From: Auricularia sp. M13
Taxonomy: Eukaryota > Basidiomycota > Agaricomycetes > Auriculariales > Auriculariaceae
Length of the DNA: 64,000 nt
Reading direction: 5' to 3'
Assembly: GCA_037042915.1 (NCBI GenBank)
Contig: CM073198.1
Coordinates: forward strand, 992,001 to 1,056,000
Under the pieces are notes generated by a model. That model ran no database searches. It saw nothing but the letters and a program-made list of their open reading frames with translations, and was not told where the DNA came from. The translations under genes and the position numbers were made by a program. Positions 1 through 64,000 of this stretch are shown one piece after another; the first letter of the stretch is position 1; the number at the start of each line of letters is the position of its first letter.

Positions 1-3000
1 TTCTCTGCTGCACTCGTCTGGACTCATTCAGACGTATCGATTTATTCCTTCAGGCATCCGCTTTGGTTTCTCTCTGGGCATTTCTCCCATTCATCGTACC
101 TTCACACCACCTAATAGTGCAACTATTGCTGCTCATGCTGCACACTTTGAGGCCATTGTTGCCAAGGAGTTTGAGCGTGGCCGCTACCTCGGCCCATACA
201 CGATGGCCGAGGTCGAAGCTCTCATTGGCCCATTTCAATCGTCCCCTCTCTCACTTGTACCAAAACCTCATAAGCCTGAGGCACTCAGGCTCGTTCAGAA
301 TCTATCCTTCCCCTACTCCCCTCAGGATGGTATCTCCTCAATCAACTCCTCCATTGACTCAACTCTTTTTCCTTGTACTTGGGGCTCTTTCTCTGTCATC
401 TCACTCATCATCTCCATGCTCCCGCCGGGCTCACAGGCAGCCTGCCGCGATATTAGCGACGCGTTCCGCACCATTCCCCTGCACCCTTCACAGTGGAATG
501 GGTGTGTGTTGCGCCTGTCCAACGAGCAGGATCTTTATGCCGTGGACACTTGCGCAATGTTTGGCTCGAGTTCATGCCCAGGAGTACACGGCCATGTTGC
601 AGACGCTGGAGCGGATCTCATGCGCTGGACTGGTATCGGCCCGCTTGCAAAATGGGTCGATGACCACTGCTTCTTCCGTATCCTCCGCATACACCTGGAC
701 GAGTTCAATGCTCGGCGCCGCTCAGCGCGTGCGCGGATTTCTGGCCAACAGCACGTGCGAGGCCGCATCTGGTTCGCAGGAGGTACACTCCCTGACGATA
801 CGGTGGAAGAGTTTGTCGAGGATTTTACCTTTCCCATCGTTGATCTCTCGTCTGCCTCGCCGCGTTCGGAGGAGGACGCTCGCTACACGTACTGTTTTTC
901 AGACATCGACGCCTTCTCACAGCGCGTGGGGTATGTCTGGAATGCAGAGAAGGACCTCCCTTTCGCTGCCTCAACAGTCTATGCGGGTTTCGAATGGGAT
1001 CTCGACGCCCGCAGGGTTGCACTCCCGACCGCAAAACGCGAGAAGTATCTTTCGGCTCTCGCCCAATTCTGCTGTTCGCGGCGTCATGTCCTCAGCGAGG
1101 TTGAGAAGCTCTATGGGAAGCTGCTGCACGCCTGCTCAGTCATCCCTGTGGGACGCGCTTACCTCACACACTTGGAGGGCTTCCTTTCCCTCGCACACCA
1201 TAGTCCTCATGTACCACGCACGCCGCACCGCGACACACCCGAGGACCTCGAGTGGTGGAGACGACGCTTGTCAGACCCCGCAAAGTGCCAACGATCCATC
1301 CCTGTGCCCGTCGCTGTCCGCGACCTCAATGCTTTCTCAGATGCCAGCTCTGGCTTTGGTGTCGCCATCGTCATCGGCGGCTACTGGCGGGCATGGCGCC
1401 TCGTTGGTGCCTGGAAGACCCAGGGTCGAGACATTCAATGGGCAGAGGCTGTTGGCTTCGAGCTCCTCATCCGCGCTGTCACGGCTGCTTGTCCCGAGCG
1501 CTGCAGTTTCAAAGCCTTCGGCGATAATCAAGCAGTCGTTGAGGGATGGCACAAGTTCTCAAGCCACAACACTGCCGTCAATCGCGTGTTCCGCCGACTA
1601 CATGAACATCTTGATGAGACACAGTTCTCAGTCTATTCGAGGTCAGTATGCGCTGCGCTCGGCACGTGTTGCTTACCTTGCTTTCCTTAGATACGTCGAA
1701 GGTGTCTCAAATCCAGCTGACGCCCCGTCCCGTGGCCGATACCCACCGCGCTCCCGCCTACTCCCTCCCATTGAACTCCCCGCCGACCTCAGACCCTTCC
1801 TCGCGGACACAGACACCACGGACTGCTGCACTGTTCCCAGTGGTGCAGATGGGCGCAAGTCATTTGACCCTGTCGAGCTCAAACGGCGCGCCGAGTTCAA
1901 CATCGCGCCTGAACGCACCGCTGACGCCTGGCTCAATGATGAGCGCTTCTGGCAGCCATTCCACCCTGCGGACGGCTGAGATACCGGTACGATTTGCACC
2001 CTACCCTCCCAGCCGACCGCGCCCGTATAGACCGAGTCTCACACCGCTGCCATCATCTCTCCGTCCGCACTGTACTGCACGGGAGCGACTTCTGGTGTGG
2101 AAACCGGCAGCTATGCCTGTGTTCCCCCACGAATCGTCCGCAGACCGCAAGCGCATTCTCGATCTCCTCGCGTTGGGCTTCAGCGACAACACATTGCAGA
2201 CCTATGGCTCTGGACTGCTGATATACCATGTCTTCTGCGACGGTCGGGCTATTGCAGACTCACAGCGTGCTCCTGCGTCACGAGCGCTGATCTCGCTGTT
2301 CATATCTACCCTGGCCGGCGTCTACTCTGCGTCAGCTATAGGCAACTATGTATCAGGCTTGCGCGCATGGCATACAATCAACCGTCTTGACTGGCAAGCT
2401 GACGACAAGGAGGTCGAGCTGCTGATCCGAGGTGCTACAGCGGCAGCCCCTCCCACGCGTGCACCCCGTCCTCCATTCACCGTTGATCTTCTCAGTACCG
2501 TCCTGCAGCACCTCGACATGTCCAAGGCCCTTGATGTCGCAGTGGCCGCGGCACTGACATCATGCTTCTGGGGGACAGCCCGCTTGGGCGAGATTGTCGT
2601 GCCAAATGCAAAGATCGTCTTCCGCCCGTCGGAACGCCTGACTCGCGACAATGTCTCACAGCGCGTCGACCAATATGGCAACTCCGTCACGGTCCTGCAC
2701 CACCCCAGTACGAAATGTGCACGCATCCATGGCGAAGATATTTATTTTGCGCCGCAACCAGGTACTGCTGTCGGATATGCTTTGCCCGAGGCGGCTCTAA
2801 CTCATCCTCCAGGTCTGGTAGACCCATGTGCTGCCCTCGAGCGGCAATTAACATTCAACAACCCTCCTTCTGGCTCGCACCTCTTCGCTTACAAGGCGTC
2901 AAAGAACAAGATGCTGCCGCTGACAAGAGAGAAGTTCTTATCCCGCATAAGGAAGGCAGGTGCCGCTGCTGGCGTCACCATTCCACCGTCGCACAGCATT

Positions 3001-3256
3001 CGCATTGGCTCCACAACCGAGTACCTGCTGCGCGGGATGCCGTTCGACGTGATGCGCGCAAAGGGACGTTGGGCCAGCGATGCGTTCCTCAAGTACCTCC
3101 GAAAACATGCTGAGATCATGGCACCGTACATCCAAGCCAACTCGGCTGCGCTTGCAGAGTTCACAAGGCTTGCAATGCCTCCAGTTCGATAGTGCGTCGC
3201 CCGCTCCTTGTCTTTTGGGGCTCTCGCTCGCTCGATGCGTCGCGTTGCTCCTTCGG

Positions 3257-3378
3257 TTGGGGAATCTTCGCTCACTTTGTGTGTTCCTCCCAGATAGACC
3301 TTTGCGGGCGAGCCGGAAAACCGCTCAGCGGTTTTCTCCCACACTCACTGTCGGAGCGATGAGAACGGCCAACGCAGA
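3257..3378 (+). repeat. Terminal direct repeat, first copy (retrotransposon)
   Basis: This stretch of about 122 bases recurs at 3636-3757 with one substitution and one extra G in the shared part. It starts just after the recombinase coding region. It contains a perfect hairpin at 3316-3336 (GAAAACCGC, loop TCA, GCGGTTTTC). In a Ngaro layout this would be B1, with the intervening 3379-3635 as A2; A1 would lie left of the window. Confidence 0.8.
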
Positions 3379-3635
3379 GGCGGGTCTGCAAAGGAATGAG
3401 GGACGAATGTAGTTGCAGAACTAGGTCTGCGTTAGAGTGATAATCTAGCGCCGTTCTTCTCTCATTGCGACCGCCACCTCCGTGACTGTCAGAAGCATCT
3501 TCTCGTGACCTGACAGCTCCGTTTGTCTCAAGAATCTTCAAGTTTCTGCCCACCCTCCACACCCTTTTGATTGGTAGAATTTTGGCTACACAGTTGACCG
3601 TTCATTGCTCAACGGGTTCCGATGCAAGTTCTATT

Positions 3636-3757
3636 TGGGGGAATCTTCGCTCACTTTGTGTGTTACTCCCAGATAGACCTTTGCGGGCGAGCCGGAAAAC
3701 CGCTCAGCGGTTTTCTCCCACACTCACTGTCGGAGCGATGAGAACGGCCAACGCAGA
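3636..3757 (+). repeat. Terminal direct repeat, second copy (retrotransposon)
   Basis: This is the second copy of the 122-base repeat, 379 bases from the first, with the same hairpin at 3695-3715. It would be B2, the right end of the element, if the Ngaro split-repeat reading is right. Confidence 0.8.
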
Positions 3758-4050
3758 AGGTGGGCAAGCTCTATTTCTGCATTGTGTACAGTAGATTAAG
3801 TATATGGACTCATTCTACATCCATAATATTAATGTTGTAATAACTAGACTACGCCGCCGGAAAACCGCATTGCAATGACTTACATGAGCTCATGCAGCGC
3901 TTTGGAGGCCCGTCCGCGCTAAAATACTGTGCCAATTGCCGCAATGCCGCAAGTCCGAGGTAGACTCAGACTCATCATTGCAGACACACAGTAATGCATC
4001 TGCCAGGAGCCTCCTTGCAAGTCAGTATATCGCTTCAAACGCGTTAGGCG
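3758..4050. other. Intergenic, no gene seen
   Basis: AT-richer spacer between the right end of the retrotransposon and the 3' end of the F-box gene. I see no coding frame, repeat or RNA gene in it. Confidence 0.5.
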
Positions 4051-5425
4051 TCAGATATCGGATATATCAGCCCATGGCGCGCGCGTCTGACGCCAATGCG
4101 GCAGGTAATCGGCCACGATCTCGCATGCAGCTTCCCAGTCGACGGAAGGCGGCCACACGCGCCGCTGAGATGGCGTGTCGCCGATGAAGCGGACGAGTAC
4201 GAGCGCGGGACACCGCTCTCGAAGGCGTTCGAAGTCGCCTGCCGTCAAGGCATCGATATCCTCGGCGTGTCGGAGGGTGAGCACAGCCAGGTTGGGAGGA
4301 ACGTCGCAGGCGGGCATTTCGAGGAAGGTCTGGACCCAGTCAGTCGCCTGTAAGTAATTCAGTCCAACGGAAGTGCTGTCAGAGATATTCTGGGAATGTT
4401 ACCTTCATATGAATACACGTATCAAAGTGATTAAGACCGCGGTACTCCCGCATCGCCCCGGTATGCAGCTCAAACGCTGGGTTGGCCAAGGCCAGCGTCA
4501 AAGCCAATACGTTCTCCGTTGCCCATTTGCAGAGGACCTCCGCAGTACGGTCCCGGTAGGTCATCACATTGGAGAACTGCAGGCTCGGAAAACAGTGATA
4601 CCGCGCGAGTGCCTCGGCAGACTCCTGCGCGCCGTTGGCGATGTTGAAATGCAGGTGCTGCAGCCCGGGCCAGCACTCGGTGATGTCGCGCACACGGGGG
4701 TGCGAGATATATAGGCTCTTCAGCGCGGGGAACGCCCTAGCGAAGCGGTCCGTGACGAACATCAGGCCTCCGAGCGCAGTGAGGGTGTGCACGGCGGGGA
4801 AGACGACTCGCTTCGTCCGTACGAGGCCGGCCAGCAGCTCGGCCAACCCGTCGACGCGTAGGTATCGCAGGTTTGCTGCCTGCGCACGGATTAGACGTCG
4901 CAGCCGTACCCATTCGCCGCTGTGCCGAGGAACAGTGAATGATAGACACATCAAGGGGCCGCGACGGGCGAGCGCCTCCAGGTGGACGGCAAAAATCCCC
5001 GGCAGATGGACAATCCCCGGCAGATGGACATTACACAGGCGGCGGCAGTGCGCCAGCCGAGGAATAATAGACGCAATATCGCCCATGCCGATATTATGCA
5101 AGGAGAGGGTCTCAAGGTTCACCATGCCCTTGAGAGTGCTCGCGAGCAGCGCCTTGTAATAGTCACGCCAGGAGCCTTTAACACGAGGTGGGGAGCTTTG
5201 TGAGCGTGAAATCTCCTCGCAGAAGCAAGTGATGAGCTCGGAGAGCCAGACGTCCCTGGTGAGAGCACCGTGTAAGACCTCGAAAGCGTGCCATGTGCGG
5301 ATTCGCACGGTCTTGTACAGCCGCCTCGCAGCGATTAAGCGGGAGGATTTCGATACACAGCAGAGTCTGACGAGCGACGACGTAGTGGCATATTGTGAGA
5401 TGAGATGTAGAACGTCGTCGTTCAT
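4051..5425 (-). CDS. F-box protein with leucine-rich-like C-terminal region
   Basis: Model: exons 5425-4403 and 4347-4051, about 439 residues. The 55-base intron (4348-4402) has donor GTAACA and acceptor CAG and joins the frames exactly. The start at 5425 is the first ATG (context CCAACATGA); an upstream open stretch begins only with TTG. Residues 1-40 (MNDDVLHLISQYA...LCCVSKSSRLIAARRLYKTV) match the F-box of mushroom proteins that recruit substrates to SCF ubiquitin ligases. The rest has irregular LxxLxL patterns such as LAVLTLRHAED. The C-terminus ends VDWEAACEIVADYLPHW...WADISDI, which recurs in the relic at 35.8-36.4 kb. F-box families are greatly expanded in Agaricomycetes and substrates are unknown. 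Domain class fairly sure, function unknown. Confidence 0.8.
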
Positions 5426-5789
5426 GTTGGCGGTGTTCAACAGCGTGAGCGGGAGAAGGCAAGAAGCGGGATGATCCGTCGGGAGCAAACCCTATGCTTC
5501 CATGTGTACAGTCACAGTGTACTATGTGCAACGCCTTGACAACCTGCCGGCTCCTCGAGACGGTGAACGCAATTGAACACCATGGACCGCATGTCCAATC
5601 TCGATCGCAAACTCGTTCAAACTTGCAGTACATACGAGTCTTTTCTTCGGAACACAGATTTTTCATTCGTGTCGATTAAAGCAAGACATGCACCGAGCGA
5701 CAGCCGGGTTGATACTTGGTACGACCTCCAGCTCTGCGCATAAAGCTGGTGGTAACTCATAGACATTGCTCAGCCTCGATATTAGCGGT
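5426..5789. other. Spacer, probable F-box promoter
   Basis: It lies directly upstream of the minus-strand F-box start. I see no clear TATA box and no coding frame that resembles a known protein. Confidence 0.4.
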
Positions 5790-6700
5790 GCCCGTTCTGC
5801 CTGTGCTTTCGCCGTCGCTCGGACTAGCTTTTAGTCGGGCGCCAACGGATGCAGTGCGTTCTGTACGCTCATCCAATCAATGTGTACATTCCTGCTTAAA
5901 CTGGTTATCAGTTCAATGAACTGACGCGTTCAAAGTTCGTGTCTTTTGTCGACCCTTGCAGCCCGGCGTTCTAGCCATGATGCTCCGAATACTACTTCCG
6001 TCCCAAACACCAAAGTTGCCGACTACTTTCTGAAAATCAAACACGATATTGGGACTGCGCGCCTACGGCTGCTTGTCCGGTACAGCAACACGACGTCCAC
6101 CCGCTCCGCCAACTGCTTGCATCGAACCAGCACGTCTGCGAAGACTGCCCGCGACTCCATAAACACGCTATCAAACCCGCAGCAATGATCCAATTGACGT
6201 CCTCATCACCGCGCTCTCCTATATCGTTGCAACCGGGCTGACTGTCGGCGTGCCTCTCCTCAGACAGTCTGATGCCGTGGACAAGCACAGCGTCTTCCTT
6301 GAGTATGCCGCCGAGAGTCTGCGTCCCACGCGCAGCAGACGGGACACCGCGATGCGCGATACGGCCGCATTTCACCATCTTCATCATCGGACTCGACCCG
6401 TACGCGCGCATAGACGACATAGCGCGCTTCCTCGCCGGCTACGAAAACGTCCTTCTTGCCGTGCTCGAGCGCCTCGACATCGCGTGGCCTAGCCCGCACG
6501 GTCCTACTGCCCACGCGTTGTGCAGCAGATCCGTGCGCGAGCTGCTGTGCGCGCTGCGCACCCAACTCTGTCGGCCACGCAACTGCCGCGGAACGTCCTG
6601 CGCCCACATCCATCGTTACGCACGCTCGCGCGAAGCCGCCATTCTTTTCGAGCTTCTCTCGTCCGGCTGCTGCTGCTCTGGCATAGGCCCCAAGTGATTC
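5790..6700 (+). pseudogene. Decayed MYND-family relic
   Basis: Three plus-strand pieces match the family in order but in different frames. Near 5791 RCPFCLCF resembles the N-terminal CCPYCF box. At about 6085-6270 the pieces LRQLLASNQHVCEDCPRLH and NDPIDVLITALSYIVATGLT match paralogue segments such as LRTRLRQNQ and DPFDLFINALFF. At 6380-6690 GLDPYARIDDIARFLAGYENVLLAVLERLD matches the GxExxFLxALER region, followed by an ALRTQLCRP segment. The WPxxxxxLFP box and the C-terminal MYND finger are missing, so there are internal and 3' deletions plus several frameshifts. This is an old, non-functional copy oriented like its neighbour at 7.4 kb. Confidence 0.7.
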
Positions 6701-7320
6701 CATTGGTTTGTGAAGGCCCGTTGCCTTCGCATTAGCTTACGACCATGGTGCAGTCGGTGCTCATTTTCGCCATATTTTTATTGTTTCCCTTCAGATCTAG
6801 CTGCTCGACCCATTGTCCTTTCCCGAATGGGAAACTCTTGTTAGCATCGCTGACTGGCTGAGGGAGAAGTGTGGTGCTAAAACGTAAGTCAGGGCCAACT
6901 TTCTGCCATTCACGTTCAGAACAAAGACCCACTGGTGCAGCGATAGGATCGATATCGGTGGGAGCATCGTAATCACAGCAGAAAGTGTACGCCAAGGCGG
7001 ATTTGTCATCATAACGTGGTGCAGAACTGTGCGATCCTGTGTGCCGCGTGTGCACGATCCCACTACACGACCGCGCGAGGCCTCATCGGTCTGCCTCCTC
7101 TCATGAACCTCTACGATGCTTTTTCATATCATCCACTCCAGCAGAACTCGCGTACGTGCGCGTGCCCGCTATCTCGCCCAGCCTCGATCCAGGGACGGCG
7201 CCAATTTGTGCACCACGATTTGCATGCGGCGTGGTTCTGACAGGTCACGGGTCGCTGAGTCAAGATCTTCCGAAACAATAAACACACCACTTTGGAATCG
7301 TGGTGGAAGCGCGGCTCGGC

Positions 7321-7329
7321 TATAAAAGG
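7321..7329 (+). promoter_or_regulatory. TATA box of the 7.4 kb MYND gene
   Basis: TATAAAAGG lies 68 bases before the ATG at 7389, a normal distance for a fungal TATA promoter. Confidence 0.65.
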
Positions 7330-7388
7330 CTCGCACGAGGAGAGCTGCTCAACTCGACCCAAGCTTCTGCCTCTCCCTAGCGCCCGAG

Positions 7389-8813
7389 ATGTTCAAGAGC
7401 GGCAAGTCGAAGAAGTCTCCCTCATGCGACTGCCCTCCCGGAAGGCATGGTGTGTACCTCGTTGACTGCCTGCACCGCACGTTGCGCTGACTTTCTCGTT
7501 CAAACGCAGCGCTTTCCTTTACCCAGATTATGGGAGGCGTTGACAATCTCCTGCGCGAGGTGGACGATCCCGGAAACCCACGCTGCTGCGCGGCTTGCCT
7601 GGAGCAGTGGGTCACTGACTTCGGGAATTGCGAGACCGCGGTAGACGAGGTCAAAAAGGGCAAGCATCAGTTCTTTGCGGCCGCCTTGGCCGTCCTCTAT
7701 GCGCTCCATGGACGGCCCATTCGTCCCGTACGCGAGCAGCTCGCCGTCATCGAAACATCCTGTCCCAACCGCATACGCCACGGCCGCCACATCGTGCCTG
7801 GCGTCGTTGTCTACGAACGATTTATCCAGTACATTTTGCTCTGCGTCTGCTCGGGGCTCGTGCTTGGTTCGCGTCTTCTAGACGATTACCCATACTTCAG
7901 CAAGAAGGCGCACTGGCCGACGTCGATCGAGCAGCTTTTCCCCTTCGGATTCGAGCGCGGCGTCGACGTAATGGTCTACTGGTGCTGTGCGGGCTCCCCC
8001 GAGGAGGCTTTCCTACTGCTCGCCAAATGCACGTCTGCCGCACTCGACTCCATCGTGCCGCTCATTACAACCGACCCGCAGCGCGTCCGTCTGCTCTGGG
8101 CGATGATGCACCGATTCTCCACGATTCCCGTCGACTGGCCGCCTGCCATCCCTCTGCCGTTCCCCAGGCCCGATGGAATCCGCTTCCTTTACAATCAGAA
8201 CGGGAAACCCGGCCTCGTGAACAATATGCTGAGCATCATCCAATCCGTCTCGTCCACGCGCTCCGACGTTCTGGACCGCTTCGTATCGGGATTGGAGCGC
8301 CCCCTGCTCGCCTCGATCGAGATGATCCCCCCTCGCAGACCGGGCGAGCCTCCCGTGCACATGGACCTGCCGTCCTTTGCTGCCTACCTGCGCGCGCGCA
8401 TCGGCCAGGCCTCCCTTCCGCCCGACACACGCTCAACTGTGCAGCTGGTATACGAATACGTGCAGGCAAACGAGACCCGCGGCAAGAAGTGCTGTTCGAA
8501 CCCTGCGTGCCGCGCCAGGCAGCTCGCAGCAGGCGTCGAGCGCCTCTTTCCGCTGTGCAGCCGCTGCACATTCGTGCAATACTGCGACCGCCAGTGCCAG
8601 CGCACGGACTGGGCGAGCCACAGGCTCGTCTGTGCCAGTCTTATGAAATTGGAACACAACCTCGGCAACCATGACGGCAGCGAGAAGGCTCTCAGGCAGG
8701 CGTGGGAGGCATGCGACTTCGACCCGATGGATGTTGGTCGCATCCGTAGCTGGGTGCTTGGAAGCGGAATGGTGCCCGCTGCTTCCATTGGCTCAGGTTA
8801 TCGCCATGGTTAG
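7389..8813 (+). CDS. MYND zinc-finger family protein (7.4 kb copy)
   Basis: Model: exons 7389-7449 and 7510-8813, 454 residues. The 60-base intron starts GTGTGT, ends CAG and is phase 1, at the same place as in other copies. The short first exon ends CDCPPGRH, similar to CKCGNGSH in the 33.8 kb copy, which supports this start. Domains: the NPRCCAACL box about residue 35-45, KKAHWPTSIEQLFPFG about 155, and a MYND finger about 346-395 (CCSNPAC...LCSRC...YCDRQCQRTDW...HRLVC). MYND fingers bind two zinc ions and usually mediate protein contacts. The catalytic SET domain found in some MYND proteins is absent. No membrane segment or signal peptide is evident. Function unknown. Confidence 0.88.
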
Positions 8814-9088
8814 GCCATTTTTCCTTTCGTTCTCACGTGCTTCGCACTCCGTAAAATCAACTATGTCTCAACGGCTCCTTCAATACACGCAAATTGTTCT
8901 GGGTTTGATTCGGAAATACCAGAGGCAGCGAACGCGTCTGCGACAGCGCCGGGCACAAATACAGCGCAGTGTACAATCATTGGAACAGTTATCTAGAGAT
9001 TGGGGAGGGGAGATTCGCGCACCACAACCTCACGCGACATCCCCGTGAACTGTGACGCCTGAGTTGTATCAAGCCGAGATGAGAAAAG
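8814..9088. other. Spacer between convergent MYND copies
   Basis: Short gap between the 3' ends of the 7.4 kb gene (plus) and the 9.1 kb relic (minus). I see no separate gene. Confidence 0.5.
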
Positions 9089-9850
9089 CTACATGCGACT
9101 CACCATGCGCCACACGCCGATCTTGAATTCCGTGGGGAGGAGGTTGTCCATCAAGGCCCATTTCGCGAGATACATCGTCTGCTCCTCCGTCAAATACGTC
9201 CCGGCGCAATAAGCCTGCGTGAAGTCCTCCTTGGACATTGCGTGATCCCCGCGCAGAAGTCCAGCCGCAAACAGCTTACAGAGCGCCGGGCAGATGATCT
9301 TGTGTGGCGCGTCGTAGCTGCCCACCTTCCAATCGCGTTCCTGGCAGTCGCCACTGCAGTAGTGCAGGAATTTGCACTTGCCGCACTTCTGGCTTTGCCG
9401 CTCTCGCCGCCGCTGACGCGGATTTCGCATCCTGGACCCGAGCAGATGCGCGAGTTGCGGCGTAAATCGATGTAGATATAGACCGCGTCGCCCAATGTGA
9501 GGCCTCGGTGGTGGTGCGGTGCATGGAGGGCGTACGCCTGTACTGCTCAATGAGCGGATGGATCGGGCGGAGGTCTCCCATCGAGCAAAGCGCGGAGGCC
9601 GCGGCGACAAGCGTGCGCCTGTGTGTTTCGTCCCTGAAGCTAGGGTTTGCGGCGACAGAGAGCATGGCGTCGTGCAGCACGCGTTCGTAACTGCGGGCAA
9701 AATTGTTGAAGTCATTGAGGTGGCCATCTAGGCCTCCCTCAAAGATGCTTATCCCAGAGAAGAACAGGCACTTGGGGCAGAAGCCTGGCAGAAGCCTGGC
9801 GCCGCCGTATTTTGCAGCTGGGCTGTGAAGGTCTCTGCAGCGGCGACCAT
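9089..9850 (-). pseudogene. MYND-family relic, internally deleted and frameshifted
   Basis: Read from right to left, an N-terminal GFCPKCLFF box (about 9770) runs almost directly into GGLDGHLNDFNNFARSYERVLHDA, so about 200 residues of the middle region are missing, including the WPxxxxxLFP box. After EQYRRTPSMHR the frame shifts once, to read SRICSGPGC, and shifts again before CGKCKFLHYCSGDCQERDW, the MYND finger. The C-terminal helix LAKWALMDNLLPTEF is intact. Its closest relative in the window is the relic at 22.3 kb, which shares the LHDxMxxxAANP segment and also shows frame changes around SGPGC. Both belong to a subfamily with no intact member here. Confidence 0.75.
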
Positions 9851-10478
9851 GTCTAGTTTTATTGTTCTGCCGCTCTGCGACGTCCTCCAGCAGATGCGGA
9901 GACACTGTGCATTCTCGGGAGTATGCCTGCAGACATTGAAGCGGTCTACGAGCTGCCGCGATGAGCTGAAATCGTGGAAAGAGATGAATAAAGGCGAACA
10001 TGGTCTGTACTTACTTCTATGCCAGCTCGCGTGAGTGACTCAGGACTATATAGCGCGATGTAAGCACACAACAAAGATGCGCCAGTGCTGATGGTGATTC
10101 GACAGTGATTTGACGAGGTCAAGCCGGGTTGCGGAGCTCGAAAGTAGCGTGTCGCCTTTCCTCCTGGTACTTGACCCAAGAATGCGTTGCATCCGTCAGA
10201 GCCACGACGCTTCACTGTGAATACCTCACTGGCCCTCATGCTTAGGGCGCAGTATTGTGGCTTACGCTTTCTGCCAGTCACCGGCTCTTTATTGACGTCC
10301 ACCCAACCTCCAACCCTGCTCCCGCGTGATGCGCTCCCTACCGCTGGAACGGAGAAATCTCAGAAATTTGGCGCTATTCTCCCAATTCAGGTGGGTATTT
10401 GAATATCGTGCACCTACACCAGCGACGAACGCAGTGCTTGCCGCAACCCGTTTGCGACGGCCCAGGCACGAAGACAAG
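9851..10478. other. Spacer, no gene seen
   Basis: Region upstream of the 9.1 kb relic. The six frames hold only short open stretches without recognisable similarity. Confidence 0.4.
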
Positions 10479-10896
10479 CGCCATCTATCCACGGCAAAAG
10501 GGCACCGATATTACTTGACGACGTGATGACACTCCACTCTTTTGGGCGACAGATCTTTGAACCTACTGTTCTCACGCCATCTGTTGCCTGTTGGTTCTCG
10601 CTGTCCGTCCCCGCTATTGCCTGTAGTGTGGACACATATCTGGACTTCAAGTAGACCAATCGCACGGTATACCGCACTCTGTGTGACCTATTGCAGCAGC
10701 AGCAATGTCAAGTGCACGGCATGCTGCTTTATTACATCACGAGTCGAGCCTTCAGGAGCCGCGGATATCTGTCAACTCCTTAGCCCGGTCGCTCAATCCC
10801 CACAAGCGCTTGCACGTGGTGCGTGTTCGCTGCGCAAACATACATAACAGCGCACACAGCTTGTGTTCTCCCACTCGACCTTCATCACCCACAGCC
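10479..10896 (+). promoter_or_regulatory. Promoter block shared with the 18.6 kb MYND gene
   Basis: The segment from GCGCCATCTATCCACGGC (10478 on) to the start codon recurs, inverted, at 19986-20411. Best-kept parts are GACGACGTGATG, GCCGCGGATATCTG and a CACGTGGTGCGTGTTCGCTG segment (near 10815) followed by CAAACATACATAA, a possible core promoter. The CACGTG E-box is unchanged in both copies and could bind a bHLH factor. Confidence 0.6.
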
Positions 10897-12319
10897 ATGG
10901 GACGCGGTCTCCGTTCCAAGCACAAACTGCCCTATTGCGACGAATGCGAGCATCGAATCAGCCGTGAGTACCTCACGTGCGCTGTGTGTGATGCATGCTC
11001 ACCAGCTGACCAACACAGAACAGTCTGTTCCCGATCTGCGCGCAAGGACAGACGCGTTCTTGCTAGCGGTTCAAGATCCTGCTCGTCCGCAGTGCTGCAG
11101 GGTGTGCTTCATGCTTATGACCGAAGACCTATACGACTGTCCGGACGCGATCGACGAATTCAAGCAGCAGAAAAATCATCTGTTTGCAGTGTGTCTGGAG
11201 ATCGTCGACGCGCTCGAGCGTGAGCCTATTTCACGCGTGCGGCAGAGTCTCAGCAACGCGCAATCAGCCTGCCCAAAGCACCGCTTCTTCGTCGACGGCA
11301 AAGACGTCTTTGTACATTTCGTGGCAGAAGTTTTCCATCTCCTCAGCATCGGCCTCGTCAACGGCTCGCGCACGCTCGAAGCGTACCCCCTCTCCAGCAA
11401 GAAAGCGCACTGGCCGACTTCGCTCGACCAGATGTTTCCCGCTGGCGTCGAGCGCGGCGTCGACGTGCTGATCTACTGGTGCTGTGCCGCCGCCGACCCC
11501 TTCCATCCGCTCCTCATCCTTCTGCTCTACATGCATTCAGCCACAGCCGTCGTCCTCCCCGTCGTAATGAGTCCGCCGCGCCGCGAACGGCTCGCCTGGG
11601 CCATGGTGCAAGCGATGTCACCAAAACTGGTCGCCTGGCCGGGCGGCGTGCCCCCGTTCTGCCCGCGCGATAGCCTCAGCACGAGCTTCGTGCGCCGCGG
11701 GACGCCCATCGTCGTGCAGCGCATCGTGGACACGATCAACTTCATCTCGACCTGCGGCCGCACGCACTCGGATACGGACTCGGACCTGCTGCGCCTCATC
11801 GCGGGGCTGGAGGTGCCGTTCCTCGTCGCCGCCGAGCGCGCGAAGACGGCGCTGCCGCAGCTCACCGCGCGGCAGGGCGAGGTTCTCGTGTCGTTCGCGG
11901 CGCTCCTGCGCGCGCGGCTCACACACAACGACACTGCCCCTCCGCGGCCCACGGCGCTGCTCGTCTTCGAGTACGCGCGGCGCGCGGCCATCCCCGCGAA
12001 CGCGTTCTGCACGTGCGGCGCGCAGCAGATCTCCGCGAGCGGCACGCGGAGGTTCTTCGTGTGCGCGACGTGCCGCCTCGTGCGCTACTGTCACCGCGAC
12101 TGCCAGCGCGAGGACTGGAAGGCCGGCCACAAGCAGCTATGCCCCGTGCTTTCCCGGCTGTTCGCGCGCTGGCAGTCTGTCGCCGGGGACCGTGACATAT
12201 ACGACTGGGACATCTTTCAGCGTGCGTGGGCGCAGTGCGCGCTCGACGAGGCTGAAGTCACGCTGCTTCGCAACTGGGTGGTTGCCAGCGGGAAGGTTCC
12301 CGCCATTTCTCTGCAATAG
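10897..12319 (+). CDS. MYND zinc-finger family protein (10.9 kb copy)
   Basis: Model: exons 10897-10963 and 11019-12319, 455 residues. The 55-base phase-1 intron has donor GTGAGT. The first exon (67 bases) equals in length that of its twin at 18.6 kb. Motifs: PARPQCCRVCF at about residue 45, KKAHWPTSLDQMFPAGVERGVDVLIYWCC in the middle, a GLEVPFLVAAERAK segment, and the MYND finger about 351-394 (CTCGAQQ...CATCRLVRYCHRDCQREDW...HKQLC). The coding part from 11600 is very GC-rich. It ends NWVVASGKVPAISLQ, nearly the same as the twin. The two are a segmental inverted duplication. Function unknown. Confidence 0.9.
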
Positions 12320-13978
12320 ACGTTGTTCGCACGGCTGCTCCGGGAATCATAGTCATGTTCTTCCATTAGTTTCCTATGCTGTATGATGTGTGGACTTCCG
12401 GGATGCGCGGCAATCCAAGAGGAACGCGGAATCGCAGCATACGCAAAACATCTGAGAGCGCGCAAATACGCAATCCTCGAATCTCGAGCGCAGTGTGCAT
12501 CAGGCAGACGTATGTAGCAAGCGCCATGAGCAGTATACGCCTCATGCTGATGCCATACTGCACAGGATCATCCGCGATGCAATCGGGCTGCTCAAGCACG
12601 CCCGCAAGCAGAGGGGCTCATCGGCTGCTCTTCGCGAGGTCATGCACGCGAATGGAGACACTGAGGCGGCATGTAGCCTGATTGAGAGGCTCAAAGCTTC
12701 AGGAGCCGAGATCGAGGTGCGTTTGACATTCGATTAAGAATACACGACCAAACCGCTCATCACATTTGCGCTGCCGGCGTTCCATCATTGCCCCGAGCTG
12801 GTGGGGGTGTCCGAGGGGTAGTATCTCAGTGATCGAGCCGTAGGATCTGTGGCACAGGTTGCGCGTGTAGGAGAAGCGAGGGCGTTGTGTCCCAGGGCGA
12901 ACACCGCCGCGGGAGACGCCTTGCCGTTGTGGCATGGCGAAGTGGGCGCAGGAGGATGATGCGCGTGTAGGTGAAGCAAGGGCGCTGTGTCCCAGTGCGA
13001 ACACCGCCGCGGGAGACGCCTTGCCGTGGTGCAGGCCCGGTAGCAATGTGCGCCGGTGAAGCGTAGGAGACGAGGCGCCCCTGAGCAAGGGGCCGTGCGC
13101 ACTGCGCAGTTCGGGGTGTGAAGAATGGGTTGCATGCGGAACGAGCGGCGGGATGAGGCAGATACGGAGCGACGGCGAGAGCTAGGACGTGGACGGATAG
13201 AGTGGTGATTGTGGCGGCGCGGTCGGGTCCGGCTGTTGCTGCTGCGAAAGAGGGCGGCGGCGGATGAGCGTGTGGGGTCGTCAGTCGTGCAGGGATGAGA
13301 AGTACAGTACGCTATGCGCAAATAGATTCCCGGCACCGTAGTAACAGTCGGTTGGGACAGCCGTGGCTGCAGGAAGAGGGACGTGCGACATATCTGCGTA
13401 CCCACCGTCTTCGTTATCGTGCATGTCGGGAGGTCAGACCATGACGGCTAATTTATACAAAAAAGGCTCGAGGACCGAAGTTAACACACCAGGAATCGCA
13501 GCCAGCCATTAATGCAGTGAGAAGGACCGCGCGCAGCGTGGCGAACCTGTACGAGTACCAATATACTCTGCGAGTCAGTGGCCGCATTTCAGAGTTCAGT
13601 CTGCCGGAATGCCACGAGCACGTCTCCAAGAGTAACGCCGAGTCTGAGACGCTTTCCAGGCGACTGGAGAGTAGACGGACAGAAGCTAGGTCGACCATTC
13701 AGCAGCTTCAGAGCGGATTCAGATTAGTAGAGCTAGTCGCATGCGAATACATAGGTATTAAGAAGGATAGCAAAGCCGAGAGATAAATGACCATGACCAT
13801 TGATAGAGTTAGTGCCCATCCAGAGCCATGTTGCCGAAGTCCGAGCAGTACTTGGATAATGAGCCCAGATGCAGACAGATGCAATATTGAGAATTGCAAT
13901 CGACATGTCAGACCAGAGCCAGTAATCCTAGCCCCAAGCTAAAGCTAGAGAAGTTGTAGCACAAGGATTCATAGCAAT
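12320..13978. other. Long spacer with a tandem duplication, no supported gene
   Basis: This 1.66 kb separates the MYND gene from the GRASP gene. A plus-strand frame at 12495-12737 ends in a helix-like stretch (KHARKQRGSSAALREVM...LIERLKASGAEIEV), and another at 13517-13786 is charged (HVSKSNAESETLSRRLESR). Neither matches anything I know and neither has clear splice support. A direct repeat is listed separately at 12861-13031. Confidence 0.4.
12861..13031. repeat. Direct repeat, two 71-base units, period 100
   Basis: GCGCGTGTAGGAGAAGCG... at 12861-12931 recurs at 12961-13031 with few substitutions. The shared core includes CGAACACCGCCGCGGGAGAC. GC-rich local duplication inside the spacer; purpose unknown. 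Confidence 0.75.
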
Positions 13979-14006
13979 GAGTAGCAGCGGCAACATGAGA
14001 GTAAGA

Positions 14007-14038
14007 GGTCAAGAAGCGATGAGCGGAGTTGGATCGCG
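14007..14038 (+). promoter_or_regulatory. Dispersed 30-bp element upstream of GRASP copy A
   Basis: It carries the core GAGCGGAGTTGGATCGCG preceded by CAAGAAGCGAT, and ends about 92 bases before the ATG at 14131. Related copies lie at 18081, 21366, 29889, 36821 and 43753. In the three GRASP copies it always sits upstream of the start codon in the same orientation. Confidence 0.5.
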
Positions 14039-14130
14039 TGTCCGCAGCTTCGTTCTTGACCCTGACCTGACCGTACGCTCAGCACGCGCCCAGCGCGCCG
14101 TATACCACCAGCTTACCACCAAGCACCACA

Positions 14131-15190
14131 ATGGGCGCAGGCCAGTCGTCAACGGGCCCGCCCAAGACGGCGCTGCACATCCTGCGGATCGCGCCGTCGT
14201 CGCCGGCCGCGCGCACGGGCCTCGAGCCGTTCTTCGACTTCATCGCCGGCTACAACGGCGCGCCGCTCGAGCTGGACGACCTGGAGCGCGTCGTCGAGGC
14301 GCACGAGGGCCGCACGCTCGAGCTCGTCGTCTGGAGCAGCAAGACCCGCCAAACGCGCCGTACGCACCTCGCCATCCTCAGCCCTTGCACTGACGCTGAC
14401 GCCGGCGCCTAAAGTGGTCCCGATAACGCCCTCGCGCGCATGGTCGGCCAACTCGCCCACGACGAGCAAGCCGTCGCTGCTCGGCCTGAGCATGCGCGTC
14501 TGCGCGCCGGCGCACGCGCTCGATAGCGTCTGGCACGTCCTTGACGTCCTCGAGGGCTCGCCCGGCGAGTCTGCGGGCCTCGTGCCGTATGGCGACTGGA
14601 TCGTTGGCTGGAGCGGCGGCGCGCTCAAGCGCGAGCAGGATTTCTACGATTTGATCGAGGAGGTGCGCGCTTTCGCACGGTGTTATCGTTTTGTTTGCTG
14701 ATAACGGGATATTGCGTAGCATGAAGAACGGCCGCTACGGGTATACGTGTATTCATACGATTTCGACACGTTGCGTGAAGTCGTGCTCGTTCCGAATCGT
14801 CACTGGGGCGGTGAGGGACTGCTGGGCTGTGTCTTTGGGTGAGTACCATCCCGTCTACTTGCCGATCGCCCCTTCGCTTTTTTCCGGTCCCTCTGCGCCT
14901 CAGTCCAACACTCAGCTTTGCTCTGTTGCGCCGGATATTCAAAAGCTATCCATGCGGCGAATGGTGGCTTGGGTGCGACTGTTGCGCTGATTCAACTGCA
15001 AGTTTGCCTTCTCCTTCCCGTCCAATACTCCGTCTTCCCTCCTCAATGGCCGCTGACTGCGTATCTACTACCTAGCTTTGGTCTTCTACACCGCATCCCA
15101 GACCTACCCGCCGACGACCCGCAGAACGTCATCTTCCGCGGCTCGGGCGACGGCGGCGCGTTCTCCCGAGGACGGCGTCTCGCCCGTTGA
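14131..15190 (+). CDS. GRASP/GRASP65-type Golgi stacking protein (copy A), frame break before the tail
   Basis: Exons 14131-14359, 14415-14662, 14720-14838 and 15076-15190 give a 236-residue product as read. It begins MGAGQSS, an N-myristoylation signal (Gly2, Ser6) typical of GRASP. Two atypical PDZ domains follow: one before LVPITPSRAW, the second with GLVPYGDWIVGW, RPLRVYVYSYDFD and REVVLVPNRHWGGEGLLGC, then FGLLHRIP. GRASP proteins tether Golgi/ER membranes and act in unconventional secretion (yeast Grh1). The frame ends at 15190, but a long open frame continues one register away to 16454. This fits a one-base loss near 15161-15168 (TTCTCCCGAG), either a real mutation or a sequence error. 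The PDZ core is complete. Gene order and introns match copy B at 36.9 kb. Confidence 0.85.
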
Positions 15191-16454
15191 CCGCTCGGCA
15201 CCTGCTTCCGAGCCGGGGATGTTTGTGCCCGCGGACGAGTACGGCGAGGAGGAGTTTCACTTCCCTGGCCAGCAGTCGAGTTCGCACGATGGGTATCGCC
15301 AGCATTCGCTTACCGGCTATGCGTACGAAGACGACGAGCACCACTATGCGCAGGACGCGCAGTACGCGGGATACGCGCTGGACGAGAGCTTGCCGAGTGG
15401 TTATCCCGCGGTACACGATGATGACGAGGTCGATCCCGAGCGCACGTTTGTCTTGCAGGCCCCGCCACACTCTCATCTGCCCCCGTCGTCACCGCCGGCC
15501 CGGCCGCCTCAAAGCGCGCTAGCTGAGCGCGGCTCGCCCGTCTCCGCGCTCCCGGGCTCGCCGCCTGTTGCTACGCCAGCTATTCCCCGCCCCCCGCCGC
15601 ATGTCGAAGCCGTCCCGCCCGTCCTGCATTCTGAGTCTGCGGTCGACCCGCCCTCGCCCGACCCGCGCGCGCACCTCCCGCCCCCGTCCACCCGCTCGAG
15701 TGCGGCGGCGACGCCGCTGACTGCGCTCGACCCGACGCCGCGCGCGCCGCCGCCAACCCCGCTGGACCCGCCGTCGCCTGACCCGCGCGCGCCGATTCCG
15801 TCTATGCCGCTTCCTGCCCACCGCCTGTCTCCGCCTTCCCGCCGTCCGTCTTTTGCTTCCCCTTCTTCAGCCCAGCTCGATTCCTCTCCGTCTGGAGTCG
15901 CCGACTCGCCGGCGCCGCAGCTCCACGCGCCGAAGCCGCTGCCCGCGCACGCGCAGCGCCCGCCGACGGTCGTCCCGCCGTGGAGCCCCGCGCATACGCC
16001 GCGGCCGCCTGGTGCCGCAGCTGCATCAGCGTTACGCCATGGCGCGACTTCTTCGACAGCTTTGGGTCATGGCGCATCGTCGCCGAGCGCCTTGCGCAGC
16101 GGCACGGCCTCCCCGGGCCCGACGCCGCGCGCAGCGACGTTTACAGTCGGCGCGCGTGCCTCGCCGCCTCCTACCTTCTCACTGGGGTCGCGCGCATCGC
16201 CTCCTACCCCGCCGCCCGGCATGATGCGCGGGCCCGGCGTTGGGCTCGGCGCGCGCACGTTCAGCGGGCGCGGGGGGTGGGGCGGATTCGCCACTCGCAG
16301 CTCACCTATGGGCGCTGCTGGTGTGGGTGCCGGCGGTGGTGGAGATCTGGATGCGGATGGGGATTTGGAGAGCGTGGACGGGGATACTACGAGTGTGGAT
16401 GGGGATACCGAGACGGAGACGGAGACTGAGACGGAGAGGAGCGATGTTGAGTGA
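15165..16454 (+). other. Ser/Pro-rich GRASP tail lying out of frame with copy A
   Basis: An open frame of about 430 codons follows the GRASP core one register off. It reads SPEDGVSPVDRSAP, then an acidic/aromatic part, then a long Pro/Ser/Ala region (PPSPDPRAHLPPP and similar), a Gly-rich part and the ending DTETETETETERSDVE. Fungal GRASP proteins normally carry a Ser/Pro-rich regulatory tail, so this is probably the C-terminus of copy A. Absence of stops over this length suggests the break is recent or an assembly error. The final 60 bases are a GAGACG-type microsatellite. Confidence 0.7.
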
Positions 16455-16765
16455 TGCGTGTGGGAGGTTTGGACGGAGTCGCTGCTGTTTTTCGGAGGAG
16501 GATGGGGGATGCATTGGCTGTACATACTACATTCATACATACGTAGATACTCTCATACCCCTGCAGTCACGGAGAGGTCCCATTGCAATGACACTATGCA
16601 TACCGGGAGCTCATGAAATAACTGACGGCTTGGGATTTGCGGGAGAGGAATCACCACACCGCGCGCGAGGTATTACATCTCTGAAATAGTGCGGCCGTGT
16701 GCATCAGACTGAGCGGTGAGCATTTGTGGACCGCATGACATGCGGTTCGGCGTTTCAAGAAAGCA
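16455..16765. other. Spacer between convergent genes
   Basis: 3' flank of GRASP copy A and of the minus-strand gene that ends at 16766. I see no further gene. Confidence 0.4.
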
Positions 16766-17694
16766 CTAGCTACACAGTGGGTATCTGCATCCCCCCGTCG
16801 GGTGACTCGGGTCATCGGCAACCGCGCGGGTCGGGTCACTGGCAGCATCGGGAGGGAAGAGCGCGTCGTGTAACCTCTCCCAGTCCCGATCGAATGAATC
16901 GCTGCGCACGCGACTCGGAGGAGACTCGAGCTCCATCTTGTTCTGACGCCTCCGTGCGGCGGCGGCGGCCGTCACGCTACTCGTATGAATATTTCCCGGC
17001 TTCGCGAGGGATTCGCTCTCGTCGCAGGACGAAGTGGAATGTAGAACTTGAAGCTGCCCCTTTGGATGCATAGAGATGATATATGCGCATGTGTCTTTGT
17101 CTGAATGAGAGTCTAATCGCCAACTTGGCAAATATTTGGACGCACGGCCATTCGCGACAGTCTCCATCCGAACTTTGAACTCCACCCCGCCGGGCGATGG
17201 AGTGCATCCGAAATCCTGGGATTGTACCACAGTCAGTGACTGCGCAATGGTGTACTTCAAAGATGCTCGTACCTGCTCATAGTCATAGGTAAGATCGCTG
17301 TCGGCAATGACTATGTCAACGTAGTCATATGCATCCAGTGCCGCGTCAAGAAATCCATCGAGGGGACAGTCGTCTCCCGGATGTTGTAATTCAAGATCTC
17401 CATCCAACTTGCTCGCCTGGAGAGCTCTGTACTTGTGAATTGCTGGGTTGAGGTAGAGCACGCTCGAACCGCGGATGAGCAACTATATCTCAGTGTCCCA
17501 ACTACACCCGGACATAACTCAATGTTGTTAATCCTCCATCGAGACGAGAATATTCCGAGGGCACGGTGCATGGCGGCTTTGAAACGATACCGCTTCCGAG
17601 CCTTGACGTAGGAGACAACGACGGTGTGGTCCAATCCTGTGTCTGGGTTCCAGCCTGGTGGACCGCTTGTGACGAAGTCCGGAATCTTGAGCAT
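16766..17694 (-). CDS. Uncharacterised spliced protein
   Basis: Model: exons 17694-17519, 17462-17273 and 17215-16766, 271 residues. Introns are 56 and 57 bases; the second has donor GTACGAG, branch CACTGAC and acceptor CCCAG, and is a multiple of three with no stop, so it could be mistaken for coding. The protein starts MLKIPDFVTSGPPGWNP, has a basic stretch (KARKRYRFKAAMHRALG), an acidic middle and a C-terminal AAAAARRRQNK segment with SDSFDRDWERLHDALFPP. I do not recognise the family. An extra upstream exon is possible: on the same strand 18021-17755 reads MAEVGTQLKGLQ and SSETVLLDTAEPESLAANIANI, and GTGCGT at 17744 could splice to ATTCCGGACTTC just inside the current start. Frame consistent, 5' end uncertain. 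Confidence 0.5.
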
Positions 17695-18080
17695 GGTTAC
17701 TACACTGCTGGTTGACTAGACGAGCTACTAGCCAAATGCACGCACTATAATGTTTGCGATATTTGCTGCCAGTGATTCTGGTTCTGCAGTATCGAGCAGC
17801 ACGGTCTCACTCGATGGGCCAGAATCGTCCGACGCAATGAAGGGACGAGGGGCTGAACGCGCCGAAGGACTCGCAGTAGAGCCTCGATCGCTTGACGATG
17901 GGGAGGAAGTCCAGCCAATACCCATGGAGCCAGTACGGTCTCAGTCTTCCCCAGCGAATTCATTAGTCACGGCGACAGCGGACGACTGGAGTCCCTTGAG
18001 TTGGGTGCCGACTTCGGCCATGACGAGGGTCGCGGGCAAGAAGCAAATCGCGTAGTTTCGGACGTACAAAAATCCGGATA

Positions 18081-18112
18081 CGCGATTCAACTCCGCTCAT
18101 CGCTTCTTGCCC
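18081..18112 (-). promoter_or_regulatory. Dispersed 30-bp element, minus orientation
   Basis: The reverse complement reads GCAAGAAGCGATGAGCGGAG then TTGAATCGCG, almost the same as the element before GRASP copy A; flanking ACATGAGAGT also matches. It lies 60 bases before an ATG at 18021 (minus) that may begin the uncharacterised gene, with no GRASP sequence beside it. Confidence 0.5.
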
Positions 18113-18559
18113 TCCCACTCTCATGTCGCTGCTAGCAACCCGGATACGGCCTCACGCCACTGCTTCAACACCTCCATGTGCAACACTAAGCTTTTCTCAA
18201 TCAATTTGACGTCCTGTTCCGCATTTGCTCGCATATTGCAGCTGCCTGCTCGCTGGAGCATCTATATGGCTTTTGCATGACCAGGCTCGGTACCGTTCTT
18301 GCATTTCTGCCCTTCAATACGAAGCGCATACCGGAGCTACCACATCCAGTCTTCACTTCTCATAGTCAACTTCGCTTCAGGCTGTCCCTCTCGCGTCATC
18401 CCAGACTGCGCTCGCCCTGCTGCATGCAACACGTCATTAATCACGCTCTGCACGGTCTGCAACGACTCGATGGTTGTTATTCAATTCCTGCACACAGCTT
18501 CCTATTTCTGACTGGTGCGCACTGCACGCTGTTTGTTCGGACGGGCTTGGATCAATTGA
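18113..18559. other. Spacer, no gene seen
   Basis: 3' flank of the minus-strand MYND gene. No recognisable coding sequence. Confidence 0.4.
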
Positions 18560-19985
18560 CTATCGCAAAGAAATTGCAGGCGCCCTCCCGCTCGCAACCA
18601 CCCAGTTATGAAGCAACGTGACGTCGGCGTCGTCAAGCGCGCTCTGGGCCCACGCACGCTGAAAGGTGTCCCAGTCAAACTTGCCACGAGCGTCCTGTGC
18701 GCAGATCTGCGCGTACAGCCTCTCAAGAATGGGGCAGACCGACTTATGGCCGGCCTTCCAGTCCGCGCGCTGGCACTCGCGGTGGCAGTAGCGCACGAGG
18801 CGGCATTTGGCGCACACGAAGAACTTCAAGTTGCGCACGCCGCTCGCCGAGATTTTCTGCGCGCCGCACGCGGTGTGGGCACAGAATGCGTATGCGGGCG
18901 CGGTCGCGAGGCTGGCGTACTCGAAGACGAGAAGCGGCGTGGGCAGCTGCGCCGGCCCCGTCTGTGCGTTCTGCGTGAGCCGCCCGCGCAGGAAGGCAAT
19001 GAACGTCACGAGGATTTCGCCTTGCCGCGCTGTGATAAGCGGGAGCACCGTCTTCGCACGCTCCGCGGCGACGAGGAATGGCACCTCCCGTCCGGAGACG
19101 AGGCGCAGCAAGTCGGAGTCCGTGTTCGAGTAAGTGCGACCGCGGGTCGAGATGAGGTTGAGGATGTCCATAGCGCGCTCCACGAGCATCGGCGTCCCGC
19201 GCCGCGCGATGCTTGTGATCAGGCCGTCCGGTGGGCAAAATGGGGGCACGCCGCCCGGCCAGGCGACCAGCTTCGGCGACATCGCCTGCACCATCGCCCA
19301 GGCCAACCGGTTGTGGCGTGTCGTGCTGAAGACGGCGGGGAGGACCGCGGCGGTGGCTGAACTCACATACAGCCCCAGAATGACGAGCGGAGCGAATGGC
19401 TCGGCCAAGGCGCAGCACCAGTAAATCAGCACGTCGAGCCCGCGCTCGACGCCAGCAGGAAACATTTCGTCGAGCGAGGTCGGCCAGTGCGCTTTCTTGC
19501 TGGAGATCGGGTACCTTTCGAGGGTGCGCGAGCCGGAGAGCAGGCCAAGGTTGAGCAGCTTGAAGACTTGCGCCACGAATTCGTCGAAGACGTCTTTGTC
19601 ATCGACGAAGGTGCCGTGCTTTGCGCAGGTTGATTGCGCGTTGCTGAGTCTCTGTCGCACGGGAGCAATCGGCACCCGTTCGAGCGCGTCGACGATCTCC
19701 ATACACCTCGTGAAAAGGTGATTCTTCTCGAGCTTGAACTCGTCGATCGCGTCCTGGCATTCGAATAGAGCGTCGTTCATAAACCTCAGGCAGACCGCGC
19801 AGCACTGCGGACGAGCAGGATCTTGAACAGCGAGTAGAAACGCGTCCGTCTTTCCGCGCAGACCTGCTCTCGTCAGCTGGAGAGAATGTATCATGGAGAT
19901 GCCGATAGAAGTGCGCACGGCTTATACGAAGCCCGGAGTTGCTGCCATAGGGCGCAGTCTGCGGAGACCGGTGAAGGTGAGCCAT
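18560..19985 (-). CDS. MYND zinc-finger family protein (18.6 kb copy)
   Basis: Model: exons 19985-19919 and 19863-18560, 456 residues. The 55-base phase-1 intron uses GTGCGC as donor, weaker than GTGAGT in the twin at 10.9 kb; both first exons are 67 bases. Alignment with the twin shows about 15 bases missing just after the acceptor here. Motifs: PARPQCCAVCL, KKAHWPTSLDEMFPAGVERGLDVLIYWCC, a GREVPFLVAAERAK segment and the MYND finger about 350-397 (CAHTACGAQK...CAKCRLVRYCHRECQRADW...HKSVC). It ends NWVVASGRAPAISLR. It is the inverted duplicate of the 10.9 kb gene including about 400 bases of promoter. Function unknown. Confidence 0.9.
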
Positions 19986-20410
19986 GGCTCAGAGTGAGAT
20001 GAACGTCGAGCAGAGGTCGGATCCAGGGAATCGAACCGGGTGGTGTTTTATGTATGTTTGGGCAGCGAACACGCACCACGTGACAGTGCTTGTGGCGAGC
20101 CAAGCGACCGGGGAGGCGCTGGCAGATATCCGCGGGTCCAGAAGGCTCATCTCTTGATGTAATGAACCACGTTTCGGCGCTTGACATTGCCGTCGCTGCA
20201 GTGGGGCTCGAAATGGCGGTACGTCGGATATTTCATCCCGCAACGAGCCATTGGGACCTTCATGTGTGCACTATCACTGGCGGGAAATCGGAGATGTGCA
20301 GCGGGAATCGATCGCATGAGAACAGCAGGTTAAAACATCCGTCGTCCAAAGAGAGGAGCGCCATCACGTCGTAAGGTAATTGCGGCGTCGGTTTGCCGTG
20401 GATAGATGGC
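19986..20410 (-). promoter_or_regulatory. Promoter block shared with the 10.9 kb MYND gene
   Basis: Inverted match to 10479-10896. The E-box segment CACGTGGTGCGTGTTCGCTG and the following CAAACATACATAA are unchanged, whereas the sequence between them and the ATG has diverged. Such uneven conservation points to selection on the promoter. Confidence 0.6.
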
Positions 20411-20654
20411 ACTAGTCTTCATTCCACTCCCTCGTGCCTGTCACTCTCACGAGCACCTGGCGGCAAATAATGAGTCTGTATGCTGTAGATGCAACGAAGC
20501 TTGCCTGAAGCAAGTCGCTTGGGAACCTGAAAGCCGTAGCCTACGACGCTCCAGCAACGTAGATCGGCAGTAGCAGTGCCGCTGTGTCGTGTTTCTGTAT
20601 ATCTGGCCCCACGCGGAGGTAATAGTCGCGGAAGAGCACGCAAGTCGAGCGCGC

Positions 20655-20905
20655 GGCCTACGTTTGCCTGTTCATCTTCCAGAAGAAATAACGACTGTGC
20701 AGGTTCTTGATGAACGTCCTGTCAGTGTCTGAATGGATGTCAGTGTTGACCGTTCCCGTCGCTATGCACGTACCGATCCTTGCGTCCATAGCTGACCAGG
20801 AAGCTGGAATTCATGAAATTCATCACCGACAGACTCGATGCCGAAGCGGATGCAGACTTTGATGAAGACACAGAGTAGCGGCGGCTGTAGAACACATTGC
20901 AAGTT
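20655..20905 (-). CDS. Possible spliced gene fragment, unknown
   Basis: On the minus strand a Ser-rich piece (YSRRYSVSSSKSASASASSL, then MNFMNSSFLVSYGRKD) reaches a donor GTACGTGC near 20773. A 55-base intron with CTGAC branch and acceptor GACAG leads to RTFIKNLHSRYFFWKMNRQT and a stop. The join keeps frame and uses canonical sites, which favours a real or recently lost exon pair. I cannot assign a family and cannot define the 5' end. Confidence 0.3.
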
Positions 20906-21129
20906 CCCCCAGGTTGACAGACGCCAATTCGAACCTATGAAGCAAGCCAACGCTGGAAGGAAGTTAGCTATGGTAATAGGATATGGATAGGGAGAGTTGA
21001 AATGGACCGAGCGGCCAAGAATGTACACCGAATTTAGTATAAAACTCACTACTGAGCGACTGCAGATAGCCATCGGGCAGAGATACGTTTTGGAGCACCT
21101 TATTACTTCAGACGGTGTTCGTGCGCCTC

Positions 21130-21285
21130 GACGACACTAAGGGTCGTTCAGCTCAAGGTGTCTTGTAGCCGGCCACAAAGTCAAAGAAGGGATCGAGGAA
21201 GGCGCGCGCGGCCGGTGACAACAGCGCGCAATACACTGTGCAGAGCCGTCTTGGGCGGGCACGCCGATGACTGTCCGGCGCCCAT
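21130..21285 (-). pseudogene. GRASP fragment (copy C), exon 1 only
   Basis: The minus strand from the ATG at 21285 reads MGAGQSSACPPKTALH, the same start as the two GRASP genes. It then continues out of frame as PAARAF, DPFFDFVAGYK and LELNDP, matching exon 1 of copy A. At least two frame changes are present and exons 2-5 are absent. The dispersed 30-bp element is kept at 21366-21395 upstream, so the promoter was copied with it. Confidence 0.8.
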
Positions 21286-21365
21286 CGTGATACCGGTTGG
21301 TATGTGAGCATATTTTACGGCGCGCTGCGCGCCTGCTTGGGATGAACAGGCTCAAGGACGACGCT

Positions 21366-21395
21366 GCGATTCAACTCCGCTCGTCGCCTCTTGAC
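21366..21395 (-). promoter_or_regulatory. Dispersed 30-bp element upstream of the GRASP fragment
   Basis: Reverse complement CAAGAGGCGACGAGCGGAGT then TGAATCGC, 81 bases before the fragment's ATG and in the same orientation as at 14007. Confidence 0.5.
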
Positions 21396-22286
21396 TTTCA
21401 ACTCTCATGACGCTGCCGGAAATTTTTATTCCGCCTCCCATTGCTCTCTAACTGTCACCGTAACGCTTCAACATTATAGTCAACAGAATTATTTCCCAGA
21501 CGCCGAGTCGAGATCTTGTTTGGCCGCCAGCTCGATTATCACAACCCTGGCTATGATATATGCTGTGCCCGTCTCGTCCGCCCGACCTTCGCATACCATA
21601 TATTACGGGATTACTACCTAGCTGATTTGACCTTGCCTTCTTACATCACACATGCTCCTGGCGCTGCTCACTGGGCGTCTCTGATAACTGGCTTCTCGGC
21701 TGTACTTCGATTTTTCGAATATGCTGGCTTGATATCTCTCTGTGACTCACTTGACTTTCTGGGTGCATGATCTGGCCTCAGCCAGAAGAAACGCTTGCGA
21801 TTCCAGCGGCCGCAGATCCCTGCCTGCGGGCCCTTGCCACACCACCACTCGCTCGCCTACGCCGCGTCGTGCGACACTCTTTATCTGATGGTAATGCCAG
21901 GTGGGCGTCGAGTTGGGTTCGAGAGGTTCAGAGCGTCGATGACACGGTGATTATTTCACATCTCTATCCTAGATCTGACCACTCTCACCTCTCTGTCCAC
22001 ATAATTCCTGCCCGTAGCACACCGTTTTGGCCTACCGCATTCGGGTCCGCTCATGCTCCAATTTCCAACCGACATTCTCGACAGGCTGCTCCGTCCAAGT
22101 ATTCACGACTCTGAGCGCGCGGGAGATCCGCATCTGCCACTGACAGTGCTGTTGCTGGATCCAAGAAGATTGGCACCAGTGGTCTCCCAGCGGCACTTGC
22201 ACAGACCGTGTGTGATCTGGTGGCTAATCACCGATGCAGCTCAAGGTTAGCACCGCAAAATCTCAACGGGAGTGCGAGCTCAAATG
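21396..22286. other. Spacer, no supported gene
   Basis: A plus-strand frame at 22053 (FPTDILDRLLRPS...) vaguely recalls the start of an F-box but is too short to call. Nothing else is recognisable. Confidence 0.3.
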
Positions 22287-23152
22287 CTAACTCACCCACC
22301 ACACGCTCGTACTCCTTCCATATGGAAACCTGCGCTTCTTGAAATACGCTGCGAGTTGCTGTTGTCGCGATCGCGACGTCAGCAGCTGCCTCTTGACGAC
22401 GCCGAGCCAGCCGGAGGCCTTCACGGTGTGCGTAAGCACGACGAACGGGCCGTACGGGTCGTTGACTGCTCTTCTCGTCGTCGGCCGCATCGTCGCAACC
22501 TTGGTGCGCACGCTGCGCTAGTGGCGCGTCCCGCTCTCCGGGTTCCCGGCGATCTCGCTGCTACCTCTCGCACGACGTCCCGTTCGTCCAGCCGATGCTC
22601 GAGGAGGCCGCGGGCATTATGTCGCAGGTCATCGGTATGCTCGTCATCTTCCGGGAGGGCCCCGACCGGCACCTGGACGACTTCGGAGGCTTTGCGTTCG
22701 GCTACCAGGGCATGCTGCACGACACGATGATCACGCTCGCGGCGAACCCCTATTTCAAGGAGGAAAATTACAACACCACGCTTGTAGGCGCGGCGTCGGC
22801 GCTGTGCTCAATGGGCGACCTCCCCGTGCACCTGCTCGTCGAGGAGTACCGGCGCAAGCCCGACATGCAGCGCTACATCACAAGCGGGCTCAACATGGGC
22901 GACATCTCATCTACATGTACATCCGCCAGCGCCGCGACTCGCGCATCGGCTCCGGGCCCGGGTGCAAGAAGTGCGTGCGCGATGGCTACGGCTGGCGGCC
23001 AGCCGCTGGAGCGCTGCGGCAAGTGCAAGTTCCTGCACTACTGCAGCCGCGAGTGCCAGAGCCTGGACTGGAAGGAGGGCGAGCACGGCGCGCCGCACTG
23101 TCACAAGATCATCTGCTCCGCGCTGTGCAAGTTCTTCGCGGCGGGTATTCTT
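22287..23152 (+). pseudogene. MYND-family relic, 5' part (split by the hAT element)
   Basis: It begins in decayed sequence (NGPYGSLTALLVVGRIVATL). From 22595 it is clear: HLDDFGGFAFGYQGMLHDTM and AANPYFKEENYNTTLVGAASALCSM, then EEYRRKPDMQRYI. The frame shifts to RQRRDSRIGSGPGCKKC and back to ERCGKCKFLHYCSRECQSLDW, the MYND finger. The N-terminal CCxxC box and WPxxxxxLFP box are lost. It breaks at KFFAAGIL, where the hAT element was inserted. Two frameshifts precede the insertion point, so the copy could already have been dead when hit. Sister to the 9.1 kb relic. Confidence 0.8.
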
Positions 23153-26100
23153 TAAGGCTGAAACTAAATTAATTAAATACTAGATATAACTAATTATCGT
23201 CGATACTAAATATAAATAATGTTCTCATCTCAGTATTTTTGAGTAATTAGTTATAATTAATTGTATCAACACCTTCTCTGGCCGCAACCGCGTTTGGAAG
23301 TTGCTCAGCGACTGACCGGCAGAACGGCTGTTTTGGTGTGGGTTGTTTAACGTGTCCGGCCGTCGCTGAACCGGATCCGGGCCATTGCTTGCGAAGTTTG
23401 CTTGCAACGTGTCCTTGTCCCCGACTGCTTTCATGAACGACGACCGAAGTGTCTTTGGACCACTGACGGCATGGCTGGATGATAATGGGCACATACTGTG
23501 GTCTTCAGCATCTCCTTCTGTGGCTTCTAAGTGCTCGGCAGTCCTTGTGCAAGTTCTACAATGCATTACTCGTCCTTGAACCATTCCACACACCCACTGT
23601 GGCTCTACCTGGGTCTCCGAGTGCAATATATTTGCTGTAGATGTCATGTAGGCCTCTTTCTGTCCCAATCGGTCTCGATCGCGGCCTCCATTGCCTTTAC
23701 AGTGGCACTACACGTTCTTGATCATCCTCGACGCCTGAGACAGCACTGCTCACTTTTCTCTATCGCGGCAACGTTCTGAATCTGGTTCCGCCTTTTCCGT
23801 GCCTGGACACGGCGAGCGGCACTGCACAACAGCGCCATCAGCCCGCCATCTCCGTCCTTTCTCGTGCTATGGAGGAGGAAATCTCGTCCCAGCTCAATCG
23901 CCTGCGCGTGCTGCTCCTGCATCTGCCCAAGCTCGACGATGGCAACCGCTTCTACAAGTCAAGCTCCTACGATCTGACGGATTTGGACCACACAAAGGGC
24001 GACGGAACCGACATCGGCGCGCTTCACCATCGCTTAGAGCAGATCTTTGGCTCTGAACCTATCTTTGAGTTCCGTGAGCGCGGAGAAGGACTTGCGCATG
24101 TTGTCCCTGTCCTGGAGAATGCATATGTCAATCGTAAAGGCGATACAAAGATCCTCGGGCGCTGGATACAGCGACTGACCAAGTCAGCGATTGCGAAATA
24201 TGAAGCAGAGAATGCCTTGGTATGTGCACAAGTCCCTCTTGCTATCCTTTGTGCTCACCTAACATCGTATGAAGCCTCCCGAAGAGCGCCGCCAGCGTGT
24301 ACCGACGAAGCGCGGCGAAATGGGCGATCAATCTGACCACGACGCGAACCCGCCAAAGAAAAAGAGAGCAACAATCGCCGAAGGTGCGCATATGCTCTAG
24401 TCCGTTATGCGTGTTGGCAGTGACCAGACTGTCTCTCAGCGTCTAAGCCAGGGGCCAAGGCTAGCCTCACATCCCAGGGAATACAGCGCAAGGTGCAGCA
24501 AGATGCGAAGGCGAAAGCTGGCCCTGCACCGGCCACTGGGCAACAGAAACTCAGACTAATTCGAGCTCCAAGTCGGCCATTGTCTCGCATCTCCTCGCGC
24601 ATGACTCATACGTCCGTAGGTCGTCCATCTCAAGCTACTTTGGCAATACAAGAGGCAATCGCGAACGCAAAGGCGGTTACCGTTGCAAAGCCGGTGCAGA
24701 AGCTGCAGCACGCATCCACTGCATCGGCGGCAACTCCAGCGTCCGTGAACGCCCCTGCGACACCTGTCGCTCTCAGTGCAACGCTCCCGCGTGCGGTGCA
24801 GAATGCGACAGTCGCTGTTGTTGTGCAGCCAGAGCTCGCCGCGACGTCACCCGCGCTCACCGCTGATCCATCTTCCAACGCTGGTGGACTGCCCGATCCG
24901 CCGTCGAATCCACCAGATGCTATTGTCATCGATCTCGACGACGATGACGACGATCCCGACTATCGGATGCCCAAAGTAACGCGGCGCAACGTTATCATGG
25001 ACGAAGATGATTGGAGCGGCGGCGAGGTATGCGCAGTGTTCATTCTTCAGGTGCTTTGACTTTAACCCAAACCTTTAGGCGGACGAGGATGACGACGTGA
25101 TTGTAGTCGAATCAGACGGCGAATCAGCCAAGCGCAAGGCCGAGGCCGCTGAGGCGAGCGCAAGAACACATGGCAGCCGCAGAGGCCCTAAGAGCGATGC
25201 TCTCAGGTTCTGGAACAAGCCGCTCAAAATCGTAGACAAGAAACTTTTGAAGTGGGAATTTAAGTGCAAGTTCTGTGACGCGTAAGCCAGACTTATTCCT
25301 CATTTCTAATCCTGACATCCGCAAAGGACCCGCACAGTTGCTCGCTCCAGCGGCTGCGATGTGTTCGATGACGAGCCGAAGCGTCCTCCAACGGGGAATC
25401 TAACCGCACACACGCGGAAGGATCATCCTGACGCTGACGATGCTCTCAAGAAGCTGGAGCCTCAGTTCCTTGAGGCCGGTACAGTGCTGCCCCGCGGCGT
25501 CTCCGCCGCCAGCGCACACCTCATGGCCAACTTTCTGAAGGAGGGACTTCTGAACCCCAAGGCTGCGAAGTCATATAAAGGCTTTCTGCGTCTTTTTGCC
25601 GCGTGGATTATCGAAGAGAATCTAGCATTCACGACGGGGGAGAGCTTCATGCTCAAATCTCTTTTCAGGTATCTGGACGTTAGCTACGCGCTCCCGAGTC
25701 ACACAACTGTTCGGAACGAGCTTGCACGTCTCTTTGTCGATTTGCACGGTGTAGTCGTGAAGGAACTCACAGTACGTTCTGGTATGCTTTCTCAATTAGA
25801 TATTGATTCTAGTCACATGAAGCGTGTCAAGTCGCGCATCTCGTACTCCACGGATACGTGGACCACAAGCCAGATGGTCTTTACCTTTGCGGGAACCATC
25901 GCTTTCTTCATCGACGATGATTAGAACCTCATCGAGCGCGCTGTCGACTTTGCAGTGCTTGAGGACAAGCAGCACGAGGGTATCTATGCCGGTCAGGCTT
26001 TTTTCGAGAGTGCAACTGGTCGCGGAGGGGCAAACAAGATCAGTCTTTTTTTGTTTGCGTATGCGACGCTCGTCTGACATTATTGCCACATGCTAGCAAT

Positions 26101-27887
26101 TACGATGGACAACGCTTCGGTCTGCGACGTCATGGCTCGCACAGTCGGCCGCCTGATACTGGCACGTTACGGAGTTCACATGCACGAAGACAATGCGCGC
26201 ATTCGATGCCTACCGCACGTTGTCAACCTGGTCGTACAAAAGATGCTTTCTGTTCTTAACGAGGCGGATGATCCAGAGACTACTGATTACTACACCTCGG
26301 AGAAGGATGCACCCATTCACTACAGCCCCGATGCCGACGAACAGCAGCTTGAAATGGAATCTGATTCCAAGGTCGAGGCGGACGACGAAGTATTGCGGAA
26401 GGAGGAGAGCACGGCGCAAGCGGTGCATTCGGCTGAGGCCATCCCGGACGCCAACAGCAACGTGCAGGAGACGGTTCGCCAGCTCATTTCGGAGGAGTCG
26501 GTGGATGAGGAGATTATTCATAGTCCCGTCAAGAAGGTAAGTCGTTCTCATTCTCAAACTGGCTTCTTTGACGGGTTTGACGGTAATGTAGCTGCGTCTT
26601 ATTTGCACCAAGATTGTGTCGTCGCCGCAGCGTCGCGCCAAGTTTCGAAGACATGTCCGCACATCGTACCCACTGGAGGCGCCGCTACATGCGCTCATGG
26701 TCGTTCGGGATGTTCCAACATGATGGAACTCCACGCACGCCATGATCGACCGTGCACTGAAGTTCCCTGAGGTGTGCGACTTCCTCTCAGACCATTGTAC
26801 CAATTAACTAGATACAGGCTATTGATGCCTGGGTCTTTGAGCATCGCAATGACCTAGGCTCGCAAATCTTCCTCTCTCGTGAAGACTGGACGTTGCTTCG
26901 GCAAATGCGCGACCTTTTGAAGGCACGTAGATTGGAAAGCCGCAGCTGCGCTTGACTTATACATTGTGCAGATCTTTCCCGGCGTAACACGCTATATGTC
27001 GCAGTCCGGACAGCCTACGTTACCGTGGGTTCTTCCCATGTACCACCTCATGGAAGAGGACCTCCGTAAGAATGCACAAGACGATAAGTTACCGGAAAAG
27101 ATCCGTAGTGCGGCAACGGTTGGACTTGAGAAACTTCAACAGTACCACGGCCTCGCCCAGAAGAACCAGTATAATTGGCTCGCAATCCGTATGTGCTTCC
27201 TGAAATAATTTGACAAATCTGACATCTCTAACAGTTCTTCATCCTGCCCTTCGATACTGGTGCACGTCTCATGGCTACGCCGATCGCTCTAGAGCGATTC
27301 TAACACATGCATTTGCGAGCTACAAAGAGCAGTTCGAGAAGTCGGGACCTGTACCGGTGCCTCGACCTACACGGCAGCAGGACAGCATTGTCGAGCGCAT
27401 CATGGGGTCCGGCGCCTCAACTGTTGTTACCGAAGAGCCTCTCAGCAGCGAAATAGATCGCTACCTCAATGGATTCGGCAACGCACTCGCCCAGCCAGAT
27501 AACGCACTTCTATGGTGGAAGGTGAGTGCATCCTCAACGCTTTCCACACGGTCAACTGACTCCGGTGAGACCTACGAGAGGGATCTCCCGATTCTCGCAC
27601 GCATGGCCAGAGATTTCTTGGCTATCCCTGCGTCGAACACTTCGGTCGAGCGGCTCTTCTCAGACTCAGGCTACCTCGTCACAAAGCAACGCTCGTCACT
27701 GGCTCCAGCCACAATACGGGAGTGCATGTGTACGAAGCGTTGGATCCGCGAGGGACTCATGAAGTACCTGTAACCACTGTTGCCAACCACCTGATATAAC
27801 TGATTATATCTAATTACAACTAATTAGATACTATATTTAAATAAAGTACGCCTTCGAGTATCTATATTTAAATTAGTTTCAGCCTTA
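23153..27887 (+). mobile_element. hAT DNA transposon, 4,735 bp, with 8-bp target duplication
   Basis: Terminal inverted repeats begin TAAGGCTGAAACTAA on both ends, followed by AT-rich subterminal sequence. The flanks are GTATTCTT at 23145-23152 and again at 27888-27895, an exact 8-bp target site duplication as expected for hAT. Inside lies one multi-exon transposase gene (23869-27773). The element sits in a MYND relic and is oriented like it. The perfect duplication and well-kept ends suggest a fairly recent insertion, although the transposase has two nonsense codons. Confidence 0.92.
23869..27773 (+). CDS. hAT transposase with BED zinc finger (degenerate)
   Basis: About ten exons. The first ones are 23869-24219, 24275-24383, 24440-25026, 25079-25281 and 25327-25771; introns are 45-56 bases. 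Parts in order: N-terminal region with a PPKKKRA nuclear signal; an acidic stretch (DLDDDDDDPDY); a BED finger (FKCKFCDA...TAHTRKDH); RNase H-like catalytic segments STDTWTT (about 25850) and ITMDNASVCD with RCLPHVVNLVVQ (26100-26235); the DVPTxWNSTHAM segment; and the C-terminal dimerisation domain (DNALLWWK, then FLAIPASNTSVERLFSDSG). Two in-frame stops, TAG at about 25922 where Trp is expected and TGA near 26722 where Arg is expected, fit C-to-T type decay. This copy is probably inactive as read. Confidence 0.85.
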
Positions 27888-27991
27888 GTATTCTTGCGGA
27901 CGGCAAGAGCATGGCGGTCTTCACTCAGGCGTACATGAACTGGACGTTACTGTCCAAAGCTTGGACCGTGGTGGAACGCATGTCGTTTTGA
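27888..27991 (+). pseudogene. MYND-family relic, 3' part
   Basis: After the second target duplication the reading continues from AGIL as ADGKSMAVFTQAYMNWTLL...WTVVERMSF and stops at 27991. The FTQAY segment matches FTQAYCAGTYL in the 9.1 kb relic, which shows that this is the other half of the gene broken at 23152. Confidence 0.8.
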
Positions 27992-28138
27992 CCCCGAGCA
28001 CCACGCCTGCTGGGCAACTGACGCTTCCGTGGTTACCACGGGTGGTCAACGGACGTGGTCAAGAGCCATTCCGCCCGTATAAGAGGTGCTGGGGCTCGCT
28101 TAGACTGTCTCACCTACCTACACACACCACCTTCCCAT

Positions 28139-29636
28139 ATGTCCCGTATTTCTGCTGCCACACCTGAGGACCTGGAGTCCATCGACATCCCGCATTCATT
28201 CCGTATGTCGTTTGATTTGAAAGAACCTTTGCTCATTACTAATGTATCCCTTGTCGCCAGTCTCCGAGTTCGACGAGGTTTGGTGACGCATCAATGCCTT
28301 CTTGGACTCAATCGCCGACGCGTCGAACCCGGGCTGCTGCCCGTACTGCTTCGCAGTCTTGGTATACGACATAGAGTATAACGACACTGTGTGGACTTTG
28401 CTCCAACGATGCGGCCACAAGTTCATGGAAACATGTCTGAGGCTTCTGGTAATTTACACGGAGACGAGCATCCCACCGCTTCGCGAGCGGCTCCGTCGCA
28501 ACCAGATGGAGTGTGCGCACCGCGCGCAATATCACAGACACCGCCTCAATCATCCCACCAACGATCCCGTCGACATGCTTCTGCAATCCATGCTGTTTGC
28601 CATCGGGAGTGCTCTGACGAGGGGAGATCACCCCGTGTACAGCGACAGCACCAAGTACTTCCACAAGCGCAAAGGTTACTGGCCGCTGGACGTCGCGCAG
28701 CTTTTCCCGCTCGGAATTGAAAGAGGGATGGACTCCCTGGTCCACTGGTGCTGCGTACCACCGTCCGGCATTCCCTTCTCCATCCTCTCCACATTCATCG
28801 TCCTCGCCAGGCCAGTCATTCTCCCAAAACTGCTCTGTCCTCAGCGCAGGGAGCGCTTCGTCTGGGCACTGCTCCAGGCCATCACGCCCGGCTCGTCGGC
28901 GGTACCGTGGGTTCACGGCGCGCCAAGCCCGTTCACCGTCCCGGCCGGTCTTAGCGTCTCGCGCGGTCTGCGGGGCGTCTCGCGGCTGTCCGACGCGGCG
29001 CTGAGCTTCCTGAAAACCCTGCGGCTCGACGTGCACGCGCACGCCGGCGACCCGCAGCTGCTGCTCGCGGGATACGAGCAGCCGTTCCTCGGCGCGCTCG
29101 AGCGGCTCGACCAGACCCGGCCCGTGGACGAGCACTTCGACGCCGCCGCCATCTACAACATCCGGCGCTACGTCGTGGGCAACTACTGCTGCGCGCTGCG
29201 CACGGCACTCGGGCGCCCGCACGCTGAATGCCACCCGGGCCTGCACACCGCACCGAGCGCCGGACGGCTCGTTGGTCTTTTCCTCATCCGCCGCGGCCAG
29301 AGCAGGTACTGCGCGAATCAGGACTGCACGCACAGCGAGATCGAAGCGGGCCGGCTGTTTCAGCAGTGTGCGGCGTGCAAGTTTGTGCGATACTGCGACC
29401 GAGCGTGCCAGCGCTACGATTGGAAACACGGCGCACCGGCGCACAAGGCCGTCTGTCCTGCCCTGCGCAAGGTGCTAGACACTGTCGATCCATTGGTGAG
29501 CGCCGAGGAGTTTGAGGCCGGGTTTAACAGGTCTGGGCTGGATGAGAAGGAAGTCGGATTGCTGACACAGTGGGTGTGTGCCGGCAAACTCGTGCCTCGT
29601 TTGGCGGAGACAAAGATATCTTCAAATCGTGTATAG
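28139..29636 (+). pseudogene. MYND zinc-finger family gene with one in-frame stop
   Basis: Model: exons 28139-28202 and 28261-29636, 479 codons, with the family's phase-1 intron (58 bases, donor GTATGT). Exon 2 opens LSEFDEVW, then TGA at 28280, then RINAFLDSIADASNPGCCPYCF. Paralogues are open at this spot (EVTQFIDAFL). The remaining 444 codons are intact, including a WPLDVAQLFPLGIERGMD box and the MYND finger (CANQDCTHSE...CAACKFVRYCDRACQRYDW...HKAVC). No in-frame ATG follows closely, so either the gene is freshly dead, the stop is read through, or the base call is wrong. Closest to the 30.3, 33.8 and 41.6 kb copies. Confidence 0.75.
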
Positions 29637-30278
29637 TAGCACCGCGGTGTCTGTGGACTATAGCTTAGGTACAAAGGATTAGTATATTATTAATAGCCTA
29701 CCCTCTTTCACGCACCATATATTACATTCTTGCCCTCCGCTGCAAAAACTGCCTGTAATGCAGCTGTATTATCAAACCACTTTACTTAGCGCACGCAGGA
29801 CGACCTCAAGTGCGACAGCATAGAGGTTCGGACAGGTTGAGACACAAAGATCAGATATGGTGCGCCGTGGTTCGATGCGCTGGGCACTGGTCAAGAGCTA
29901 ACAGCGGAGTTTGATTATTTTTGACCCTCGACCGTCATCATTATCTGACCGGCTCGCGCACTGGAGCACGCGCCTATTCATTCTGCTCAATGAAACAAAA
30001 AGATATCTTTATTGCTCATTGCGCTTTTCGGCTCGTAGCTGTCTTGACCACCTATGTCAACGCTTGCCTCACCGCCGGACATCCCAATGCTTTTAGGCGG
30101 CAATCCTATACCCTCTCCGCGCCTCGCTCTCTTCGATCATCGCCATATTTACCACTGACGCTTGGACATGCTTGGACCCTGCTTGGATGCCGGATGTTTT
30201 GAGCTCTTGGACCACGCGTTGCGCGGGGCAACGTGGTTCAGCTATTGTCCTCTCCGTGGTTGCGCTTCATCCAACTGG
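29637..30278. other. Spacer and promoter of the 30.3 kb gene
   Basis: It contains one copy of the dispersed element at 29889-29915 (GGTCAAGAGCTAACAGCGGA...), plus orientation. From 30160 it holds the GCTTGGAC repeats (30160, 30170, 30181) shared with the 41.6 kb gene's promoter. No coding sequence recognised. Confidence 0.5.
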
Positions 30279-30285
30279 TATAAAT
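30279..30285 (+). promoter_or_regulatory. TATA box of the 30.3 kb MYND gene
   Basis: TATAAAT, in the context GGTATAAATTGC, 53 bases before the ATG. The same context occurs before the 41.6 kb paralogue. Confidence 0.65.
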
Positions 30286-30305
30286 TGCCCTGAGCGGCCT
30301 GTACG

Positions 30306-30368
30306 ATGCTGCCAACCATTCGACCTCGAAGATGCTCTTCCTGCCCATCCGTGAAGAAGCACAAGTGA
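30306..30368 (+). promoter_or_regulatory. Upstream open reading frame
   Basis: An ATG 26 bases before the main start begins a 20-codon frame (MLPTIRPRRCS...) that overlaps the main coding sequence. The paralogue at 41.6 kb has an upstream ATG at the same distance with the same first codons (MLPAI then stop). Conserved placement suggests translational control. Confidence 0.4.
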
Positions 30369-31843
30369 ATTCTCCCTGTGGTGAGTCTTCGCATCCACAA
30401 TCATCATGTCGTCGAGCTTGTCTCATATCGGATGATCTAGTATTCACGGTGGACGAGGTCACACAGTTCATTGATGCCTTCTTGACCGCAGTCGGCAAGC
30501 CGTCCAACCCCAACTGCTGCCCTTATTGCTTTGCGGCACTCGCGTTTGATCTGGCTATCAATAATGCGGCGCTATATGCTCTGCAGCGACATGGCTACGC
30601 CTTCTGGGAAAAGTGCATAACGCTCATCGTTGATTACACCAAGGTCGACATTCCCCGGCTCCGCACACGGCTGCGCCAGAACCAGATCACCTGCAAAGAC
30701 CGCTCTACGTACCACACAAAGCGCTTGCCATATACCTTCTCGGACCCCTTCGACCTCTTCATCAACGCGCTCTTCTTTTCCTTCTTTTCCATTGGAACCG
30801 GCCTGACCAAGGGCAAACGTCCGGCCTACGGTGAAGGGAAACTGGCCAAGGTCCACTACCGCAAGGGTTACTGGCCCTGCAATCTCAACGACCTCTTCCC
30901 AATGGACATTGATCGCGTGCTCGACGGCATTCTCCACTGGGTTTGCGCACCGTCGTCGCCTTTCCCACTGTCCGTTCTGAACACTTACCTCCTGGTTGCA
31001 CGCGCCGTGGTATTTCCCGTGCTTATGGAGCAGCCACGCAGGGACCGGCTGGCGTGGGCCCTCCTGCAGGTGATGACTCCCGACCACCCGACTGTGCCTT
31101 GGCACGGCGCTGCGCCCTTCACCGTGCCCGCGGGCCTGTGCGTCCCACGGATGCTGCGGCGCGACTCGTTGCTGTGCGACATGGCACTGTACACGCTGCG
31201 GATCGTGCGGCTCGACACGCACGCGCGCACGGACGACGATGCGGTGTTCTTCGCCGGGCACGAGAGACTCTTCCTCGACGCGCTCGACCGCATGGACCTC
31301 AACGCGCGACCCGTCGTCCTCTTCGTGCCCCAATACGATGGATACAGGCGCACCGCGCTCGAAATGCGTGTCGAAGCTGTCCGCGAGTACCAGTGCGTGC
31401 TCAAGGGGCTGCTCGGCCGAGAGCACGATGATTGCGGGCACTCCACGCAGACCATGCAATCCCGCACGACCTTTATGTACAATTTCCTCACGCGCCGCCT
31501 TGAGTCGACGTACTGCTTCAACCCCACATGCGCGCGCGCCGAGCTCGACAAATACCAAACCACACGCCCGTTCCAGAAGTGCGGCAAGTGCCACATCGCG
31601 CGATATTGCAGCCATGAGTGCCAGAAGCAGGACTGGTTGCAGAATGAGCCCAAGCACAAGGAGATCTGCAAGGCCATCTCCGAGCTGGGCCGCTGCATGG
31701 CGCAAGGCAAAGCAGACGAGGTTGATTTTACAGCTAAGTTTGACGAAACCGAGTTGTTTACCTCTGAGAAGGTGGCCGAGTTGGTTGAATGGGCTATGGC
31801 CTCTAGGTTAGTCCCCCGCTGTCGTTTCCCGGCCACCAATTAG
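30332..31843 (+). CDS. MYND zinc-finger family protein (30.3 kb copy)
   Basis: Model: exons 30332-30380 and 30441-31843, 483 residues. The 60-base phase-1 intron has a strong GTGAGT donor. The first exon (MLFLPIREEAQVNSPC) matches MLFLPIVEPQPPARC in the 41.6 kb copy, which fixes the start. Motifs: VFTVDEVTQFIDAFL, NPNCCPYCF, YWPCNLNDLFPMDIDRVLDG, PRRDRLAWALLQVMTP, PFTVPAGLCVPR, and the MYND finger about 373-427 (CFNPTCARAE...KCGKCHIARYCSHECQKQDW...HKEIC). It ends WAMASRLVPRCRFPATN. The close paralogue is on the opposite strand 10 kb away. Function unknown. Confidence 0.9.
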   Translation: MLFLPIREEAQVNSPCGESSHPQSSCRRACLISDDLVFTVDEVTQFIDAFLTAVGKPSNPNCCPYCFAALAFDLAINNAALYALQRHGYAFWEKCITLIVDYTKVDIPRLRTRLRQNQITCKDRSTYHTKRLPYTFSDPFDLFINALFFSFFSIGTGLTKGKRPAYGEGKLAKVHYRKGYWPCNLNDLFPMDIDRVLDGILHWVCAPSSPFPLSVLNTYLLVARAVVFPVLMEQPRRDRLAWALLQVMTPDHPTVPWHGAAPFTVPAGLCVPRMLRRDSLLCDMALYTLRIVRLDTHARTDDDAVFFAGHERLFLDALDRMDLNARPVVLFVPQYDGYRRTALEMRVEAVREYQCVLKGLLGREHDDCGHSTQTMQSRTTFMYNFLTRRLESTYCFNPTCARAELDKYQTTRPFQKCGKCHIARYCSHECQKQDWLQNEPKHKEICKAISELGRCMAQGKADEVDFTAKFDETELFTSEKVAELVEWAMASRLVPRCRFPATN

Positions 31844-32184
31844 ACAAATTTTATCTCTCACTGGCTGCTACTGTACTATTGAGAATCAACCCTGTTTCTT
31901 AGACTTCGACCCTTTGGACAATGATAATACCTTCGAGCGGCTTGAAACTAATCCAAACTGACGCTATATTGCTCATAATTGTTCAGCAATCAGAATCTCT
32001 CACCACTAACCAGACCGCGCTTCCAAGTCAAGTTTTGTCCTGTACTGTTTCGGTGTATACCTTGCGAGCATCTCTTCAACAGAAAAATGGTACGACTGCT
32101 AGTGATAGGTAATATGGGAGAACTGAACCATTTGACGGTTGTATTGTTCGTGCGGGACATGTAGGTAGCAGGTTCACAGTTCTG

Positions 32185-32297
32185 AGCGCGGAGTTTGCGG
32201 ATGTTTATCAACTTAGGACAGTGACCAAATCGCCGACCGTCGTTTGCCCGCTATATCCCGTTATATCGCGCCGAGCTTCTCTTCTGAAGACGTCATT
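32185..32297 (+). promoter_or_regulatory. Promoter of the 32.3 kb gene with a block shared with the 55.5 kb gene
   Basis: GCGGAGTTTGCGGATGTTT, about 90 bases before the ATG, recurs in reverse at 57002-57020, about 120 bases before the start of the paralogue at 55.5 kb. Sequence around it has diverged. Confidence 0.45.
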
Positions 32298-33713
32298 ATG
32301 CCTCCACTGCGCTCGAATGTAGATATTGCGCAAATCGGCGACGACGGCCGTAGTCTTCACATCCAGGTCGACCTGCTGTCCTACGCGATTGACGTCCTTA
32401 CGCCTCAGCTCAAGGACCCGCTGAAGCCTCTGTGCTGTCCGCTATGCTTTGTGCTCTGCGTTTCTACGCTTCATACGCCAGAATGCGACGCGATGCTCAC
32501 CGATCTTGTCCTCCATTATCACCCTTTCTTCGCGGCAGGCCTCGCGGTTCTCGCAGCACCTCGCTGCGACGCCGATCTCCCGTCCTTACGCGCCCAACTA
32601 CTTGATAACCGCGCGCGATGTCCCACCAAGCACTGGCACAACTTCGTCAGTGCGCAAACGCGTTCGGAGACCGTCGGCGATCCACTGGAGCAGCTCGTGA
32701 CGACGATAGTCACCTCCGTCACTGGCGGCATCCGCAACATCAAGACGAAAGGCTGGTTCAGGTCAAAGGCGCGCAAGGGCAGCTGGCCAACGGCACCCGA
32801 GCAGCTCTTCCCATTCGGCGCGCAGGCCAGCGTCGCATCGTATGTCTTCTGGTGCCGTACGCTCCTCTCGCCGTGCGCGGTTCCTTTGGTCATGCTGCTT
32901 CTGGAAGTCGCGCGCTCCCACGTCCTGCCGCACATCTTGGCTGCTCCGCTAAAGGATCGCCTCATGGAGACGCTGATAGCGATGCTCTCCGGCCGCCAGG
33001 ATGCGCAAGGCACGCCGCTCTCCAGGTGGATGCGTGCCGCCGGCGGCCCCGACCAGCTCTTACCTGAGCATTCGGCTGCTAGTCTGATCAGCGGTGTCAT
33101 GTCTGGCGCGGGCGCCAGGCTCGAAGACCTGGAGAAGCTTTTCAGTGGCCACGAACGCGCTCTCTACCCCGCACTCGTGTCCGCAGTGGAATCCGACACT
33201 ATCCACGACGACATGCTTCTCATGACGCTGTGCTCCATCGCAGATTACCTTCACAGGGATCTCTCCCTTCCGCCGTCCCGTGCGCAAGATGCCATCAACG
33301 AGCGCTATCTGTCGTGCCAGCGCAGGCTGAACGTGCCGGACGATATGGCCAATGGCGCACAGCTGGTCTTCATGATCATGCACCATCAGTCGCGGTCGAA
33401 GACGTGCTCTGCCGAAGGGTGCAGAGAGGTCGGAAAGCAGACGTGTTCGCGGTGCAAGCTCGTCCGCTATTGCGGGCGGGCCTGTCAGCAGAACGACTGG
33501 CGGGTTACTCGGGGCGCTGCTTTCGACGTCAACATCACACACAAATCAGTGTGTCCAATCCTCTGCAAGCTGCGCAGTGCCGGTGTCACTGCTGAAGGCA
33601 TAAGTCCCCAGCAATTTGTCGATGCCTACAACCGCGCAGCGCTCTCCGATGACGATTACGATGAACTCATTTCTTGGGGAGTAGCAGCGGGGCACATTCC
33701 TCCTGATAGCTGA
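32298..33713 (+). CDS. MYND zinc-finger family protein (32.3 kb copy)
   Basis: Single exon, 471 residues, from the first in-frame ATG. It lacks the N-terminal intron of the other branch. Motifs: DVLTPQLKDPLKPLCCPLCF, SWPTAPEQLFPFGAQASVAS, FSGHERALYPALVSAVES and a MYND finger about 367-418 in the form CSAEGCREVGKQTCSRCKLVRYCGRACQ, which is spaced more tightly than in the other branch, then DW and HKSVC. The nearest relative is the 55.5 kb gene on the minus strand; the two form a distinct subfamily (KTCSAxGCREVGKQTC). No signal peptide or membrane segment. Function unknown. Confidence 0.9.
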   Translation: MPPLRSNVDIAQIGDDGRSLHIQVDLLSYAIDVLTPQLKDPLKPLCCPLCFVLCVSTLHTPECDAMLTDLVLHYHPFFAAGLAVLAAPRCDADLPSLRAQLLDNRARCPTKHWHNFVSAQTRSETVGDPLEQLVTTIVTSVTGGIRNIKTKGWFRSKARKGSWPTAPEQLFPFGAQASVASYVFWCRTLLSPCAVPLVMLLLEVARSHVLPHILAAPLKDRLMETLIAMLSGRQDAQGTPLSRWMRAAGGPDQLLPEHSAASLISGVMSGAGARLEDLEKLFSGHERALYPALVSAVESDTIHDDMLLMTLCSIADYLHRDLSLPPSRAQDAINERYLSCQRRLNVPDDMANGAQLVFMIMHHQSRSKTCSAEGCREVGKQTCSRCKLVRYCGRACQQNDWRVTRGAAFDVNITHKSVCPILCKLRSAGVTAEGISPQQFVDAYNRAALSDDDYDELISWGVAAGHIPPDS

Positions 33714-33831
33714 TATTTTTGTGGCTTTCTGCCTCCGTTTGCGTCTCTTGTTTGCGGCTGTATCGTAATACAGATATCATAAGTTGTTTGAAGCTCAGAG
33801 AAAGCAAAACAGTTTACAGCGCAGTATATAC

Positions 33832-35303
33832 TCACGACCTGCGTTTTTCAGCTTGGTTTGTATAACCCCACGCCCAGAGAGGGTCTGGATCGCTGGCCAT
33901 GGCCCACTGGAACAGCTGAGCCTCCTCCTCCGAAGAGAGATTGCATGACGGATACGCGCTCACGAAGAGATCGTGGTCACTCACAGGATGACAAGCGGCG
34001 ACGACTCGACTCAACGTCGCGCAGACCGACTTGTGCGGCACCCCGTCCTTCCAGTCCTGCCGCTGGCATTCTCGACTGCAGTACCGGATGAACTTGCATT
34101 TGCCGCAGACTTGGAACTTCGACCCAGAAGCCTCAGGCGCACGGCACGCCGGATTTCCGCAGGTTCGCCCGTATGCAGCGTGCATGAGCGCATTCCGGAA
34201 GAGAGAGTGGAGTCTGTTCGGCGTGCGGTCGTCGTCGGGCAGCTGCGGCATCCCGAGCATTTGGCGGAGGAAGTCGAGCGACGCGACGAGACTCATCCTG
34301 ACAAAACTCGACATGTTCTCTGCTGCCGGGCTGTTCAAGATGCCTTCAAAGGTGCTGATAAAGAGAAGCTCGTAGCCAGCAAAGAAGCGCGCCCCTTCGT
34401 CTGGCTCGGAGACGCACGAATGGTCATGCAACATGGTGATGAACACGATCACCACTTCGAGCGTCTTCGGTGCCCCGCCTCGCAGACTAGTCGGAACAGT
34501 CAGACCCGCAGGCAGGGTACATGGTGGAGGTCCGTTCCATGGTACAGGTCCCGTTGTGAGTGCCTGGAGGAGTGCCCATGCGAGCCGTTCGCGGCGGGGT
34601 GTCGCTAGAACATAGGGCATCATAGGCGCCCGGGCTATCGCAAGAAACAATCCCAGAAGCTTGAAAGGTGCGAAGGACCGAGGACTACAGCACCAGTCAA
34701 TCAGGGAGTCGACACCGCGCTCCAATCCGAGCGGGAATAGCTGCTCCAGAGACGTAGGCCAGTGGCGGAGACGTTTCACGAAGCTTTTCGTGCTTCCGGT
34801 AGGCCCAGGCTTCTGAACGGGCAAGTTTCCCTTTTCGATGCCGACGACGATGCAGTTTTCCAGAGAGAGTATGAGCATGTCAAACGGGTCGGGGAGGTTG
34901 CGGTGGATCGGGCCTCTGTGTAGTGTCGCGCGATCAGGACACCTGACCTGATTATCGCGCAAGAGCTGGAGAATGCGGGGAATGTCGCCGTCACGGTATA
35001 CGGTGCGCAGGATGACGCAGGTTTCCCAGAACTGATGCGTGTGAATCTTCAAGGCGTCGATCACCAGCGCGCATTCGGAGATCTCGTGCGCGAGGATGGC
35101 AAAGCACCGCGGACAACACTTGGGATTTTGCAGATCGGACACGGAATCGAGAAAAGCCTGCACGCGAGCTTGCATTTCCTCGCGGGAGAATACTGATGTG
35201 GCGTTTAGCTGTGTCGAGATGGACTGCAGATGGACAAACCGTGCGAGCCGTTTCCGCACTTGCAGGGAGGCCGCGCGTTCAATCCAGACCTTCTGGTCGC
35301 CAT
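33832..35303 (-). CDS. MYND zinc-finger family protein (33.8 kb copy)
   Basis: Model: exons 35303-35240 and 35192-33832, 474 residues. The 47-base phase-1 intron (donor GTTTGT, branch GCTAAAC, acceptor CAG) is in the family position. The first exon ends CKCGNGSH, like the 7.4 kb gene, which supports it over a start inside the intron. Motifs: VFSREEMQARVQAFLDS, NPKCCPRCF, HWPTSLEQLFPLGLERGVDS, PRRERLAWALLQALT, and the MYND finger about 364-412 (CGNPACRAPE...VCGKCKFIRYCSRECQRQDW...HKSVC). It ends with an unusual basic tail (NQAEKRRS). It converges tail-to-tail with the 32.3 kb gene, 118 bases apart. Function unknown. Confidence 0.88.
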
Positions 35304-35830
35304 TATTGGCAAGCTTGATGACCCACGGTATTGGTGCGATCGTGCCGTTTCAGCAAGTGCAAAGCAAGATGAAGGTGAGTGGACAAGATGACAACAGCGC
35401 CGGGCGCTTTGCTTCGATTGACAGAGATCGCGGAATCAATCTGATTCCAGACAATGAAAGATTGGGAACTGGGTTGTCACTCACAATTGTGGATTTTCAC
35501 TCGGAAAAGTTGGCTAGCTGTCAAGAGTCGTCGAAGATGTGTAAGCATTACCTGAGGGCGGGAAATGTATAATTGTATCTGATAGCATCGCTACGACCCG
35601 AGGGTATACAGGGCCGGAAATACGTCCGTCTACTGCACAAGAGCACGAGAAACCGCATTCGTCCGTCCGGAGATAATGCGAGAGGCGCCAGCGAGCAAAG
35701 AAGAGTCGGGGATATGAAAAGCGTTGCGAACACAGGGCCGCTGAGCTAGTAGCTTGTCAGGTCCTCTCGACGGTGTGCATGAAAGGTATTCAGTTCTTAC
35801 CTGTCGTCTATCCACGCCTCGAACCTTGTT
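35304..35830. other. Spacer upstream of the 33.8 kb gene
   Basis: Probable promoter of the minus-strand MYND gene at its left end. I see no clear TATA box and no other gene. Confidence 0.4.
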
Positions 35831-36440
35831 TCAGATGTCGCGGATATCTTCCCAAGGCGCATGCGTTTCCCTGCAATGAGGCAGGTAGTCGGCCACGAGC
35901 TCGCAGGCGGAGAGCCAGTCGAGCGGACGGGGCCACGCAAAGACAATTCAACAATCTGTGCTCTCCCCAATGACGCGCAGTAGCCGCAACGCCGGGAATC
36001 GCTTATGTAGGTTCTCGAGGTGCTCTGTCGCAACGTCGTCAAGTCCGCGCGCATCCCGAAGGGTCAGAATCTCGAGATTTGGCACCATATCCAACCGGGA
36101 GGCGTTCCGGATCGAGGGACCAATGTCTCCGGCCAGAGTCACATCGAGCAGCTTTAGGCCAGCGTACGCGTGCAGAGCTATAGCGTGCACACGCGCAGCC
36201 AATCGATATAAAGCGCGCGGACGTGAGGTGAGGCCCACGCGTGCAGCTGCACAAGCACCCGAAGGTCGGCCCGGTCGGTATGACAAAGATGTAAGCTCGG
36301 TATGCGATGGTTCGCGGCGGGAACGGCATGCCGAGCATACTTCATGTCGTAGAGTTCTAGATGCTCCAAATGCGGCCAGCACTTCTCGACGTCGCACAGG
36401 CGCGCTTTAACAAGCCTCACGGAGCAGGGCATTGGGAATT
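35831..36440 (-). pseudogene. F-box gene relic, paralogue of the 4 kb gene
   Basis: Minus-strand pieces follow the C-terminal half of the F-box protein at 4-5.4 kb. First comes DVEKCWPHLEHLELYD (compare DITECWPGLQHLHF). Then come VPNLEILTLRDARGLDD and RFPALRLLRVIGES (compare LAVLTLRHAEDID and ALVLVRFIGDT). After a stop the end reads PLDWLSACELVADYLPHCRE then WEDIRDI. At least one frameshift and one stop are present and the F-box half is missing. Confidence 0.75.
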
Positions 36441-36820
36441 CATAGCACCAGAAGCACGGTCAAAAATTTTATCCGAGACGCGTCAACAGGTCAGAAGAGG
36501 CGAGGCGGCAGACAGTCGACAGACTAGTGGCAGAGGTCCGTCAATGACAGACATTCATGTAGAAGACGCCAGAGTGCACAGAATAGCTCGAGCATCAGGA
36601 AAAGAAGCATAGAACAGAGTCATATTGATATGCCTGTCGATATAAGAGCAACCGAAATGCTTTAGGATGGCCGTGAAACCGTCAAAGTCGAAGCCGAACG
36701 TGCTCTGAAGACCATATCCGCATGCCAGCTAGAGTCAGAGCCCGCGCGCAGGGTGCCCATTTCCCGGCGCTAGTCAGTTTCATAGCTCCCTGGGCGCGAC
36801 ACTCGAACTGTCGGGGAGGA

Positions 36821-36854
36821 GGACAAGAGGCAACGAGCGGAGTTCGGTTGCGCG
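36821..36854 (+). promoter_or_regulatory. Dispersed 30-bp element upstream of GRASP copy B
   Basis: GGACAAGAGGCAACGAGCGG followed by AGTTCGGTTGCGCG, 34 bases before the ATG. Same orientation as at the other GRASP copies, but nearer to the start. Confidence 0.5.
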
Positions 36855-36887
36855 TCAATTGCAATCGCTTTCCTGTTCACCGCCGCG

Positions 36888-38277
36888 ATGGGCGCCGGGC
36901 AGTCCGCATCGCACGAGTCGACGCCGCCCAAGACGGCGCTGCACGTCCTGCGCATCTCGCCGCAGTCGCCCGCGGCGCACACGAGCCTCGAGCCCTACTT
37001 CGACTTTGTCGTCGGCTACACCGGCATCAGCATGGCCGACCCCGGGCACGCCGAGGTCGACGTCGACCAGCTCGAGCGCGTCGTCGAGGCGCACGAGCGC
37101 GAGGGCCGCGCGCTCGAGCTCGTCGTCTGGAGCAGCAAGACCCGCCAGACCCGGCGTACGCTCTAGCACAGCTCATCCCATCACATTTCGCCGCTTGCTC
37201 ACCGGCGCCTGCTGCAGTGGTGCCCATAACGCCCTCGCGCGCCTGGTCCGAGCCCTCGCACACCCCGCAGTCGCCGACGTCGGCACGACCGTCGTTGCTG
37301 GGGCTGAGCATGCGCATCTGCGCGCCGGCGCACGCGCTGGACAGTGTCTGGCACGTCCTGGACGTTCTCGAGGGTTCGCCCGGCGAGAGCGCTGGCCTGG
37401 TGCCGTACGGCGACTGGATTGTCGGATGGTCCGGCGGGCCGCTGCGTCGTGAGCAGGATTTCTACGATGTCATCGAGATGGTGCGCGCCGAGCTCGAAGT
37501 TGCAGCTTATACTGGTACTAAATCTGCACGGCCAGCACGAGGACAAGCCGTTACGGGTCTACGTTTACTCTTACGACTTCGAGTGCGTCCTGAGCGGCTT
37601 GTTGGACGGCGTTTGGTACTGACGGTGCGCAGTACGTTGCGCGAGGTGGTACTCGTGCCCAATCGACATTGGGGCGGCGAGGGCCTGCTGGGCTGTGTCT
37701 TTGGGTCAGTTTCAGCTCGCGCTTCTCCATTCTCTCCCCATCCTCCAATTTTATTTACACGCCCGCCTCGTGCTGCCTATCCTCCCCGATACGCGTCTCA
37801 CATTTTCGCCTCGCCGTTCCCTCCTTCGCCGCTGGCGTCCTTCTTCTCCTCTCTCCTCCCCTGTACCTCACCTTCTCGCTCTCCATCCCCCCCGCCCCCA
37901 TCTCCTCCAGCGAAGCGAGCGCTGACTTCTCGGGGAGCAGCTTCGGCCTCCTGCACAGGATCCCCGAGCGCCCGACCGGCGGCGCGGCGCACAACATCCT
38001 CGTGCGCGCGTCACGGTCCAACCCCGGCTCGGCGTCCGACGACGGCTACGAACATGCCGACGCGCGCAGCTTCGGACATGCCGACGCGCGGGGCTTCGAA
38101 CACGCCGACGCGCGCAGCTTCGAGCACTCAGGCGGGCGTCATGAACACGCCGGCGGGCGTGGATATGCGCATGCACACGGCGACCCGCACACGCACGGGT
38201 ATGACGACCCGCGCAGCGCCGACCCGCACTCCGTCTTCGCCGCGCAGCAGGCGCAGCCCGCCGTCGAGGGGTACTAG
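36888..38277 (+). CDS. GRASP/GRASP65-type Golgi stacking protein (copy B)
   Basis: Exons 36888-37155, 37218-37480, 37536-37582, 37633-37704 and 37941-38277 give 328 residues with no break. It starts MGAGQSA, keeping the Gly2 myristoylation site. Both PDZ domains of the GRASP core are present (SLLGLSMRICAPAHALDSVW, GLVPYGDWIVGW, KPLRVYVYSYDF, REVVLVPNRHWGGEGLLGC, FGLLHRIP). Compared with copy A it has one more intron, 50 bases at 37583-37632 with a perfect TACTGAC branch site. The tail is short and built of repeats (HADARSF/HADARGF/HAGGRGY), unlike the long Ser/Pro tail of copy A. Fungi usually have one GRASP gene (Grh1), so a second one may be specialised. Family assignment is firm. Confidence 0.9.
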
Positions 38278-39846
38278 TCTCGAGCTGCACCGTGCACGTG
38301 ATCTAGTGCTGGATATACCGCGCCGCGGACGGATTGTTGGGTTAACATTATGGGAAAGGCGGTCTTTATTTCTGTAACCGACGCAGGGACCGTGCTTGCA
38401 TGATGCTACGCAAGTTCGCGTATTGTCCGAGTCCCTCGACATTGTGCATTGTTGTACTATATAAGAGGCTTTCCCGTGCGATGACACTATCCTATGTAAG
38501 GGATATGCACGAATCTCATAAGTCAGGGAGCTCTCCTACGTTCACATTCTGCAGTGTGCACCAGAATGTCTGGCATGTACTTGCACCAAATCTACACACG
38601 ATTGTACAACACAGTCCCTGAAAATATTGGTTGGGACATAGCAACAAAAACTCCTACATAAGTAAGCAGCTGTCAGTTCAGAAAAGGCGGCATCAGATTC
38701 ACCCCTTCCCAACGCCGCGACGCACCAGCCTGAGGCCCTCGAGCGATAATTTTCATACCGTGCCACTCTCGTTCGAATTCCGTGCGGTCCGGCTCACAAG
38801 CGGGCACTGAGATGGAGTCAGAGTCCGGAATGGAATGGAATGGGATGGAGTCAGAGTCCGAAATGGGATGGAACGAGGTCTAAATGAATGCGCTGCACTG
38901 TGCCACGCGGTTTGAATCTAAGGGGAGTTGAGGAATGAGAATGGCATGTACTACTCTAATGATAACCGTGACCGAGGCTTACTTTGGAACCGTCGATGTG
39001 TCCTGCGAATATCAATATGAAGGACGGCACTTGAGCAATGAGAATAAATGCGTATTTCGGTTTCGGTGTCGCGGCGGTCTTCATGCGCGTGTCAATGGTG
39101 AGATGCTGGCGATGCACTCGGAGACTGCGCAATGAACCGGATTCGGCGCTCAGTGTGAGTCTGGAAGGCGCGAGAGTGCGACTCACGAGCATCCGTTCTC
39201 TTTAATCTGGCTCGGGATGGAGAATGCGAGCGGTGCGGATGTGGGAACGAGATGGTGGTGGGGGTGCAAGATCGAAAGCCAGTACTGCACCATTCGATTC
39301 TGAGGTACGCTCGGACCGCAGGTCCCGAATTTCCCACATAACAGGCTTCCATCCCACTTGCAAGTACATACAGTACATACTGTATCTGTGAGCGCGAATC
39401 TCACACGCGCTTTACACTGAGACTCGGCGGGAAAGCTTTATTTCTGTATGAAGAGTCCAGGGCTATAACGCGGGGCTCATGGCCAGAGCTTTGCTGTGCC
39501 AGATCGCATTCACTGTTTTGGACGTCACGGTCGGGCACAGTGGCAGTCGCGTCTGAGTCCTACCACATCATGTTGGAAGGTGATTCTGTCCTTCGTATCG
39601 CACTGAACAACTACAGCCGCCAGCGAGACTCTTGCAGCTCTCAGCGAGCCGTCTGATCACGTAAATTCCTACAAGCCAGTGGACGTGCGAATGGACAAAT
39701 AATAGTATTTCGACGTTTCCACCACGGAATTGAGCGGGAGCGTTCGCTGCACGTTCAACTTCAGCAGCCTCAATTTGTTCTTTCGGTGATTGCCGCCGAA
39801 GTACCTTGTTCTGCTCGTCAACGCCGTTTCCGACCAGCCACGGTTT
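38278..39846. other. Long spacer, no supported gene
   Basis: 1.57 kb with only short open stretches on either strand and no similarity I recognise. A small direct repeat is at 38811-38866. The right end should hold the promoter of the F-box gene at 39847. Confidence 0.4.
38811..38866. repeat. Short direct repeat, 23-base units, period 33
   Basis: GATGGAGTCAGAGTCC followed by GGAATGG at 38811-38833 recurs at 38844-38866 with one change. Between the units lie GGAAT pentamers. Looks like local slippage. Confidence 0.7.
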
Positions 39847-41397
39847 ATGGACGCTTCCTCCTCCGTGCACGACATGCGCCTAATGCGCCTTGAGCGCGAC
39901 GAACAGAGGCTCGCGGAGCTGGAAAGCCAGATCACTCTGGTCTCGCGCACGCTCGAGGACATCAACGCGAAGTTGCGCGCACTCGAATGCTCGAAGAACG
40001 AGGCACAAAGCTGGCTTTCTGCGCTCGCTCCTCAGCGGGACGACATGCTTCGCAGTATAAAGGCGCAACGTGCAGCTATCAGCCCGCTCAGCGCTTTCCC
40101 CGAGGAACTTCTGGGCCACATTTTCCGCATGGGCGCTTTCGAGCCTGACCACTTCTGGCCGACAATCGAAGGCGGCGTTGGCAACTTTGAACGCGCTCAT
40201 GCTCCCTTTTCCTTTGCTGCTGTGTCGCAACACTGGCGGAGAGCAGCCCTGCACGCGCCTGACATCTGGCACTACATCGCTGTTCCGCCTATTGGGGCAC
40301 CGAATGATGATCAGGATTCGCGCATTCTCGCATATGTGAACCTCGTGCTTTCTCGCTCTGGTGCCACAGCTCTGGATATCATGCTCGAGTCCATCGACGA
40401 GCCCACCAACCCTGTAGTTGCTTCGATTCTAGAGGCACTGAATCAGCATATCGGTCGCTGGAGGAACATGTTTGTGGGATTCTACAACTCCGAAAATATC
40501 GCGGATACCATGCAGTTCCTCCGGGGAGATGCGCCGTCGCTCGAACAAATCGCGTTGGTTATTCCGGCTTCCAAGGCCGAGGAGCCGCTCGAGTGGCCCC
40601 ATGACCTCCCAGTGTATCTCTTTCACTGTCCAAAACTTCGGGTTTGCGTTATGCGTGGCGTGCCGTTTGCCTGGGGTTGCAATCACCCCGTCGCTCCTTC
40701 GCTAGTCAGTCTCAGCCTTGAGTTTGCGGCGCTGCCCGTGGCGGACCTCTGGACTACGCTCGAGCTGACGCCCATGCTCGAAACTCTCACCATCTGCTCG
40801 GGAATAAAAGAAGACGAGGACATGCCGCCAAAGTCACTGGAGCTCAAGAAGCTCACGACCTTGCGACTGCTGGGTACTTCACCGTCGCTTCTCGAACGGC
40901 AGCACACAGCATTCAAGATGCCGCTTTTGCAATCCCTCACGATCGAGTCCCTTTCGGAGCGCGATTTCTCCATGCCCGCGGTATCAGAGTTTCTCGCGCA
41001 GCATGCTGACACGCTCGTAGAGCTGGAGTTGAGGGACGTCGTCCTCGAGGACGACAAAATCGACGCTCTTCGCCCGCTCAAACACATCCGCACGCTGCGC
41101 TTGACTGACACTTCCGTCCCCTGCGCTCTTTTCGACGCCATGCACGACAAGACGGATTGCCTCATGCCGCAAACATCGCATCTAGTTTTGAACAACGTTG
41201 ACTGCACCGTCGGTGGTGATCATGAATCAGCTAGGTGCGGCGGAGTTCTGCGGCTGGTGCGCGCTCGGAATGCCGCAACACGAACTGCTGAAACGCAGCA
41301 CTGGAGTATGCTCAGGCAGGTCGTGATCGAGGATGGAGATTTTTCGAAGTGGGACGTGATTGAAATTCAGGGAATCATGAGGAACACATCGTCGTAA
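39847..41397 (+). CDS. Coiled-coil F-box protein
   Basis: Single exon, 516 residues from the first ATG; the open frame upstream has only a TTG. Residues about 10-72 are strongly coiled-coil (RLERDEQRLAELESQITLV, then SRTLEDINAKLRAL). An F-box follows at about 78-125 (ISPLSAFPEELLGHIFRMG, with SQHWRRAALHAPDIWHYI), the standard layout of Agaricomycete F-box proteins. The C-terminal half has degenerate leucine-rich patterns (LKKLTTLRLLG, LPLLQSLTIESL-like, LVELELRDVVLEDDKID). Such proteins are SCF ubiquitin-ligase substrate adaptors; the target is unknown. It is not close to the 4 kb F-box gene, whose F-box is N-terminal without a coiled coil. Confidence 0.85.
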   Translation: MDASSSVHDMRLMRLERDEQRLAELESQITLVSRTLEDINAKLRALECSKNEAQSWLSALAPQRDDMLRSIKAQRAAISPLSAFPEELLGHIFRMGAFEPDHFWPTIEGGVGNFERAHAPFSFAAVSQHWRRAALHAPDIWHYIAVPPIGAPNDDQDSRILAYVNLVLSRSGATALDIMLESIDEPTNPVVASILEALNQHIGRWRNMFVGFYNSENIADTMQFLRGDAPSLEQIALVIPASKAEEPLEWPHDLPVYLFHCPKLRVCVMRGVPFAWGCNHPVAPSLVSLSLEFAALPVADLWTTLELTPMLETLTICSGIKEDEDMPPKSLELKKLTTLRLLGTSPSLLERQHTAFKMPLLQSLTIESLSERDFSMPAVSEFLAQHADTLVELELRDVVLEDDKIDALRPLKHIRTLRLTDTSVPCALFDAMHDKTDCLMPQTSHLVLNNVDCTVGGDHESARCGGVLRLVRARNAATRTAETQHWSMLRQVVIEDGDFSKWDVIEIQGIMRNTSS

Positions 41398-41637
41398 ATT
41401 CATTCACCCCGGTAACATGGATATATAATATCTATGCGGAACTCTGTGCAAGCCAGTAAATTAATCGACCGAGCTTGAATGTTTACACGATTCTAGTAAG
41501 GACAGATATCGATTTCGATCGTAACAGGCCTCACTGCTCAGTAATCGTCGCAACCTAAATAACATTGCACGGCTTGACGCGACTCAGAGGCGAGGCAAAG
41601 CCGAGGGATGTACATTTGCGCATCGTCTAAGCTGCTC

Positions 41638-43136
41638 CTACGACCGGCAGCGGGGGAGCAACCTGCAAGCCACAGCCCATCGCACCAACATAGCGACATT
41701 CTCGGGGGTGAACTCGTCCGTCTGTGCGAATTTGGCTGCAAAATCAGCCGTAGTCGCATCGTTCTCCGCCATGCGTCCCAGCGTGGCAATTTTGCCGCAG
41801 AGCTCTTTGTGCTTGGGCTCATTCTTGGACCAATCCTCCTTCTGGCACGCTCGGCTACAATACCGCGCGAAATGGCACTGGGCGCACTTCTGGAACGGGC
41901 GCATGGTTTGGTATTTGTCGAGCTCGGCCCGCGCGCAGTTGGGGTTGAAGCAATAGGTGGCATTCATGCGTCGGATGAGGAAATGATGCACCACGCGCGC
42001 GGGGGACGACACATCATGTGCGGCGGGTGCGCAAGTGCCGTGCTCCATGCCGAGCAGAGCGCGCAACATGCAGCGGTACTCGCCAATAGCTCTGGCGCGC
42101 AAGGTGAGGACGGCGCGCCTGTTACCGGAAGAGTAAGGCATGGGAGAAGGGACGGGCTGCGCGGCGTCCACGCTTTCGAGCACGTCGAGGCGCTCGAGCG
42201 CATCGAGGAATAGTGCCTCGTGCCCCGCGAGGAAGAGAGCGTCATCGTCCGTGCGCGCGTGCATGTCGTTCCGCACAATGCGCAGCGTGAAGAGAGCCAT
42301 GTCGCACAGCATTACATCGTGTCGCACAAGACGCGGGACGCTGAGACCGGCGGGCACGGTACAGGGCGCAGCGCCGTGCCAGGGCACCGTCGGTAGTTCG
42401 GGGGTCATGTGCTGAAGGAGCGCCCACGCCATTCGGTCTCTGCGTGGCTGCTCCATGAGTACGGGGAAGACGACGGCGCGCGCGGTCACAAGGTATGTGT
42501 TCAGGAGGGACAATGGGTAGGGCGAGGACGGTGCGCAAACCCAGTGAAGGATGCCGTCGAGCACGCGATCGACTTCCATCGGGAAGAGATCGTCAAAGTT
42601 GCGCGGCCAGTACCCCTTGCGGTTGTGGAACTTGGCTACTCGTCCCTGGGTGTACGCTGGTCGCTTGCCCTCGTATAGACCAGTTGCGACGGTGAAGAGG
42701 AGCGCGTTGAGGAAGATATCGAAGGTGTCCGAGGTGACAAGCGAAAAGCACATCTTGTGGTACGTGGAGCGTTCCTTGCACGCCATCTGGTTCTGGCGTA
42801 GCCGTGTCCTGAGCCGGGGGATGTCGGCCTTGGTGTAATCAATAATGAGTGTGATGCACTTTTCCCAGAAGTCGTAGGCATCTCGTTGCAGAGCATCCAG
42901 TGCCGCAGCGTTGTGCCCCAGATCAAAAACTAGTACGGCAAAGCAATACGGGCAACAGGAAGGATTCAACGGGTCGCGGACAGCAAGTAAGAATGCTGCG
43001 ACACGTTGCATCAACTGTTCGACCGTAAAAACTAGATCAGACGAGATGATGTTAGTGGTGAAAGGTGGAAATTCAAATTTGAGAGCTCACCACATCGCGC
43101 TGGGGGCTGTGGCTCCACAATTGGGAGGAAGAGCAT
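41638..43136 (-). CDS. MYND zinc-finger family protein (41.6 kb copy)
   Basis: Model: exons 43136-43091 and 43031-41638, 479 residues, with a 59-base phase-1 intron (donor GTGAGC, acceptor CTAG). First exon MLFLPIVEPQPPARC. Motifs: VFTVEQLMQRVAAFL, NPSCCPYCF, YWPRNFDDLFPMEVDRVLDG, PRRDRMAWALLQHMTP, PCTVPAGLSVPR, FLAGHEALFLDALERLD and the MYND finger about 374-427 (CFNPNCARAE...KCAQCHFARYCSRACQKEDW...HKELC). It is the sister of the 30.3 kb gene in protein, intron, TATA box, upstream ATG and about 150 bases of promoter, on the other strand. Function unknown. Confidence 0.9.
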
Positions 43137-43182
43137 TTTCGAGGTCAAATCGCTGGCAGCATCGTTCAAGCCGCTATGCGCA

Positions 43183-43189
43183 ATTTATA
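43183..43189 (-). promoter_or_regulatory. TATA box of the 41.6 kb MYND gene
   Basis: Minus strand TATAAAT within GGTATAAATTGC, 53 bases from the start codon as in the 30.3 kb sister. A short upstream ATG frame (MLPAI, stop) lies at 43162-43145. Confidence 0.6.
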
Positions 43190-44704
43190 CCAAGTGAACG
43201 AAGCGCAACCACGCCAGGACAATAGCTGAAACACGGCAAAACGCGTGGTCCGGGGTCCAAAGCATCTGGTGTCCAAGCAGCGTCCAAACCGGTCCAAGCG
43301 TTCGTGGTCCGTCGGCGGGCAATGCACAACATTCTGAGAGACAGCAAAGAGCATAAAGATGGTCAGAGCTAATGCCTAATGACATTTGAAATCCCCACAG
43401 ACCCAAGCGTCGACATAGGCGGTCAAGACGTCGAGGAGGGAATCCGGGATAGCACTAGAAGTGTCGTGAACACTATGAATAGAACGGATGACCGAGCAGG
43501 GGAAGACTATCGCCATGTAAGAAGACTCCGTGCATCCTATGAGTACGCGACGCCCTCAGAACGAGCCGTCTGTGACGCTGCAGCCCGGAGGTCTGCACGA
43601 ATAGCTGGGAATCGATGTCCGTATCCAAAGCAAAAGATGTCAAGGCGCAGCTTGGAGCAGGAAGTATAAACGGTGTATATGCTTTGGCATAGGGTTGAAG
43701 GGCTAGAGCAACCGCCCGAGCCACCGAGATGGCCATGGTACGAGGTGAAGGCTGATCAAACTCCGCCGGTCGCTCTTGACTTCCTGTCCAGCGCATCAGA
43801 GCAATGTCCGATTTACTTCTATCGACCCGTGTGCGAATATAGTCACGTACGACTTGATTCTGCGTAAACTAAAAAAGGCGGTATTTAATTGCAGACGCGT
43901 TATTGATTTTTCTCTCTGCGTTCAGATGTGTAATACAGCGGAGGACGAGGATGCATTGCATGGTGCGTGGCAGGGGCTAGGCTCTTATGTATATGCTGAT
44001 ACATTGGACTCAGATATCATACTCAACATGGTAATTATACGCCGTTATGGCCCCCTCCGCCCCTGGATCGTTGCGCGCTGGAGGCCGTATTTGACAGCGG
44101 CCAGCAACGCCTCGCCCTCGTACAGAGCGCCATCTCTCTTCCCGATACATTGCGAGTACGCTCTGTGTCAAAGACATCTTGTCAGTTGCTCAGCTGTATT
44201 GCCCGGCGCGACGCACATCTCCACGCCACAAGCTCGACCGCAGTCTGCGTGCGCCTCCAAGATCATCCTGTCCGCCTGCACCAAGTGCCTTATCACGATT
44301 GAAAATGGCTATCCTGTGGGCGATGATTCGTGGAAAGCCTCGGTTGGTCCGACTTGCGTTGGGCTCGACTTCACCGGCATCGCGTCTTGTACTGACCATT
44401 CAATCTGCCTGGGAACTGAGTGCATGTCATATGGTCAACAGTGAATATCAAGATTTTGTTGCTGTGATGCTTTCCGAATCAATGGCAACTATCCCTGCGG
44501 CCCAAGAGGACTTCAGCGGTCCTGCCGAGGGAAATCACTGTGGTAGAATCACATATCCAAACCCGACACGCTCATCTCACTGTGGTGATAATACGCGGGC
44601 AGACACCGCATCAGAAATTGCTAGCCACTCTGTGATAATATAAAAGACGCAATCTAACTAGCGACTAGCAAGAGAAACTTTTGTGACAATATATCAAGAC
44701 ACGG
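43190..44704. other. Spacer with unassigned open stretches
   Basis: The first 120 bases (to about 43310) match the 30.3 kb promoter, including the TTGGAC repeats. A dispersed 30-bp element lies at 43753-43780 (minus), followed 18 bases on by an ATG on that strand reading MAISVARAVALALQPYAKAY. On the plus strand a stretch from about 44046 reads LEAVFDSGQQRLALVQSAIS and LPDTLRVRSVSKTSCQLLSC, which looks coding by composition but ends without a recognisable partner. I cannot define a gene. Confidence 0.35.
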
Positions 44705-46163
44705 CTACATATCCGGAAAGTAATTCCAATGCATGGCACCCCGGGGGCCCACGGCGAAGAAAGTCATCATGACAACAGGACCGCGCTATAGTCAGGCCGA
44801 TATGTCAATATCAATGATGCAAAGCCCGAAAAAGACTCACCAGCTCGCGCGCGCGCTCGCGGTACTCCCAGAGAAGGGCGTCGTGCGCCATCATAAAGTC
44901 AAGCGTGGCCTTCCATTCAGTATACGACATCGAATTGACCGGCCCGCCAGGGACGATCTTGCGGAGGGCGGCACAAATGTTCTTGTGGGGCACCCTGCCG
45001 TCGGCGGCGTCGGTCCAGTCGCGCCGCTGGCACTCGTCGCTGCAGTAGCAGAGTTTTTTGCAGCCCGCACACTGTTTGAACACGGCGTCGGGCGCGACGG
45101 TGTGCGCGAAGCGGCCGCAGCCTGGGCCGGCGCAGCGGCGGCGGCACTTGAGGTCGAGGAGGAGGTTGAAGCGGCTCACAATGCCGGGTAGGTCCTCCGG
45201 AATGTCGCGGTACTCGAGCGCGCGGGCGGGAAGAACGTCCACGGGCTGCTTGAGGTATTGCTGGAGCAGGATGGCGGGATTGGCGAGGTTCTTGTACGTC
45301 GCATCCGTTTTGCCGGTGCTCATCCCGTCGAGGAATGCCATTCCGGCGAGGACCGCGGCGAAGACGTCTGCCTCGCGGCCGCGGAGAACTGAGAGCAAGT
45401 CGCTGCCACCAGAGTCTGGGCCCCATTTAAATGTGTTGAGCAGGCCTGCGGCTCCGATTATGCCTTGGAAGCGCGCCATCCAGGCCGGGCTGCGCTCCTC
45501 GAGATCATCGGCCTGCTCAGCAGCGTCGCGCCCGCGGAGGCGGTCGATGATGAGGTTGACGACGCTGGCGCGGAGCTCGGGCGATTGATTGACGGTGTCG
45601 AGGACAAACGGAAGAGCGACGCGAACAAGGAGAGTAAGGACGATGATGGGGTACAAGGACGTCACAATTTTGCCCCAGCGGACGAGAGATGTCAATGCGG
45701 CGAGAGGTCCGTCCGGGAAAAGCTGGTCGGACGACGAGGGCCAGAACCCACGGCTGGTCGCAAATGGCTGGCGATTACGCTCGGCGCGTTCGTCAGCTGA
45801 GTCGCCTTGACCTGCGAGCACCAGGTAAAGGCAGCGGCACGCGGTGTCGACGAAGCCGTGCACGACCTCCGCCACAGTATTCTCGTCAATGACGGTGTCG
45901 GCATGCACACGCCGGCAGCGGTCAAGATTGTCGTCGAGGGTCTGCCCCAGCGCGTCGATTTCGTCGTCCGAGAGAGCCTTGATGACGACCCCGACGCAGG
46001 CGTCCCAGAAGGGATGGCAATCAGCCCGCACCCTGTCCAGTTCGCGCGCGGTCGCGGCCTGGAGTAGGTCTGCGAAGTAGGCGAAGCATCCGGGGCAGCA
46101 CGACGAGGGCGTGGGCCCAGCAAGACGGGAGGCGAGTGCGTTCGCGCGCGAGACGAGGTCCAT
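44705..46163 (-). CDS. MYND zinc-finger family protein (44.7 kb copy)
   Basis: Preferred model: exons 46163-44841 and 44785-44705, 467 residues, with a 55-base last intron (donor GTGAGT, branch CTGAC, acceptor TATAG). Without splicing the frame stops at 44811 after 450 residues. The spliced end RGPVVMMTFFAVGP parallels FGTTVLVASPLAVVG in the 57.4 kb gene, whose spliced length is 468. Motifs: SSCCPGCFAYFADLLQ, FWPSSSDQLFPDGPLAALTS, and the MYND finger about 341-396 (CAGPGCGRFAH...CAGCKKLCYCSDECQRRDW...HKNIC). This branch lacks the N-terminal intron. It shares protein and about 600 bases of promoter with the partial gene at 63.5 kb. Function unknown. Confidence 0.87.
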
Positions 46164-46222
46164 GAGTGCCGGCGGGGAAAAGGCGAGCAGCAAGTCGCAA
46201 GTCCGAACCCAGCCAGCGGTAT

Positions 46223-46830
46223 AAATGGTAAAATCAGTCGCCCCACCCCATGTGCTCGGAAGCGAGCGAACCATGTGCGACGGCAGGCGTGCCTGTCCGG
46301 CAGGCGCGCCTGCTTGCGAGCTGGCGCGCCAACTCGCACCTCAGGCGCGACTGTTGGACCCCCAGGCGCACCTGCAGAGCTCGGATGGGTTCCTTAATCA
46401 GCGTGGCATCACGGGACCATGTGGTACACCGGCAATCGGTGCGCAGCAGGCGCGCCTAGGCAATGGATGGCGCGCCATCCTACTTTCTAGGTGCACCTTC
46501 AGAGGGCGTCGCACCCAAATGTGATGCGAAGGCCACAGCGCCAAAGCCAAATGGAATTTATCAGAAAAGCAGGGCATATTGCGCTCCAGGACCAAGCTGC
46601 TCAAGATCTCGATACTGGGATTTGGCGAGTCGTCACTCAGAGACAGACAGCAGGGCTTTTCTCGCGCTTGCACATATAGTGCAGACCGCCCACGATTGCT
46701 TTCACGCGGTTGGGTGGCACGTTTCAATGGCAAGCAGAGCCGTAGCCAGTTGCGCATCCGACCATTTTCGAGCGATAGTAGAAACGAAGGAAGCGTCGGT
46801 CGGCAATCACCGTCGACTGGAAGTGAAATA
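46223..46830 (-). repeat. Upstream block duplicated (inverted) at 62870-63478
   Basis: From the TATA-like CATTTATACC just before the start codon, similarity to the 63.5 kb gene's upstream region runs for about 600 bases. It includes CAGTATCGAGA, GAGCGCAATATGCCCTGCTT and the palindrome array. It marks the outer part of a duplicated gene unit. Confidence 0.8.
46285..46498. promoter_or_regulatory. Array of eight AGGYGCRCCT-type palindromes
   Basis: Sites start at 46285 (AGGCGTGCCT), 46302 (AGGCGCGCCT), 46322 (TGGCGCGCCA), 46343 (AGGCGCGACT), 46364 (AGGCGCACCT), 46448 (AGGCGCGCCT), 46468 (TGGCGCGCCA) and 46489 (AGGTGCACCT). Eight near-perfect 10-bp palindromes in 214 bases, 120-340 bases before the start codon, look like binding sites for a dimeric factor. 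Confidence 0.65.
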
Positions 46831-49440
46831 AGATTTTTTTTTTCAGTATTACGGCTGAAGTTGCGAGATATAGTAGCACTATGCCGTTGTATTAATACCA
46901 TCCCCAGGCACAATTGAAGAAAAACCACCTCAGTGCTGCTCAACTGCGAACTGCATGAGTGGCTCATCTTGTGCTCAGAATGACGCACCAGACGCTGCGC
47001 GAGTGGTGCTCTCGGTTTATAGCTTTTCCCGCATTCATATATATGGACCTTGGCCTACAGAATGGCCAATATGACATCTGCAACATTTTGGATACCGCCA
47101 TTGGACACAATCATCCTCTCGCTTAACTGCGAGCTTCTCACGCGTTACAACGTTGTAATATGTATTTTAAAGCCGCATATTTCTGTGTCCAACTTGACCG
47201 ATACCGTAGATACAGTACCGCTGAATACCTGTAGGTTAGTCGCCCTATACTTACCTGTAGGAACCCATCACCGCGGTCATGCGGCGAGCATACGACTACA
47301 CTATGCCATTGCGGTCTCCGGCCTCCGGGCGCACTGTCTGAGGCGCATCATCCCACAGTCCGTCGTCGAGGTCCTTCCTTGAGTTCCGCCCGGCAAACGC
47401 GTACCGCCGCACCGCGGAAAACGTCAATCCAAGCAGCGCGTGCGCCTGCGGCTTCGCAAACGCGACCCCGGGAAGCACTGAGCGTGACGAGCGGCGTGTC
47501 TTCCGACGAGCGCAGACTGTGGATATATGAGGTCAAGAAGAAAGTTGCGGAGTTTCGGATATACATCATGAGCCGGACTTTGCGCTGAATCGCCGAGCAC
47601 AGCTTTCTGCTTTTGACCAGGTCGCCCAAAGGTCGCCAGCATCGAAAACACATCGATTCTATCCGTGCGAACATGGGTCAGGCTCCATGGACACTTACGC
47701 TTGGGCGTACCGCTAGTTGCTACAAATCGTGCACTTTTTCCATAACGCTTGCCTCATTTTCCCGCTCTGCGTCACGGTCGGCCCCTGCCTGTTGCTTTGC
47801 TCTACTCTTTGGCGTTTCTGCACGGTTGAAAGCGAATCAAATTTCTCTGCCTGTCAGCAACCAACAACTTACTGCACCCTGTTCTCGTGTTGTGAATTAT
47901 ATCCCAGCCCAGTGCGCACATCCGGGCTGGCCGGCTCATCTTTGCTACGCTGCCAGAGCACCCGGCTCGACAATCAGTTTCTGATTCCAATTTTCAACAT
48001 TTCGCATGTTCATTTCCGTCCGGCCTTGGCTAAATCCCCCTGTCGCATCTGACACTTGCCTGTGGACCGCGTAGTTCATGCGTGACGAATTCACACTGCT
48101 GAGTGTGATCTTACAACTGACGGTCCTGCATCGCATATGAGCAGACATTTAGCTCCATGTTCTCGCATCTCCGCGCTTTCGTCTCCGTCCACGCCGTGAC
48201 CTAGTCGTTCCGACGCGGGTACAAGAGAGCACACAGTAGATCATGCGCTACTGTACCACGATAGTAACCGGGTGCTTGGTCTGGGAACTAGAAGCTGATT
48301 GGGCTTTCTGTGGCATCAAGCGCTAGCCAATGCGGTCGCAACTCCTTAGCATGCAGACCACATCGCTCAATTCGGACTCCTTTCACAACGAGCTCTGAGG
48401 CAAGAGCCACATATGGGTCTTTATTCCGCAACACCGCCTCTGACTTCAGGTGCTGCGTAGGGAAACGCTGGTCTACGGAGCACAATTCCAAATGCAGTGT
48501 CCTTCCGACCCGAACGAGCACTGAGTAGGTTTCTGGTACTTATCGTACCCCCGAGTCAGCTGGGACCACCTGTCAATATCGTCTTGGTCCGCGCTGTTGA
48601 TTCCCCTGAAGCAGTGATTTGTCTCGAGTCTTACGACGCAGGCACAGTTGCTCAATGTGGCTCAGAGAAGATGCGGTTCTCATACGCAAATCGCACGTGC
48701 TCTCACATTTGACTAGGCAATTCTGATATGCTCCGAGTTTGTTCAATGTTGTGGCTTTAACCATATACGTGCACATATGCATGCGGTGTCTGAGGGCCAG
48801 AGATTTGTGCGCTCCACGGCTGCTGTCCCTTCGTCGATGGGCTAGACCGTACATGCATTCAACGAAGGCCGTAGCTCCTTTCAAATCAGATACTGACGAA
48901 TCCCGTGAGCAGCGACGGAGGTGTGTGTTCGACCTTGAGGCAATCATGCGCCGTTAATGTGAGAAGGAGATGATCACGTCGGTGCGCTGCGTCTCTTTCT
49001 GCACGACAGTTCGATCTGTCAGCGCCTATAGCTTATGACGGACCGATGTGCCTGGTCCCTTGCTGGTCGACTGGAAGATCAGCTGCAGGGTAGATCTCGA
49101 GAAATACTAACTCTTAGTGCCCTGTTTCAAAGCGTACACATGTACTCAGGGGAAAGACAATCCTCAATCAACCTCCGTATTGATGGTGAGGTGACACATA
49201 GGGGGCTGTCGTGAGCGAATCCTACCGAATTGACGCTTCCAGCGGCCAAATTCCCGCAGCGGGAGCTTTCATTCCACAGCACTCCACAAGACCGTGTGGT
49301 CGCACACACGAACTGGGAGGCGGGCGCAGCAACGGAAGGCCATGACAGCTCTCCGCTCGCCAGAGGTATAGTACCCGCTGCTGATATTTTTGGAGACTCC
49401 GTGTCTCTGCGAGCGCAGCGTCAGAAGCTTCCTGGAACGT
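46831..49440. other. 2.6 kb without a supported gene
   Basis: The region is AT-richer than its surroundings and all frames are short. A minus-strand stretch at 48288-48521 (VGRTLHLELCSVDQRFPTQH and on) has protein-like composition but no recognised family. No repeats or RNA genes were found by eye. Confidence 0.4.
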
Positions 49441-50153
49441 TCATGCAATGGTGACTTGAAAGGGACCGCGAAAACCGCGCACCTGCTCGATCCATGCTAA
49501 ATCGCTGATAGACATTCCTTGAATTTCGTTACCGCGAAGCAGCAAGCTCGCTGTACACAAGCGCGGCATTCGGATCGCGGGCCGAATTATATAGTCGCTC
49601 TGACCCTGAGGATAGTTGCACGTAGTACGAGGCGCTACGGGGCCCCCTGGCGAAGTCTTCGGGGCATCAACGAATCGCAGTGAGCTTCCCCGCCGTCGTG
49701 AGAACCCGGACACCGGCATTCAACTTAGCCTGCAAGGAACCGAATTGAGCATGGCTTCCAGGGGCCATGTGAGGACGCGGATCGCACAAACATGGACAAG
49801 GCCCGCTGACGTGCCAAGACTCAAACAATGGATGTGGGATTGCGGGAACCCGTACCACGGCACACCGCTCAGCCGCTCCGGGTCCGCTCCGGCGTTTGCA
49901 CCCTGGCGGATGGGTGATCCATGGTACTGTTCCTGCGCTCGCTGGATCGGTCAGGATTCCCTGAATGGTATGGCTCTCCGCAGCGATGGTACCTCGCGGA
50001 GAAGAAGGGCAGTGGCGTTGGCATCCATCCAGTCGAGAAAATCGTTGGCCACTTGGCCCCAGATGGGTCAAAGCGGCGGAAAGGCGGCGGCGCACGTGTG
50101 AAAATCCGCCTTCAGCATCTGATTAACGACGCCGGAACTCGCAGTTTCCATTG
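49441..50153 (-). pseudogene. Possible decayed gene, unknown family
   Basis: Read on the minus strand from 50153: METASSGVVNQMLKADFHTC, a stop, then QVANDFLDWMDANATALLLR and EVPSLRRAIPF, then stops and frame changes. Near the end comes ASLLLRGNEIQGMSISDLAW, ending GPFQVTIA. The pieces have protein-like composition on one strand in order, as a dead F-box-type gene might, but I cannot prove the family. Confidence 0.25.
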
Positions 50154-50630
50154 AATGTTGCTCAAAGAAGCAGGGGTAAAATTCGAAATATTTGGAGTTG
50201 GCGTGCATGATGCCACACCTTTTCTTCACCCTAAGTCAGTTGGCCCTCGCTGGAAACCGTGGAATGCAACGACATCGCTTCTGAAACTCTTGGCAGTATA
50301 GTAAATTGCAGTGAACACATGTCAGGCTCGGCCTTTAGCTGCGCTATAATTTTCACGTTTGGTAGTGTTGTCTGGAGTATTGGGACTCCTTGTAATCCTG
50401 ATATGATCGGGGGAGAATGGTGCGTGAGTGCCTGCATTGCTGAGTTGACAACTGATTCCGGTTAGCCGCGTGCGTCTTTCCCTCTGACGGCCATGTCGGG
50501 ACATGGCCCCGCCAATTAACTTCAACACAGTGCCTCACATTGACCACAATGGTCAACGGGCTCCCACGAGACCTGCTGCGGACTAGGCCGTGGCAAATTT
50601 CGCTCGATCGCTTTTGAATACTCTGTCGAA
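50154..50630. other. Upstream region of the multicopper oxidase gene
   Basis: No gene seen. It probably contains the promoter of the oxidase. Confidence 0.4.
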
Positions 50631-50631
50631 T

Positions 50632-50638
50632 TATAAAG
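50632..50638 (+). promoter_or_regulatory. TATA box of the multicopper oxidase gene
   Basis: TATAAAG within AATTATAAAGGTC, 66 bases before the start codon. Confidence 0.6.
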
Positions 50639-50697
50639 GTCTGCTCAACTCGTTCCTCAGAGCTTCGTTCTTCACCCTCATCCTCGTGATAGGACAC

Positions 50698-52721
50698 ATG
50701 GCGTTTCCCCGCGTACTCTTGCTCGCTCTGCTCCCCTTCGCCGTCGTGGCGCAAGTGGCGACCAACTCTGACGACGACTGGGTCTCCCCCGTTTACACAG
50801 GTATGCATCTCTAATCGCGCGTCAGAGACACTCCTTGACATCTTTCAGAAATATTCCAGCATGCTCTGCCCATCCCCGCCGTTGCGAAGCCCATCGCCAC
50901 CTACACGAACGCGTCGACGGGCAACGTCATCGACTACTACGAGATGACCATCGAGAAGTTTGCTTTGCAGACCTATCCGGCGTCTCAAGGCTTCCAGGCT
51001 ACGAACTACGTCGGCTACAACGGCACGGCTCCAGGCCCAACGTTCCACATGACAAAGGGCCGCGAGGCTGTCGTGAGGTTCATCAACTTGAATGACCGTC
51101 CGTCCGTCATTCACCTTCACGGTTCATTCTCCCGCGCGCCGTTCGACGGCTGGGCGGAGGACACGCTCCCTCCCAACACCCACAAAGACTACTACTACCC
51201 GTAAGTCGGGAGTTCTCCCGGCTTCTGCAGCTCATTACTAACAAGCGATTAGGAACCGCCAGAATGCTCGCACGCTGTGGTATCACGACCACGCCATCGG
51301 CATCACGGCCGTCAATGCGTACTTCGGCCAGGCCGGCTTTTATATCCTCGACGATCCCGAGGAGGACGCTAGGCTCGGCCTTCCGCAGGGCGAGTACGAC
51401 ATCCCGCTCATGCTTGCCGGGAAGCAGTTCCTGCCGAGCGGCCAGCTCCTCTCGCCCGAGGAAGAGCGCGTCTCACTTTACGGCGACGTAATCACGGTCA
51501 ACGCGCAGCCGTGGCCGTTCCTCCTCGTTGAACCGCGCAAGTACCGTTTCCGCCTGCTCGACGCGTCCGTCAGCCGCACTTTCAAGCTGTACATGGTGGC
51601 CAGCAGCAACCCCGGCCAGCGCGTGACGTTCAGTGTCATCGGCAGTGACTCCGGGCTCGTCTCCAACACTGCCAACACCACTAGCCTCGTCATCGCGATG
51701 GCGGAGCGCTGGGACATTGTCGTCGACTTCGCCCAGTTCGCGGGGCAGAACGTCACAATCATGAACGAGCGCGACTTCCAGACGAACCCCGACTTCGCCG
51801 CCACCGATCGCGTGCTGCAGTTCCGCGTTGGCCAGACCGTGTCGTCGCTAGCCAACAACAACCTCCCCGCCGTTCTCCGCACGCTCGACCTCCCGGAGCC
51901 TCAGGCGACCGTCGATCACGAGTTCACGTTTGAGCGCCAGCACGGAATGTGGCTCATCAACGGTGTCGGGTTCGAAGACATCCCTAATCGCATTCTCGCC
52001 AAGCCTCAGCGCGGCGACACCGAGCAGTGGACACTGGAGAACAAGTCTGGCGGCTGGTCGCACCCCATTCACATTCATCTCGTCGACTTCCAGATCTTCG
52101 CGCGCAGCGGCGGCCGTGGGCTCGTTGAGAACTACGAGCGCGTTGCTCTGAAGGACGTTGTGTACTTGGTGAGCGTCTACATTATAGTACATATGCTTCG
52201 ACGCCTGTGCTAACTAGTTTGCAGGAGGAAAATGAGAAGGTCAACGTCATCGCTCGCTATGCTCCTTGGGACGGTGTTTACAGTGAGTTCAGCTCTTCCC
52301 ATTCGGAGACACAATGATTCACAACTTGCCAGTGTTCCACTGCCACAACCTCGTACGCTCCGCAGGCAATTACTCCTCGTTTAACGTCTTACATTCCCCA
52401 AGGTTCACGAGGACCACGACATGATGGCCGCGTTCAATGTCACCGGTACGTATTGCCCCACCCGATCCTAAATATGTCTTTCCCGTGGGAATCTCAACAG
52501 CATCCCCAACAGATCTTCTCACCGACTTCGGGTACACTGATACCGCGAGGCTCGGAGACCCGCTGGACGCGCGTTTCCGCGCGAAGCCAGGCGTTGGACC
52601 GTTCGATCTCAACACAGTCCTTACAGTTGACATTCCCTTCCTCGATGCCCTCAACGCCTACGCCAACGTCCAGGAAGTTGACGAGGCTCTGAAGGTGTAC
52701 TGGAGCACTCACACCTCGTAG
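50698..52721 (+). CDS. Secreted multicopper oxidase, bilirubin-oxidase type
   Basis: Seven exons: 50698-50800, 50849-51200, 51253-52168, 52225-52282, 52333-52352, 52403-52445 and 52513-52721, 566 residues. Introns are 48-67 bases, two with perfect TACTAAC/GCTAACT branch sites. Residues 1-18 form a signal peptide (MAFPRVLLLALLPFAVVA). Copper-binding motifs, in order: HLHGS at about 124, WYHDH at about 160, HPIHIH at about 421 and HCHNLVHEDHDM from about 479, which holds the type 1 Cys and axial Met. The last motif and the overall layout are those of bilirubin oxidase/CotA-like enzymes rather than classic laccases or Fet3. They oxidise phenolic or tetrapyrrole substrates and reduce O2 to water. 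One exon is only 20 bases and carries the Cys-His pair. All copper ligands are present. Substrate unknown. Confidence 0.9.
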
Positions 52722-52954
52722 TTGAGGACCGAAGAACTCTCTTAAATACCTCGTTTCTGTTGTGAAGTGGCTGGTGCTGTAAGCATCATTGGATGGATGT
52801 AAATATTCAGGAAAATCAAATACGGAATATCTCACGGGCTCCCACCATTCCTATTCTGCGAAAATGAGCTTTCTGTCGCTGAGTCAGCAGGACTCGGAAC
52901 AGCCGTGACGACGCGGTCACAGTCACAAGCACGGCTTGCTTCCTGACCATCGCC

Positions 52955-55228
52955 ATGGACGACCTCGCGACGCGCACCGTCGCGCAGCTCAAGGCGCTGT
53001 GCAAGGAACGCGGTGTCAAGGGCTACGCAAAGCTGTCGAAGGCTGCGCTGATCGAAAAACTGACTGCATTGCTTGCTGGCACGAAATCTGGCGCGGCAGG
53101 CTCTACCCCGTCTCCTGCATCAGCATCCACTGCTATGCACCCTACGATCGAAGCTGGCCTGTCTTCCAACCTGACTTCTCGTTCAATCGACCATGGTTAT
53201 GCGCCGCAACGTCTTCCTGCGAACGCAACCGACAAAGACGCCGTTTTGCAAGCTGCTTTGCCATTTAGCTCTGGCTCTATATCTTCCTGGGCGCCCGATT
53301 TGCACACATCGCTTTCTTTGCTCCCTTCCGAACCCACGTCCGATGAAAAACCTTCTAAAAGGCGAAACGAATTGACCAATGGACTCGCCAAACGTCGCAA
53401 GGTCGATATTTCGAGTCGAAACCCCGAAACCGCCAGCATCCCCAAATCCGTCTTTAAAGTCCCCGAACCGCCCCATCAACCTGCATTACCCGCTCAGAAT
53501 CGAGACTCGTCTAGTTCTGCTTCGATGCTGTCTGCAAAGTCTAACTCGTCGAATGTTCTGGGCCCGTTCAAACCTCTCCCGTTACCCCCTCCCGCTCGTC
53601 TGTCGGTCTCTTGCGATCACCGTGATCCGCTGGCCAAAGTGCCTCTGCCGTCGTCGACCTTTTCTGCTCGTGAACATCTTCATCTGAAGCCTGCAGCTCC
53701 CTTCAAACCGCTCCGGCCCCTTGTGCTTTCGTCTGGCCCCATTCGCGATCCTGCGCCGCTTGCAGCTCAGCTTCTTTCTGATAACAGCTGTTCTGCAAAT
53801 ACTGACAATCTGCAGCTCGATTTCAACGTCGAGAAATTCCCTCCGCTCCTTGAATTAGCACCTAGACCTATCAGCTTGCCGATGAAACTGCGTCAACGGC
53901 CACTGGCTCGAAAATGGGCGGTTCTCTTGACGCGCCTGTCTGACTCGGAACGCTCCCAGGTCTTCTACGTGTCGAAAGCTATGCGTTACGCAGGTTCGAC
54001 GCCTCTAGTCCCGCCGAATATGCATTGGCTCTCATGAACTCGAATCAACAGTGTACCTATCAGCTTCGCACATTCTTCGCGTCGACTTCCCCGGTGCCCG
54101 TCTGGCCTCATACCTTCGCTCAGTCCGCGACTCGGAGGTTATGGATCTCTGGCCGTACCTGCGCGCGCGCCAGGAAGAAGTGTCGAGGCGTCGCGCCGCG
54201 TACGATGCATCGTTTCTTCCGCAGTTCTACGAATCCCAGGATGCAGCGTCTCCCGCCGCGCCGGTGCTCTGGACAAGCCCGGACCACGAGGATCAGCTGA
54301 CGATCGTGTTGCGGTACGCGCGGCGCAGTCGACGCAAGCCTCCCGACTAATGCACTCGCAGATTCCTCGCCGCCAAGGCTTGGTTCTCCATTTCGCTCCC
54401 AGGGTCGCCGGAGCGTATCCGCAAGTGGCTCGGCGCGACCGTCACCGACGCGCAGGAAGTCTCGAAAGGCGCTGTGTGGACTATCACACAGACGCAGCTA
54501 ACTGGGGAATCCGAAACGCTGTACGTTCTGTACGAAACTTGCGAGGTCATCAGCAGTACGTCGTCGTCAGGGCCTCTAGCAGATGTTCCCGTCCGCCACG
54601 ACTGGGCGCAACACATCGCTGCGCTTCCTTCGGCCAGTGAACGCGACTCGTTACTGGATCTTGTGATGTGGCACAACGGCGAGGAGTACGAGCGGGGGAT
54701 CTCCAAACTGTGGCTGCGCCGTGTGCCCGCCGATGACACCCGGCGACGTGTGGCTGAACGCTACGTTCTAGCATGCGTTGCACCCAACAGGTGCGTCTTC
54801 GTCTTCGTAGCATGTTCCTTTGTTGACGATATGTTATAACTGCAGTGTCAGTGGAACATACAAAACTGCGCGCCAGATGGCCGACGAGTTCGCCAGCCTC
54901 GGCTCGTCGACTGACGCTCAGAAGACCGCCGCTCGACCAAGCCTCTATCTGCCCGAGTGTGTATCTCTCCTTCATTTTGCGATTGAGCATACCTAACAGT
55001 TTTCGTCTGAATTCTAGACATCACTACGTCGAGAGCGTGTCGTTCATCGCAGCCAGGCCCGTTGGCAAGCCACTTCACCCCGCCCTCGCGGCAGTGCAAA
55101 CACCCGGACGAGAATACATCATACTTCGCGATACGGGCATGCACGTTGGATGCGAGGAGGAGGGCGTGGCTGAAGTGTGGATGAAAATTTTGCGCTGCGA
55201 TCCGTGTGGCATTGCGCTTGGCCCTTAG
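52955..55228 (+). CDS. SAP-domain protein, otherwise uncharacterised
   Basis: Five exons: 52955-53993, 54052-54313, 54362-54790, 54846-54956 and 55018-55228, 683 residues. All introns (48-61 bases) close the frame with GT-AG ends. Residues about 8-42 (TVAQLKALCKERGVKGYAKL...AALIEKL) form a SAP motif, a helix-loop-helix that binds DNA in chromatin and repair proteins. Residues about 45-310 are Ser/Pro-rich and probably disordered, with a basic patch (KRRKVDIS). The C-terminal half looks folded (LSDSERSQVFYVSKAMRYA, AAKAWFSISLPGSPERIRKW, DTGMHVGCEEEGVAEVWMK) but matches no family I know. It is likely nuclear. Its last exon and 3' flank are duplicated at 57.2 kb. Confidence 0.8.
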
Positions 55229-55471
55229 AAAAAAGGCTTTAATATGGTTTGATGAAGCCCGTGAAAATCAACTTTGATTTGACCATCCTTCGCCTGTTGC
55301 ACCGCTCCCCTATGAAGAACCACGTGCAACGTTCTCGTAACTTACTGCTCGGAATGACAATGTCAACTGGTGCTAAGTACATTGCGGGAATTTCAGTAAG
55401 AGTTGATTTGAATTCACGGGGACAATGTTCAGACGCACGACGGCCGAGGGCGAGCTGACCTGGACGGTCAA
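55139..55471 (+). repeat. SAP gene tail plus 3' flank, repeat copy 1
   Basis: The segment from GCACGTTGGATGCGAGGAGG through the stop codon and about 240 bases beyond recurs in direct orientation at 57195-57511. Both contain CTTCGCCTGTTGCACCGCTC. The outer part (55440-55471) also resembles the last exon of the 57.4 kb MYND gene, so a remnant of such a gene is left here. Confidence 0.8.
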
Positions 55472-55489
55472 AGCATTACACGGCAGTGG

Positions 55490-56881
55490 TCAGGTGGAGG
55501 AGCGGAGCAGAGAAATACCGAGATCGCCAAGGACACTGGAAGGTACCAACCCTGCTACAATCCCCCAAGTAAGCAACTCCTCGCAATCCGAGTCAGCGAT
55601 ATTTGCACGCTGGTACGTCTCTATGAACCGAGGGAGGTTTCTGCTTTCCACAGATACACCGGCATCGTTGAGCCTGCAAAGGACCGGACACAAAGCCTTG
55701 TGTGTGACACAAACATCGAATGCTTGCCCCTGAGGGACCTTCCAGTCGTTCTGCTGACACGCCCGTCCACAGTAGCGGACAGTTTTGCACCGCGCACACG
55801 TCTGCTTCCCAACCTCGCGGCATCCTGCGGCGGAGCATGTCTTGGACCGTGACTGGTGGAATAGAATCATAAACACCAGCTGAACAGCGGCATTGGTGCC
55901 TTCCGGAAGGTCCAGTTTGCTCTTGTACCAGAGAATACGTTCGTGGAGCGCGGACTGAGGAAGCGACAGCCGCTCGTGGATATGTGCCGCGGTGGAAGAA
56001 AGCGTGAGGAGGAGCATCTCGTCGTCAATCAAGTTGGAATCCAGTGCGGAAATGATTGCTGGGTAGAGGGCGCGCTCGTGACCAGAATAAAGAGTGGCCA
56101 AGTCGACCAGCGAGGCACCTTGACCATTTGCAATGGTGTCCATCAAGTGTGTCGCAGACTGCTGAGGCACTAGTCCGAAAGGCTGGCCGGCTGTCGCCAA
56201 ATCTGCAGAAACGAGGGATGACATGGCTTTCCCGGAGAGCGTCGCTATAAGCGTCTCCATGAGGAGATCCTTTTGAGGAGGTGCCAAGAGATGCGGTAGA
56301 ACCTCGGAGCGCGCAACTTCCAAAAGCCCCACGAGGAAGGGAACAGCAAACGGCGATAGGAGCGTGCGACACCAGAACACGTACGACTGCACGCTAGACC
56401 GCGCGCCAAAGGGTAGAAGCTGCTCAGGGGCCGTTGGCCAGGTGCCCTCCCGCGCCTTGGCCTTGAACCAGCCTTTCGCCCTGACGTTGCGGATAGCGCT
56501 GCTCACGCAGCTGATGAGGGTCGTTATGAACAGCGCTAGCGGATCGTCGATAGTCTGTGCATGCACAAAACCATGCCACTCTGGATTGACGCATCTCGAA
56601 TGGTTATCGTCAAGTTGCGCCCTCAATCTGGGTATATCCGAGTCGCCGCGAGGTGCTGCGAGAACGCCGATGCATGCAGAAAAAAAGTCGTGTTTCTCCA
56701 GGCGCAGATAAGATAGCATCTGGTCGCAATCGGGATTCCTGAGTGTTGCAACACAGAGTAGCACGCAGAGAGGGCAACATTGCGGTTTCTGCGGGTCTCT
56801 GAGCTGAGGCGTCAGAACGTCCGTCGCGTAGCGGACTACGTCGACTTGGATGTGGCGACCGTCCGCAGTGGTTCGACCCAT
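55490..56881 (-). CDS. MYND zinc-finger family protein (55.5 kb copy)
   Basis: Single exon, 463 residues, from the first ATG; the frame extends further upstream only to a GTG. Motifs: DVLTPQLRDPQKPQCCPLC, TWPTAPEQLLPFGARSSVQS, YSGHERALYPAIISALDS and the MYND finger about 348-399 (CSAAGCREVGKQTCARCKTVRYCGRACQ, DW, HKALC). It is the sister of the 32.3 kb gene and shares its subfamily features (no N-terminal intron, tight first zinc knuckle, conserved upstream GCGGAGTTTGCGGATG block). The gene lies between two copies of the SAP-gene tail. Function unknown. Confidence 0.9.
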   Translation of the reverse strand: MGRTTADGRHIQVDVVRYATDVLTPQLRDPQKPQCCPLCVLLCVATLRNPDCDQMLSYLRLEKHDFFSACIGVLAAPRGDSDIPRLRAQLDDNHSRCVNPEWHGFVHAQTIDDPLALFITTLISCVSSAIRNVRAKGWFKAKAREGTWPTAPEQLLPFGARSSVQSYVFWCRTLLSPFAVPFLVGLLEVARSEVLPHLLAPPQKDLLMETLIATLSGKAMSSLVSADLATAGQPFGLVPQQSATHLMDTIANGQGASLVDLATLYSGHERALYPAIISALDSNLIDDEMLLLTLSSTAAHIHERLSLPQSALHERILWYKSKLDLPEGTNAAVQLVFMILFHQSRSKTCSAAGCREVGKQTCARCKTVRYCGRACQQNDWKVPQGQAFDVCVTHKALCPVLCRLNDAGVSVESRNLPRFIETYQRANIADSDCEELLTWGIVAGLVPSSVLGDLGISLLRSST

Positions 56882-57194
56882 AGCCACGACGCTAGGCGTT
56901 GGGAACACTGTGTCTTGGCAGAAAACGACGAGCGCCGGGTGGAATGACCGGTAATGTTATTGAGGGTAGCTGAAAACTTTTGAGGCGGAGAGCAAGTCAA
57001 CAAACATCCGCAAACTCCGCGTTCCGCACAACTACTGTACAGTCACAAGCTTTACATATCCTGGAGGCCCGAGTCATCAGTGACGCATATACAGAGTAAT
57101 CAGCTGCCCGGCGGGTATCAACTTCGTTATTTAATCTTGCGCATCGTCGCTCTATGAGGTACAGAAAATTCATCCTCTTTCGATAAACGGGTTT
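56882..57194 (-). promoter_or_regulatory. Promoter region of the 55.5 kb MYND gene
   Basis: It holds the block shared with the 32.3 kb gene at 57002-57020. No TATA box is evident and no other gene is seen. Confidence 0.4.
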
Positions 57195-57511
57195 TGCACG
57201 TGGATGCGAGGAGGACGGCGTGGCTGGAGTATGGATGAAGATTTTGCGCTGCGATCCGCGCTGCATTGCACTTGGTCCTTAGAGATATGGGTTTGATATG
57301 GTCTGATGAAGGCTTAAATTTGACCCTCCTTCGCCTGTTGCACCGCTCCCCTGTGAAGAACCACTTGCAGCGTTTTTGCAGCTCACTGATCATAACGACA
57401 ATGTCAACTGTTGATAAGTACATTGTGGGAATTCATCAAGAGTCGTTTTTAGGGATATTGGGAAACATTCATGCCGACAACGGCCAAGGGCGAGGCGACC
57501 AGAACGGTCGT
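57195..57511 (+). repeat. SAP gene tail plus 3' flank, repeat copy 2
   Basis: Truncated second copy of the SAP gene's last exon end (residues VGCEEEGVAEVWMK region) and downstream flank, 2.05 kb from the first, same orientation. Its right part overlaps the last exon of the minus-strand MYND gene at 57449-57535. Confidence 0.8.
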
Positions 57512-58917
57512 CCCGAACATCCCAAGAGGAAGAAACTATATGCAAGTACACAAAATCAATGCCAGCGGTCACGATCCAAAGTAGAAGCAGGGCTCACGAT
57601 TTCACTTGCTCGCTTCCTGAGCCCCCATGGCAGCGCATCGTGTCCGAGAGTGAAGGAACAGAGATGGTACTGCTCCCAGTGTCCGCACTCCGAAAACGTC
57701 TTTTCGTAGTTCCAGGAATCGATGAGTCTGCGAATGGCCGCGCACATGTTTTTGTGGCTGGTCTCCAGGTCACGGTTCTTGCAGGCCGGACTGCAGTAGC
57801 TCAGGGTTTTGCACCCGGGACAGAACGCGGCTTCGGGCTCAAGATTATGAACGAAGATCCCACAACCCGGGCCGTCGCAACGCCGGCGCTCCTGCTTCCT
57901 GAGAGTGCAGAGGAAGCAGACCACAACATCCGCCATATTCATCGCAGGGTGGCGAAACGCAAGCACAGGCGGCGGGAGTACGCTGATGGCGAGCTTCAGA
58001 CGCATTTGGAGGACGTTAGCGACCGACGCAAGCACACTGTACGTCGTTTCCGTGTTGGGAATGTCGTCGATGAGCTCTATGGCGTTAAGGACGACTGGGA
58101 AAAGGTCTGATTTGTGGCCATCGATAACAGCGATCAGGTCGTCCTTCCTAGCGTCAGGGCCAACTTGGAGAACACGGAAAAGGGATGCGACGGCGCGGAT
58201 GCCGCCAACTCGCCAAGTCAATATAAGGCTGGGCGATGGGTTATTGGGAAGGACGTAGTCCTTGCTTTTCGTGTTGATTCCGCAGAGACGCGCTATGATA
58301 AGCTTGACGAGACTCGCGCGGAGCTCCATCGATTGGAAGAGCGCGCTGAGGAAGAAGGGCAGCGCAATACCGACAATGTCGCTAAGGACCACAACGGGGC
58401 TAGCAGACGGAATTTTGGAACCCCAGTGTACCAGCGCGGCGAGAGTGGCAACCTGTCCCTCCGGGAAGAGCTCGTCCGTCGTCGAGGGCCAGTAATTGTC
58501 GCGCCTCGAGAACACCTTGAGACGACGGTCTGAGCGCTGGTACGCCGAAAGTCTCCCTCGCGCGAGACCGTGGTGAATGCAGCGGCAAGCAGCGTCCAAG
58601 ATAGCGGGGACGACGTTCTGGAAAGCCTGCCCACTCTCCGTTGCTGCAGTAGCGGCGGGTTCGTAAGTGCAGCTGGAGTGATTACGGCGGAGGACACGAC
58701 GCAACTCGTCGACGTCGTCATCAGAACGGGTTTTGATGACGACCGCGATGCACGCTTTCCAGAAATCGCCGCAAGCAACGCGCAACGCGTCAAGCTCGCT
58801 TTCGGACGCAGCTTGGAGCCGAAGTGCGAAGCGCAGGAAGCAACCTGGGCAGAAGGACACCTGTGACGTCTGCGCCCCATTGGCGGAGAGAGCGTGTGCA
58901 GCAGCGATGAGATCCAT
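57449..58917 (-). CDS. MYND zinc-finger family protein (57.4 kb copy)
   Basis: Preferred model: exons 58917-57598 and 57535-57449, 468 residues; the 62-base last intron has donor GTGAGC and acceptor ATATAG. Unspliced, the frame stops at 57556 after 453 residues. Motifs: VSFCPGCFLRF (only the second Cys of CCxxC), YWPSTTDELFPEG, and the MYND finger about 343-391 (CDGPGCGIFVH...FCPGCKTLSYCSPACKNRDL...HKNMC). The Trp usual after the seventh ligand (DW) is Leu here. It belongs with the 44.7 and 63.5 kb genes but is the most diverged. Its upstream region keeps four of the AGGYGCRCCT-type sites. Function unknown. Confidence 0.85.
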
Positions 58918-59073
58918 GGGTATGGATGCGCGTTGACGGGGGAAAGACGAGATGCAGATATCAAACCCACCCGGTATTTAACGGGAAATGGGCGACCAGC
59001 CTGATTGCCCGCTGCTGAGCCAAACCTTCGAATGCGAACTGTGCCAAACGGGTGGCCGTTCAGCACTGAAGGC

Positions 59074-59271
59074 AGGCTCACCTAGGCGCTCTCCGACGCG
59101 CAAGCTCGACCCGGTGAAGATAGTATTTGGCCGATAGGTGCACCTACAGCGTTAAAGCTCGTACCTTAAATGACGGGGGGATCACGCAGCCATGTGGTTC
59201 ATCGACTTCCTTTGGCAGTAGGAGCGCCTAGGCAAAGGCTTGCCAGATTTCCCAATTTCGGAGGTGCGCCT
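59074..59271. promoter_or_regulatory. Four AGGYGCRCCT-type palindromes upstream of the 57.4 kb gene
   Basis: Sites at 59074 (AGGCTCACCT), 59136 (AGGTGCACCT), 59220 (AGGAGCGCCT) and 59262 (AGGTGCGCCT). Surrounding sequence (CCATGTGG, GCGCCTAGGCAA, GCAGGGCATAT) aligns with the other two promoters though well diverged. Confidence 0.55.
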
Positions 59272-59849
59272 ACGCAGCGCCTTCTCGTCGCGTAGTACTC
59301 CAGATGTGGACAATTGCACGCAGTAGATCTCAGAGCAAGCAGGGCATATAGTTCTCCTAGACGTCGACAATGTAGGGTCTCGATGCACTGGTACGTTTGT
59401 CCTGAGCGGCGGTACTGGCAGCGGTCAAATTGCGGTCAGGCAAAAAGGCAGCAGGGCTTTATTTCCGCTCAGTGGGCCGGATCGGCACATACAATAGTGT
59501 AGCTTTGCGTCCGTGCATACCGCGGCCCCTCACGCTGGCCAGCTGGATTTGCAGCGGCGAAGGAAGAAGAGGCCAAGCACGCTCCTGTCGGAACTCTCCG
59601 ACTTTGCCATTTCGCCCTTCATAGCTGAGATCGTGAAAAGCAGGAAAACACACGGCAAAGACGAGACTGGAGTTTTATACTGTATCTTCGTCTGTGAACT
59701 AAATTTCAACAGTACTAGCATCCCGTGCGACCGGCAGGCCCTTCGTGCGTTATGTTACGATTTATGCACAAGTACTAGACATACTGTACATTCCCTTACA
59801 ATATCTCGAGCGTATACGTAGAATGGTGTATGCGTGTACGATGAACAAG
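59272..59849. other. Spacer, no gene seen
   Basis: It continues the diverged upstream block of the 57.4 kb gene to about 59465, then runs to the 3' end of the N-myristoyltransferase gene. No coding sequence recognised. Confidence 0.4.
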
Positions 59850-61495
59850 TTATATGATAATAACCCCGATACCCCTACCTGGTGGCGCGTCGGCGGTAGC
59901 ATCTCGCCCTGCAAGCGGATGGACGCGGTAGTTCTCGAGGTACCACTTGAGCAGACCGGTCCCCATATGGAACTGTAGACCATCGTCAACATACAGCAAC
60001 ACAAGCAGTGTAGATAAATAAGCGAACCTTGAGCGGTTCATGTTGCGCGCAGAACAGGCAGTTATCCATGATGCTCATGCAGTTGAAGCCATCGAGCTCC
60101 TCACGCTGCGCCACTACGAGCGCGTCTGCGATGAGCTCGTTCAAGCGCGCCGCGAGGAGCTCGTCAGATGCCGTAGACGTCGACGCGTAGTAGTACAGGT
60201 GCGCGCTGTCGAGAATGCGTCTCGTCCGCGACGGGTCGTTGGGCTGCTCGAGCGCGACGACTTTGAGCACGTAGAAGGACACGAAGTCCGTTATGGCGCG
60301 CGACTCGTCCTGCGCCTCCACGACAAATGCGAACATGGAGCGCCCGTCCTTCCTGTGCTTCAGAGACAGAGACGAGAGCAGGTAGTGTCGCATCTCGCGC
60401 TCGGACAGCACCGCCGCGCTGCTGTATCGCTTACTGAAGTCTGCCCAGAGCTGCGTGACGGCGGGAATGTCGTCTTCGCGCATCTCACGGAGCCCGGGCA
60501 CAGATGTGTGGTCTGGGAGTTTGTAGTAGGCAATCGCGTCGTCGACTGTCACGCCCGCGGGTGGCGCAACGTAGCCGATCTTGTGTAGCTGTGCAAAATT
60601 CAGGCATCGATGGTAGTATCTGAGACAAAACGGAGTCAGAAATTGACATAAAAGAATACTAAGATCAGTAATACGCACTGTGATGTGGAGACCATGCGGG
60701 GAAGCGTCGTTCCGGTCGTGTAAAAGTGCTGGTGCACGTCGCGCAGTTGCGCGCGCCGCGATAATTCGGACATCATCACGGCTGCAAGATGCTGTCCGCG
60801 CCATTCCCGGTGGACGCATAGGAAGCTGATCGCGCATGTTTGAAGGATGCTATGGCATAGTTAGAGGATCAGTTGCGCTCAATGACCAGAACGCGTACTT
60901 TTGGCGTATTCGTATCTTGAGCGGGAAGCCCGCGATGAAGCCAACAATTTCTTGCGTTTCGGATTTACGTAGTACTATGTGCCAGTCTGGGTAGTATTCA
61001 GGAGGCATGAGGGCCCTACAATAGCGTGAATTGAGACGAAGAGTTGAATGAGTGAAGCTTACCATTTCAGACATTCCGCAGAGAAATCGAAGCGGTAGGG
61101 CTCTTCATCGTCTTGAACGTAATGCAGAATCGTAAAGTCGCGCACTTCCTGCATCTAGAGCAATACAGTAAGCAGATGCGCCACACACAGCATGAGCAAA
61201 TACATACCTGCTTCGGGTCGCGCAGGTCAACGTCTGCCCATCCTAGCCCGGGCACGCGGAGCGGTAAAGGATCGGTCGAAACTTGCGAAGTCGGTACTGG
61301 CTGCTCGAGCGGGCCCTCCTCGAACTCCAGATCGTCTTCAGCGTGAATCGGCTCGAACTCAATCTCCGTGTCGACATCGCTGTCGTCGGAGAAACTGCTG
61401 GCGGGTGCGCGCTCTTCGCGCTCGTGCTGCGCCATCGTGCGGTCAGACGAGTCGGTATGCGTGGGACTCGCGGCTGGTGGCACGGTCGTGGGCAT
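59850..61495 (-). CDS. NMT1: Glycylpeptide N-tetradecanoyltransferase (N-myristoyltransferase)
   Basis: Six exons: 61495-61208, 61154-61063, 61015-60899, 60849-60679, 60619-60028 and 59972-59850, 460 residues, close to the usual 450-460. All introns are 47-59 bases and close the frame. Family landmarks in order: FDFSAECLKWALMPP, EIVGFIAGFPLKIRI, ISFLCVHREWRG (the FLCVH acyl-CoA site), FYTTGTTLPRMVSTSQYYHR, VPGLREMREDDI, and the end LKFHMGTGLLKWYLENYRVH...GIGVIII. Yeast Nmt1 ends in a similar VGVVML, whose terminal carboxylate is the catalytic base. The enzyme transfers myristate from CoA to N-terminal Gly. The acidic N-terminal 95 residues are variable in the family. Both GRASP proteins in this window begin MG and are plausible substrates. 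Confidence 0.93.
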
Positions 61496-62192
61496 GGTAA
61501 GAGGGTAAGCACCTCCACGATTGCGCGGTCAGCCCCGTCATACGGTTTGATTGCCGACGGGCGGTTTGATCGGCTAGCCGGTAACTAAATCCTGGCGAAT
61601 TGTACAGTCTGACTGTGAACAACCTGAGAGCTCGATATTTCTATGCAAGTACTGAAGGTTCTCAGTCGGGGAGAAAGCTCATTTGATTGACTTCAGCCGT
61701 GGCTTGCGCTTTGCCTTGCTGCGGATTCCCGATTGGATCCGTCAGCAACATCATGCACGGTAGCGACGGAGATTGTGAGCATGTAAGCGCCTGAGATGCA
61801 TGGAGGAAGATAATACTTTCTTGTAGCGCTCACGTTGTAGGATTGGCCTTGTGTGCGCGGCCCGATATATTTCGCTGGTTGACAACTTATTCACCAAGGG
61901 CTCTAAGATCCTCTAGTGACTATACTCAGCATACCAGAATACGGCCAAATGCAGCTGTTCTATTCTACTATGGGGTTCTAGCAGGGATATGTATGATCAG
62001 ACTGTCTTTTGTCACAAAACATTTGGATCTGACACCCCAATTCAAAGTCTGAGCTTCTCTCCAGGTATGTCTAGCTGCATTGTCTGGCTTCCCTGCCCTC
62101 AAATGATCTTCATTCTTTTCAAGTTGCCAACCATGGCCGCATCAATTATCTACAGTATGAATACAGTATCGACAAAATGATGACGTTGCAGT
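61496..62192. other. Spacer, probable N-myristoyltransferase promoter
   Basis: No gene recognised between the N-myristoyltransferase start and the MITE. Confidence 0.4.
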
Positions 62193-62719
62193 TAGGGTGC
62201 TGTTGAAAACTGTTTGTTAATAACAATGTTATTAACAAAATGTTATTAACACGTTAATAACAGGGGGCCCCGGTAGGGCCTTGTTAAAAACAAATCTGAA
62301 CACATCAAATTGCTGAGCCCCTGGCACATTCGGGAACAGATATTTAATCTCACGTGAACCTGAGTGTTTCAACATGTGCTCAAGGTCCTGTTTTGTAATC
62401 TCAGAAGGTATGAAGATCTAGGCCAAGGCTTGGCTAAGGATCTTAGATACGAGAGTGTGATGACTAATCAGACCTCTCAGGCTTGGCCAAGGCTCCCCAA
62501 ACCATTAACACGAGGTGTGGACACCACTAGAGCTTGTGGCATCTCTTTCATGCAGTACTACTCAACAGGAACACTTAAAAAGGGTCAGTAATTGGCTCCC
62601 AGAGCTTCATTATTTATATTATGTAAATTTGTTATTAACAGTGTTTTTAACACTGTGTTAATAACAGGTTTTGTTTAAAACATGTTAAAAACTCGCGGGG
62701 AGTTTTTAACAGCACCCTA
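62193..62719. mobile_element. hAT-type MITE, 527 bp, with 8-bp target duplication
   Basis: Ends are TAGGGTGCTGTTGAAAACT on the left and, in reverse, TAGGGTGCTGTTAAAAACT on the right. The flanks are GTTGCAGT at 62185-62192 and 62720-62727, an exact 8-bp duplication. Both subterminal regions are packed with GTTAATAAC/GTTATTAAC repeats, as in hAT transposase binding regions. There is no coding capacity. Its ends differ from those of the 23 kb hAT element, so another family mobilised it. Confidence 0.88.
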
Positions 62720-62869
62720 GTTGCAGTATGCACCGCAAAATAATATGATATGCCCGCTAAAAGCCAGAAAGTTGAAAATATTACTGTATGATTCTTCCTG
62801 ATAATTTGACTCCTGTTTTATTTCGAGCTATGAAGAGAGTTATTCCTGAATCCTGATGGCATGCCATCG

Positions 62870-63478
62870 GCGGACGACGGAGAGTCCCGACCGACCCTTC
62901 GTCCGCTTCATATCGCTCGCACGATGGCCGGACGCGAAAACGGCGCCAGTTCTGCCTGGAGTCAGAACGCGCTTCTCAACCACATGAAATAAATCCTGGG
63001 CGGACTCCATGCGCAATATCTGCACGAAAATCAAAGCCCTGCTATCTGAGCGACGACCGCGCCAAATCCCAGTATCGAGACCTCGAGCAGCCTGTTCCTG
63101 GAGCGCAATATGCCCTGCTTGCCAGGCAAATGCCATTTTGGCTGTGGCGCTGTGGCCTTCGCATTAGATTGGCGTGCGAGTCGACGCGCTCCTAAGGTGC
63201 ACCTAGAAAGCAGGATGGCGCGCCATCCATTGCCCAGGCGCGCCTGCTGCGCACCGATTGCCGGTGTCCCACATGGTTCCGTGATGCCACGCTGATTAAG
63301 GAACCCATCCGAGCGCTGCAGGTGCGCCTGGGGGCCCAACAGTCGCGCCTGAGCTGCGAGCTGGGGCGCCAGCTCGCGAGCAGGCGCGCCTGCCGGATAG
63401 GCACGCCTTGCGTCGCACATGGTTCACTATCTTCCGAGCACATGGGCGCGGGGCGACTGATTTTACCATTTATACCGC
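62870..63478 (+). repeat. Upstream block duplicated (inverted) at 46223-46830
   Basis: About 600 bases aligned with the region upstream of the 44.7 kb gene, continuing into the coding sequence. Both end in CATTTATACCGCTGGCTGGG, the probable core promoter. The MITE at 62.2-62.7 kb lies just outside the shared part. Confidence 0.8.
63195..63408. promoter_or_regulatory. Array of eight AGGYGCRCCT-type palindromes (63.5 kb gene)
   Basis: Sites start at 63195 (AGGTGCACCT), 63216 (TGGCGCGCCA), 63236 (AGGCGCGCCT), 63320 (AGGTGCGCCT), 63341 (AGTCGCGCCT), 63362 (TGGGGCGCCA), 63382 (AGGCGCGCCT) and 63399 (AGGCACGCCT). Number, order and spacing mirror the array at 46285-46498, and most sites stay palindromic despite substitutions. 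Confidence 0.65.
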
Positions 63479-63537
63479 TGGCTGGGTTCGGACTTGCGAC
63501 TTGCTGCTCGTTTTCCCCCCACGCCAGACTCAGAGCC

Positions 63538-64000
63538 ATGAACCTCGTCTCTCGCGCCAACTCCCTCGCCTCACGGCTTGCTGGGCCCGCGCCCCCGTCG
63601 TGCTGCCCGGGTTGCTTCACCCGCTTCGCGGACATGCTCCAGACTGCGACAGGCCGCGAGCTCGATGCGGTGCGCGCTCAATGCCATCCCTTCTGGGACG
63701 CCTGCGTCTCCGTCGTCATCAAGGCTCTCTCGGACGAGGAAGTCGACGCGCTCGGGCAGACGCTCGACGACAACCTCGACCGCTGCCGCCGCCCGCACGC
63801 GCAGACTGAGGCGGAGGTCGTGCACGAGTTCGTTAACACCGCCTGCCTCTGCCTTTTCCTGGTGCTGGGCGGTCAAGGCGACTCGGCGTCAGAGCGCGCC
63901 GAGCGTGAATGCAAGCCGTTTGCGACCAGCCGGAATTTCTGGCCCTCGTCGTCGACTCAGCTCTTCCCGGCTGGTCCTCTCGCCACCCTCACGGCCCTCG
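63538..64000 (+). CDS. MYND zinc-finger family protein, 5' part only
   Basis: It is open from the ATG at 63538 to the window end (154 codons). MNLVSRANSLASRLAGPAPPS is nearly the start of the 44.7 kb protein, followed by CCPGCFTRFADMLQ, FWDACVSVVIKALSDEEVD and FWPSSSTQLFPAGPLATLTA. The MYND finger must lie beyond the window. Like its twin it has no N-terminal intron. Nothing in the visible part suggests damage. Confidence 0.85.
   Translation, partial: MNLVSRANSLASRLAGPAPPSCCPGCFTRFADMLQTATGRELDAVRAQCHPFWDACVSVVIKALSDEEVDALGQTLDDNLDRCRRPHAQTEAEVVHEFVNTACLCLFLVLGGQGDSASERAERECKPFATSRNFWPSSSTQLFPAGPLATLTAL

Follow-up and report, generated by a model that had tools for sequence, protein, structure and literature searches.

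A MYND-finger family with an N-terminal cysteine site, clustered and dispersed in the genome of Auricularia sp. M13: a possible intracellular adaptor family

Introduction

Mub1 of yeasts, with SamB as its counterpart in Aspergillus, is a single-copy MYND protein. The protein serves as an adaptor that brings Ubr2 to Dsn1 (PMC3567142), and in fission yeast it is described as an Armadillo-type domain combined with a zf-MYND (PMC8645331). In mushroom-type fungi, zf-MYND has been reported as domain counts, with an average of 41 per species across seven Agaricomycetes (PMC4469406, table 3), 25 gene models in Moniliophthora perniciosa (PMC2644716) and 50 genes, counted by the finger alone, in Ganoderma lucidum, where 10 of 13 differentially expressed zf-MYND genes peak in primordia or fruiting body (PMC9386254).

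Here we analyze a family of MYND-finger genes in a 64,000-nucleotide stretch of contig CM073198.1 of Auricularia sp. M13 (positions 992,001 to 1,056,000), hereafter the window. The family resembles the Agaricomycete sets in carrying a MYND finger (PF01753) above the Pfam cut-off and in its high copy number, and it differs in an N-terminal C-x2-C site and a body with a WP-LFP motif, neither described in the available portions of that literature. A preliminary description had called the family apparently undescribed; this holds for the architecture, which was not found in the open-licence papers searched, but not for the fingers, as large zf-MYND sets had already been published (PMC4469406, PMC2644716 and PMC9386254). 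With Mub1 the family shares a helical body, here a predicted one, and a MYND finger, and the adaptor role of Mub1 is taken as our model. The likeness is at the level of described architecture: fission yeast Mub1 has an Armadillo-type domain whereas the body here is a helical prediction, and against the single-copy Mub1 this family occupies at least 57 places.

Results

Census of the family

Within the window lie eleven copies that look complete, a twelfth that crosses the right edge and three relics. This agrees with the approximately fifteen copies described previously, provided the edge copy counts as intact. The copies and relics are as follows (HMM, profile built from the window copies).

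6242 to 6661, + strand: relic, part of middle region only; tblastn to copies 28287 and 30284 with E 7e-8 and 2e-9
7389 to 8813, + strand: branch A copy; HMM 524 bits (match from 7494), MYND above Pfam cut-off; intron model with exon 1 at 7389-7449, phase-1 intron at 7450-7509 and exon 2 from 7510
9092 to 9567, - strand: relic in two frames, MYND and part of middle; tblastn best E 2e-13
10897 to 12319, + strand: branch A copy; HMM 560 bits (match from 10892), Pfam MYND; predicted intron 10964-11018
18560 to 19985, - strand: branch A copy; HMM 544 bits (match from 18566), Pfam MYND; predicted intron 19918-19864
22565 to 23152, + strand: relic, part of middle and MYND; tblastn best E 3e-18
28287 to 29636, + strand: branch A copy; HMM 576 bits; one TGA inside the tblastn match
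30284 to 31843, + strand: branch A copy, stop-to-stop ORF; HMM 615 bits (match from 30311), Pfam MYND
32298 to 33713, + strand: CREVGKQTC copy, no intron modelled; HMM 505 bits (match from 32271), Pfam MYND, AlphaFold model
33832 to 35349, - strand: branch A copy, stop-to-stop ORF; HMM 582 bits (match from 33850), Pfam MYND; AlphaFold model spans 33835-35193
41638 to 43136, - strand: branch A copy; HMM 602 bits (match from 41644), Pfam MYND; predicted intron 43090-43032
44811 to 46163, - strand: branch B copy, predicted phase-0 C-terminal intron; HMM 484 bits (match from 44814), Pfam MYND
55490 to 56881, - strand: CREVGKQTC copy, no intron modelled; HMM 501 bits (match from 55520), Pfam MYND
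57556 to 58917, - strand: branch B copy with FCPGC box, C-terminal intron doubtful; HMM 477 bits (match from 57574), Pfam MYND
63196 to 64000, + strand: branch B copy at right edge; HMM 377 bits, ORF of 570 aa; stop-to-stop ORF continues to 64905 in window coordinates

The profile was built from the eleven window ORFs and searched against six-frame ORFs from 144 kb around the window. By construction, the eleven copies matched over their full length (477-615 bits), while the edge copy (63520-64863, + strand), though outside the profile-building set, scored 377 bits and nine flank copies, likewise outside it, scored 163-371 bits. The cluster spans about 140 kb with 23 matched places. The family, described earlier from this one stretch, is not only local: it occupies at least 57 places genome-wide, distributed over 11 contigs. 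Another 16 genome places gave matches too short for certainty, two of them being window relics.

For residue comparisons, a 37-member set was assembled from 21 cluster ORFs and 16 dispersed ORFs, leaving out L042 (stop-split), L048, L005 (which gave no match to the family), further incomplete ORFs and duplicate copies of one gene. Adding 10 loci and removing the truncated L030 gave a 46-member set, which includes L006, whose MYND part is absent, and L046, whose MYND is scrambled. A subset of 28 members was used for the Pfam scan and PDB profile search. Three loci were rejected as members. The match of L017 covers the MYND only; the tblastn matches of L018 and L019 start ahead of the finger, but the profile match of their ORFs is also confined to the MYND, and these ORFs lack the WP box and the N-terminal C-x2-C. 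Among 61 pattern matches in a viral collection tblastn identified no relative, and no relative was kept from bacterial genomes, where three of 33 candidates were covered.

Branches, introns and duplication

Each of the three branches proposed earlier corresponds to a clade or sub-clade. A phase-1 N-terminal intron was modelled in four of the seven branch A copies of the window and in none of the four others tested, which include the CREVGKQTC pair (the 32217 ORF and 55490). A phase-0 C-terminal GT-AG intron fits copies 44811, 57556 and 63196, the second exon behind it being similar only between 44811 and 63196; the same pattern in the other nine copies gave unconvincing introns in two (18560 and 28287).

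Gene birth and death, as suggested previously, is visible in inverted duplications (10897/18560, 30284/41638 and 44811/63196), in the relics, of which those at 22565 and 9 kb share 71% DNA identity (blastn), and in one stop copy. The latter is copy 28287, where an in-frame TGA lies immediately before position 28287, within the predicted 5' portion of the coding region, in agreement with the single stop noted previously; the frame is open from before the CC box through the end. Duplication extends to genes outside the family: a GRASP-like gene lies at 14066 and again at 36677, and one resembling F-box/LRR genes lies at 39886 and at 66179. In addition, transposon-like ORFs were seen by eye inside the array and alongside it.

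Conserved residues

The box near the N-terminus, first written as CCxxC, is conserved but is in fact a C-x2-C, the leading cysteine being present in 26 of 46 members. Its cysteines, C79 and C82, and the distant C137 occur in every member (46/46 each), far from the MYND, and perhaps form a second zinc site, judging from their conservation. C111 as a fixed fourth ligand was weakened by its absence in 11 of 46 members, at six positions of the tree. In four of these 11, all from one clade, C140 takes its place; each of the remaining seven has a histidine within 10 residues after C137, as do 33 of the 35 members with C111. In the body, the W, P and last P of the WP-LFP box noted previously are each invariant (46/46), the motif being WP-x5-LFP-x-G.

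The MYND ligands C397, C402, C415, C418, C424, C428, H439 and C443 are each found in 44-46 of 46 members, and one ligand pattern fits 42 (exceptions 108923, 10784, L006 and L046). The first MYND pair, usually spaced C-x2-C, is C-x4-C in 38 of the 42 parsed members out of 46. Short basic stretches resembling nuclear signals were present in four of 21 cluster copies. A hydrophobic stretch (19-residue Kyte-Doolittle mean above 1.6), often with an internal Arg or Pro, was found in 18 of 21 and may therefore represent a membrane helix; we assume that the proteins are soluble.

Domain and structure searches

All eleven window ORFs scored above the Pfam gathering cut-off for MYND (PF01753, 22.7 bits), in line with the C-terminal finger assigned earlier, and Pfam yielded MYND alone above cut-off, leaving the middle without a Pfam match, in keeping with the earlier description. 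At E 0.1, MYND was matched in 27 of 28 members along with two weak rows on or next to the finger. Tc5 transposase C-terminal matches lay over the MYND region in two of 28 members (15.1 and 18.1 bits versus a cut-off of 27.4). These Tc5 matches apart, no enzyme or DNA-binding domain was matched among the 28 members at E 0.1; the same scan gave no SET domain, which in SMYD proteins is split by the MYND, and no DNA-binding domain was above cut-off. PDB profile searches with 11 and 28 members gave E below 0.1 only in the MYND neighbourhood, among the matches listed (49, and 60 of 62, respectively). Ribosomal eS31 appeared from E 0.072, its positions extending into the MYND, and of several weak matches above E 0.1 one, to a MIB1 RING3 fusion (E 0.18), fell on the N-terminal Cys box. 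Alignment to SMYD methyltransferases and to ETO/DEAF1 MYND proteins in the PDB was likewise limited to the MYND, and the Pfam scans of the family revealed neither a SET domain nor any other domain known from these proteins.

AlphaFold models of copies 33832 (pLDDT 78.6, pTM 0.72) and 32298 (pLDDT 78.2, pTM 0.75) predicted an all-helical body, for which the PDB searches gave no significant match. With a threshold of E 0.001, Foldseek gave none of 301 and none of 598 PDB matches for the two models (best 50 listed for each) and none of 169 against viral models (best 50 listed). The first model drew ARM/HEAT-like proteins (E 0.035 at best, with a TM to query of 0.24); as these were non-significant, an Armadillo body is not established. 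The best row for the second model was a designed protein (E 0.020).

Selection

The genes are under purifying selection. NG86 dN/dS from the CC box to the end ranged from 0.23 to 0.51 in 14 pairs, two of which include the truncated L030, several with dS above 1 and with members shared between pairs; the diversifying selection proposed earlier was thus not seen gene-wide. When 40-codon windows were slid along five of the 14 pairs, pN equalled or exceeded pS in some of them, on few changes (in L032/L033 and 10784/L030, and one window of equality in 44814/63196), so that selection may act at the level of sites. MYND dN/dS was computable and non-zero in 10 of 14 pairs (0.14-0.35), zero in one and not computable in three. 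In nine of these 10 pairs it was lower than in the N-terminus and middle, which argues for a finger that is held while the body drifts faster; the exception was 30284/41641 (MYND 0.35, body 0.34).

Discussion

We tentatively propose a large intracellular adaptor family of the Mub1 kind, with a helical body and a C-terminal MYND, a function that we infer and consider quite possible, if short of an even chance. Each protein carries the N-terminal C-x2-C and its distant Cys, which together probably bind zinc, then a body of some 250-300 residues that is predicted to be mostly helical, and lastly the MYND. The conserved finger would dock a short peptide of a common partner, such as a co-repressor or ubiquitin-ligase component, and the faster-changing body would bind differing clients, by analogy with yeast Mub1 bridging the ligase Ubr2 and its substrate. 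Growth of the family would have occurred partly through segmental and inverted duplication.

Other explanations were weighed against this one. A neutral birth-and-death array, in which dispensable copies under weak purifying selection accumulate in a duplication-prone region with no shared selected cluster function, is somewhat unlikely; the duplication of the non-family GRASP-like and F-box/LRR-like genes, the relics and stop copy and a dN/dS reaching 0.51 are consistent with it, but each of the 14 pairs has a dN/dS below 0.55, and the 46 members have seldom lost a zinc ligand. The same turnover, together with the transposon-like ORFs in and next to the array and the codon windows in which pN equals or exceeds pS, would suit genes for recognition or silencing that evolve under diversifying selection, an idea raised in the preliminary description; self/non-self or anti-transposon factors would be examples. 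We regard this as very unlikely, given gene-wide dN/dS of 0.23-0.51, members on 11 contigs rather than a single locus and no further Pfam domain above cut-off.

The proteins could instead be transcription factors, or chromatin co-factors acting through the MYND, which we consider unlikely. In PMC9386254 the 50 G. lucidum zf-MYND genes are counted as transcription factors with stage-specific expression, and PMC8161036 likewise applies the name zinc finger transcription factor to a MYND gene that neighbours a receptor gene of Schizophyllum. However, this label derives from the MYND itself, no DNA-binding domain scored above the Pfam cut-off (the Tc5 transposase rows of two members lie over the MYND and below it), and only four of 21 cluster copies carry nuclear-signal-like stretches.

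The adaptor proposal has a bolder form, in which the body, defined by the WP-LFP motif and a separate C3-plus-one zinc site, would be a helical domain new to science and belonging to mushroom-type fungi, while its paralogues, fifty-odd or more, would be a swappable adaptor set delivering different clients through one MYND-docked machine in development; this conjunction we hold to be rather improbable.

zf-MYND genes are abundant in mushroom-forming fungi, and the published counts that we found end at the finger. Definition of the second Cys site, the WP-LFP body, the branches and the clusters provides a profile that could serve to find, name and knock out this family, and replaces a mere count of domains with an adaptor hypothesis that can be tested.

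Extent of the MYND family

The MYND family of the window is real, conserved and bigger than the preliminary description had it. The window covers positions 992001-1056000 of contig C6; by its gene content the genome would be that of a basidiomycete, probably an Agaricomycete. Eleven stop-to-stop ORFs of 440-519 residues, mutually alignable over most of their length, lie in the window, and a twelfth copy (63196; copies are named by window coordinate) spans its right edge. Together with an in-frame TGA directly upstream of the CC box in one of the eleven (copy 28287) and three relics, they bear out the copy set first described. The relics lie at:
6.2-6.7 kb
9.1-9.6 kb
22.6-23.2 kb

The array extends past both window edges, its ends lying near -28.8 kb and 110 kb when counted from the window start. 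A single-copy tblastn query of the genome (52.1 Mb, 14 contigs) gave 98 matches in 72 groups; as a single group contains two genes, this makes at least 73 places on 11 contigs; these counts are lower bounds because only the best candidates were scored, and the 6.2 kb relic is absent from them. At least 23 places fall within 144 kb around the window. Matched length is 400 nt or more in at least 57 of the 73, and the 16 places with shorter matches, two of them window relics, could partly be other MYND genes. Genome-wide, a Pfam search returned 93 zf-MYND matches.

The family's kind is already known from the numerous zf-MYND proteins of mushrooms. Seven Agaricomycetes average 41 per genome and nine other basidiomycetes have 1-26 (PMC4469406, table 3); in Moniliophthora perniciosa, zf-MYND has 25 models and takes 20th place when Pfam domains are ranked after normalisation (PMC2644716); and Ganoderma lucidum expresses 50, of which 13 are differentially expressed, 10 of these peaking in primordia or fruiting body (PMC9386254). 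The N-terminal box and body go undescribed in the zf-MYND passages of these three accounts. The idea of an undescribed family thus holds for the architecture beyond the finger, which appears to be unnamed in the sources searched, and not for mushroom zf-MYND proteins as such.

Two bacterial records of bin BP5.bin76 also encode MYND-ending proteins (L018:1805-3073 and L019:4308-5450), with neighbours that look bacterial by eye. MYND fingers are unusual in bacteria.

Conserved residues and predicted fold

Among 46 members, C79, C82, C137, W197, P198 and P206 (numbered in the stop-to-stop ORF of copy 33832) are invariant, and the eight MYND ligands each occur in 44-46. The first MYND pair is spaced C-x4-C in 38 of the 42 members that could be parsed. 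The proposed CCxxC box survives as its C79-C82 pair, whereas the first Cys of the "CC" occurs in only 26 of 46. We infer that the N-terminal Cys set is a putative zinc site with several candidates for the fourth ligand. C111 is present in 35 members; of the 11 lacking it, four, forming one clade, carry a Cys three residues past C137, and in the remaining seven a His follows C137 within 10 residues. The fourth ligand is not fixed by this, because such a His also occurs in 33 of the 35 members with C111.

One 19-residue stretch with a Kyte-Doolittle mean above 1.6 is found in 18 of 21 cluster copies. Because it sits in a predicted body helix in copy 33832 and usually holds Arg or Pro, we read it as a probable buried core, a membrane helix being the alternative.

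AlphaFold models of copies 33832 and 32217, built from 11 window sequences, reached pLDDT 78.6 and 78.2 and pTM 0.72 and 0.75, and both are helical outside the MYND finger. No PDB match at E 0.001 was found by Foldseek (0/301 and 0/598); many of the best 50 of 301 and of 598 are helical-repeat proteins, and query TM-scores there do not exceed 0.28. Profile searches of the PDB matched the MYND finger, with weak eS31 rows extending into it and a few rows above E 0.1. A MIB1 RING3 fusion (E 0.18) over the N-terminal Cys box, at positions 8-40 of the profile from a 28-member set, is most likely a chance match. Pfam recognised MYND in 27 of the 28 members, the other rows (E 0.004 to 0.1) being a Tc5 transposase C-terminal domain in two and a related MYND model in one. 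The Pfam and Foldseek searches agree with the first impression of a middle region that matches no domain recognised by the reader.

Branches and duplication history

In a FastTree tree of 46 members, ten cluster copies form one clade, branch A (support 1.0), with window members 7491, 10784, 18560, 28287, 30284, 33832 and 41638. Branch B (0.96) unites 44811, 57556, 63196 and five more, and takes in those for which a C-terminal intron is predicted. The CREVGKQTC pair 32217/55490 clusters with dispersed genes on contigs C11, C2 and C3 (0.97). The three branches originally distinguished are recovered as clades or sub-clades, and the near-start phase-1 intron could be modelled in four of the seven branch A window copies. 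The tree placement of these groups indicates that the array is a mix of several old lineages rather than one recent burst.

Self-comparison of the region shows inverted duplication in all four of the most similar window pairs, and in three the flanks are included:
10470-12319 vs 20420-18560, 74%, with flanks
30151-31824 vs 43308-41645, 73%, with flanks
44619-46815 vs 65082-62875, 79%, with flanks
32358-33603 vs 56854-55639, 68%, gene only

Two pairs in the array flanks are in direct orientation. Farther apart, the pair C1:896895/C1:4809444 shares 94% protein identity and the pair C5:2703675/C5:3207514 has equal tblastn match scores, which suggests recent long-distance duplication.

Neighbouring F-box/LRR-like and GRASP-like genes were duplicated too; the GRASP55/65-like pair, about 75% alike in DNA, shows that a gene otherwise unrelated to the MYND family was copied within the array. 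Other genes and elements are:
1618-3192 +, tyrosine recombinase-like by eye, 524 aa, no Pfam match; at least 32 genome tblastn matches including itself; the two strongest of the others reach 83% and 62% identity
3259-3757, 120-bp direct repeat (99%) directly downstream, possibly forming a mobile element with the preceding ORF
4379-5491 -, second F-box-like ORF, Pfam score below cut-off
14066-14701 + and 36677-38377 +, GRASP55/65-like genes, Pfam matches at both
21119-21409 (near 21.1-21.4 kb), related GRASP55/65-like fragment
25316-26770 +, two neighbouring ORFs resembling hAT-type transposase parts by eye, no transposase match in Pfam
39790-41397 +, F-box/LRR-like gene, weak Pfam rows only
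51242-52213 +, ordinary gene between MYND copies, open frame matching multicopper oxidase
59986-60849 -, ordinary gene between MYND copies, open frame matching the C-terminal N-myristoyltransferase domain
66179-66757 in window coordinates (L013), inverted partial copy (66%) of the F-box/LRR-like gene, adjoining the copy of a nearby MYND gene

Selection and proposed role

Diversifying selection had been suggested for the family, with a dN/dS comparison across copies as a check. From the CC box to the end, NG86 dN/dS was 0.23-0.51 across the 14 most alike pairs, which speaks against gene-wide diversification. The MYND finger by itself gave 0.14-0.35 in the 10 pairs with a computable, nonzero ratio, lower than in the body in nine (the exception being 30284/41641, the latter being copy 41638, at 0.35 vs 0.34); its ratio was zero in the pair of family members L032/L033 and not computable in three pairs. 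In 40-codon windows, run on five pairs, pN equalled or exceeded pS in some windows of L032/L033 and 10784/L030, two young pairs whose ratios rest on few changes, and once in 44814/63196 (44814 being copy 44811). We read this pattern as purifying selection, the body being less constrained.

The family resembles Mub1 in placing a zf-MYND finger after another domain, Armadillo-type in fission yeast Mub1 (PMC8645331) and a predicted helical body here; budding yeast Mub1 is described as an adaptor for Ubr2 (PMC3567142). Given this analogy, the conserved finger and the drifting body, a Mub1-like adaptor role would be the likeliest of the mechanisms considered for the family proteins.
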